Below are positions 1 to 40,450 of a stretch of DNA of 40,450 nucleotides, piece after piece (position 1 is the first letter of the stretch; every line of letters begins with the position of its first letter). Below the pieces are notes generated by a model, which had not been told where the DNA came from, ran no database searches, and was given only the letters and a program-made list of their open reading frames with translations. Where the stretch lies: contig JAGXIV010000018.1 of NCBI GenBank assembly GCA_024635485.1, positions 1 through 40,450 on the forward strand. Reading direction: 5' to 3'. The DNA is from a bacterium (GTDB lineage: Bacteria; Patescibacteriota; Gracilibacteria; BD1-5; UBA6164). Position numbers and translations under genes: made by a program.

Positions 1-218
1 AATCACGACTTCAACCAATTATTGTTACGACACTTACAACTGTTTTTTGAGTTCTTCCACTTGCTTTGCAAGACCCATTCTGGGCATGACTCTGATTTAC
101 AATTATATTTGGACTTATAGCTGGTTCATCAATGACACTTTTTGTAATTCCAGCATTATATCATACGATTTATCTTAAGAAAAAGATGAGGGAAGGGGAA
201 GTAATAATAGAAGAATAA
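1..218 (+). CDS. RND efflux pump inner-membrane permease, C-terminal end (5' truncated by window)
   Basis: The open frame enters at base 3 and gives about 71 residues ending in TAA. It matches the last transmembrane helices of AcrB/HAE1-family proton-driven exporters: the stretch RLQPIIVTT, then TVFGVLPLAL, a WAGLGFTI segment and a final helix ending LFVIPALYH. The glycines in TVFG and WAGLG are TGA codons, which fits the recoding seen throughout the window. The tail is short, basic then acidic, and ends EVIIEE. A hairpin terminator follows directly. The family assignment is secure from the C-terminal signature, but the substrate cannot be inferred. A diverged second copy of this tail lies at 1653-1733. 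Confidence 0.85.
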
Positions 219-229
219 GATTAAAAAAT

Positions 230-259
230 AAAAATATTCCTCAAATTAGGAATATTTTT
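230..259 (+). terminator. Intrinsic terminator after RND permease gene
   Basis: An 11-bp perfect stem (AAAAATATTCC / GGAATATTTTT) around an 8-base loop begins 12 bases after the stop codon and ends in a T run. Confidence 0.8.
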
Positions 260-296
260 ATAGTATAAAACAGCATAACATCAACAAAAAATATTT

Positions 297-320
297 TCTA
301 AGCAAGGATAAATGCTTAGA
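297..320 (+). promoter_or_regulatory. Hairpin in the pilin A leader
   Basis: Perfect 8-bp inverted repeat, TCTAAGCA / TGCTTAGA, with loop AGGATAAA. It lies between the upstream terminator and the start of pilin A, about 40 bases before the ATG. It lacks a following T tract, so it is not a typical terminator. It may shape the leader RNA or bind a regulator. No known riboswitch was recognised. Confidence 0.35.
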
Positions 321-358
321 CTGATATCAAATCTCCTATTTCCATTTATAATCTATAG

Positions 359-1636
359 ATGAAAAAAATCTTATCAGGCTTTACTTTGGTAGAACTTATA
401 GTAGTTATTACAATTATAGGTATTTTATCGACGGTATGATTTGTCAGCTACTCGAACTATCTCACCTGAGCGCGCGACTCTAATAGATACTCTCAACTCA
501 CAAAACTCTCAGATTCACTCCAAGTCTATGCAACCACTAAATCCCTTCCACTTCCAGATGATTATATAGAGATTACAGCAAGCTGAGCAGCTAATGTAAT
601 AGCATACCAAGGATATGTTTGAACAGATGTTTTAGAAACAATAGACTATACGAATTGAGGACAAGATCCCAAAGATGATTCATTCTACACTTACTACCTC
701 ACCAAAGACAGAAAGAGTCTTCAACTGATGGCACTGATGGAAGAAGCTGGAAGTGTTGCAATAACTCAGAAGCTCAATATAAACAAGACCTTTGCTGCGG
801 ATTATTCATCTAGATATCCAAAAGTATACTGACGTAAACTCTGAGTTCTTACTGAACCTGATACCAATACTCCAGTACAAGAAGTGAGTTCAATATTAAG
901 TGGTTCAGGATATTTAGATATAGTGAAAACTACCAGCAATTATAATGCTATTATAAGTAATGAATCATGAGATATAATTACTGGAACATGATCTTCACTA
1001 CTCATTGCAAATCCTAATTCTAGCTGCAATAGAATTAAGCAGACAGGATGAAGTAGAGGAAATGGAATATATGTACTTTCAACTTTTTGAGAAATTTATG
1101 ATGCATATTGTGATATGGAAACGAACTGAGGTTGATGGACTTTGGTTCATAAGACCACAGACTCACAAAATGATTTAAGCTGAACTCTAGACATTAATGA
1201 AGGTAGTCCAGATTGGGAAAATGATTCTGAATACAGACTCTCAATTAACTATTGGAAATCCCTATCAACTGAATCAGCAATGGCTAAAAATATTCGTATT
1301 GATAATCTAGAGTGGAATGACGTAGAACCTTGAAATATTACAAGTATTAGTACAACTTGAGTAAGCTTTTCACAAACTGATGTGTATAGAATTTTTAATT
1401 ATTGAACTGAAGGTGGTTCACAAAATACATGTACGAGCTGAAGTAATTACTGGAATACTTGATGTTGCGCTCGATGTATAAATTTTGATAATCCTAATTC
1501 ATATTGAAATCCAATTAATGCACCAATGTTAAATATTAATAGTACTTCTATAAGTGTCTCAGCAATTGAATGAGCTTGATGAACTGCGGATTGAGCTTTT
1601 CATAAACTTAAAAAAATGTGAATTTTTCTCAAGTAA
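359..1636 (+). CDS. Type IV prepilin-like protein A with fibrinogen-like C-terminal domain
   Basis: 425 residues with TGA as Gly. The N-terminus is a class III prepilin signal: a short basic leader KKILSG, then FTLVELIVVITIIGIL with the +5 Glu, so a prepilin peptidase would cut after Gly. Residues 35-150 are shared with the pilins at 23083 and 28540 (DDYIEITASGA, DVLETIDYTNGG). From about residue 220 comes a head resembling a fibrinogen C-terminal domain: SCNRIKQ, AYCDMET and GGGWTLV, then further cysteines and a closing FHKLKKMGIF. It is probably a surface adhesin on a pilus or pseudopilus. Flanked by RND fragments. Its PilB-like motor is encoded far away, at 29657. Confidence 0.85.
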
Positions 1637-1652
1637 AAAAATAAACTTATCA

Positions 1653-1733
1653 CTCTTTGTTATCCCAGCTCTCTACCATACCATTTACTTGAAAAATAAA
1701 ATGCGTCAAGGAAAAGTGATTATTGAAGAATAA
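1653..1733 (+). pseudogene. Remnant of an RND permease 3' end
   Basis: 26 codons starting LFVIPALYHTIYLKNKM and ending KVIIEE then TAA, with no start codon. They match the last residues of the RND gene at 1-218 (LFVIPALYHTIYLKKKM, EVIIEE), while the DNA has clearly diverged. The similarity begins only about 15 bases after the pilin A stop, so the rest of this second permease is missing. It looks like the scar of an insertion, deletion or recombination that put pilin A between two RND copies. It cannot encode a functional product by itself. Confidence 0.75.
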
Positions 1734-1746
1734 TATCTATAATAAT

Positions 1747-1778
1747 AAAAAAGCTGAGGATTAATTCTCAGCTTTTTT
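1747..1778. terminator. Bidirectional terminator
   Basis: A-tract, stem AAGCTGAGGA / TTCTCAGCTT (one G-T pair), loop TTAA, T-tract. It serves plus-strand transcripts from pilin A and the minus-strand photolyase operon. The DUF2256 stop codon (1761-1763) lies in its loop. Confidence 0.85.
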
Positions 1779-1913
1779 ATTTTTTCTACACCGTTCACTA
1801 CAATAGAGCACTTCATCAAAATTATTTTTCCATTTTTTTCGAATCGTAAATGGTTTTTTACAAGTTAGGCAAAGCTTTGCTTCCTTCATCTGTCCTCGAT
1901 CAAGAATCTTCAT
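1761..1913 (-). CDS. DUF2256 small zinc-ribbon protein
   Basis: 50 residues. It has two CxxC-like pairs, CLTCKKPF and YCSERCRK, separated by the family signature RKKWKNNFDEV. This is the DUF2256 pattern (P-C-x2-C-x-R-P-F-x-W-R-K-K-W... YCSxRC), a putative zinc binder that often sits beside photolyase genes, as here. The start chosen is the ATG one base downstream of the photolyase stop. An ATG further upstream would overlap the photolyase and add residues that are not family-like. Molecular function is unknown; co-transcription with the photolyase suggests a linked role. Confidence 0.85.
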   Translation of the reverse strand: MKILDRGQMKEAKLCLTCKKPFTIRKKWKNNFDEVLYCSERCRKNKKAEN

Positions 1914-1914
1914 G

Positions 1915-3252
1915 TTATTTTTCTGCATTTTTAGTATAAGAAGCTTTATATATTTCTCGAGCAATTTTTGTTTCTTCTCTGTGATCTACAACGGTTCTTA
2001 TATATCATAGTTTGTTTTCAAGTGGGTCATGAATGGCTTTTAATTCTTGATTTTCTAGTTTTGGAATATATTTTTTTATGTACTTTGCTTTCGCATCAAA
2101 CTTCTGAGACTGTAAAATAGGATTAAATATCCGAAGTGGTTTTGGATCAGCTCCAACACTTGCTGACCATTGCCAATTTCATAGGTTCACTGCCTCATCA
2201 TAATCAAGGAGTTTCTCTGCAAAGTATTTTTCTCACAGTCTCCAGTCAATATGTAAATCTTTTGTGAGAAAACTTGCAACTACCATTCGAGCTCTTCCAT
2301 GCATCCAGTTTGTGGTATTGAGTTGTTTCATCGCAGCATCAACAATTGGATATCAGGTTTCACCATCACACCACTTTTGAAAGAGAAAATCATCATGAGA
2401 CCATTCTATATCTCTGTATTTTTCTAAAAATTCCTCATTTTTTGTATTTGGAAAATTATAAAAAATATGATGCCAGAATTCTCTCCATGCAAGTTCAGAG
2501 ACAAAACTCTCACTGGTATATTTTGCTTTATTATAAATTTGCCGTATAGAAAAAACTCAATGTCTATGATAAGGCGAAAGTCTTGATATTCAATCAAGGC
2601 CTAAATCATTTCTCGTATCATTATATGATTTTTTGATGTGGTTATTAAATCTGTCTTGCCCAAATTCCATTGTAAAATAAGGATGTTTTGGTATATCTAC
2701 ATAGTCTTTTGCTTCTGTTTGCTGTGAGCTTTGTAATTGATGAAATTCTTTCAGTTCGAGTTCATGGAATTCAAAATCTACTTTTTGCCAAAGCTTATAA
2801 AAAGGAGTAAATACCTTTCTTTGTTCAACTTCTTGAGGCTCTACGAGTAAAAAATCTTTATGTGACTCAAAATTACATCCCTGATGCTTGATTTTTTCTG
2901 CAATGGTCTCATCTCTTTTTTTTCCATAGCTTCCATAACTCGTATTCGTGTAAACACATTCTATTTTATATTCATGAACCAGACTTGGAATAATATCTTC
3001 TGGTTTTCAACAAAAAACTATGATTTTTTCTCCTCAAATCTTTTTTAAATCTTCAGATGCGTATTCAAGAGCCTCTCTTAGAAATCAAAATTTTTGATCA
3101 GTGAGTCATCAGAATTTTGGAGTTATATTTTCATCAAATATAAATATTGGTAGTACTTCATTAGAATTATGAACCGCTTCAAAAAGTCCAATATTATCTT
3201 GGATACGTAGGTCTTGTCGAAACCAGAAGATTGATTTTTTGTATTGTTTCAT
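1915..3252 (-). CDS. phr: Deoxyribodipyrimidine photolyase (CPD photolyase, class I type)
   Basis: 445 residues, the usual length for the family. An N-terminal Rossmann antenna domain begins [10 protein letters not shown]. The C-terminal FAD-binding domain carries [28 protein letters not shown], then NLGNWQWSAS with VGADP and RIFNP, the core of light-driven pyrimidine dimer repair enzymes. The Gly of NLGNWQW (codon 358, bases 2179-2181 on the opposite strand) is TGA. It is third in a four-gene minus-strand operon: the exported protein gene ends 3 bases upstream and DUF2256 starts 1 base downstream. It should use FADH- to split cyclobutane dimers. The antenna cofactor cannot be read from the sequence. 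Confidence 0.93.
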
Positions 3253-3255
3253 GAT

Positions 3256-4578
3256 TTATCGTTGTCCTAAAATTATTTGTTTATCTCATCTACTTGTATA
3301 TATATCTCCTCCTGCAGAGTATGTAAAAGCATCTTGAGACAGTATAAATGATCATCGTGCAGATGTTACAATTCTATAGTTTTCTCACTCTAGAGAAATA
3401 AAATCTGGACTCAGAGGAATAGTGAAATTACCATTTCATGTTATGTTTGTATTTCAAATTTCATCTCCATTTCCATTAAATACACTTATAGTTCCTGAAG
3501 AAAAAAATCATGATACTTGTACAGTGATTTTATTTAATTGAGCTTGGAAAATATCTCAATCTTTATTATTTTGTAAAACTTTTGGTGTAATATTAATACT
3601 TGAAATAGCAGAATCTACATTAAAATTTGAATCTAAACTCCCTTCTAGGTCTACAGGAACAATATTAAAATTTTTAGATATTTGAGTATTTGTAATGTCT
3701 CAAATAGTATCTCCTGTTATAACTCCTGTATTATCTTGAAATATTGTGCTTGTAACTTTGAGATTGTTTTGAGCTTTTCAAACTTGATCTTGTCCAATTG
3801 CTTCAGTTACTATTTCTAATTGAACATAAGTAGTTTTTGTATCTATTATTAGATCTGCTATATTATTAAAACGTAGAGTGTTTCATCGTACATTTCATTG
3901 TGATGCCGTTCATACTAAAACTCAATTTTTATACAAATTTCCTGAAATACCAATTCATTCAATATTTTGATTAAAATTGAATTGTACAGTTTCTGTCTTT
4001 ATATTTTCTAAATTTGCTTTTATTTCTAATTGTATTACTCATTTTGCTGTTCCAGCAAGTATATTTTTATCAAGTTCATTAAGTGCGTCTGTATTTAAGT
4101 CAGCTTTATAAATAAGATTATTAGAATTTGAATTATCAGTGTTTTCTTGAGTATCATCTTCTCACGCTTGCCCATTATTTTCCTCTACAGGAGTAATGAC
4201 TTCTGACTTTGAATAATGTTGAATTTGTATTCAATAGAGAATATGTTTTAAGATTTGAGCATTCGTCAGAATACTTTCTTTATCCAGCTTGTGGTGAGCG
4301 AGTGTATCCAAAATTTGAAGTACACTATAAGACTCAGTATTTTTATTATATTTAGTTTTATAAAATAATACTCTTTCTTTTATATTTTTATACAGTGATT
4401 TTTTGATATTCTCTTCGTAAGCATCAGTTTTTTGAAAAAAAGAATTAAGGGTATTTTCAAGTTTTATTTTTGTTTCAACATTGAGGTTTCAATATTTTTC
4501 TTGGGTATCATGAGCTTCTACACTTGTGATAGAATTAAGAATACTCGTAGCTAATAAAAAGTAGATTATATATTTCAT
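3256..4578 (-). CDS. Exported glycine-rich protein of unknown function
   Basis: 440 residues; no family recognised. The N-terminus is a signal peptide (MKYIIYFLLATSILNS, likely cut near VEA). Next comes a charged, helical region to about residue 150, then an acidic Asn/Asp/Glu linker, then a long beta-rich part with repeated short Gly turns typical of an extracellular Ig- or beta-sandwich-like surface protein. At least fifteen glycines are TGA. It sits between a small unknown gene (19 bases upstream) and the photolyase (3 bases downstream). That linkage may be only operon packing. Probably periplasmic or surface located. Confidence 0.75.
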
Positions 4579-4597
4579 TGGATTGTATTTTTTATTT

Positions 4598-4930
4598 TTA
4601 AATAACATATGTTTTAATCATTTGTTTCATTTCTTTTGTTTCTCAAGATTTTATTGGGAAACCATCTTTGAGAATATTAGCTATTCAGCTTTCAGTGTCT
4701 TTTATGAGTATGAGATTGTGCCATCATTTTGCAATACACACTTTGTCCCATATATTTATAAGATTCACTCTGTCTTTTTTTGTAATTTCAAGATACTTAT
4801 ATTTGAGAGCATGCTCGTATTTTATTTTTTCATATTGATATAAATGATGTGGGACTCATCTCGAACCTATCTGAATTCACGATTTTTTTCCCTGACTGAG
4901 TCTATCTATGTGTTCGATTTTAAGATTCAT
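4598..4930 (-). CDS. Small uncharacterised protein (110 aa)
   Basis: 110 residues, visible only with TGA as Gly. The protein is basic and soluble, with no signal peptide or membrane helix. It has IQIGSRGVPHHLYQYEK near the N-terminus, a central region YLEITKKDRVNLINIWDKV and a C-terminal GFPIKSGETKEMKQMIKTY. It is the first gene of the minus-strand photolyase operon, 19 bases before the exported protein. I recognise no family. The uninterrupted frame, compact spacing and TGA use at Gly-like positions support a real gene. Confidence 0.6.
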
Positions 4931-4960
4931 TTAAATATTTGCGTGATTATTTGAAATAAT

Positions 4961-4976
4961 GAATATACTTATTTTA
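4961..4976 (+). promoter_or_regulatory. Promoter-like element of the AI-2E permease gene
   Basis: Contains a TATACT -10-like hexamer (4964-4969), 29 bases before the ATG. The 16-base string GAATATACTTATTTTA recurs exactly at 6056-6071 before the next gene. No convincing -35 box. Confidence 0.4.
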
Positions 4977-4998
4977 TATATTTTTAATTATTTTCTGT

Positions 4999-6024
4999 AT
5001 GAATATCGATAAAAAGGTAGTTTTACCTCTTTGGATTATAGTAATATTTCTAATGTTTGTGGTACTTTACCTCGGGAGTAGTATATTTATTATGCTGACT
5101 TTTACATTTATTTTACTTATTTTCTTTTCAGGTATTTATAGATATTTTTGTAAACTTACGCACTCTAGTATTATTTCCACCATTATAACAGGTTTTATAT
5201 TTATTGGATTTTTTGCAATAATCTGATTTATCATTACGAATCAAATTGAAAGCTTTACTCAAAATTTTGATAAAGTAGGGAAATGATTTCAAAATCTTAT
5301 TTCAAGTAATTCGTATTTAGAAAATTATTTTCAAAATTTTAATATTCAGCAAATATTTGCAAGCATAGATTTTAAATCGCTTTGAACGAATGCTCTAGGA
5401 ATCATTAGTGGAATAGCTGGATGACTTGTAACTGTAGGTTTGTTACTTGTTTTTATATTAATTGAAAAAGATACATTTAAGAAAAAAATTGATATTATTT
5501 TTTCAGATAAATCTGAAAAAAAGATAGAGAATATTTACTGAAAAATCTATTCAGATCTCAATATTTTTATAGTTTCTAAGTTTTTAATAGCTCTCTTAAA
5601 CGGAAGCGTGAGTGGTATCATTATGCTTTTCTTTTGATTAGATTTTGCTCTCTTATTTGCCCTCTTTGTTTTTATTCTTGATTTTATACCTTCAGTTGGT
5701 TGAGCTATTGCTCTGAGTATACCTTTTTTATATTCTTTTGTTCAATTTGATCAAACATATATGTCATTTATACTCTTAGCATGTCTTATAGTGCCACAAT
5801 TTGTTACTGGAAACATTATTGAGCCTAAAGTTATGTGATCAAGATTGAATCTTAGCTCTTTTGTAATAATTCTTTCTCTTATCTTTTGGTCAAGCTTATG
5901 GGGGATAGCAGGAGCTTTTCTAGCAATTCCACTTATGGTTAGCATCAATATAGTTCTTTCAAAATTTACAATTACACAAGCTATTGCTATATTTCTATCT
6001 CAAGATGGACAGATAAAGAAATAA
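4999..6024 (+). CDS. AI-2E family membrane transporter (PerM/TqsA-like)
   Basis: 341 residues, the usual length for PF01594. Two N-terminal hydrophobic hairpins come first, then a soluble stretch (NQIESFTQNFDKVGKG), a helix, the central ENIYGKIYSDLNIFIVSKF and a C-terminal bundle with the hallmark FILDFIPSVGGAIA and GNIIEPKVMGSRLNLS. Family members export autoinducer-2 or act as ion antiporters or permeases; the substrate cannot be told here. Several glycines (VGG, MGS) are TGA. The gene has its own promoter-like element, and the two small genes downstream have separate ones. Confidence 0.9.
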
Positions 6025-6055
6025 TACAGAACTCATACATTTTTTATGTAGTATT

Positions 6056-6071
6056 GAATATACTTATTTTA
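6056..6071 (+). promoter_or_regulatory. Promoter-like element of the small membrane protein gene
   Basis: Exact copy of the 16-base string at 4961-4976, with TATACT at 6059-6064, 21 bases before the ATG at 6086. Confidence 0.4.
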
Positions 6072-6085
6072 CTAAACTTTATATT

Positions 6086-6253
6086 ATGTATTGAATTTTA
6101 TGAATATTACACGTTATTATTTTTATATGGGCTCTCGTTCAAATTCTATGATCTAGTATGCCGTTAATAAATAAAATCATTTGGTTACTTGTGGTAGGAC
6201 TGCTTCCAATAGTAGGGCTTATTATTTATCTTCTTGTAGGGAGAAAAGCATAA
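6086..6253 (+). CDS. Small two-helix membrane protein (PLD nuclease N-terminal-like)
   Basis: 55 residues: helix 1 around ILHVIIFIWALVQIL, a short loop MPLINK, helix 2 around IIWLLVVGLLPIVGLIIYLLVGRK. The W-x(n)-P-x-G-x-I-x-Y-x-L-x-G-R-K pattern of the second helix is that of the PLDc_N family (PF13396), found alone or fused to cardiolipin synthase-like proteins. Three glycines are TGA and three are GGN. The gene is too short to be found with the standard code. The role of the stand-alone protein is unknown. Confidence 0.7.
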
Positions 6254-6280
6254 TCATACAGTTTTTTTACAAAGGTTCAC

Positions 6281-6286
6281 TATAAT
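6281..6286 (+). promoter_or_regulatory. -10-like box upstream of csbD-like gene
   Basis: TATAAT, 32 bases before the ATG at 6319. The leader between them is AT-rich with no Shine-Dalgarno. Confidence 0.35.
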
Positions 6287-6318
6287 TATAAATACTTTAA
6301 TTTTTAAATTTATTTATT

Positions 6319-6525
6319 ATGAATTGGGATATAGTACAATGAAAATGGGAACAAGCGAAAGGACATATTAAGTCTCAATATGCTGATCTTACTGATGATG
6401 AAATAGAAGAAGCAAAAGCTGACGGACAAGTACTTTCATGAAAACTTCAAGAAAAATATGGATGGTCAAAAGAAGCAGCTGACGATAAAGTAAATGAATT
6501 ACAGGAAGACATTTCTAAAATGTAA
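6319..6525 (+). CDS. CsbD family stress-response protein
   Basis: 68 residues. It shows the CsbD pattern: start MNWDIVQGKWEQAKG, then LTDDEIEEAKADGQ, GKLQEKYGWSKEAADDKV and a helical end. CsbD-like proteins are small, hydrophilic and general-stress induced, with no defined molecular activity. Two glycines (VQGKW, SGKLQ) are TGA. The gene has its own -10-like box and a strong terminator, so it is probably monocistronic. Confidence 0.9.
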
Positions 6526-6541
6526 TTATTTAGAATCAATT

Positions 6542-6572
6542 AAAACTCTCATAAATTTGAGAGTTTTTTTTA
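6542..6572 (+). terminator. Intrinsic terminator after csbD-like gene
   Basis: Stem AAAACTCTCA / TGAGAGTTTT with a short loop, followed by a run of eight T. Confidence 0.85.
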
Positions 6573-6713
6573 TTTTTATTTAAGATTACTCTTAAATAAA
6601 AATAAATTTTATTTATTACATTTCTAAAAAAGTATTATATTTAGTATTAGATTGATTTTAAATAGGAGAAAATGTTGTAGTTACTAGAGAATATAATATT
6701 TAATTTATTTGTT

Positions 6714-8240
6714 ATGACTATAGTGAAGAAATATTGGTTTGAAATGAAAATACAAGCTTTTACACTCGTAGAACTCATAGTAGTAATCACAATTCTTGCA
6801 ATACTTTGAACAATTGGATTTATTTCACTACAGTGATATTCACTTTCAGCACGTGATTCTCGAAGAATCTCTGATATTTCAACAGTAGAAAAGTCATTAT
6901 GAATATATAATACGACTCAATCTACACTTCCATCTCCAGATCGTGCTATTCTTATTACTGGTTCTTGAAATGCATTATGATATCAATGATTTTTATGAAC
7001 GGGAGTACTCAATGAACTAAAAATGTGAGGTGAAATATTAGATCCATTATATCTTACTCCTTTTATATATAGTACTGATGTATGAAAATCAAGATATCAA
7101 ATTATGGCTTATATGGAAAAATCTCAGCTTTTAGTAGATACAGTTCCTGAAACTTATGCACTAGTTTGAGACTATACGAATTCATTTCCCAAATTTTTTT
7201 GAGAGAGATTTTTTGTACTCTTAGAACCTACTAGTCAAAAATGAATTCATGAAATATTAACTGCGTGAGATACTTTAGATCTAAACGCTAATAATAATGC
7301 CTATTCTATATATCTTACAAATTCAGATTCTTTTACTTGATCTTGATATTCACTCTATTGATATGCTGCAACTATATTAGGAGAGTATGCTCCAAATGAT
7401 TGCCCAAGTTGATTTATTTGAGTGCCATGAAATATAGAGTTTCATCCTGAATGATTTTGTGTGGCTCAATATGAGATGACTTACAGTGACGCGAATGTAG
7501 CAAATAGTGTAGATGGATGAACTGATTTTAATAGTGTTTCATACATCCCTGGAAAAAAAATTGTTTCTCAAGCATGAACTTTTCCAATCTGAGATATTAC
7601 TCAATGAGAAGCAATTGAAGCTTGTAAAACTATAGGAAATGGATTTCATCTTATTACTGAAAATGAATGGATGACTATAGCTCGAAGTATAGAAGCAAAC
7701 AAAGAAAACTGGACTTGAAATGAAATAGGGAATTGATTTATCCCAAATTGAGTTTCAAATAATACAGATATTTGATGTTATGCTACAGCGTCTGAAAGTT
7801 ATGACAGAGTGTTTGCTACTAAAACATGAAAATGAGTCAATGAAACATGTAATTCTCGTAGATCTCATACACTTCAAAACGAAAATATAATATGGGATTT
7901 TGCTTGAAATTTGTGGGAAAACGTGAATAAGGCGAACACAATTGACGGAGTTGGATATAATATTTGAAACTCAACTCTTTCTTCAAGTGATAACGCTACA
8001 TGGTGGGATTTAGATGGAGTTTATGCAAGATCAGAAATGAATCAGTCAGCTTCTTTTACAAATCATGGTTTATGAGAGTGAGTGTGAAGTGTTTATAATT
8101 CACAATGATATGCTCCTAATAATGTATTTTTACGATGAGGAAGTGCTCCAAATGATAGATTTCCTTGAATATATACTCTGAATCTAAGATGGAGAGATAT
8201 TGATTCAGAAGGCTCAGTTGGTTTTAGATGTGCTCGATAA
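6714..8240 (+). CDS. Type IV prepilin-like protein B with FGE-sulfatase/C-type-lectin-fold head
   Basis: 508 residues from this ATG. An ATG 30 bases later (6744) gives MKIQAFTLVE and fits a normal short prepilin leader better. Prepilin helix FTLVELIVVITILAIL; cleavage would follow Ala. The middle (TVEKSLGIYNTTQ, LPSPDR) parallels the other pilins only loosely. From about residue 240 the head resembles formylglycine-generating-enzyme/SUMF1 domains: EFHPEGFCVAQYEMTY, ACKTIGNGFHLITENEW, IWDFAGNLWEN, FLRGGSA and GFRCAR. That fold is used in phage and bacterial receptor-binding proteins. No sign that the head is a formylglycine enzyme. Very rich in TGA glycines. Confidence 0.85.
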
Positions 8241-8253
8241 TAATGTATAAAAT

Positions 8254-8287
8254 AAAACATCTCTCAAATATGAAAGATGTTTTTTTA
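8254..8287. terminator. Terminator shared by pilin B and the convergent cryptochrome gene
   Basis: Stem AAAACATCT / AGATGTTTT with T-tract on the plus strand. The A-rich left arm gives a T-rich tail to minus-strand transcripts. The cryptochrome stop codon (8285-8287) lies at its edge. Confidence 0.75.
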
Positions 8288-9829
8288 AAATAATGTAGTT
8301 TGATTTAGTTCTCACTGGTATGTATTATTTATTTTTTTTGATTTTTTTCTATCTCATTTGAAAGTTCGACTTGCGTGTTTTTGTATTATCTTTTTCTGAT
8401 TCTCTAATGAAGTATTTCTCTTCGTTGACCATAATATATCTTTTGCTTTTTTATTCGCTTCTTTGATATCAATAATAGGAAAGGGATAATTGAGAGTTTC
8501 AAAATGCTCCCATTTATGTGGTTCATGTATAAACGTTTCAGGAACTTTTCTAAGTTGTGGAAGAAACTGATATATAAAAGTTCATGTAGGATCTTTTTGT
8601 CTTCCATTATAGACTGGATTATAAATTCGTATGGTATTTATTCCAGTTGTAGCAGCTTGCATTTGGATTTGAGGATAGTGAATTCCAGGTTCATAATCAG
8701 TAAAGAGGCATGCTAATCTTGCTGCAATAGCTTGCCAAGGTTGCATACAAGTATTACATAAAAAACTTACGAGCATCGCTCTTGAACGAAAGTTTGTCCA
8801 TCAGGTTTGATGTAATTCTGTGATGACAGCATCTATATATGGGATTCCAGATTTTGCCAGAAATACTGCATCTATGAGCTCAAAATTAGCTTTATTCCTG
8901 AGAGGATTAAAGTCAGGATTAAGATTTCTAATTTCAATTTCAACTTCGTCTTCGAGCTTCTGAATAAAGTGAGATTGCCAATGAAGTCTGGATAAAAAAT
9001 ATTCAAGTGACTGTATGTGATTTTTAGAAGCTGAACTTTGAATTGTTTTGAGTTCTAAGATTCTGTTGTATGTTTTATGAAGAACATATTTAATTGATAG
9101 ACATCAATAGGTGATATAGGGAGAAATACGGGAACAAGATTTTTGTGATTCATAAGGTTTTGAAATATCATACATATATGAGCGACTTCTTTGAGCGAGG
9201 AAATTTTGTAGTATTTTTTTTCCTTCTTCTTCTCCTCATTTTTGTAATTTTCTAGTGGATGCTATAATTTTAAAAAGAGATGAGTAATAGTTTTTACATT
9301 TTTTCGATACTCCTCTCATCTCTTCTGCAATATTTATTTCTCAAGTATTTGATCTGGACTCATAGATTGCTTGCTTCATTCTTTTGTGCCAGATTTTATT
9401 CCAGGAATCTCTATTTTTCAGTTTTCTGACAATCCCATTTGTTGGATATTCTTTGAATTCTATATTTTTACTTCGAAGATACTTTCATATATTTTTATCT
9501 CTTTCGTAACTTTTGAGATTTCAGGTTTCTGCGTGTGCGGATATTTTTTGAATCTTAAAAAATTTTGAAATATATTCAAATCATTCAAGCGAATTATAAG
9601 GAAGAAAGAGAAGAGGAATTCATAATTTTTTTAATTCGCGCTCTAAATGCAAGAGACTGGATACTATAAATTGCATATGAAAATCAGAAAAATCATCTTG
9701 TGAAATCAAGTCACTTTCAAAAAAATATACTCAAATACTTGGAATATCGTTTGATATATTTGCAAGACAAGCATGGTCTGACACTCGTAAGTCTTTCTTA
9801 AACCAGATTATTTCTACTGTTTCTTTCAT
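8285..9829 (-). CDS. Cryptochrome/photolyase family protein
   Basis: 514 residues. N-terminal Rossmann antenna-like domain ([17 protein letters not shown]). The FAD-binding domain has [56 protein letters not shown] and [14 protein letters not shown]. This is not the TGYMHNR/NWQW pattern of the class I enzyme at 1915; it fits a cryptochrome-like branch with TGxxNFRxR. The Gly of TGW is TGA. The basic tail (FKGDRKKSKK) could bind DNA. It may be a repair enzyme or a photoreceptor; the sequence does not decide. Divergently transcribed from topoisomerase IB. Confidence 0.85.
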
Positions 9830-9964
9830 ATATACGTATTATATACATATATAATATATTTTATTTTATTTTATCAAGGGGAACTTCTCCATAACTCATA
9901 GTCCTCATACATATTCAATACATATGTAAGCTAATCTTATTTCAAATATTCATTAAAATATTAT

Positions 9965-11059
9965 ATGAAAGAAAAAATAGAAATACTTAAAAATCTCTAT
10001 ACAGATTATGAAGCTTGCGCTCATAAATTTTGACTGAAATATTGCGAAGATTCGAGTGATTGGATACTAAGAAAAAGAGCAGGAAAATGATTTTATTATA
10101 TTGATTATAAAGAAAATAAAGTAGAAAATTCTAAAACTCTTGAGTATATAAAGAGTTTAGTTATTCCACCTAAGTGGCAAGATACTCTTATTAGTCCAGA
10201 ATCAAAAAATCATTTGCTTGCTATAGGTTTTGATCAAAAAGGGAGAAAACAATACTTGTATAATGAAGACTGGTCCCATGCAAGAAATCTTATAAATTCT
10301 TATAAGATGATACTATTTTGAAATACTCTTAGAGATATTCGAAAACAAGTTCGTAATGATATCAAAACAAAAAATATGAGCTTTAATTTTGTTATGGCAA
10401 CTCTTCTCACGGTATTAGATGAGACAGTTATTAGAATAGGGGATTCATATTATTATGAGCAGAATGAAACTGTGTGACTTACTACTTTACATCAAAAGAA
10501 CATACACATTAAAAATAATTATGCTCTATTGCATTTTCAGTGAAAATCTTGAAAAAATCATAAGATTAAAATCAAAAAAAATAAAATAGTACAGGCTCTT
10601 AGTTTACTCAAAAAACAAAAACAAAAAAATATTTTCTCTTATAAGCAATCATGAGATTGGCATACTCTTGATGCTAGCAAAGTAAATTGTTATATCCACG
10701 AACATGGTTCTGACCTCATTTCTGCGAAAGACTATAGAACCTGGCATGCGACTCGTATTGTCTTTAAAAAATTGATAATCGAAACACAAAAAAAAGATTT
10801 TAAGAATCTGAGTGATACAAAACGAAATAAGATACTTTTGGAATGTTTTGATGCTGCAGCTGAAAAACTATGAAATACAAGAACGGTTGTTCGTAATAGT
10901 TATGTACACTGAGATATGGCTGATACTTTTCGAGATAATAAATTTTTAGATTTTTTCCACTCTATTCAATCAACTCGTAAAATGAAATATCTCTCAAAAA
11001 CTGAATCTCAACTTTTAGCTTTTCTAGAATTTTTATTTCGCGAAAATTTTTCGCTTTAA
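9965..11059 (+). CDS. DNA topoisomerase IB (poxvirus-type)
   Basis: 364 residues, typical of bacterial homologues of the poxvirus enzyme, which relax supercoils through a 3'-phosphotyrosine nick. N-terminal ILRKRAGKGFYYID and LVIPPKWQD are classic. Catalytic landmarks: RIGDSYYYEQNETVGLTT (active-site Arg), FQGKSGKNHKIK (Lys loop), KDYRTWHAT (second Arg) and RNSYVHGDM, where Tyr313 is the nucleophile. The usual VRKSYVHP motif ends in G here instead of P, and that Gly is TGA. The 3' end overlaps the convergent mutarotase by 4 bases. It is patchily distributed in bacteria, so transfer is possible, but codon use and TGA match the neighbours. Confidence 0.92.
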
Positions 11060-11823
11060 TTTTCTATTGATATTTCTATTCAAAAGTTCGTGTATTCTCA
11101 AGACTTAAGAATATAGGGATCCTGACTCAAACTTCATTCATCTCAAAATACAGGTTCTATACAGATAAAATTTTTGTCTTTCATAGACCATATCCAAAAA
11201 TCTTTCAGTATTCAAAGACTCGTGATTTTGAATGCCTTAGATTCTTCATATAACTCAATACATCGAGCATTTTTTACAGTGATTGTTCCGTTATTTTCCC
11301 AAATATCTCGTTTTGATTGAATTTTTTCTGTGAGCTCTCCAAAAATAAGATCTGTTTTATTTTTGATTGCAAAATAGGGATGGAGTCATGGAGCAATAGG
11401 GAAATCTATATCTCAATTATTTATGACTGTGTAGTTTACTTGAACTGTATTAACTCAAAGACTTATTTTCATTTCTATTTCAAACATGAACGGAAACTCT
11501 GTATTTGTAGCATCTGATTCAAATATAATTTCAGCAGTATTTTCTGTTATATGTTTTAGTTTCCATGATGTTTGCCTGAGAACTCAGTGTTGAGGGAGTA
11601 AAAATCACAATTTTTGAGATTCACTCAATAAAATGGGTCATGCTTGTGGAAATAATATAGGGATTCATCATCTCACACTTTTAGTCGAGTCGAAAAGAGT
11701 ATCATTGAGCATATCTTGGAAGAGTATTTCTGATCCATTGAAAACTATAGAACTTATGAGGCCTCATCGTTCTGGATAAAATGTGAGTGAGTTTTGGGCT
11801 TCTTGGAGGTGGTAGGCTTGCAT
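11056..11823 (-). CDS. Aldose 1-epimerase / mutarotase-like protein
   Basis: 255 residues, a beta-sandwich of the galactose mutarotase superfamily. Motifs: GGLISSIVFNGSEILFQD, GGIPILFPQAGP, LLPQHGVLRQTSW (conserved His), PIAPGLHPYF (second His) and the catalytic-Glu region CIEPVFGDEG. It interconverts alpha and beta anomers of free or phosphorylated hexoses; the sequence is nearer the YeaD/LacX-like group than GalM. Many of its glycines are TGA, including in GGI and PGLH. The gene overlaps topoisomerase IB at the 3' end and is divergent from the small lipoprotein. Confidence 0.88.
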
Positions 11824-11838
11824 TATTTTTTAAATTTG

Positions 11839-11861
11839 TATACTAATGGTACTATTATACT
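11839..11861 (+). promoter_or_regulatory. Promoter-like tandem TATACT boxes before lipoprotein gene
   Basis: TATACT occurs at 11839-11844 and 11856-11861, in the gap between the divergent mutarotase and lipoprotein starts. The second lies 12 bases before the ATG at 11874, giving a very short leader. Confidence 0.4.
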
Positions 11862-11873
11862 AACTATAACAAT

Positions 11874-12029
11874 ATGAAAAAATTATTCGCACTTGTTGCA
11901 CTTGCACTTCTTCTTACTTCTTGTGGAGGAGCTGATGATACTACTGTAACTACAGATGGTACTGATACTACTGTTACTACTGATGATGGTACAACAGTTA
12001 CTACTGAAGGTGAAGTTATTATTGACTAA
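11874..12029 (+). CDS. Small Thr/Asp-rich lipoprotein
   Basis: 51 residues. Lipoprotein signal peptide with lipobox LLLTSC, so Cys17 would be lipidated. The mature part is a low-complexity run of Thr, Asp, Val and Gly (short repeats of DTTVTTDDG type) ending EVIID. All glycines here are GGA or GGT and none is TGA, unlike the neighbours. Monocistronic, with its own promoter-like boxes and a strong terminator. Such tiny lipoproteins are abundant in many bacteria; no function can be assigned. Confidence 0.8.
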   Translation: MKKLFALVALALLLTSCGGADDTTVTTDGTDTTVTTDDGTTVTTEGEVIID

Positions 12030-12042
12030 TCCTTGGATATAT

Positions 12043-12072
12043 AAAAAAACTCTCAATATTGAGAGTTTTTTT
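12043..12072 (+). terminator. Intrinsic terminator after lipoprotein gene
   Basis: A perfect 15-bp inverted repeat centred at 12057/12058, core ACTCTCAATATTGAGAGT, flanked by A and T tracts. Confidence 0.85.
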
Positions 12073-12139
12073 TATTTTTATAAATATATAAACTTCTTAC
12101 AATAAGGAGATAAACTCAGAAAAAAATAATTATACTTTT

Positions 12140-13612
12140 ATGTCCAATACCGCTCAATTTGTTCTTTATAATCAGCTCAGAGAAGACTATCTCGATATGT
12201 CTCTTAAGTATTTTTGTTATGTGCATTATACTGGAAAAATTAACTTTTTAGAAAAACCACTCAAACTGAATACTGCGAGTAAAATTATAGACTATGCAGG
12301 ATGATATAATCTGGTTCAGATTTTAAAAAATAAATGAAAAAATGCTGAATTTCTCTGCGCTGAAACTTTTTATGCGTGACTTATGAGCTACGCTCAAAAG
12401 AATGATATTTCAAAATTTATTCTGATTCAGCCAGTAGAGAATTATGTCTACGAAAATATTTTAAAGCTGCAAAAAAAATTAGAAAAACAAGATATCGAAC
12501 TTGAAATACGAGAAGATACACAGAGTTTTTTTATTTCTCAAGCTTTATTTGAAAAACAGTATTCCAAACCTCCTGTGATGGAAAACTTTTATAGATATAT
12601 GAGAAAAAAGTTTAAAATAATGGTAGATAATGACTGAAATCCAGAGTGAGGAAGCTGGAATTATGATAGTGAAAATAGATCTTTTGATAAACAGCATCGA
12701 GCTACAAAAATATTTTCTTTGGAGAAAAATGAGGGCTTACAAAAAGCAGAAGAATTTTATAATTTTGAGATTAAGATTTTTCAACCTACCACTCGAGAAG
12801 AAGCACTTGAAATGCTTGATTATTTTGTACAAAATCACTTAGAGCATTTTGGAGAACTGGAGGATGCGATGTACCAGCATGATCCATATGTGTTTCACTC
12901 TATGCTCTCAACCAGTATTAATTTTGGACTCTTATCTCCTCAAGAAGTGGTAAAAAGAGTGACAAGTACGAAAACTGCTCTTAATAACAAAGAGTGATTT
13001 ATCCGACAAATTCTCGGTTGGAGAGAGTATATGTATCATTTTTTTCAGCATTATAAAGATTCAATGTACTCAAGAAATCATTTTGAGCATGAAACAGAGT
13101 TGCCAGATTTCTTTTGGAGTCATGCAGAGAAGTCAGAAATGAATTGTCTCTCGACCACGCTCAAGCAAGTGCAGGATGAAAACTTTTCGCATCATATTCA
13201 GAGACTTATGGTAATAGGGAATTTTTCGCTTTTAACCGAGCGTGATCCTCATGAACTCAATAGATGGTTTTTTGAATATTATACTGACGCCTTTGAATGG
13301 GTTGTTAGTCCAAATGTGTTGGCTATGAGTCAATTTTCAGACGGTGGAAGACTCGCGACAAAGCCCTATATCGCAAGCGCGAACTACATAAACAAGATGT
13401 CAGATTACTGTAAAAATTGCAGCTATAATCACAAAGAAAAATACACCGAAGATGCTTGTCCATTTAATTATCTCTATTGGGCTTTTGTAGATACAAACAA
13501 ATCAGCTTTTGAGGGAAGACAACCATTTGTGATTTCTAATCTGAAGAAAATAGATATAGAAAAAGTACAAGAAATGAAACAAAAATTCATGAAAAAAATA
13601 TCTGAGCTTTAA
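12140..13612 (+). CDS. phrB: Iron-sulfur (6-4) photolyase, PhrB/FeS-BCP family
   Basis: 490 residues. An N-terminal DPRP/PF04244 domain (FVLYNQLREDYLD; GGSWNYDSENR near residue 172) precedes an FAD-binding helical domain with HHIQRLMVIGNF and MSQFSDGGRLATKPYIAS. Four cysteines suited to a [4Fe-4S] cluster sit at residues 336, 424, 427 and 440. Their spacing (88, 3, 13) equals what I recall for Agrobacterium PhrB. Family members repair (6-4) photoproducts using FAD and 6,7-dimethyl-8-ribityllumazine as antenna; lumazine synthase is encoded at 27422 in this window. A possible Shine-Dalgarno, AAGGAGA, lies about 30 bases upstream, too far to set the start. The 3' end overlaps the convergent gene by 4 bases. 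Confidence 0.92.
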
Positions 13613-13627
13613 CTCAGATATTTTTTA
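13597..13627. terminator. Terminator overlapping convergent stop codons
   Basis: Stem AAATATCTGAG / CTCAGATATTT with a 5-6 base loop holding both stop codons (plus 13610-13612, minus 13609-13611), followed by T. Confidence 0.75.
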
Positions 13628-14040
13628 TATTTAGATTTTAAAAGATGTATCTCTTTTTTAGAAAAATGATTATTCTTAAACCATTTTTTTCACCATGGCT
13701 TATAATATTTATCAGTATATTTAATATTTCCATCTATATTAAAATAGAGACAGCAACTGAGTCTATGAGCTCCTCACACTAACATTTTATCATTGTTATA
13801 TTCGATGGGATACTCTGAATTAAATCAGTTTTCTACAATTGAATCAATGAGCAACTTAAATGAGTCTACATAATCATCAGGACTTTTTTTATGCTCTTCA
13901 ATAAAATGAGTTCTATATTTTATATGTTTTAGATAGAGTTTTTTATAAAACTTATATTTTTTTTGAGTGACGTAACTCTTAATAAAGAGATATTTTACTA
14001 CAATATCCCATCTATCATCTAAAAATTTTGCAGTATACAT
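13609..14040 (-). CDS. ParB-like-fold small protein
   Basis: 143 residues. The first half is helical and basic (DRWDIVVKYLFIKSY, KKYKFYKKLYLKH). The second half has FNSEYPIEYNNDKMLVGGAHRLSCCLYF, recognisable in two parts: YPIEYNNDKML and VGGAHRLSC. The G-[GA]-x-HR-[LV] core following a PIxxxxxxxL strand resembles ParB/Srx-like domains and the 'DGSHR' proteins found in polysaccharide or methyltransferase clusters. In ParB-type enzymes this loop binds a nucleotide. The Gly before NSEYP and the first Gly of VGGAH are TGA; reading TGA as stop would remove the motif. Function is unclear; the fold call is tentative. Confidence 0.65.
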
Positions 14041-14064
14041 TTCTTATAGCTAGTATATATTCAC

Positions 14065-14080
14065 ATATAGTATACTATAT
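14065..14080. promoter_or_regulatory. 16-bp perfect palindrome upstream of the ParB-like gene
   Basis: ATATAGTATACTATAT lies about 25 bases upstream of the start codon at 14040 (minus strand). It carries TATACT-like -10 sequence on both strands and could be a promoter, an operator or both. Confidence 0.4.
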
Positions 14081-14117
14081 TATAATTAAATTATCAATAA
14101 TGTATATAGATGAAAAT

Positions 14118-14783
14118 TTAAATGTGAATATTATTCAGCCAATCGTTGAGTGGTTTCAGCGCTTTGATTCTTTTTTCATATTCTTTATATCCTTCTTCTG
14201 ATTCTACCTCTATATCTGAAAGATAACTTCTGACAGAAAATGTTTTATGATTCAGTAAATCGATATATTTGTGATCTTTTGGATATCATCGTGGAGAAGT
14301 TTTGAGTTTGTTTCTTTGGTTTAATTCTCAAAAATAATTCTTAAACTTTTTTTCGTTTAAGATTTCATCGAGTTCGTGTCAGTGAGTCGCTATTTTTTCT
14401 CGAATTTTTTCTAAATATTTAGGGCTTGGAGCATAGTTTCCTCCACCCATAAAATTATTAAAGGGTTCTATATGCAGATAATAACAAGCTCTAAATTCTT
14501 TATTAGCTTTTCCTCCAGGGCAAACATATCCACTCATATGAGTTTTATATGGGAGCTTACTTTTCGAAAATCTCACATCACGATTTATTCGAAACATATG
14601 TCTTTCAGCTTCTGCATTGTCTATATTTGTATCAATTTTTTCAGCAAGTTTTGTAAAAATATCTAACTCATCCACAAAATTTTTTCTCGCAATTTCATAA
14701 TCCTTTTTATGAGTATGAAACCACATTCGGTCATTGTGTTCTCGCAGATTTTTAAGAAAGGTAAAAGTATATCCTTGAATCAT
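14118..14783 (-). CDS. DUF2461 family protein (TIGR02453)
   Basis: 221 residues, the usual size. Signatures: FLKNLREHNDRMWFHTHKKDYE near the N-terminus (two halves, FLKNLREHNDR and MWFHTHKKDYE), FRINRDVRFSKSKLPYKTH in the centre, then CYYLHIEPFNNFMGGGNYAPSP and a C-terminal GELNQRNKLKTSPRGYPKDH. This soluble family is widespread and conserved, with no established biochemical role. Most glycines in the second half (THGHE, PRGYP) are encoded by TGA. It has a strong inverted repeat just upstream and no close partner gene. Confidence 0.9.
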
Positions 14784-14790
14784 ATAACAA

Positions 14791-14828
14791 AAAAATAATA
14801 GTATATTTGTAAATATACTATTATTTTT
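14791..14828. terminator. Perfect 18-bp inverted repeat, terminator of the HEPN cassette
   Basis: AAAAATAATAGTATATTT and its exact complement around a GT centre, between the HEPN gene stop (14853) and the DUF2461 start (14783). As RNA it forms an 18-bp hairpin. It also contains TATACT, and a 14-base string shared with the operator-like repeat upstream of the cassette. Confidence 0.65.
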
Positions 14829-14852
14829 GGGTATGAGAAGTGTAAAATTTGG

Positions 14853-15614
14853 TTATTGAAAATTAATGATGACATTTTTTACTAAGTCTTGAATGAATGA
14901 AATAGCTTTATAATCATCAATAGAAACTGAATTAGGGTGGGCACAAGTATTTCTAATTCATAGTTTTTCATCTAAAATTTTTCGTGTATCATTTGTAATA
15001 AATTTTCATACTTTGAGAATTTCTATAAAATCTGATTCTTTTCATATTGATTGAAAATCATCTTTTTTTGTTATTCTAATTTTTTTATATTTTCAATGAT
15101 TTTGAATTGATGTATTAAAAACAATAAGATTCTCATCTAATAATATGTACTCATAAATAATATCAATAGTTAACAACCATGTTAGAATAATAGCTCATCT
15201 ATTCGCTTTATATTCAAAACAGCTTATTGCTTCCTCTAAAAAATCTATTTGTTCTTTTCATTTTATTTTTAGTAGAAGATCTCTTAATACGATTGATGTT
15301 TCTTTAATATGTTTGTCTCATAATATTTCTTGATCAAACTTTTTTCTTAATTCTCTAGAAAATTTATATTCTCAAAGTAATATAGATTTTTGAATTCCAA
15401 TTTTAGAATCAAGTATATTTTTGAAGTCTCTAGATAAATTTCATGGTGGTTCTAAATCTAATTTATTAAATAAATTTAAAACTTCTTTTTGAGAGAAAAT
15501 ATTTTCTCATTTTTCAGATATCACCAAAAATGAAATGATTAAAATTTTTTCACTATTTGTTTTTCATTCAAATCAGGCTATATTATCAAAAATTGATTCT
15601 AATGTATTAATCAT
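14853..15614 (-). CDS. HEPN-like protein with N-terminal winged-helix-like region
   Basis: 253 residues. The N-terminal 70 (EKILIISFLVISEKGENIF, QKEVLNLFNKLDL, PPGNLSRDFKNIL) resemble the winged-helix segment of the two genes upstream. The C-terminal half is helical: CFEYKANRGAIILTWLLTI, then IRNTCAHPNSVS. The R-N-T-C-A-H is the R-x4-H signature of HEPN ribonucleases, preceded by a typical 'Y-x-A...AAIxLxW' helix. HEPN proteins are toxins or effectors in abortive-infection, toxin-antitoxin and CRISPR-linked systems. Last gene of a three-gene operon; its ATG overlaps the upstream stop by 8 bases (15607-15614). RNase activity is inference. Confidence 0.7.
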
Positions 15615-16158
15615 TATTTGTAGGTAAATTTTGTGATGCAAAGATTTCTCCGGCTCTTGTTAATTCCCAGCCTGATTCTATTCATTCGACTTGAGTGATT
15701 AAATCTCTTTGAGATTTAGTGTTTAACATTATTTGTCTTAAGTGAAGTGGTCTCTTAATATTCAAAATTTTATATGCAAATTCTACATTTCATTCAGTAA
15801 AGTGATTTTTTTCGAGAATATCTTGAATATAATATCAAATTGTGACAATAATATCCTGATTATTTTTTCAAGGCTTTTTTCTTTCGTAAAAATCTTTTAA
15901 GGTTTCTTTTCAAGACTCTCACATATAGTCAAATCTTTCTGGTTTTATAGATTTAGTTTTAGTATTTTTCCCTTTTTTATCTATTGTATTATTTTTTTCC
16001 AAAGTTCTGGACTCATTTTTACTAATTTCGTTTTTTCATTTAAAGCTTCATAACAATAGTTTACTTTCATAAAGCTCTAATTTTTCTCTGACAAAATCCT
16101 CGTTTCATTCTATTTCAATTATTCAAAGATTTATATCAATTTTTACTCTAGTATTCAT
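15607..16158 (-). CDS. Winged-helix-like protein with 'ETLKDFYERKKP' motif
   Basis: 183 residues. N-terminal beta-like segment (VKIDINLGIIEIEGNEDFV), then a Lys/Asn/Thr-rich linker, then an extended winged-helix module: GKETLKDFYERKKPGKN, VTIGYYIQDILEKNHFTEGN (helix and strand), PLHLRQIMLN (recognition-helix-like), ending GWELTRAGEIFASQNLP. I recall similar 'TLKxFYxxKKPxxxxEKI' modules beside HEPN proteins in archaea and bacteria, but assign no name. It is followed by the HEPN gene (8-base overlap) and preceded by a gene with a related C-terminus (1 base gap). It may bind DNA or act as sensor or antitoxin. Confidence 0.65.
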
Positions 16159-16159
16159 T

Positions 16160-16642
16160 TTATTTTTTTTGGTTAAAAATTATATTATTTGCTAACTCGC
16201 TTCATTTTTTAGTAAGTATAAAATCTGTCTCATTAACACCTTTTATGTATCATTTTTTTATCGATGAATTGAAATTTTGACTAAAGTTTTTTATTCTCTG
16301 TTTAGTTTTCCTTCATGAACTATCATATATTTTAAATATATCCTCTTTAGTAAAAGTTTTATTTCAAAAATCTCATACATAATATCAATATACTAAAATC
16401 CATTCTGGTTCGTTTTTCACATAATCTAAAATTATCAAATCTTTAATTTGAGGGAATTTATTATTTGATTCAATTAGTTCTGTTTTGTTATCAACATTTC
16501 AAATACTAATAGAATCTATTTGTGTTTCATCCTCAAATTGAAATTTTTGATTAAGGTAAAATAGAATCCTTGACCTAGCTTTAGCATCTTCGATACTTTC
16601 TATTAAATTAATGCATTCTTCAATAATTTTTAATTCTTTCAT
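16160..16642 (-). CDS. Winged-helix-like protein, first gene of the HEPN cassette
   Basis: 160 residues. A helical start (ELKIIEECINLIESIEDAKARS) precedes a module resembling the neighbour's: KFPQIKDLIILDYV, WILVYGYYVGDFGNKTFTKE, KTKQRIKNFSQNFNS, ending FILTKKGSELANN. The strand-turn 'GYY..D...K..FT' and the terminal 'LTxxG' occur in both, so the two are probably diverged paralogues. The chosen ATG at 16642 removes a doubtful 19-residue extension. An inverted repeat lies 13-40 bases upstream and could be its operator. Possible regulator or antitoxin. TGA supplies most glycines, so the cassette has adapted to the code. Confidence 0.6.
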
Positions 16643-16654
16643 AATATAAAATTT

Positions 16655-16681
16655 AACATATATTATTTGTAAATATATGTT
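16655..16681. promoter_or_regulatory. Operator-like inverted repeat upstream of the HEPN cassette
   Basis: Arms AACATATATT / AATATATGTT (10 bp) with a 7-base centre, 13 bases before the cassette's first ATG. It contains TATTTGTAAATATA (16664-16677), which also occurs at 14804-14817 beyond the last gene. Confidence 0.45.
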
Positions 16682-16884
16682 TAGTTTTTGTTTTGTCAAA
16701 ATTATTTTTACATAAAAACAGAATTAATTAAACAATAAAGACTTTTTACTTTATTTTTAATTCGTAATTTTCCCTATTTAACAGTATTAAGTAAATAAAA
16801 AAAGATTAATGCCTTTATTGTGATTTAAATTTAATTATTCATTATTAAAATAATTATATAAAATAAAATCAAAACTCACCTCTC
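16682..16884. other. AT-rich gene-free stretch
   Basis: About 200 bases between the HEPN cassette start and the mutY stop. Very AT-rich, with stop codons in the frames examined and no ORF of note. A weak imperfect repeat (AATAAAGACTTTTTACTTTATT, bases about 16734-16756, quoted as AATAAAG / CTTTATT) could act as a hairpin. It must hold the cassette promoter; no RNA gene seen. Confidence 0.5.
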
Positions 16885-17994
16885 TTAAAATTTTAAATAG
16901 TCTCATTTATTCAAACGCTCTTTCTCTCACTTCTCGCCAAACTCTAGATTCTCTACATATCATTCTTCAAAACCTCTGACTTTGAGATTTTCAAAGGTGT
17001 AAAAATCGTGGGTTCAGGATTGTATTTGTGCGTAACAGACGAAGTAGGGAATTTCGTGCTGATTGTAGGACTTGATTTCTGGAGGTCGAACGGAGAGCTC
17101 GAGTCCGTATTTTTCTCAGAAATACTGCTGAATCATAGCTCTGGGATCAGAGGTATTTTTTCCTATGAGAAATGGTGAGAATTCAGAATCTTTGCTAAAA
17201 TATATTTTGTGATTTTCGTGTAGGATTGCTATAACGTAGGCTTGTTTGCTTGGAAAAGTAGACTTCTTTTTTTCTTTTATGGGCTCAAGTTCTCAGCGAG
17301 TTTGATAAAATTTTGACTCTGGAAATGGGTATGTTTCCCAATTGATTCCAGAAATATTATTGAGGGAAATCGTTGCTCCATAATCCATCAGCGCATTATT
17401 GATATCTCGAGAAATTGAAGCTTCTTTCTCTTTTCAAGAGAGAGAATTCAAGAGAGAGTTATAATATTCTTGCATCTGCCGTAATAATTCTTCTTTTTCT
17501 TCTTTGCTGAGTTTTTGAAATTTGTTTCCAAAGAAATAACGAGAGAATATCTTTTCTAAGTTTGTATCAAAGGAAAGCGTTGGAATATCGTATGCAAAGG
17601 CTCTAATAGCTTCGGCTGTATATGGACCAACTCATGGAAGTGTCCTGAGAAGCTCGGTTTCTTTTGGAAATATTCAGTCAAAATCTGATACGACTTTCTG
17701 TGCAGCTTTGAGCATATTCCGAGCTCGTGAATAATATCAGAGTCATTTATAATAAGGGAAGAAATCCTCATAACTCGCAGCTGCGAGATCTTCGACGCTA
17801 GGAAAAGCACTCAAGATATTTTCAAAGTATGACTTTACTCGCTCTACCTGTGTTTGTTGGAGCATCGTTTCAGCAAGCCACACTCTGTATCCAAGCTCTT
17901 TTTTAGTAAAATCATAATCTCGCCAAGGAAGCGTATTTCGTCAGTTTTTTTGATACCAAGTGTGTAACTCAGAAAATGGGAATTTTGAAATCAT
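16885..17994 (-). CDS. mutY: A/G-specific adenine glycosylase MutY, cluster-less form
   Basis: 369 residues. It removes adenine mispaired with 8-oxoguanine. [15 protein letters not shown] holds catalytic Glu42; the helix-hairpin-helix [12 protein letters not shown] (about 119-130) is followed by LSFDTN with Asp143. Both first-domain motifs are intact, and the first Gly of PGVG is TGA. After NNALMDYGA, where most MutY proteins carry C-x6-C-x2-C-x5-C, the sequence runs [16 protein letters not shown] with no cysteine, so the [4Fe-4S] cluster is lost. The C-terminal NUDIX-like domain (about 225-369) probably reads 8-oxoG. It uses fewer TGA codons than its neighbours. Divergent from DUF2177. Confidence 0.9.
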
Positions 17995-18004
17995 ATTCTT
18001 ACAA

Positions 18005-18032
18005 TTGTAATACATCTGTAAGCTAGTATACT
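18005..18032 (+). promoter_or_regulatory. Promoter of the DUF2177 operon
   Basis: TTGTAA (18005-18010), 16-base spacer, TATACT (18027-18032), 31 bases before the ATG at 18064. The best -35/-10 pair noticed in the window, placed in the mutY/DUF2177 divergent gap. Confidence 0.55.
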
Positions 18033-18063
18033 GATAACTACTATATTTTAAATTCTATTTATT

Positions 18064-18492
18064 ATGGATATTCTTAAAACCGTTTTAACATTTGCTGTTG
18101 GATATGGTGTAATTCTCGCTTGAGATGCAATATTTTTAGGGAGAGTTATGCATCAGTTTATTATAGATAAATTTTGACCATTGGTTGAATCTACCAATGG
18201 TTCTATTAATATGAGACTCTGAGTAGGACTCGTTGCATGGTCTGTAATCGTACTAATGATATATGTATTTGTAAATAAAGGATGATATGCCACATCATAT
18301 GGAAATATTATATACGGAGGAGCTATTATGTGATTTCTTATGTATTCTATGTATGAGTTTACAAATCTTACTTTTCTGAAAGATTATCCTGTTAGTTTCG
18401 TGATTGCTGATATAGCTTGGGGAACATTTCTTTGTTCTGCGGTCGCTGTAGCGATGTATGCATTTTCTATTTGGATTAACAAAGTAATATAA
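18064..18492 (+). CDS. DUF2177 family membrane protein
   Basis: 142 residues with four hydrophobic segments: the first around VLTFAVGYGVILAGDAIFLG, then VGLVAWSVIVLMIYVFV, a third near IMGFLMYSMYEFTN, and the last near AWGTFLCSAVAVAMY. YGGAIMGF, YEFTN and DIAWG are typical of DUF2177. Function unknown. It lies 1 base upstream of the DUF1295 gene; these families often share operons, sometimes with cyclopropane-fatty-acid synthase, which suggests lipid metabolism. Several glycines are TGA (AGD, GGYATS, MGF). Confidence 0.88.
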
Positions 18493-18493
18493 T

Positions 18494-19174
18494 ATGTACG
18501 AAGCTATCTTTTTTCTCATTATTTCATATGTGATTCTCTTTGCTTTTTCACTCAAATTACGAGACAACTCTATAGTAGATATTTTTTGGTGAACTTGATT
18601 TGTTTGAATTGCTCTGATTACACTTTTTGTGAATAATACATTTTTTCTTCCTCAGGTCTTACTTACACTTCTTATAACTGGATGGTGAGTACGTCTTACA
18701 CTCAATATTCTTTCTAAAAAAATCCCATACAAGTGAGAAGATAGACGATATGCTGGGTGGAGAAAAGAGTGGACTTATTTTAAAACTCGAAGTTTTTTTC
18801 AAGTTTTTGTACTCCAATGAATACTCATGCTTTTGATATCACTTCCTATTCTTCTCCTTAATTCTGAAAGTGGATTTGATACAGCATTTTGGGCTACTTT
18901 TATTTGAGGTTTAGTTGCTTTATTTTGACTCTTATACGAAGCAAGAGCAGATGCAGAATTAGCAGGATTTATTAAAAATAAGAAAGAATGAGATATTTTA
19001 GTATCATGACTCAGGATGTTTCATAGATTTCCACAATATTTCTGAGAGTCTGTATTTTGGTTATGAATCTGTATTATAGCTTCTCAAGTAAGCCTTTGGG
19101 TTTTTATTTCTTGGATTGTCATTACATGACTTGTGAGATTTGTTTCGGGAGTCCCACCAATGGAAGAACACTAA
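18494..19174 (+). CDS. DUF1295 family protein (steroid 5-alpha-reductase-like membrane protein)
   Basis: 226 residues, six or seven hydrophobic helices. N-terminal SIVDIFWGTGFVGIA and the loop EDRRYAGWRKEW match DUF1295, whose C-terminal half is related to 3-oxo-5-alpha-steroid 4-dehydrogenases and isoprenylcysteine methyltransferases. The C-terminus shows EARADAELAGF, SGLRMFHRFPQYFGES and VSGVPPMEEH, the end pattern expected. The usual second motif reads 'TGLWRYSRHPNYFGE'; here it is SGLRMFHRFPQYFGES. It overlaps no gene but follows DUF2177 by one base. Probably a lipid-modifying reductase; substrate unknown. Confidence 0.88.
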
Positions 19175-19272
19175 AAAAATAATCCAAAATACCAAAAATA
19201 CTCTGAACATACGCCTATATTTTTCCCAGGATGGGGAAAAGCATTCTGCTCTCTAAAAAAATAAAAAAATAT

Positions 19273-19944
19273 ATGAAAAACATATTCTTACTGTGAACCC
19301 TTTGATTTTTTCTCATGTCTTGTTCGTCTACGAATGAAACATCTTTGATACAAAATTCTAATATAAATGATGACCAATCTATGCAATCTCAAAAAACTAT
19401 ACTAGCACTCTGAGATAGTCTTACTGCTTGATACTGACTTGAGATTTCTGAAAGCTATCCAAATAAACTCGAAAATATATTATCACAAAATTGATATAAT
19501 TATAAAGTAATAAATGCTTGAGTAAGTGGTGATACTTCTAAGAATTTACTTGATAGAGCAAACTTATATCTTGATCAAAATCCAGATATTGTTTTACTGG
19601 TTATTTGATGAAATGATGGACTGAGGTGACAATCAATTGATGAGCTCAAAGCGAATATTCAAAGTATTATAGATTTATATAAATCAGATACACAAATCGT
19701 ACTCTGAGGAGTCGAAATACCTGCGAATTTTTGACTCAGTTACACGAGAGAATTTAAAAAAATATACTTTGATATTTCAAAAGCTAATAAAGACATCTAT
19801 TTCTTAGAATCTTTTCTTAAAGATGTTGGATGAGTTCCGTCTTTAAATCAAGCAGATAGAATCCACCCTACTAGTGAATGATATGATATTATAGTTAAAA
19901 ATATGTACGAATTTTTACAAGATGAAGATATAATCCAAAAATAA
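19273..19944 (+). CDS. GDSL-type lipase/esterase lipoprotein (TesA-like)
   Basis: 223 residues. Lipoprotein signal with lipobox LMSC, so the enzyme should be anchored outside the cytoplasmic membrane. SGNH hydrolase blocks: ALGDSLTAGYG (nucleophile Ser49; the G of GDS is TGA), VINAGVSGDTS (block II), VIGGNDGLRG (block III Asn) and RIHPTSEGY (block V, Asp/His dyad). It resembles E. coli TesA, a thioesterase/lysophospholipase. Four bases before an ABC ATPase and then an FtsX-like permease, as in the tesA-ybbA-ybbP group of proteobacteria. An in-frame ATG upstream would give an atypical leader. Confidence 0.9.
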
Positions 19945-19948
19945 TTCC

Positions 19949-20608
19949 ATGATAGAAATAAAAAAATTAGTAAAATATTTCTCTGTTTCTTGAGAAAAAG
20001 TCAGTATTTTCGAAAATACTGACTTTTCACTATGAGACTGAGAATTTATTGCGATAGTTGGCCCAAGTGGAAGTGGAAAATCGACTTTTTTAAATATTCT
20101 TTCATGAATTGAGAGAGAATATTCAGGAAGCGTTCAATTGAACTGACAAGAGTTATCAAAACTCTCTGATGCAAAAATGACCCGATTTCGAGGACAAAAT
20201 ATTTCTTACATTTTTCAAAATTTTAAACTGATTGAAAATCTTACTGTAAAAGAAAATATCGATCTGATTGTGGATCTCAATAAACTTGAGAGAAATTTTT
20301 CTACTCTTGAAATACTCAAGATAGTATGACTTGAGAATAAGCTCAACTCTTATGTGTATAACCTCAGTGGTTGAGAATCGCAAAGAGTAGCAATTGCGAG
20401 AGCTTTTGTATGAAAAACAAAACTACTTCTTGCTGATGAACCAACATGAGCGCTTGATGTCGTGAATAAAAAAATAGTAATGGAACTGATTGTGAGACTG
20501 CAACAAAAAATAGGGAATACCATAGTACTTATTACCCATGATGATGAAGTAGCACAGTTAGCTGAAAAAATATATAGAGTGTATGAATGAAAATTAGAAC
20601 TTACATAA
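19949..20608 (+). CDS. ABC transporter ATP-binding protein (YbbA/LolD-like)
   Basis: 219 residues. Walker A GPSGSGKST (about 38-46), Q-loop FQNFKLIENLTV, signature LSGGESQRVAIARA, Walker B LLLADEPTGALD, and ITHDDEVA with the H-loop. The second Gly of LSGGE is TGA (20372-20374, codon 142), a near-invariant glycine and so strong evidence for recoding. Members of this MacB/LolD/YbbA group pair with FtsX-like permeases and drive mechanotransmission rather than classical transport. The partner permease starts 4 bases downstream. Confidence 0.93.
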
Positions 20609-20612
20609 AAAA

Positions 20613-22985
20613 ATGCTATTTACGGTTTCAAAAATCATCTACCAGAGTGGAAAAAGCTATTTGCTTTTTATTTTTCTTGCGACTTTTTTAAGTCTCTTTT
20701 CTTATATACTTTCGAGTAATATAATATTTTCTGTAGATACGTACTTAAAAGAACAAACACGGCCTCTTTTGTGATGAGATATTGTTTTTACTTGAAATGC
20801 TGAGTTTGATATGAACTATTTTCAGGAGCAATATTCTGAAGATTTAAAAATATCCCAAACAATAGAAACTCAAACGAGTATTTTTGATGTGAGTGAACAA
20901 CCAAGTCTTATAGATTTAGTATATCATGATAATTCTTATCCTATTTACGATACTTTTTCATATAATATACTTAATGCGTCAGGCTCACTTATTGTAGATC
21001 CTGTCATATATGAAAAGTTTTGAGATTCTATTTCTATTTTTTGAAAAGAGTATCTTGTAAAATGAGTTATTACTGCTTCTCCTCTTGGTAATTTATCAGC
21101 ATTTTCTGTAAGTTCTAAAATATATCTCCCTCTCTCAGATTTTGACGAGGCTTTGAGTACTACTCTTTCTCGAATTGATAGGAAATATTATGCTTGATTT
21201 TATGATACATATAACTCTGAAATTGTTCAAAAACTCAAGAATGATGAGAAGTTTAGTTGATTTCGAACGAGAACTCTAGAAGATAGAAATGAAAATATTT
21301 GAGAGATTACTGATAGGCTCAGTTTATTTATAAATTTTTTCAATCTGATTGTTTTCGTTCTCACTTTTTTTATCATTATTTTATCACTGGAGACTTTTTA
21401 TAAAAAGCTTAAAAACACACTCTGACTTCTCACTATTCTTGGTTTATCGAAACTCAAAATGTTTGTATATAACCTTGTGTTTATAGCACTCATTTTTTTG
21501 ATTGCTTTATTGTGAGCAGTAATTATGAATTCAATAGCATTAGTCTTTTTAGGAAGTTTGTATGATTTTTTAGTATTTCATCCAGAGTCGATTCTCCAAT
21601 GAATGTTAATTACATGAGTTTTATTGGTCATCGGAGTCTACTCACCTTTTTATAAAATTTATACTTCACGGATTCGAGATTTACTGAGTGATAGTTCCTT
21701 TTTTTCTAATTTTGGTTTCGTTAATTATTTTGTATATCTCTCACTTATATTTATTGGTTTTTATGCCATAAGCGTGATTTCAAATATTCCTGTGTTTGAA
21801 GCTTTTTTATATAGTCTAGGATTTACTGGAACTATTATTGTGCTCTATATTGTGAGTTTTTTATTGTTAAAACTCATATATTTTGTGACTCAGTGAATTC
21901 TTAAAAAAATAAGTTTTTATACTTTTGATGCTATCCGTTCTACAATTAAACCAGGTAATGTTTCATTTTTTGTAGTATTTTCTTCCTTTATTTCATTCCT
22001 TTCTATATTTGTATTTTTTGTTTTTTCTTGAAGTTTTTTGAGTTTTATTTCTAATTTTACGGCAGCAAGTAATGATAGTTTTATTCTGGATGTATCTCCA
22101 GATGATATAGATATCACGAGAGAATATTTCTCAGATGAAGAAATATATACTATTGTTCCATTGAGAATTTTGGAAATTAATGGGAACTTACTCTCAAATT
22201 ATGCATCTAGAAATAATCTCAATGCACGACAATTTTCACGAGAGTATCTCTCTACAACCAGAAACTTAGAGAGTGATATTATATCATGAGAGAAAATGGA
22301 TTCGTGATGAGTGTCTGTTGATAAAGATTTTGCGTCAGAACTCTGACTTGAGATTTGAGATCAAATACTTTTTTCATCGGCTGGACTAGAAAAATCTCTT
22401 AATGTAGAGAATATTAGAAAGGCAGTGAGGTCTGGTTCTAATCCATTTTTTTATTTTTCAGTAGATGAAGCAGATTTCGAAAATTTTCCTAAACGTTATT
22501 TTGTTTCTTATAAATCTGAAGATAAAGCACAAAATATCCAAGCATCATATTCAAGTGCAATTGGATGAGATGCAACTTTTATAAATGCAAAAGAAATCAT
22601 AGCCATAGTCTTAGATGTAGCTCATAAAGTTCTTCTTATTATATATTTTTGCCTTGCTTATGTATCTCTTTTTTCTTTTCTAACTTTTCTTGTATCTATA
22701 AGCTTTCTTCGTAGTTTTAAAGATTCAAAACTAAAACTTATGCATATATTAGGATGATATAAAAAGTACCTCGAATGAGCTGTTGTCTGAGAATATATTT
22801 ATCTTATGTTTTTCGGTCTTGTCATAGCTGTTACACTTTGAACTACTGCTCTATGAGTCTTGCAATATTATATTGATTATTTTACAGTTGATAGAACTTC
22901 TTATATAGAATGACTTTGAGTGATTTTTTGAATTTTAGGACTGATGTCTCTCTATTTATTGATTCCTAAAAAGAGGAAAATATAG
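20613..22985 (+). CDS. FtsX-like ABC permease (YbbP-like)
   Basis: 790 residues, close to E. coli YbbP. Helix near the N-terminus (SYLLFIFLATFLSLFSYIL), a large periplasmic domain with GDIVFTGNAEFD, then helices from about residue 240 with the FtsX core (LTILGLSKLKMFVY), a middle set of helices (FVNYFVYLSLIFIGFY), a second extracellular domain (about 470-650) and a last FtsX core, KLKLMHILGGYKKYLEGAV. Two FtsX units in one chain is the YbbP/MacB-like layout for a homodimeric or single-chain exporter. Ends with TAG, one of only two TAG stops here. Many TGA glycines. Confidence 0.9.
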
Positions 22986-22998
22986 TTTATAGCTTAAT

Positions 22999-23028
22999 AA
23001 AAAGCAGAATCAAGAGATTCTGCTTTTT
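22999..23028 (+). terminator. Terminator of the TesA/YbbA/YbbP operon
   Basis: Perfect 13-bp stem AAAAAGCAGAATC / GATTCTGCTTTTT with loop AAGA. Confidence 0.88.
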
Positions 23029-23039
23029 ATATTGGATGA

Positions 23040-23045
23040 TATAAT
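23040..23045 (+). promoter_or_regulatory. -10 box of pilin C
   Basis: TATAAT, 37 bases before the TTG start codon. It lies just after the upstream terminator. Confidence 0.4.
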
Positions 23046-23082
23046 TACACTAATAAGTAATATCTCTCTTAGAATTACACTT

Positions 23083-24447
23083 TTGAAAAAAATACTTCCA
23101 GCTTTCACTCTTGTAGAACTTATCGTAGTTATAACAATTATTGGTATCTTATCTACAGTATGATTTGTAAGTTATTCTAATTATCTGACGTGAGCCAGAG
23201 ACTCAAATAGATATTCCCAGATGACGAAACTCTCTGATTCACTTCAAGTGTATGCAACCACTAAATCCCTTCCACTTCCAGACGACTACATAGAGATAAC
23301 AGCGAGTTGAGCGAGCAATGTTATTGCGTACCAGTGATACGTATGAACAGACGTCCTAGAAACGATAGACTATACAAACGGAGGAAGAGATCCCAAAGAT
23401 GACTCTTTTTATACGTACTATCTCACAAAAGACAGAAAATCACTTCAATTGATGGCCCTCATGGAAGAATCAGGAAAGGTGGCTCAAAATAATTCAACTC
23501 AATTACTCACTCATACAACATTTGCTGCAGATTATTCGAGTAGATTTCCAAAAGTTTATGGAAAGAAACTGTGAGTTTTCGTTTCAAATAATTCAAACAC
23601 TTTTAATGCTCCCATTCAAGAAATTGCGAGTATTTGAAGTGCCTGAGTATTAGATATTAAAAATACTCAAGAAAATATCAGAGCTGTATTTTGAGAAGGT
23701 TTGGAAATAAGTTGAACAGGTTCTAGTTTAGTATTTTTAGGATCACTGTTAGATAAAGATTTATCGTATTTAGATTCAAGTCTTATTTGATACTGGGATT
23801 TTGAAACTTTAGAAAACGGAAAACTCAAAGATTTTAGTTTTCAAAATAATTATGCAAATTGTTATAAAAAAACTACATTAAATACATGAAGCCTAGTAGA
23901 CTGTAATATTACTAAATGAGGATACAAAACATTTAATTGAATTGATGAATACATGGAATTGGATTTTGCTTTTCCATATTATTGAAATACTTGATTCTCT
24001 TCTTTTGTGAAATGAGTTTTATACGATAAATCTCTTAGCAATAATTTTGATACTTTTTTTTGAAACTATCGTTGAACATTTTGTTGAAATACTTGAAATT
24101 TTTGATTAGCAGTAAAAGCTAATTCTGAAAAAATTTCATACAGAGACTATTCGGTTGGATCTGGTGATCCATTTTTATTAGATTATAAAACTGAAAAATT
24201 ATACAAAATAGCATCTATTTTTAAAACATGAATAAGTAAAAAGATATATATTAATTGAGATGATATATCAACGATAAACGTTAGTACAAGTAATCCTGAA
24301 AATTGATTATGTAAGTTTAGATTCTGAAATGATTATGGAGCTATGTGAGCAGAAAGTTTCTTAAGATGAGAAATAAATACCATCAGATTTTATAATAGAG
24401 CTTTAACTGAAAGTGAAGTACAACTATTAAATTTATTTTCTGACTAA
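23083..24447 (+). CDS. Type IV prepilin-like protein C with LamG-like head
   Basis: 454 residues from a TTG start. No ATG precedes the prepilin helix, and TTG gives the leader MKKILPA ahead of FTLVELIVVITIIGIL. Residues 30-150 repeat pilin A closely (QVYATTKSLPLPDDYIEI, DVLETIDYTNGGRDPKDD). From about residue 235 comes a concanavalin/LamG-type domain: SLIGYWDFETLENGKLKDFS, YKTFNGIDEYMELDF, SKKIYINGDD and the closing GEINTIRFYNRALTESEV. This fold binds sugars or proteins. It differs from the fibrinogen-like heads of A and D and the FGE head of B. Many TGA codons, some aligned with GGA in pilin A. Confidence 0.87.
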
Positions 24448-24455
24448 AAATAAAC

Positions 24456-25328
24456 TTAGTAACTCATAGCATTTATGACTTTGAGTCAGAGTTGAGCTAT
24501 AGGCATAAGTGTTTCGTAGAGTCGTGTTTTGAGGAGTAGGACATCTGCGTGGATGACCTCAAGAAGAAAGTGAATGGGAAAATTATTTTCATACTGACTA
24601 TAGGCATCATAGGCGACAGGAAATACCTTGTAACTGTGTGCTATTTCTTCTGCTATTTGTCTGTCTACACTATTTACTACTTCTGGGAGTTGAGTAATAG
24701 TATAGTTTTCATCGAGTTTGATATCTGTCCCATATGATTTTTGCATTTCAGCTTCATTTCAAAATCTATCTAGTTGTTCGTAGTAGGATTTGAGATATTC
24801 GAGATAACTGACATATTCACATAGTTGCGTGGTAGTTTCATTTAAAATATTGAGTTTATTTTGTATGCTTTGTGCATCGCTGAGTGTACATCAAACGGTG
24901 TTTGCTGAGATCTCAAGTCGCTGTAATCTTATCTTTAGTTGTCATCCTATAGAATCCTGGAGTTGCCCTGAACTCTCTTGTTTGAGTTGTTTTGAAAGAA
25001 AATCAATAGAGTTAATTTGTGATTGAATAATGGCACATTTATAGATATTTCCTATGTTTTCTCGATAGAGATTTTTAGCTCTATCGAGTGCAGGAGCATC
25101 TGAAACATTATTTTGAAACTCAGAACTTGTATCTCAAGCATCTTGAAACGGTTCAACGTTATAGGTAGGTTTTTCTGATGTATATTTTTTACAAATATTT
25201 TCACTCCTACAAGTGTAGAGGGCAAATCATCCTTGTCCAGCACATATTTCTTCTGCTCAAAAAGTTGATACACTATGAGTAAAAGTGAGAATTGAGCTCA
25301 GGATAAGAATGCTGTATTTTATTTTCAT
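24456..25328 (-). CDS. Exported helical protein with paired cysteines
   Basis: 290 residues. Signal peptide MKIKYSILILSSILTFTHSVSTFGAEE, described as a basic start, a hydrophobic core and a cut near FGA. The mature N-terminus has cysteines (EEICAGQGG, LYTCRSENICKKY) that may form disulfides. The rest is mostly helical (AKNLYRENIGNIYKCAIIQ, LKQESSGQLQDSIGGQL) with a C-terminal HFLLEVIHADVLLLKTRLYE. No family recognised. It reads convergently to pilin C (8-base gap) and divergently from the envelope gene at 25464, in a surface-protein region. Perhaps an envelope or pilus-assembly factor; no function assigned. Confidence 0.72.
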
Positions 25329-25463
25329 AGAGGGAATACGCTATATTTTTAGTTCAGTATAAAGATTGTTGAAAGTCACGCAAGTTTTTGCCTGCTTATT
25401 TGACTTTGTAGCTCTTTTTTTTAGTATAAATGCATATATTCATCTGATTTATTATATACTACA

Positions 25464-26153
25464 ATGAAAATAATTTCCATATTCTTTATAACAATTTTAT
25501 CTCTTGCATGGGGCTATACATCTTGGTATTGGTATACCTGTAATGTGAAGGGTTTTTGTAATGATACTTCTCAAGTTTTAATTGATTTAGATAGCAATAG
25601 CGGTTCTCTTGAATCTGATATTTCGCAAGAAAATATAAATACTGGATCTATAAATCAAAGTTCAGGGACTCAGAGTCTTTCTGCAACTGATGTTCTAATA
25701 TGAGATGGATATGTTCCTCAATGAGAAAATATAGAAGTTACAGATGAAACAAAGACTCTTTCTTGAACTTTACTTCAAGAACTTCAGGAATCAGAACAAG
25801 AGGATACAGGAAATGATAGTATGAGTGATGCTGAAACAACTGATACAAATCCTACTACAGGAGAAACTCAAGACACTTGAATACTTTGAGTATGTTCTAA
25901 TAACTTTGTTGGGCCTATTGCATTTGGTTGAGATAATAGCTCGACACAAGTTCGTTATCTCGAGAATTTTCTTGTACTGCAATGATATACAGCGAGTCAA
26001 AATTGAAACTATGATACTGTAGATTTTGAGTCTGTAAAACAGTTCCAACTTGATTATAGATCTGATGTACTTGATCCTTGGGGAATAGATGCTCCAACCG
26101 GCTATGTATTCACTACTACCATTTTAAAAATGAAAGATTTAGCTTGCCAATAA
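25464..26153 (+). CDS. Membrane-anchored protein with peptidoglycan-binding-like C-terminus
   Basis: 229 residues. N-terminal signal/anchor helix (IISIFFITILSLAWGY), then YWYTCNVKGFC, then a long acidic Ser/Thr/Gln/Glu-rich linker (about 35-145), the sort that spans a cell wall. The last 80 residues (QVRYLENFLVLQGYTAS, DFESVKQFQLDYRSDVL, ending KMKDLAC) have the spacing of the PG_binding_1 fold: L-x-x-F-L-x-x-x-G, then V-K-x-F-Q. A short cysteine-bearing element ends the chain. Likely an envelope protein holding on to peptidoglycan. Start: the only ATG that gives the signal. Followed by the HhH gene 34 bases later. Confidence 0.7.
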
Positions 26154-26187
26154 ATCCTCAATGTACTATTTAATAAAATAAAATATA

Positions 26188-26664
26188 ATGTTTGAATATT
26201 TACCTGCTGATGCCACACTCTACCAATCAACAATTGAAATACTTATTATTCTATGAGGAACTTTTTTGCTTTGAATTATGTTATGATGGCTTATAAAACC
26301 ATCAAAAAAGATACATATCACAGATACTCAAAATAATACGAGAGAGGAAATTATAACGAGTATTCCTACAGGAGATAAAAATGAAGACTTATTGATTCCA
26401 TGAGATATTTCAATTATTATTTGAATTGATTCTAAAATCCAAAAATTTTTAAAAAAGCATGATGTTACTTCTTTTACTGATATTGTGAGACTCGATGTTC
26501 AAGGTCTAGAAACACTTATACTTCAGGGATGAGAATCTTTTAAAAACTATATCCCTACTACTTGGCCAGATCAAGCTCGATTGGCTTCACTTTGAAAATG
26601 GAACGAACTCGAAGAATATCAAGAAATACTCAAAAAGTGAGATGAAAAAAATACTGTAGCTTAG
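26188..26664 (+). CDS. Membrane protein with helix-hairpin-helix-like domain
   Basis: 158 residues. One N-terminal transmembrane helix rich in Gly (TIEILIILGGTFLLGIML, then GWLIKP), a short linker, then a soluble domain: ISIIIGIDSKIQKFLKKHDV and SFTDIVRLDVQGLETLI, in the pattern of the HhH domains near L21-like and Pol-X proteins, and a tail YIPTTWPDQARLASLGKW that resembles 'TWxEQAxLAxxGxWxxL' tails of HhH proteins in CPR bacteria. Ends with TAG. The 3' end overlaps the convergent RFK-FMNAT gene by 4 bases. May touch DNA at the membrane; unproven. Confidence 0.7.
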
Positions 26665-26680
26665 GCTTCAGTATTTTTTT
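26645..26680. terminator. Bidirectional terminator between convergent genes
   Basis: Arms AAAAAATACTGTAGC / GCTTCAGTATTTTTT (one mismatch) with loop TTAG, which holds both stop codons; A and T tracts suit both directions. Confidence 0.75.
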
Positions 26681-27416
26681 TCTTTAAAAGAGAACTTTTA
26701 AAAATATCAGGTTTATAAGAGGGACTTCTTATGATTTTTGATTTGAATCATATTTTTTTGAGTTCTTCTGGGAGTCTCTCTACAAACTTTCATCTTTGGT
26801 CGTAGCCAAGACAAATTACATGTGGTTTATATATTTCTAGCCATTTCATTGGATTACTGTTACTCCCAGGTTCAATTATTTCAGATATTTTTAAATTTCT
26901 GAGAGACTCTATTCTTTCATTAAGACTATGTAGGGGAGCCATTGATTTTATTTTTTTAATATTTTCATCACTTGCAACTATAGTAATAAGTTTATTTCCA
27001 TATTTTGAAGCTTGTTTAAGATAATATTCATGTCACGGATGAATGTGGTCAAAACTTCCAAATGTCAGTACATTGAGCTCAGTTTCTTGGGCTTGTTTTT
27101 TATCCTGAGCTATTTGTTTTTTGAGATCATCAAAACTCTCAAATTTTTTGTTCTCTCTGATTTTTTTTAGAAGTATTATTTCGATATTTTTTCAGTAAAT
27201 ATCTTCGTTGAAATCAAAAATATGAACTTCAAAGAGATTTTTTCATTCAAGGTAGGTTCAAACTCAATTCCAGTATGTACCAGATATTCCAATCTTTGTA
27301 ATATACACTCAAAAATCTACTTCTTTTGAAGTAAGAGAAATATTTGCTGTTGGGAATCATAGAGTTCTTCAAAGCTTTTTTCAATGAAGCACCTTTCAAG
27401 TTACAGTTTGAATCAT
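26661..27416 (-). CDS. Riboflavin kinase fused to RibL-type FAD synthetase (reversed domain order)
   Basis: 251 residues. Residues 1-112 are a riboflavin kinase domain: VTGKVLHGKKLGRTLGFPTAN, split as TGKVLHGKKLG and RTLGFPTAN, with FEVHIFDFNEDIYGK and KKFESFDDLKKQIAQDK. Residues 115-251 are a cytidylyltransferase-like FMN adenylyltransferase: VLTFGSFDHIHPGHEYYL, VICLGYDQRG. The HxGH Gly (codon 128, bases 27033-27035) is TGA. Bacterial RibF has the adenylyltransferase first and of a different type; this one looks like archaeal RibL placed after the kinase. It makes FMN then FAD. Third gene after ribE and ribH. Confidence 0.88.
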
Positions 27417-27421
27417 AGTAT

Positions 27422-27871
27422 TTATATTTCTAAGCTGGCTTGAAGGAGATTGAGACCAGAAATTGCCAGATTTTTATTTATTCTTTCTTCGACCTGTTTT
27501 GCATTTTCACAGGTCAGGATTCAGAAAATAATGGGGGTTGGATATTTCACGCTTGCATTCATAATCCCTCGAGCTGTTTCATTACATACATAGTCGTAGT
27601 GGCTGGTTGCTCCTCGAATTACCACTCAAAAACAGTATATGAGATCAAAGGTATTATGTTTCATAATTCTTTCTATCATAGCTGGTATTTCAAAAGCACC
27701 TGGTACTCTATATTTTGTAATATTTCGTATATGGTTTTCTTCTAGGACTCAAGCAGTAATATCTTCTAATTGATACGTATATTGACTGTTGAATTCTGCT
27801 GTAATAAATGCAACATTTATATTTTTTGGTATATTAGATATACTATTAAGTGTTTGTATGTAATCAGCCAT
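27422..27871 (-). CDS. ribH: 6,7-dimethyl-8-ribityllumazine synthase
   Basis: 149 residues. It condenses 5-amino-6-ribitylaminouracil with dihydroxybutanone phosphate. Motifs: [14 protein letters not shown] (substrate site), [32 protein letters not shown] (catalytic His region) and [15 protein letters not shown]. It is a few residues short at the C-terminus and ends LLQASLEI. Middle gene of ribE-ribH-RFK/FMNAT: its ATG overlaps the ribE stop by one base (TAATG), and the next gene starts 5 bases on. The lumazine it makes is also the antenna pigment of PhrB-type photolyases, encoded at 12140. Confidence 0.93.
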
Positions 27872-28440
27872 TATTTTGTATTTAATATATATTTTCCTAG
27901 GAGATCGAACTCTATATTGAGAGTATCACCTATACTAAGATTTCAAAGATTGGTCCACTCTTGCGTGAGAGGAATGAGAGAAACAAGTATATATCAATTA
28001 TTCTTTTCAGCAATAGTAAGACTGACTCAATTGAGTGCGATTGATCATTTTTGAATTGTGTTTTTTATGAATTCATCAGAAAACTCTACTCCAATAAGCA
28101 GTGAACCATCATGAATTTTTTCATATTTTATAATATTTCAAGTTGTATCGATATGTCCACTTACAAAATGTCAGTCAATTCGGTCAGAAACTTTAAGCGA
28201 TCTTTCTATATTAAAATAATCTCACACTTTTTTATGAGCAAAATTTGTTTTATTTAAGCTTTCTTGCATAACAAAAAAAGTATATTTTTCTGCTGATACA
28301 TGTGTAAGGGTCATACAAGCCCCATCGTGAGCTACTGATTGTCCTATACTGAGATCTTCTCAAAGTGTATTTTCTACGACAAAATTTCAAGAATCTACAT
28401 GCAAAATTTTTGCTTTTTTTTCTATTATTCCACTAAACAT
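27871..28440 (-). CDS. ribE: Riboflavin synthase alpha chain
   Basis: 189 residues in two similar beta-barrel halves. MFSGIIEKKAK opens the first half; SIGQSVAHDGACMTLTHV and FFVMQESLNKTNF follow. The second half has VSGHIDTTGNI, IKNTIQKGSIALNGVSLTI and WTNLGNLSIGDTLNIEFD. It converts two lumazines to riboflavin. Many second-half glycines are TGA. First gene of the riboflavin operon. ribA, ribB and ribD are not in this window, so the pathway is either completed elsewhere or fed by scavenged precursor. I saw no FMN riboswitch in the 100-base leader. Confidence 0.93.
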
Positions 28441-28539
28441 TTTTTATAAAAGTTTTAATATTATTAGCAAGAGCAATAGTTTGCTTCTCGTCCTCATTTT
28501 AATAATATAAACATATTTATAAAATAATTTTGCAACTTT

Positions 28540-29610
28540 ATGCTCATTCACCAAAAACTTCGGGCTTTTACGCTTGTAGAACTTATAGTTGTTATTACTA
28601 TTATTGGAATACTTTCAACCGTATGATTTGTATCATATTCTAATTATTTATCATGAGCGAGAGATTCAAATAGAGTTTCTCAAATGATTAAACTTAATGA
28701 TTCTATCCAGGTTTATTCTGCTAATAAGACACTCCCTCTTCCGGATGATTATATAGAAATAACTGCGAGTGGTGCTAGTAATGTTATAGGGTACCAGTGA
28801 TATCTTGGTGTGGATGTTTTAGAAACTATTGATTATACGAATGGTGGAAAAGACCCTAAAGATCAGAGCTATTATACCTACTATGTTTCAAAAGATAGAT
28901 CAGCATTTCAACTACTTGCTTTACTTGAAGAATCTACAGGTTTAGCATCAAACATACAATTAGGATCATCAGTAAACGCGATAAGTTATGATGAAAGATT
29001 TATTAAAGTATATTGAAAAAAATTAGGGATATTAACATCAACTGCTGCAAGTACTCTCAATACTCCGGTACAAGAAATTACTGGAACAACCAGTGTTGAT
29101 ATTGTAACCACTACCAATACTTATATTGCTCACTTATCTGATGATGATAAGCTTGAATGAACAGGAGCAGTTCTCAGAGCAGCCCTTCCTAATGCAAGTT
29201 GTAAGAGAATTAAACAAGTTGGAAAAGGAACTACAAGCTGAATTTATGCTATTAATCCAACAGGTAGTACGAGTATAAATGCTTACTGTGATATGGATAT
29301 TGCTGGTGGAGGATGGACACTTGTTGCAAGAAGTGTTACAGGAGGAACGTGATGATTTGTTCTTACAACGAGTACAGGATCAGTTACAAACTTAAGTGCA
29401 CCCTATATACTAGCTCCTAGCAACTTGAAATATTCTTCTCAATTATTTACTGCCTACTCATGAAATTATGATATTAGTAAATCGAAAGAAACAGCAACTA
29501 CTTCTGCGAGTTTAGTGCAATCTCCTCATACTCTCAGTGTTTCTCTTATTACTGGTTGAGTTGTGTCTGATGGCTATAATGGGAAGACTGGAATGTTATT
29601 TGTAAAATAA
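28540..29610 (+). CDS. Type IV prepilin-like protein D with fibrinogen-like head
   Basis: 356 residues. Leader MLIHQKLRA then FTLVELIVVITIIGIL; cut after Ala. Residues 35-150 match pilins A and C (LPLPDDYIEITASGAS, DVLETIDYTNGGKDPKD). The head from about residue 219 is akin to that of pilin A: NASCKRIKQVGKG, NAYCDMDIAGGGWTLVARS. It is about 70 residues shorter than A and lacks A's later cysteines. In the shared part this copy often uses GGT or GGA where A and C use TGA. The convergent PilB ATPase lies just downstream, the best functional link in the window between these pilins and a motor. Confidence 0.87.
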
Positions 29611-29623
29611 AAAATAAAACATA

Positions 29624-29658
29624 AAAAAAACTCTGAAGTATATCTTCAGAGTTTTTTT
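29624..29658. terminator. Bidirectional terminator between pilin D and pilB
   Basis: Perfect 15-bp stem AAAAAAACTCTGAAG / CTTCAGAGTTTTTTT, loop TATAT. It overlaps the pilB stop codon (29657-29659). Confidence 0.85.
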
Positions 29659-30967
29659 ATATAACACGAATTATTTCTTCAATCGTAGTAAATCACTTTA
29701 GTGCCTTGAGTATTCCATCCTCTTTCATGGTAATAAGGTCTCCATTTCTGGCTTCATGGATTACTTGTTCCACTGAGCCTCAACCTCTAATGATGTCTCT
29801 TATTCTATCATTGAGGGTGATTATCTCATATACTCCTATTCTTCACTTGTATCCAGAATGATTGCATTCTTCACATCCTTCTCAAACATAGAGTTTCATA
29901 TTTTCACTTGGAAGAATACTCATTCATGTTTCTTGCATCATTGCTTCAATAAGCGCTATATCTTGAGCTGTTTTTTCTCTTTCAATTTTACAGTGCGGAC
30001 AGATTTTTCTCACGAGTCTTTGTGCAATAATGGTATCAAGTGCTGAAGCAAGAATATACGGTTTGAGTCCCATATTTATAATCCTATCTAGAGTATCTGC
30101 TGCTGACTTAGTATGAAGGGTCGAGAGGACAAGATGACCTGTAAGGGAAGCAGATGTGGCTGTTTGAAGTGTTTCGAGATCTCTTATTTCTCCAACCATT
30201 ATGATATCAGGATCTTGTCTTAAACATGCTTTCAGTCCAGAAGCAAAGGTGACTCAGTGTTTATCATCAATTTCAGATTGTACTATTCATTCCAGTTGGT
30301 ATTCTATAGGATCTTCTAGAGTAATAATCTTTTTTTCTCTCGTATTGAGTTTATGGAGCATAGTATAGAGTGTCGTTGTTTTTCAAGAACCAGTTGGACC
30401 AGTCACGAGAACCATTCATGATTTTTTTGAGATAGCTCTTTCTATCATTCTTTTAGAAGTCCAAATAAATCCTAGTTCCTCAAAATTAATAACTGCTTTT
30501 TCTGAATCGAGTATTCTACACACTATATTTTCTCAATAAGCAATTGGAAGCGTAGAGACTCTCACATCAATTTTTTTATTTCACTCTAAATCAAAAGAAT
30601 ATTTCCCGTCTTGTGGAATATTTGAAATATTTAGCTTGAGATTAGAGGCATATTTTAGTCTTTCAACTATTTTTTTATATTCTGCTTTTGTAAGCCTAAA
30701 AATATCTACGAGAACTCCATCAATTCTAAATCGTACAAGAACATAGTCAGCAAAACATTCATAATGTATATCTGAACTTCAAAGTACCAATGCTCAGAGA
30801 GATATATCTTTTAAAACTCATTGTGTATCTTGTTTTGCAAGTCATTCCTTTACTTGTTTTTCTATTTTTTGAAATCGTGATGAAGAATACTCCCGTTCCT
30901 GAGCTTTTTCTAAAATTGCTTCTTTCAATTCTTCTGTGTCGACCTTTTGAGTTGATTTTTGAGCCAT
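29657..30967 (-). CDS. pilB: Type IV pilus/type II secretion assembly ATPase (PilB/GspE)
   Basis: 436 residues. It powers pilus extension. N-terminal helical part (about 1-60), then the N2 domain with [19 protein letters not shown] (split [16 protein letters not shown]), Walker A GPTGSGKTT with TGA as its second-last Gly (codon 195, bases 30383-30385), Asp box TLEDPIEYQ, Walker [16 protein letters not shown], His box [14 protein letters not shown], and a zinc tetracysteine KICPHCK / [11 protein letters not shown]. Shorter than typical PilB because the N1 domain is reduced. It faces pilin D convergently. No PilC, PilM-Q or peptidase gene is in the window. Confidence 0.93.
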
Positions 30968-31137
30968 ATTGGTGAATTAATAATCATTAAATTAAGTCTA
31001 TCATATTTATGATATAAAAACAAAATTCTACTCTCTCATTCTCATAAATGTGAGATAGAAGGAAGTTGGCATTTTTTTGGAGTCTCTTGTAAAATATGTT
31101 ATTATTTTATATATATTTACTTATCGATATCTAATTC

Positions 31138-32655
31138 ATGGAGGGTGAAAAAAAAGTATTTGTTTCAGTTGATGGAGGACTGAGTGGAAATAAGAGAAGG
31201 AACCTTCATCTTACGGTAGGACTTCTCAGCTTTTCTACGATGATGTTCCATTTTACCACGGTATATTTTTTCACGCTTCAATTACAATCTTTGGCTCTTG
31301 TTTGAATATTTCTTTGACTTGGAAATTTATTTGCGTTTCTTTTCGATGTACCAATAGGTATCATGCAATATTATTTTCATTCCAAGACGCTCTATTTATT
31401 TGGGGTGATATCTCAAATTATTGCAATACTTATATTTTGAAACTTTATATTTGATGTTACAAACTTTATAGCCAGTAGTGTATCTGAGAATGCCGGGATA
31501 TTGGAATGAGTCATGCAGTTTTTTCTCTGAAGTGGAGTGAATCTGGTTCTTCTTTTAATTGCTGCAATGTGTTATGGATTTACCAAGGAAGTCAATGATA
31601 TAACTAATATCTCTTACGTTCTCAGCAATGCAACTCCTGATCAATATAAATCTATTATAGCTCAGAATAATCTCTTTACAGGAATTGGTTCTTTTCTTGG
31701 TCTGCTCTCTGCTTGATTTATTTTAACATTTTCTCCTAAACTTATAATTTTTCATATTCTTGTAATTATTATTCTGATATTTGTTCTTATGTATCGTTAT
31801 TTTGATAACGAGAAATCAACACTTAATATACATGAAGTAAAGAAATTCCAAGTGTATTTTACCAAAGATTTTTTGAATCAAACAAAAGAAAATGTTGTAC
31901 AGTCTGTCAGTAAATTAGATCTAAAAAATACCCTCAGCCAGAAGAGCTTTGTCTTCTTAAATCCAATCAAAGTCTCAAATGACATGATCACCATCTCTGA
32001 AATGAAATCAAGAACTTTAGAGAGTTTTAAAGAAATATACGAGACACTATGATATGCTTCTCGCAGTTATATTATAGTATACTGGTCATTTATAATGCTT
32101 TTAACCTTTTGATTTTGGGATACTTTTGCTACAACGTTTCTTATTGATTTTCTTGATCAAGTTCGGTCTGGTTGGAGTTTTATTCTACTTGGTATAATCG
32201 CTATTCCTGCTTTTGCTCTTCAGGATTTATTTTGAAAAATTGCTGATAGAGTTGGAGTTTTTAAAGTTGCAATTATCTGACTTATATTATCTGGAACATC
32301 ACTTATAATTATGTCATTTTTTACAAAAGATATTCAATTCTTTGTAGTTATGTGACTCGCACTTGTTAATTCTGTATGATATTCTATATGTATGAGTCTA
32401 TCGGTGGCAACTTTTTTGGAGACCTATAATATTACTTACGCAGAAAAAAAGTGACTCAAGCAAATTGATGCAAATGCTTCTGCGGCTCCTATGAAAATTC
32501 TTCAAAACTTTGCAAATGTCGTAGGATTATTCTTGTGAGGACTCATATTGTCACTCGCATGATATGGTGGATTCTTCTTTACATTTGGACTCTTTATTAT
32601 TTGATTTTTATTCTGGTCCCTTTTTCATGCGACAAAAATAAAATCTCAAAATTAA
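31138..32655 (+). CDS. Major facilitator superfamily transporter
   Basis: 505 residues with about twelve hydrophobic helices in two halves. They are separated by an unusually long soluble segment (about 215-310: DNEKSTLNIHEVKKFQVYF, DLKNTLSQKSFVFLNP, MKSRTLESFKEIYETL). Between helices 2 and 3 lies GLGNLFAFLFDVPIGIMQYYF, an MFS motif A-like loop. The second half has the motif-A-like loop ALQDLFGKIADRVGVFK. Its substrate is unknown. Upstream, TTGTAA and a TATATAT -10-like stretch lie within 50 bases of the ATG. It is followed by a small membrane gene after a 68-base gap. Confidence 0.8.
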
Positions 32656-32723
32656 TGTGTATTATTTTGACGTAGGACAGAGAGTATGAGATACTAAGAG
32701 CATATATATTTTTACATATTTTC

Positions 32724-32966
32724 ATGGTAGAGCGAGCTATTAAAAACTATTATACATTCTTTGACGAACGATTTAAAAATAGTACCTTTGTTGTTCTCGC
32801 AATTGCAGTTGTCATCATGAGTGTTGGTTCTCTTGTCTGAGGAGTGAATGCTTGAAGTATTCAAGCTAATACTTTACATGTTTCTCAGTCATTTCCTTCA
32901 AACTCAACTATCATAGTTATAGATGGACAAAAATACGGAATAGAGCTTACAAAAATATCTGAATAA
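32724..32966 (+). CDS. Small membrane protein, 80 residues
   Basis: A short cytoplasmic start (RAIKNYYTFFDERFKNS), one transmembrane helix (TFVVLAIAVVIMSVGSLVGG) and a small outer part (TLHVSQSFPSNSTIIVIDG, then YGIELTKISE). No family recognised. Two glycines are TGA. It is followed by a terminator and may be co-transcribed with the MFS gene, though the gap is 68 bases. Confidence 0.65.
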
Positions 32967-32997
32967 AAATATTCCTCATAAAATTCACATAAGTTTT

Positions 32998-33023
32998 ATC
33001 TCTCAGTTTTGAGAGATTTTTTT
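32998..33023 (+). terminator. Terminator after the small membrane gene
   Basis: 7-bp stem ATCTCTC / GAGAGAT, loop AGTTTT, T-run; the convergent gene's stop codon starts in the T-run. Confidence 0.7.
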
Positions 33024-33306
33024 ATGAAACAAAGGTAAATTTTAAATCCAAAAGAGAAGGGAATCACATTTTTTTAAGTTTGGTATCAAGTGATGAGTGA
33101 ATCGTTCCACTCAAAAGTAGGAGCTCACTATTAACTAGTTGATTTTGCGTTTTAACGATAATTTTTTTTCAACGTATCTGAACTGATTTCACAATGATAG
33201 TGTTATTCATAGTATTTTGATACGTTTCTTGAACACAATGAGCAATGAGAGAAAGAACGGTAATTTCATCTCTTGAGTTTTTACGAAGTGATCTCGATAT
33301 ATCCAT
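33022..33306 (-). CDS. DUF721/DciA-like small protein
   Basis: 94 residues. SLRKNSRDEITVLSLIAH is helical, then a two-strand unit SVQIRGKKIIVKTQNQLVNSELLLL, where the part RGKKIIVKTQNQLVNSEL resembles the core of DUF721 ('V-x-x-G-x-L-x-V-x-x-x-s-x-x-x-x-x-E-L'). DciA, of that family, loads the replicative helicase in most bacteria. The match is short, so the call is tentative. Last gene of the operon from 37643; 7 bases follow the RsmI stop. Confidence 0.5.
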
Positions 33307-33313
33307 CTTTTTT

Positions 33314-33976
33314 TTAAATGAGTATGACAAATTCTCCTTTTATTTTTCAGGAATTTTCTAAAAAATATTTCTGTACTTCTTCTACACTACCTCTTTGATA
33401 GTCTTCAAATTTCTTGGTAAGTTCTCTCCCAACTACTATATGATGTTCTGGTCCAAAGTAAGTCGATATGTCTTTCAGTGTTTTTTGAAGTCGATGAACA
33501 CTTTCATAAATTACAATGGTTTCAGTTTTATTTTCTGATATTCGCTTCAATAAGGTTTGTCGTCATTTCTTTACAGGAAGAAATCAGAGATACAAGAAAT
33601 GATGAGAACTCATTCAGCTGGCACTCAGTGCTGTTATAACTGCGCTTGGTCCAGGAAGTGCTGTAATCTCAATTCATTTTTCTAATACAGCTTGGACCAG
33701 AGCATACCCTGGATCAGAGATACCTGGAGTTCCAGCATCAGAAATGAGAGCTACATTTTTCTCATTTTGTAGCATATCAATAATTTTTTCTACTTTTGAA
33801 ATTCCAGAATGAGAATGATAAGAGAGAGTAGGGGTATCTATTTCGTAGTGCTTCAGAAGTACTCAACTCGTTCTTGTATCTTCACAGGCAATATAGTCTA
33901 CTTCTTTCAGAATTCTCACGGCACGAAAACTCATATCTTCAAGATTTCAAATTGGGGTAGGAACGATATAGAACAT
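33314..33976 (-). CDS. rsmI: 16S rRNA 2'-O-ribose C1402 methyltransferase
   Basis: 220 residues. Tetrapyrrole-methylase-fold enzyme; methylates C1402 in the ribosomal decoding centre with SAM. Motifs: VPTPIGNLEDMSFRAVRIL (G is TGA), YIACEDTRTSGVLLKHY, LISDAGTPGISDPGYALV, LPGPSAVITALSASG, FLYLGFLPVKKG, IVIYESVHRLQKTL, IVVGRELTKKFEDYQRG, ending KGEFVILI. It lacks the longer C-terminal domain of E. coli RsmI, as many small versions do. It lies in the minus-strand operon, 38 bases after the coiled-coil gene. Confidence 0.94.
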
Positions 33977-34014
33977 AAGTTTTTTATTGGTATTAGAACA
34001 CAGATACTTAATTT

Positions 34015-34455
34015 TTACTTTTTACCTATTCTTGAAAGTCTTTCTTTGATAGTATTGAAATCATAGTTTACATTACTGACTACTTTTTCCGTTTCTTTTT
34101 TGGTAAGTTCGAGTTTTTTATCTGAGTCTTGTTTGAATTCTCAGAGTTTTTTATCAAATTTATCTTCAATATTTTTAATAAGTTCTCCTTGTTTGTTTAA
34201 GAGCTTTGACTTGAGTTCATACACTTCTGTTTCTAAATTTCTAATTCTTCTATTCGTAAATACTTTTCCAAAACTGAGTCCTGCCCAGATAAGTCACATA
34301 TATAATATGAAAAATAAAGTGATAGATATAACAATTGGAATATCAAATCGAAATAACCAAAAGAAATTTATTTCTCTCGAGAGTGAAAATATTCAGATAT
34401 TAATAATCAATAGTGCTATATAGATGATAGCAGGAACAATAAGGAGAAGTTTCAT
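34015..34455 (-). CDS. Small membrane protein with coiled-coil tail
   Basis: 146 residues. Two transmembrane helices (LLLIVPAIIYIALLIINIG; IVISITLFFILYMGLIWAG) with a FWLFRFDIP loop, then a heptad-rich charged tail from about residue 70: RIRNLETEVYELKSKLLNKQ and EFKQDSDKKLELTKKETEK. The layout is like LapA/YtxH-type proteins, but I assign no family. A coding neighbour to rsmI and a DUF721-like gene. Confidence 0.7.
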
Positions 34456-34477
34456 CTTATTTTAATAATGAAGTAAA

Positions 34478-35209
34478 TTACTCAGAATCCATGAGGGTAT
34501 ATATTAGACAATTTTTCTCATATAAATTTCAGATGCAGAGTTCGCGAGATAATTTTGTATCTTGTAAGCTGAGACTTCATTGGTGACGTTTTTCTCATAT
34601 AGACTCTGAGTTTACAAGCTGTTCTAATTGTAGGAAAAAATCACTATCTAGCAAGGATTTTTGCAAAGAGGGAGTTGATCGTAGATATAGAGAAAAATGC
34701 AGAAGATATATACCATTTATCTCATTTGTTTTTATTTTTTGCAGTACTGCATAAAGTCTTCATAGTCAGAGTATATATTGTTTTGATACGACACTATATA
34801 AGCTCTTTTCTAATATTTTATTTTCAGGAGAATGAGAAATTCATTTTTCCTGGAGATACTTTCTAAATCACTTTGTTATCTTTTCTTCGACTAATAGGTC
34901 TAAAACTTTTTGATATCATATAATTACAGCTGTCCCATCTAGGTGATATCCATGTATCATATGTTCATAGAGAATTTCAGATGAGCTAATATTTTCTATT
35001 ATTCCATTTGGTATTTCTTGTGGAGTAAAATCTGAAAAGAATTTCTGTATCTTCTCTGTTATATTATTTTCTTCTCATTCTATTTTTGCAGACTCATTAT
35101 ATACTAAATTTTTGCGTACTTCTTCTGCGTTTTTAATTTCTCTACTCATCCAATCCTGTGCATGTTCGAGCTTTTTTTGTAAATCTTGGGGTCTTAATGA
35201 ATCTGTCAT
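34478..35209 (-). CDS. Helical protein of unknown function, 243 residues
   Basis: 243 residues, seen only with TGA as Gly. N-terminal amphipathic helix (RPQDLQKKLEHAQDWMSRE, NAEEVRKNLVYNE); PQEIPNGIIENISSSEIL; GYHLDGTAVIIGYQKVLDLL in the centre; the C-terminal part is helical and leucine-rich (LHFSLYLRSTPSLQKSLLDS). No signal peptide and no membrane helix. It starts 7 bases after the VirD4-like ATPase stop, so it may be a partner protein. No family recognised. Confidence 0.65.
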
Positions 35210-35216
35210 AAAAATG

Positions 35217-37643
35217 TTACATTATTCAAATTCTATATTCAATTTCCTTTGAAACAAAGGCTTTATCTCTTCCGTACTTGAGTCGTGAAAGTTCAATCAA
35301 AGCTTTTGCAATTTTAGGATCTCAGGCATCTAGATACGGGTTTGTTGGAATGATTGAAAAGGGAGTAGACGGTTGATTATCTATCGCGAGTTTCATTACT
35401 CCTTTGAACTTATCCATATTAATGAGATCAGTATCAGAAAAGGTAGGCTGGAAATATTTTGCCATAAACTCTCCATCTTCTGGACCGACTTTATAACTCA
35501 TCACACTTCCCACATTCCCAAAGATAGCATTTTTAAGATTGAGACTTGATTTAGTAAGTGCATCTGACTTTTCTAATTGTCCTAAGTATTGATGTGCTAA
35601 AATAAGTCACAGTCGATATTTTCGTGCTTCAGAAAGTATCGACTCGATTGAAGGCGTAACATAGTTTTGAAACTCATCAATATAGAGGTAAAAGTCTTTT
35701 CTTTGATCTTTTTCCATACGTTGACGTTGCATAGCAGCTGTTTGAATTTTACTTACTATAATCATACCCAGAAGCTGAGAATTAATATCTCAAATAAGCC
35801 CTTTTGAAAGATTGAGAAGTATTATTTTTCATTCTTGCATACATTGCGCAATATTAAAGGAACTTTTTGTTTGTCCAATAATATTTCTCATAGTGGAGTT
35901 TGTGATAAACCCTGAGAATTTTGCTGCAAAATAAGGAATAATTTCTTGTTTTTCTCTTTGCCCCATAGAAGCATATGTTTTTTCCCACCATGCTTTAACA
36001 ATTGGATTTTTTACATTTCGAACATGGTCTTTTTGAAAGTCGTCATCTGTAAAAAGTCTGATTATATCTGTGAGTGCACCACCTTGAGGGTATTCCATCA
36101 GAGTGAGACATCCATTTAAGAAGTAATCTTGAAGTCGTGGACCAAACACTTCGTTTCAAAAGAGTTTAATCATTATATTTGTTGCGTCTTGAGCCACCAT
36201 ATCTCGTTCTTCTGGAAGCGCTTCTAGAAGATTGAGACCAATAGGTCGACTCTCATCTGATGGATCAAATATGATAACATCATCTGCTCTTTCTCGAGGT
36301 ATGAAGGGAAGAAGGTCTTTTACAAGATCTCCATGTGGATCCATAACAGCAAGCCCTTCTCAGTTTTTAAAATCCTGTCTCGCCATAGCTTGGAGAATAG
36401 AAGATTTTCAAGTACCAGTTTGTCCAATAACATAAAAATGTCTAAACCTATCTTCTGTTTTTATTCGGATTTCTTTTTTTATTCCTCTATGAATATTTTC
36501 TCAAAGTAAGAGTCCTTCTTTTGGTATATCGTTAGGAGCTTTTACTATTTTAAAGTTTTGCCACTTAATTTCTGGAGTTTCATTATACCTAATATGTGGA
36601 AAGTGAAAAAGTGATGCAAGTTCTTCTGTATTGAGAATCATTTTCTTTAACCAAAATGGCTTTGAAAAATATCTATAGATATAGTTTTTAATGAGTATTT
36701 TTTGACTATGATAGATAGTTGGAGCAAATTTATTGAAGTCAGGATGTGAAAATTGTGTAAAACTACTTATAACATTCTTGAGTTCTATTTCTGTATCCGA
36801 TTGTTTATTTCACGTCGTAATAATTCTGATAATTACTTCATAGCCAGTTTTATCTCATTTTTCATCAACCGTTTTTGCTCTTTCTTGGGTGAGTGCACTT
36901 GATGTATTGTCTCATGGACTTTTATCATCAGAACTTTCATTTTGAAAAAACATTTCAAAAAAGAATCCAATGAGCTTCAATGGATTTAAGTTGAATCCTG
37001 AATTTTTTGAATGCATCATCGTGCTTGATATTTTTGCAGACTTACTTTGCCAATCATCATCAATAGGTTTAACGAGGATTTGAATAGCAGCCGATTGGTC
37101 TTCTTCAAGCTTAGAAAAAGCATTTGTAATATTATTTATTGGATCTGATTCAAGCTTTTGATATGTTTTGATAGGGTATGGAAAAATTCTTTTTGTATTC
37201 AGGTAACTTGTTGCAAATGCTTTTCTGTTTTCAAAGATATTTACTTCTTTCGTTTCTTCCACAATTGCGTCAGGATAAAAACCATTTATCTGTTTTTCTA
37301 ATAGTTTTTTATAATCTTTAGAACAGGTAATATAAAAAAATATTTCGCTGTCATGAGCTATATATTCAAATGTTAGAATATCTTGTCATAGTATTTTTTT
37401 GAGAATTTTTGATGAATGAGTACTTTTGAGTGATGCCAGGAGCTGTTCCATCAGACCAATCATTTCTTTAAAATCTTTCGTTGTTTCTTTTTTGCTATCG
37501 GAGTCAGAGTTCTTTTTTGGAAGGGTTACACGAAGAAAAACCGTTTTGAGTGTACGGCTATAGTTATATCGCTTCTTTGACACATAGATCAAAAGAGAAA
37601 CAGAAATAATTATCAGGGAAAGTAAACTTATAATTTCAAGCAT
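35217..37643 (-). CDS. VirD4/TraG-like (type IV secretion coupling) ATPase
   Basis: 808 residues. N-terminal helix (LEIISLLSLIIISVSLLIYV), a charged region to about residue 400, then a FtsK/HerA-type motor: Walker A GQTGTGKSS (codon 412 is TGA, bases 36408-36410), DPHGDLVKDLLPFIP, IIFDPSDESRPIGLN, Walker B FYLYIDEFQNYV, ILAHQYLGQLE (sensor/Gln). It resembles TraG/VirD4 and DUF87 proteins common in CPR genomes. No relaxase, VirB4 or other conjugation gene is near, so an envelope or DNA-uptake role is as likely as conjugation. First gene of a five-gene minus-strand operon; tail ends EYRIGIM. Confidence 0.85.
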
Positions 37644-37835
37644 ATATTTGGGTTATATACATATAGTATACTCTATATTATCAAAATAATAAATCAAAAC
37701 ACGTCATAAAAACTAAAAATATTTTGACGAATGAGTATATATGTCTAAAGACTAAGAATATTCTTGTTTTTTTCTCTTTGACTTTCACTTCTTTTTTCTA
37801 AAATAAGTACTATTAATATTTTTACTTATCTTGCG

Positions 37836-38282
37836 TTGAAAATCCTTTTTCTTGATAATATTCGAAGTATGCAAAATGTTGGGGCATTGTTTCGAAATGC
37901 AGACTGATCTGGTTTTGAAAAAATATTCCTCACCGGTTGTACTCCTACTCCACCAAGAAAAGAAATATCTAAAACAGCTCTTGGATGAGAAAAAACTATC
38001 GATTGGGAATATTATAGCAATGCACTGGAATGTTTAGATGAGCTCAAAAATCAGTGATTTACCATATATAGTATAGAACTTGATACAAAAAGTATCGATT
38101 ACAAGGAACTTTTTTGAAATACTCCAGCTAACTTAGTCCTTATATTATGAAATGAAATAGCTGGTGTTCAAAGAACTTTGCTTGATGAATCAGACGAAAT
38201 AGTTATGATACCTATGTTATGAAAAAAAGAATCTCTCAATGTTTCTGTCGCAGGATGAATTGTTATGTACGCAACGGTATAA
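37836..38282 (+). CDS. TrmH/SpoU family RNA 2'-O-methyltransferase
   Basis: 148 residues from a TTG start (LKILFLDNIRSMQNVGALF). The first in-frame ATG, at 37872, would cut the conserved NIRSMxNVG start. SpoU motifs: NIRSMQNVGALFRNADGSG (motif 1), VLILGNEIAGVQ (motif 2) and PMLGKKESLNVSVAGGI (motif 3), which form the trefoil-knot SAM site. ADGSG, LGNE, LGKK and AGG glycines are partly TGA. RNA target unknown (tRNA or rRNA). Upstream about 190 bases hold no other gene; the start of the ATPase operon diverges from it. The next gene begins 24 bases downstream. Confidence 0.88.
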
Positions 38283-38293
38283 AATTATAAATT

Positions 38294-38298
38294 AAGGA
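38294..38298 (+). promoter_or_regulatory. Ribosome binding site supporting a TTG start
   Basis: AAGGA, 7 bases before TTG at 38306. Most genes in this window lack a clear Shine-Dalgarno, so it helps to fix this start. Confidence 0.45.
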
Positions 38299-38305
38299 AA
38301 AATTT

Positions 38306-40450
38306 TTGAAAAAAATATTTTGAATCCTCATATTCTGGCTTCTTACTTTGAGTACTACTTTTTGATCGAGTGCTTTAGTTGAAGATATATTTTCTGACAT
38401 TTCCTCTGATTATATATATAGAGATGAACTTCAAACTCTCTATGATAGAGGAATGATTATTCCTGATGCTTCTGCTCGTTTTAATCCTGAAGCATTTTTG
38501 AATCGTGATGAATTTGTGTGAATTTCAATGGAGGTTATATGTGAGAGATGTATCGCTCCTCATACTGATTATGCCCTTATCGAAGAGTTTGCCAATACTG
38601 AGGTATATTTTGATATCAATCCCACTAATCCATATTTTTATTGTGTTGCTGAAGCAGATAAACAAAACTATGTACGGGGGTATGATATTTCCCAAAGCTG
38701 TGAAAATGGAACAACTCGTTTTTGAGAGCGACCATTTTGTCCCACAAACAGAATAAATTTAGAGGAAGCAGTTGCAGTACTTCTTCGTAATTCGGGTATT
38801 TTTACTATAGATGATAATCAAGCAGTGATATCTGGAATACTCTCTGGAACCATTACTCAAACACTTTGAAATGATGTCACTCCTACTGATGGAAATGGAA
38901 ATCCATATACCTTTTATGGATATATAAAAAAAGCACTTAATTATGAAATCACAGAATATGATACTGCATGAAATGAAAAAATCCTTAAACTTCTAGAAAC
39001 AGATTCTACTGGAGCTATAAATCCTAAACAATCTATCACTAAAGAGCAGTTTTTGAGAATGTCTTATATCGCTCTCAAATCTAATAGTTGTAATGAGCTT
39101 TCAAATGAAGAACTTGCTCTGAAAATGAATATTTTTGAAAAATCATGTCAGCCGTGACAAGTGAATTGTACACTTTCAGATTTAAATGATCCTGTTGATA
39201 CTTATGATTTTGATGCTGATGCACAATGAATATGTGAACTATGAATAGAAGAACCAAGTGGATATGTATGGAGATTTATACATGTTGATACTGGTCAAGA
39301 GCTGTTTCGTTATTGAAAATTTATTGATAACTTTGAACTTAATTTAGCATGAGAATGGAAGGTCATGCTTAGAGTTGTAGATAGATGTTGACAGAGTAGT
39401 GAAGTTTATTCTACTATTATTGTTGATACTTGAGATCTTTCACCTCAACAAATAGATGTGAGTATTGATGTATATGATGATAGTTGTGCTTCGATTACAG
39501 CAAATTGTCCTACTATTGATTTCACGAGTGGGGAAACTGATGGAGACAATACTTTTGATTTTGGATGAAATGTAGATACGACCTGTAATGTCTGAACAGT
39601 TCAATATAACTGGACCTATACTCACGCAGCGAGTAATACGATACGAAAATCTAGTTGAATATTTCAAGATAATAAAGTATTTGATATTGATGGACTCTGG
39701 AATATCAAACTTGATGTTCGAGACTGATGTGGAAATACTGGAAGTGAGCAAATGACATATACTGTCTATCCTGAGACTCAAGAAACCTTTATTGATCTAG
39801 ATATAGATATTTTTGATGATGCTTGTACGTGAGTAAATGCTAATTGTACAGAAATATTTTTTTCGAGTGAAGAAAGCGATGGAGATAATACCTTTGATTT
39901 TGCCTGAGATGTAGATACGAGTTGCCAGGTTTGAAGTGTGAGCTATAATTGGAAATTTCAGAGATCTGGATCAAGTGAAATACTCACTCGACAGTGAATG
40001 TATGTAGATAATTTTTCATTTTTAGATGCGTGAGTATGGAATATACAACTAGATGTTCGAGATTGATGTGGGCAAACTGCCAGCGAACAGTTAAGCTATA
40101 TTGTTCCAGAAATACAACAAATAGATGTGAGTATTGATGTATTTGATGATATTTGTACTTCGATTACAGCAAATTGTCCTACTATTGATTTCACGAGCGG
40201 AGAGACAGATTGAGACAATACTTTTGATTTTGGATGAAATATAGATACGACCTGTAAGATTTGAACAGTTCAATATAACTGGACCTATACTCACGCAGCG
40301 AGTAATACGACACGAAAATCTAGTTGAATATTTCAAGATAATAAAGTATTTGATATTGATGGACTCTGGAACATCAGACTTGATGTTCGAGACTGATGTG
40401 GAAATACTGGAAGTGAGCAAATGACATATACTGTCTATCCTGAGACTCAA
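38306..40450 (+). CDS. SLH-type surface protein with tandem beta-sandwich repeats (3' end beyond window)
   Basis: 715 residues to the window edge. TTG start gives LKKIFGILIFWLLTLSTTFG, a signal peptide. An S-layer-homology-like domain follows: VEDIFSDIS, YRDELQTLYDRGMIIPDAS and FNPEAFLNRDEF, then a second SLH-like stretch with cysteines. From about residue 380 come PKD/Ig-like repeats of about 110 residues, each starting with an IDVxIDxxDD core and ending LDVRDGCG, with two conserved Cys. Units lie at 39452, 39794 and 40121. Units 1 and 3 are nearly identical at DNA level; unit 2 is divergent. Units 1 and 3 show a GGA/TGA swap at one codon. Probably the cell's surface layer or adhesin. Confidence 0.85.
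39452..40450 (+). repeat. Coding tandem repeats of the SLH-type protein
   Basis: Three units: 39452-39793, 39794-40120 and 40121-40450 (cut by window). Units 1 and 3 are offset by exactly 669 bases (223 codons) and differ at only scattered positions. Unit 2 shares the pattern (SDGDNTFDF, LDVRDGCG) but is much diverged. An A-B-A-type pattern suggests a two-unit duplication that extends beyond the window. Confidence 0.9.

Follow-up and report, generated by a model that had tools for sequence, protein, structure and literature searches.

In-frame TGA codons across the window

The window, a 40,450-nucleotide stretch of one contig, has 91% of its length covered by 37 main ORFs when it is read in translation table 25. 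These contain 448 internal TGA codons, or 36.7 per 1000 codons, and among the genes affected are those for a PilB/GspE-like ATPase, a VirD4/TrwB-like ATPase, an ABC ATPase, a flavokinase/FAD synthase, a GDSL lipase, and a DNA photolyase (Table 1). An earlier note on this DNA had picked out one TGA in a conserved motif of each of these six genes, and we confirmed that all six codons are TGA, in frame, and at the motif claimed. Its count of some 43 genes is replaced here by the 37 main ORFs, while its description of TAA stops with two TAG agrees with the 36 ORFs that finish inside the window. TGA lies at none of those 36 ORF ends, an outcome fixed by the choice of ORFs, in which UGA counted as sense; support for the view that UGA is not a stop therefore comes from the alignments and the release factor 2 (RF2) search described below rather than from ORF ends. 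In the two remaining forward frames, TAA and TAG have frequencies of 12-39 per 1000, so that the long frames free of these codons are not due to chance. When the window was translated in table 11, the longest ORF was 193 aa, in line with the earlier warning that ordinary annotation would shred the contig, and naming the code thus matters for annotation. A repeat search of the pilin-like genes returned only short, weak repeats.

Table 1. Positions of the in-frame TGA codons and ORFs discussed in the text.
Feature	Position	Strand	Details
TGA = Walker A Gly, PilB/GspE-like ATPase, residue 195 (GPTGSGKT)	30383..30385	-	ORF 29657-30967; PF00437, E 1.1e-119
TGA = Walker A Gly, VirD4/TrwB-like ATPase, residue 412 (GQTGTGKS)	36408..36410	-	ORF 35217-37643; PF10412
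TGA within LSGGE signature, ABC ATPase, residue 142	20372..20374	+	ORF 19949-20608; PF00005
TGA in HPGH, nucleotidyltransferase half of flavokinase/FAD synthase (RibF), residue 128	27033..27035	-	ORF 26661-27416; PF01687, PF01467
TGA = Gly of GDS, GDSL lipase, residue 61	19411..19413	+	ORF 19231-19944; PF13472
TGA = Gly of NLGNWQW, DNA photolyase, residue 358	2179..2181	-	ORF 1915-3252; PF03441, PF00875
RsmI-like methyltransferase ORF, 7 in-frame TGA	33314..33976	-	41% identity to E. coli RsmI, five codons masked
Whole window, table 25	1..40450	.	37 main ORFs, 448 in-frame TGA, 34 TAA + 2 TAG ends, one ORF running off the end

Residues opposite TGA, CGA, and CGG

To assign the codons, TGA and control codons were masked, the sequences were aligned to standard-code homologues, and the commonest letter opposite each codon was tallied. 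At 80 TGA sites in the window, the opposite residue was Gly 40 times, Trp 0 times, and Cys once, and the GGA control faced Gly at 33 of 57 sites. When eight genome stretches were added, the 203 TGA sites faced Gly 106 times, Trp 0 times, and Cys once, and GGA faced Gly at 120 of 200 sites. Gly was thus found opposite 52% of TGA and 60% of GGA codons in the same set, with about half of the TGA sites facing a residue other than Gly, a share that we read as divergence. The prfA alignment pointed the same way. Its 16 columns with Gly in 80% or more of the 18 standard-code rows show, in the 41 recoded rows, 199 TGA codons beside GGA (234), GGT (131), GGG (64), and GGC (20). Trp lies opposite 18 of 26 TGG sites in the window. 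Together, these tallies uphold the earlier reading of UGA as Gly, rather than as Trp or Cys/Sec, and of TGG as Trp.

A further change, in which CGG (and CGA) would be read as Trp in addition to UGA as Gly, is predicted in the account given in PMC8629427 for Absconditabacteria and some Gracilibacteria. In the prfA tree, the window's genome (G000) falls in a family, f1, with support of 99/97, and nine of 19 sampled genomes of this family have CGG at a column where relatives carry TGG, one site being common to eight of the nine. Elsewhere in f1, CGG lies opposite Asp at 8 of 16 sites and Met at 5 of 16 when compared with standard-code homologues, with relatives carrying TGG at the main such site, and three genomes (G016, G020, and G022) encode a tRNA(CCG) with G73. 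These sister genera appear to read CGG as Trp. In the window's genome, however, CGA faced Arg at 42 of 73 sites and Trp at none, and CGG, at few sites, faced Arg at five of six and Trp at none. When CGG was compared with the relatives' columns, we counted two Arg, no Trp, and five that were neither, and the genus mates G002, G004, and G005 have CGG at three, one, and two Arg columns, respectively, and at no Trp column. Furthermore, the pattern search for tRNA(CCG) did not find one in G000. A Trp reading of CGG or CGA in this genome is therefore very unlikely; both codons look like Arg, CGG from few sites, and since they behave as Arg, plain table 25 fits. Family f1 seems to be split between CGG as Arg and CGG as Trp.

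The Absconditabacteria (SR1) code, as set out in PMC8629427, shares UGA as Gly with the window's genome but differs in having CGA and CGG predicted as Trp. Our guess that another family, f13 (G086 and G097), represents Absconditabacteria fits poorly with its single testable CGG, which lies at a column called Arg from two rows only (AGG and CTT). The UCA tRNA of f13 is 57-58% identical to that of G000.

A tRNA with anticodon UCA and the release factors

Both further checks proposed in the earlier note, a tRNA-Gly(UCA) and the loss of prfB, gave the results expected of this code. On a contig other than that of the window (G000:C33), we found a 79-nt tRNA with anticodon UCA, a short variable loop, and glycine identity elements, including the acceptor end G1-C72, C2-G71, G3-C70, and U73. 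Its D-loop lacks GG, so that the tRNA could in principle function poorly, though it is kept in three families. It was detected by pattern search only, since neither the Rfam tRNA model, run at E values of 0.001 and 10, nor a looser pattern revealed a UCA tRNA in G000. The conserved UCA tRNA is listed in 64 of the 77 genomes of the order (a hand count from the listing), and its core occurs in 61 named stretches, 52 of which are titled Candidatus Gracilibacteria. Judged indirectly, by these named relatives with the same tRNA, the genome belongs to Gracilibacteria (BD1-5) rather than to Absconditabacteria. A stricter pattern, one that requires CCA to be encoded and would overlook f13, had no match in 285 other genomes of the phylum, 25 of them of the class, and the core was absent from an IMG/VR search. 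Exact matches to the core in a Nesterenkonia record (L161) and a Verrucomicrobiia record (L155) were set aside as chance because they lie in GC-rich DNA (64% and 60%) with flanks that do not fit a tRNA.

A profile search found prfA in the window's genome at 460 bits and did not find prfB, the sole TIGR00020 match being the prfA locus at 273 bits (cut-off, 370). Since the genome is 93% complete, the absence of prfB leans partly on relatives: prfB exceeds the cut-off in one of the 77 genomes of the order (G022), the other 76 having no match above it, and among the 22 genomes from elsewhere in the class 19 exceed it. Of 14 control genomes, 10 give matches to the release factor models. The absence of prfB in Gracilibacteria was reported in 2019.

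A mycoplasma-like code with UGA as Trp (table 4) would open frames identical to those of table 25, both having UGA as sense, and ORF structure cannot separate the two. The alignments refute it, Trp being the commonest opposite letter at 0 of 203 TGA sites; the glycine-type acceptor end and U73 of the UCA tRNA also count against it, as does a tRNA-Trp that has a CCA anticodon and a five-pair anticodon stem, and we regard this code as extremely improbable. Less credible still is selenocysteine, or read-through of stops at special sites, which is refuted by the density of TGA codons (448 across 37 ORFs) and disfavored by the lone site of 203 with Cys as the commonest opposite letter and by the short variable loop of the 79-nt tRNA, although ARAGORN calls that tRNA "SeC", a label we take to result from the anticodon.

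UGA as glycine in Gracilibacteria and its relatives

Almost certainly, then, the window comes from a tiny, uncultured bacterium of the Gracilibacteria (BD1-5) for which UGA is an ordinary codon for glycine. It would be decoded by a dedicated tRNA-Gly(UCA), RF2 (prfB), the factor that stops at UGA, appears to have been lost, and RF1 alone would terminate at UAA and UAG. UGG is kept as Trp through tRNA-Trp(CCA), with its five-pair anticodon stem, and CGA and CGG are kept as Arg. Here, we show the sequence-based parts of this scheme, namely, the codon alignments, the release factor inventory, and a tRNA with identity elements. By analogy with relatives, for which Gly charging of tRNA(UCA) and Gly insertion at UGA have been published, we infer that glycyl-tRNA synthetase charges tRNA(UCA) and that UGA is read without misreading in the cell.

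The UGA-Gly code is correct but not new, being already known and experimentally confirmed for Gracilibacteria. Hanke et al. (PMC4032931) reported it for BD1-5/Gracilibacteria in 2014 by proteomics, with 97 peptides unique to a UGA-Gly database versus three for UGA-Trp in the BD1-5/SN-2 proteome; the same assignment is reached here in another organism and from sequence alone. NCBI translation table 25 (SR1 and Gracilibacteria) shares with the window's genome UGA as Gly, UAA and UAG as stops, no RF2 found, and a tRNA-Gly(UCA), and we saw no difference between them, whereas sister genera of the family appear to differ in reading CGG as Trp.

Across 39 genomes, the fraction of Gly codons that are UGA declines with rising GC, from 82% to 7% (Spearman -0.91). 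One standard-code relative of the same class, G087, keeps RF2 and has TGA as the stop at 29 of 127 ORF ends, and it also encodes a UCA-anticodon tRNA, 77 nt long, that bears glycine identity elements. This tRNA is 69-70% identical to the UCA tRNAs of f13 and 68% to those of f3, both recoded families, but 61% to the tRNA-Gly(UCC) of G087 itself; the UCA and UCC tRNAs of G000 are equally close to it, at 64% each. Its core was not found in IMG/VR. The positions of f13 and G087 are not firm in the prfA tree, and AU tests on prfA rejected neither the grouping of all recoded rows in one clade (p 0.41) nor the same clade with G087 added (p 0.29). It is possible that the candidate tRNA of G087 is a relic of an intermediate state. 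More tentatively, and on balance improbably, the UGA-reading tRNA-Gly may predate the loss of RF2, with G087 as a living intermediate in which UGA would be both a stop and weakly Gly.

Beyond the known code, this analysis adds that CGA and CGG look like Arg in G000, whereas sister genera have CGG where Trp is expected from relatives, that UGA usage within one order follows a gradient dependent on GC, and that G087 has a candidate UGA-reading tRNA-Gly. Altogether, the comparison makes testable a standing question, the order in which the new tRNA, the release factor loss, and the spread of the codon arose.

Glycine at UGA in the window

Under translation table 25 (UGA as Gly; stops UAA and UAG), we chose 37 main ORFs that cover 91% of the window; under table 11, the ordinary bacterial code, the longest ORF is 193 aa. 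The earlier note had counted some 43 genes, a figure that we do not reproduce since our choice left smaller ORFs out. Among the 36 ORF ends inside the window, 34 are TAA and two TAG, the ORFs having been chosen with TGA read as sense. In-frame TGA occurs 448 times in these ORFs (36.7 per 1000 codons), and the six TGA codons that the note had placed at conserved Gly motifs, when read directly, are all TGA, in frame and at the motif named.

TGA, GGA, TGG, CGA and CGG codons were masked before translation, and ORFs of the window and of eight 18.8-20 kb stretches of the same genome (G000) were compared with proteins encoded on stretches of the standard-code genomes E. coli K-12, G092 and G087, yielding 48 pairs for 30 ORFs with a homologue. 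We found that the residues facing TGA are, as the note had proposed, mainly Gly, this being the commonest letter at 106 of 203 sites, with Trp at none and Cys at one; the GGA control in the same set gave Gly at 120 of 200. For the window alone (9 ORFs), Gly was found at 40 of 80 TGA sites, Trp at none and Cys at one, with Gly at 33 of 57 GGA control sites, while Trp, said to be encoded by TGG, indeed lies opposite 18 of 26 TGG sites. In an alignment of prfA, the RF1 gene, 16 columns have Gly in 80% or more of the 18 standard-code rows, and at these the 41 recoded rows carry TGA 199 times. When every column is taken, 226 of the 298 TGA in recoded rows lie where Gly makes up half or more of the standard rows, and none where Trp does.

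UGA recoding was reportedly predicted for these groups by 2013, in work by Wrighton (2012), Campbell (2013) and Rinke (2013). Later papers describe Gly at UGA by proteomics in a BD1-5 bacterium in 2014 (PMC4032931), prfB missing from all BD1-5 genomes available in 2019 (PMC6851277) and, in a 2026 review, a code confined to the JAEDAM01 lineage with a single origin (PMC13293708). Given the earlier prediction, proteomics and prfB reports, the finding that UGA is Gly is correct and already known. A literature search, which was partial and not exhaustive, returned no earlier report of the fall in UGA use with GC, of where within the family the CGG split lies, or of the G087 tRNA, all described below.

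The window also holds four pilin-like genes whose N-terminal parts are similar (mean column identity 69% across the first 0.6 kb) and whose downstream parts diverge; Pfam detects N_methyl in three of them, Fibrinogen_C in two and Laminin_G_3 in one. They resemble pseudopilins with interchangeable binding domains. In another ORF, the flavokinase domain comes first and the nucleotidyltransferase domain second, whereas RibF usually has them the other way round; this ORF matches CTP_transf_like, and FAD_syn only weakly and below cut-off. Within 17 kb, the window encodes two photolyases, a topoisomerase IB, a photolyase-related protein (PF04244) and an HhH-GPD glycosylase, a stretch rich in DNA repair for a reduced genome.

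Coordinates of features (window positions unless a genome and contig are named)
Feature	Position	Details
Pilin-like gene	359-1636	
Pilin-like gene	6714-8240	
Pilin-like gene	23032-24447	
Pilin-like gene	28540-29610	
Flavokinase-nucleotidyltransferase ORF	26661-27416	domains 4-111 and 117-241
DNA-repair-rich stretch ORF	1915-3252	
DNA-repair-rich stretch ORF	8285-9829	
DNA-repair-rich stretch ORF	9965-11059	
DNA-repair-rich stretch ORF	12140-13612	
DNA-repair-rich stretch ORF	16885-18015	
G000 tRNA(UCA), pattern match	G000:C33:37355-37395	minus strand
G022 RF2	G022:C153:10080-11129	without TGA
G087 tRNA(UCA)	G087:C1:4485-4561 (L166)	77 nt; GCG...CGC acceptor, U73; contig 7.3 kb

Release factors and the UCA tRNA

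G000 encodes RF1 (TIGR00019, 460 bits) with eight TGA within the gene. In line with the loss of prfB, the RF2 gene, that the note had expected, no separate RF2 was found: the sole TIGR00020 match is the prfA locus, which scores 273 bits where the cut-off is 370. RF2 scored above this cut-off in one of the 77 genomes of the order (G000-G076) and, elsewhere in the class, in 19 of 22 genomes. The one in the order, G022, is an assembly of 2.7 Mb in 500 contigs whose prfA holds 16 TGA, and we suspect that its RF2 is a contaminant. No RF2 was found in the two genomes of f13, a recoded family (G086 and G097), whose prfA genes hold 6 and 9 TGA. Of 99 genomes, 89 give a match to RF1 or RF2 with the RF2 model; G088 (family f15, 94% complete) gives none, nor do nine more, among them G003 (91% complete).

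The Rfam tRNA model (RF00005) gave 33 matches in G000, with a UCA anticodon in none of the 32 above cut-off, all typed; the 33rd, at 16.9 bits, was untyped. A pattern search located the tRNA-Gly(UCA) that the note had called for, and ARAGORN, run on the fetched region, detects it and labels it 'SeC'. It is 79 nt long including CCA and carries G1-C72, C2-G71, G3-C70 and U73, which are the glycine elements listed in PMC8629427; its D-loop lacks GG, and its anticodon stem has six pairs as drawn by ARAGORN. Because this tRNA escaped the RF00005 search, censuses based on that model may undercount tRNA-Gly(UCA). Close copies occur across the order, that of the recoded family f3 being 83% identical. 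The tRNA-Trp(CCA) of G000 has an anticodon stem of five pairs, as expected where UGA is Gly according to a 2026 paper (PMC13092985).

CGA, CGG and an RF2-bearing relative

PMC8629427 predicts CGA and CGG as Trp in Absconditabacteria and CGG as Trp in some Gracilibacteria. In the masked alignment of G000, 42 of 73 CGA sites and 5 of 6 CGG sites faced Arg, and none faced Trp; plain table 25 thus fits this genome. CGG lies at Arg columns of relatives in G000 (2 of 7 sites) and its genus mates G002 (3 of 7), G004 (1 of 2) and G005 (2 of 3), the remaining columns being neither Arg nor Trp. In nine other genomes of the window's family, f1 (L229, L231-L235, L237, L238, L240), CGG lies at a TGG column of relatives and at no Arg column, on thin sampling in which one site is common to eight of the nine and G044 has another. 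No f1 genome has CGG at both kinds of column, and the family seems split over its meaning. A few further CGG sites at TGG columns come from L113, L116, L129 and L149, with weaker ones from L114 and L128. The tRNA(CCG) has G73 in G016, G020 and G022 and A73 in G050, G055 and G061 (family f2); ARAGORN types all six as Arg.

G087, a single standard-code genome that alone represents its order in our comparison, has RF2 (464 bits) and uses TGA as a stop: for ORFs no shorter than 150 aa, 29 of the 127 ends are TGA. It also carries a tRNA(UCA) with glycine identity elements, unlike two NCBI-labelled Gracilibacteria described in PMC8629427, in which RF2 is present and tRNA-Gly(UCA) absent. The plainer reading is that the tRNA is mutated or out of use, or was binned in error; the tetranucleotide make-up of its contig is typical of G087 (distance 0.022, with 10 of 19 G087 pieces equally far or farther). 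The tRNA shares 69-70% identity with the f13 UCA tRNAs, 68% with the f3 one and 64% with the G000 one, against 61% with the tRNA-Gly(UCC) of G087 itself and 64% with that of G000. On these figures, common descent is no more than suggested. The prfA tree neither supported nor rejected a place for G087 beside the recoded families.

UGA as a glycine codon across the order

The conserved UCA tRNA was found in 64 of the 77 genomes of the order, as counted from the pattern-search listing; the other 13 may be incomplete or divergent. In the GTDB collection, the tRNA core matched 61 stretches, 52 of them titled Candidatus Gracilibacteria. Among the other nine, L155 and L161 are chance matches and L163 is a true copy; the remaining matches bear the titles Patescibacteria group, Candidatus Altimarinus or uncultured bacterium. 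The core was not found in IMG/VR.

Sampling 4-20 kb around prfA per genome, with ORFs called under table 25, we found that the UGA share of Gly codons falls from 82% at 23% GC to 7% at 53% GC (Spearman -0.91) across 39 genomes of the order, which are related and hence not 39 independent points. In seven GC-rich genomes, the few testable TGA faced Gly at 8 of 14 sites and Trp at none. UGA thus behaves like an additional synonym among the Gly codons, subject to mutational bias.

What the first reader, a model, noticed from the sequence alone, without database searches (positions are those of the whole stretch)
14853..16642. Three-gene winged-helix / HEPN cassette: candidate uncharacterised defence or toxin system
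The genes are nearly fused: 1-base gap, then an 8-base overlap. The first two share a winged-helix-like module (GYY..D...K..FT and terminal LTxxG); the third has a similar N-terminus plus a C-terminal HEPN-like domain with R-x4-H (RNTCAH), the ribonuclease signature of Abi and toxin proteins. The cassette is bracketed by inverted repeats sharing a 14-base core. I know of no named system with this order in Patescibacteria. A DNA-binding sensor or antitoxin controlling a HEPN RNase is a plausible model.
Basis: partly seen in the sequence, partly recalled or inferred. Interest (0 to 1): 0.65.

Follow-up and report, generated by a model that had tools for sequence, protein, structure and literature searches.

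The report
Winged-helix proteins controlling a HEPN RNase
Three almost fused genes in a tiny recoded bacterium encode two DNA-binding-type proteins and a predicted RNA-cutting toxin; close relatives of this unit, in the same gene order, occur across many bacterial phyla, which fits a mobile and so far unnamed virus-defence or toxin-antitoxin module.

Summary
With TGA read as glycine, genes of 160, 183 and 253 aa run on the minus strand with a 1-base gap and an 8-base overlap. All three carry a homologous winged-helix domain. The C-terminal half of the third folds confidently as a HEPN bundle, with R221-N-x3-H226-P invariant in 26 homologues. HEPN homologues occur in Pseudomonadota, Bacteroidota, Planctomycetota, Chloroflexota and other Patescibacteria. 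In 27 of 28 informative loci a winged-helix gene lies directly upstream; in four it is a fusion of the window's first two. The window copy groups with Bacteroidota, is absent from 146 relatives, has an empty site in a congener, and differs from its neighbours in GC content and TGA use: it was acquired horizontally. The HEPN domain is remotely related to the validated anti-phage protein PD-T7-3 and to a solved 'Dandelion' HEPN. Libraries and papers searched here held no name for this unit. Best reading: a self-repressing wHTH-HEPN RNase module acting by abortive infection. RNase activity, trigger and defence are inferred, not shown. Flanking genes are mostly housekeeping, so island evidence is weak. 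A toxin-antitoxin role is the main rival.

The parts
16160..16642 (-). g1, 160 aa: N-terminal helical segment (MKELKIIEECINLIESIEDAKARSRILFYL) plus winged-helix domain (about residues 63-150)
   Evidence: BLASTP to the first half of fused proteins in L031 (37%, 3e-20) and L034 (44%, 3e-22); profile made without it 1.5e-6
15607..16158 (-). g2, 183 aa ('gene A'): short N-terminal beta-beta-helix tag (KIDINLGIIEIEGNEDFV), low-complexity linker, winged-helix domain (about residues 84-180)
   Evidence: BLASTP to L044 (34%, 2e-35) and to the second half of L031 (39%, 8e-27)
14853..15614 (-). g3, 253 aa: N-terminal winged helix (residues 12-99) plus C-terminal HEPN domain (residues 116-253)
   Evidence: AlphaFold2 mean pLDDT 90; VIA-align HEPN and wHTH matches; 26-sequence alignment A4
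14937..14954 (-). R221-N-T-C-A-H226, predicted RNase active-site motif (R-x4-H)
   Evidence: R221, N222, H226, P227, E193, R139, W146 invariant in 26 homologues
16672..16699 (-). promoter-like site TTGACA-16-TATATT, 11 of 12, best in the region
   Evidence: consensus match only
16655..16681 (-). palindrome AACATATATT-TACAAAT-AATATATGTT over the -10 hexamer and 12 bases before the g1 start: candidate operator
14791..14828 (.). perfect 18-bp AT hairpin (terminator-like) after g3 and before the DUF2461 gene; host-locus feature, not part of the cassette
   Evidence: conserved in the empty site of G005
14848..16928 (.). stretch absent from congener G005 (inserted or replaced segment that holds the whole cassette)
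   Evidence: blastn homology ends at 14847 and resumes at 16929

Best explanation
This is one copy of a mobile, widespread module made of a small winged-helix protein ('gene A'; here split into g1 and g2) and a winged-helix/HEPN protein (g3). Shown by sequence and predicted structure: homologous winged-helix domains in all three proteins, a HEPN fold with an invariant R-x4-H, conserved order with translational-coupling distances, and horizontal spread. Inferred: the winged-helix subunits assemble with one another on nucleic acid, repress the module's own promoter through the palindrome over its -10 box, and keep the HEPN part idle. A phage-associated change (foreign DNA or RNA, or loss of the repressor) then lets the HEPN domains act, probably as dimers, to cut RNA and arrest or kill the infected cell (abortive infection).
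For: Gene order: a gene A lies directly upstream in 27 of 28 informative loci, with gaps mostly -14 to +11 bases. Fusions joining g1 and g2 occur in L031, L034, L045 and L054. HEPN fold and invariant R-N-x3-H-P. The HEPN domain is remotely related to the anti-phage protein PD-T7-3 (PADLOC, best 6e-8 for L031; 1e-5 for L007; 3e-5 for L044) and to PDB 'Dandelion' (1e-4). In L048 the same HEPN domain is joined to a defence-candidate N-terminus (PDC-S35, 2e-7) next to a PDC-M28C-like gene. A related winged-helix protein is paired with a pPIWI/Ago-associated nuclease in L073 (3e-12 and 5e-8). Winged-helix parts diverge far more (22-24% mean identity) than the HEPN domain (47%), with correlated distances (Mantel r 0.6, p 0.0002). 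Patchy presence, empty site, odd composition. Palindrome over the best promoter.
Against: Neighbouring genes are mostly housekeeping, with only a few defence genes, so defence-island association is weak. g1, g2 and g3 themselves have no significant Pfam, NCBIfam or PADLOC hit. No activity, binding or phage phenotype has been measured. The fast divergence of the winged-helix parts could be relaxed constraint rather than an arms race. Orphan gene A occurs (G205).
Confidence: 0.55

Rival explanations
1. A type II-like toxin-antitoxin pair: g1/g2 are antitoxins that bind and neutralise the HEPN toxin and autoregulate the operon; its main role is its own or plasmid maintenance, with phage defence incidental.
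For: Antitoxin-first order, overlaps, palindrome over the promoter, a plasmid copy a few genes away from a VapBC pair, isolated cassettes among housekeeping genes. HEPN-MNT pairs are known toxin-antitoxin systems (PMC7641770).
Against: The putative toxin carries its own winged helix homologous to the antitoxin; zinc-ribbon fusions and expansion to several small winged-helix genes in Saccharibacteria are unusual for an antitoxin; no MNT domain is present.
Confidence: 0.27
2. A transcription or RNA-turnover regulator that is not immune: winged-helix proteins direct a HEPN RNase in normal gene regulation.
For: Winged-helix domains resemble MarR/PadR-type regulators; weak island context.
Against: Very patchy presence, horizontal transfer and an empty site in a congener argue against a house function.
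Confidence: 0.1
3. A DNA-targeting or structural complex in which the HEPN domain is a dimerisation scaffold and not an RNase.
For: Some HEPN domains are catalytically dead; tandem winged helices resemble kite-type proteins of MukBEF and Wadjet (weak rows).
Against: R, N, H and P of the motif are invariant in 26 sequences, which is unexpected for a dead domain.
Confidence: 0.08

Closest known systems
PD-T7-3 (single-gene E. coli anti-phage system, PMC9519451; listed with a HEPN domain in PMC10952713)
   Same: N-terminal region of the PADLOC model PDLC04108 aligns with the HEPN domain of the homologues (6e-8 to 3e-3)
   Different: PD-T7-3's model is one protein of about 430 positions with HEPN at the N-terminus; here HEPN is C-terminal behind a winged helix, with separate winged-helix partners; the window's own g3 has no hit
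'Dandelion' HEPN (PDB 9wx2, 9wxf)
   Same: profile of 26 homologues matches residues 12-98 of the 460-aa protein at 1e-4
   Different: different overall architecture; no paper on it was found
EC042_2821 HEPN family (PMC3710099)
   Same: HEPN linked with winged helix, zinc ribbon and nuclease domains, in R-M operons, according to the paper
   Different: no DUF3644 match, no REase domain detected, no R-M operon here
HEPN-MNT (HepT-MntA) toxin-antitoxin
   Same: HEPN RNase fold (HepT Z 8.4-8.5) in a two-gene unit
   Different: partner is a winged helix, not a nucleotidyltransferase
phrog_27609 (function unknown)
   Same: HEPN region matches, 1e-11 to 9e-5
   Different: 418-position family with HEPN at the N-terminal end

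Membership tests
HEPN superfamily | alpha-helical bundle fold | tested here: met
   pLDDT 90 model; best rows for residues 116-253 are HEPN structures (2hsb Z 10.4, Roquin 9.1, 2q00 9.1, AbiA 8.9, HepT 8.5, Csm6 8.1); Z is moderate for a helical bundle
HEPN superfamily | R-x4-6-H motif with a polar residue after R, at the end of helix 3 | tested here: met
   RNTCAH, helix 208-225, invariant in 26; definition from PMC3710099
HEPN superfamily | metal-independent RNase activity | not testable with these tools
   needs biochemistry
PD-T7-3 | detectable similarity of the HEPN domain | tested here: met
   homologues L031 6e-8, L007 1e-5, L026 1.3e-5, L044 3e-5; the window's g3 itself gave no hit
PD-T7-3 | single-gene, full-length architecture of about 430 aa | tested here: not met
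   only profile positions 4-121 of 432 match; a multi-gene unit here
EC042_2821 HEPN | DUF3644 overlap and REase domain | tested here: not met
   no such match among 26 members at E<=0.1
HEPN-MNT toxin-antitoxin | MNT nucleotidyltransferase partner | tested here: not met
   partner is a winged helix; no MNT match
Winged-helix domain proteins | three helices plus beta wing | tested here: met
   g3 residues 12-99 and the L031 domain homologous to g1 match winged-helix structures, Z up to 7.9 and 10.6; the g2-like half shows the same helix-strand order with pLDDT above 90
Anti-phage defence system | protection against phage | not testable with these tools
   needs plaque assays

The most novel reading that the evidence does not exclude
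A phylum-spanning, unnamed immune class in which a fast-diverging family of small winged-helix sensor subunits (one to four recognisable per locus, some with zinc ribbons) plugs into interchangeable nuclease effectors: the PD-T7-3/Dandelion-type HEPN here, Abi-like HEPN candidates (L028, L029) and a pPIWI-associated nuclease (L073) elsewhere.
Probability: 0.35. Interest if true: 0.8.

Novelty: new variant of a known kind. Interest (0 to 1): 0.62.

Why it matters
HEPN RNases are common killers in bacterial immunity, but what senses infection is often unknown. A conserved winged-helix partner, sometimes several and sometimes fused, gives a concrete sensor or antitoxin candidate that can be tested with homologues from culturable bacteria (Sphingobacterium, Pontibacter, Methylobacillus, Marinobacter, Rhizobium). 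It also shows that streamlined, recoded Gracilibacteria-type genomes take up such modules, apparently through a gene pool that shares their genetic code.

Tried and rejected
Direct family searches of g1-g3 gave no significant Pfam, NCBIfam or PADLOC match; weak hits (PAXIP1_C, DUF5962 and others) were treated as chance. Single-sequence scans of genome and viral collections found nothing; HEPN alignments of four and five sequences did. Phage records hold no relative at the limits used; viral fold library: no match at E<=0.001. Viral scans with gene A failed or were empty. Mobile-element ends: rejected, because the 3' hairpin is in the empty site and no transposase or integrase gene is evident around the cassette. 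Rfam and tRNA targets: none in the window. Defence-island test: negative to weak. A Foldseek PDB search of g3 gave no E below 0.17; the structural HEPN match rests on VIA-align. Kite-type (MukEF, Wadjet JetB-like) rows for the winged helix were seen but are not above other winged helices.

Full report
What is there. The window belongs to a 1.14-Mb genome that reads TGA as glycine; only under code 25 are the genes open. Three minus-strand genes follow each other: g1 16642-16160, g2 16158-15607, g3 15614-14853. They lie between a MutY-like gene (16885-18015; HhH-GPD) and a DUF2461 gene (14118-14783; 2e-63).

Direct annotation is nearly silent. Pfam, NCBIfam and PADLOC give nothing significant for g1-g3; g3 has a hit to phrog_27609 at 6e-6, of unknown function.

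Relatives. Search of 380 Patescibacteria genomes found a few full-length HEPN relatives (another) and one lies on an Ochrobactrum plasmid. A five-sequence alignment then pulled 27 loci from the species-level genome collection and 2 from viral contigs. They belong to Pseudomonadota, Bacteroidota, Planctomycetota, Chloroflexota and Patescibacteria. Three of the 27 are the earlier Patescibacteria loci again.

Gene order. Counting the Ochrobactrum plasmid there are 30 loci. Two (L047, L057) are cut at a contig end and say nothing. Of the other 28, 27 have a winged-helix gene directly upstream of the HEPN gene; in L039 it is a fragment, in L040 it is short and 119 bases away, in L033 it is a small divergent one, and in L056 it was read by eye from the translation. 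The exception, L048, has the HEPN domain behind a different N-terminus resembling the defence candidate PDC-S35, next to a PDC-M28C-like gene. In L031, L034, L045 and L054 the upstream gene has two winged helices. For L031 both halves were tested: the first is homologous to g1 and the second to g2; for L034 the g1 half was tested. So g1 and g2 look like split halves of one component. L034 and L045 add zinc ribbons. Saccharibacteria have expanded the small genes: in L035 four upstream genes match the winged-helix profile.

Shared module. A profile built from gene A proteins, without g1 or any HEPN protein, finds g1 at 1.5e-6 and several HEPN-protein N-termini at 1e-8 to 1e-4 (g3 itself only 0.018); after iteration all three window proteins score well, and the roughly 330 other ORFs of the loci do not. 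Iterated E-values are inflated because the hits feed the profile.

Structure. g3 is predicted with mean pLDDT 90. Residues 116-253 match HEPN structures in the top VIA-align rows, residues 12-99 match winged helices. Z values of 8-10 are moderate for helical bundles, so the case rests on fold and motif together: R221-N222-x3-H226-P227 is invariant in 26 sequences and lies at the end of helix 208-225, where PMC3710099 places the HEPN motif. The L031 fusion model gives winged helices.

Mobility. Of 147 related genomes only the window's own has g3. In congener G005 the DUF2461 and MutY genes are adjacent; homology stops at 14847 and resumes at 16929. g3 groups with four Bacteroidota sequences (98/98), apart from the other Patescibacteria (98/94); its long branch leaves the exact sister open. 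Cassette GC is 21.5-25.7% against 30.3% for the window. Glycine is TGA in 29 of 33 codons against 133 of 278 in eleven other genes of the window (p = 1e-5). Inference: it reached this genome from another TGA-glycine organism or element after an earlier transfer from Bacteroidota-like bacteria.

Regulation. The best promoter-like site of the region (11 of 12) lies before g1, and its -10 box is inside a palindrome with 10-base arms. This looks like an operator for self-repression, by consensus only.

Function. The HEPN domain is remotely related to PD-T7-3, a validated anti-phage protein (PMC9519451), and to the solved 'Dandelion' HEPN, for which no paper was found. Winged-helix parts diverge faster than the HEPN part, and the distances are correlated, as expected if the genes travel together. 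Related winged-helix proteins sit beside other nuclease-like partners (L028, L029, L073). Against this, flanking genes are mostly housekeeping. I therefore favour an immune RNase module at 0.55, with toxin-antitoxin at 0.27; the two overlap in mechanism.

Novelty. Fold and chemistry are known; the pairing of small winged-helix proteins with a winged-helix-HEPN protein is not named in the libraries or papers that I could search. PADLOC is of 2023 and most subscription papers are not held, so a name may exist elsewhere.

Noticed in passing
14804-14817 and 16664-16677: The same 14-mer sits in the host's own hairpin and in the cassette's operator-like palindrome, and nowhere else in the genome; why an acquired cassette and its flank share it is unexplained.
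   Followed up: partly
359-1636, 6714-8240, 23032-24447, 28540-29610: Four pilin-like proteins with near-identical N-termini (FTLVELIVVITIIGILSTVGFVSYSNYL in three) and different C-terminal parts: looks like shuffled adhesive tips.
   Followed up: no
1915-3252, 8285-9829, 12140-13612: Three photolyase/cryptochrome-like genes within 12 kb of a very small genome, next to a topoisomerase IB-like gene (9965-11059); read from sequence, not searched.
   Followed up: no
L073:1318-2702: LexA-like gene facing away from a winged-helix protein with an N-terminal LDDGQRQRVMKYVLERFG motif (like the g1 N-terminus) followed by a pPIWI-associated nuclease (PF18165, 3e-12).
   Followed up: partly
L028:9-1767 and L029:317-1935: Saccharibacteria-type winged-helix proteins next to a 258-259-aa protein with R-x3-6-H (FRSQRGAVHV / FRNARGDMHE), possibly another HEPN effector.
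   Followed up: partly
G205:C1 around 502588 (L074:3427-3939): Orphan gene A without a HEPN gene, directly before a DnaG-like primase gene and an RpoD-like sigma factor gene.
   Followed up: partly
G000:C1:9257-9439: A 62-residue fragment of the DUF2461 protein elsewhere in the genome (72% identical).
   Followed up: no
39344-39781 and 40091-40450: Near-identical repeated stretches at the right end of the window, probably a repeat protein cut by the contig end.
   Followed up: no
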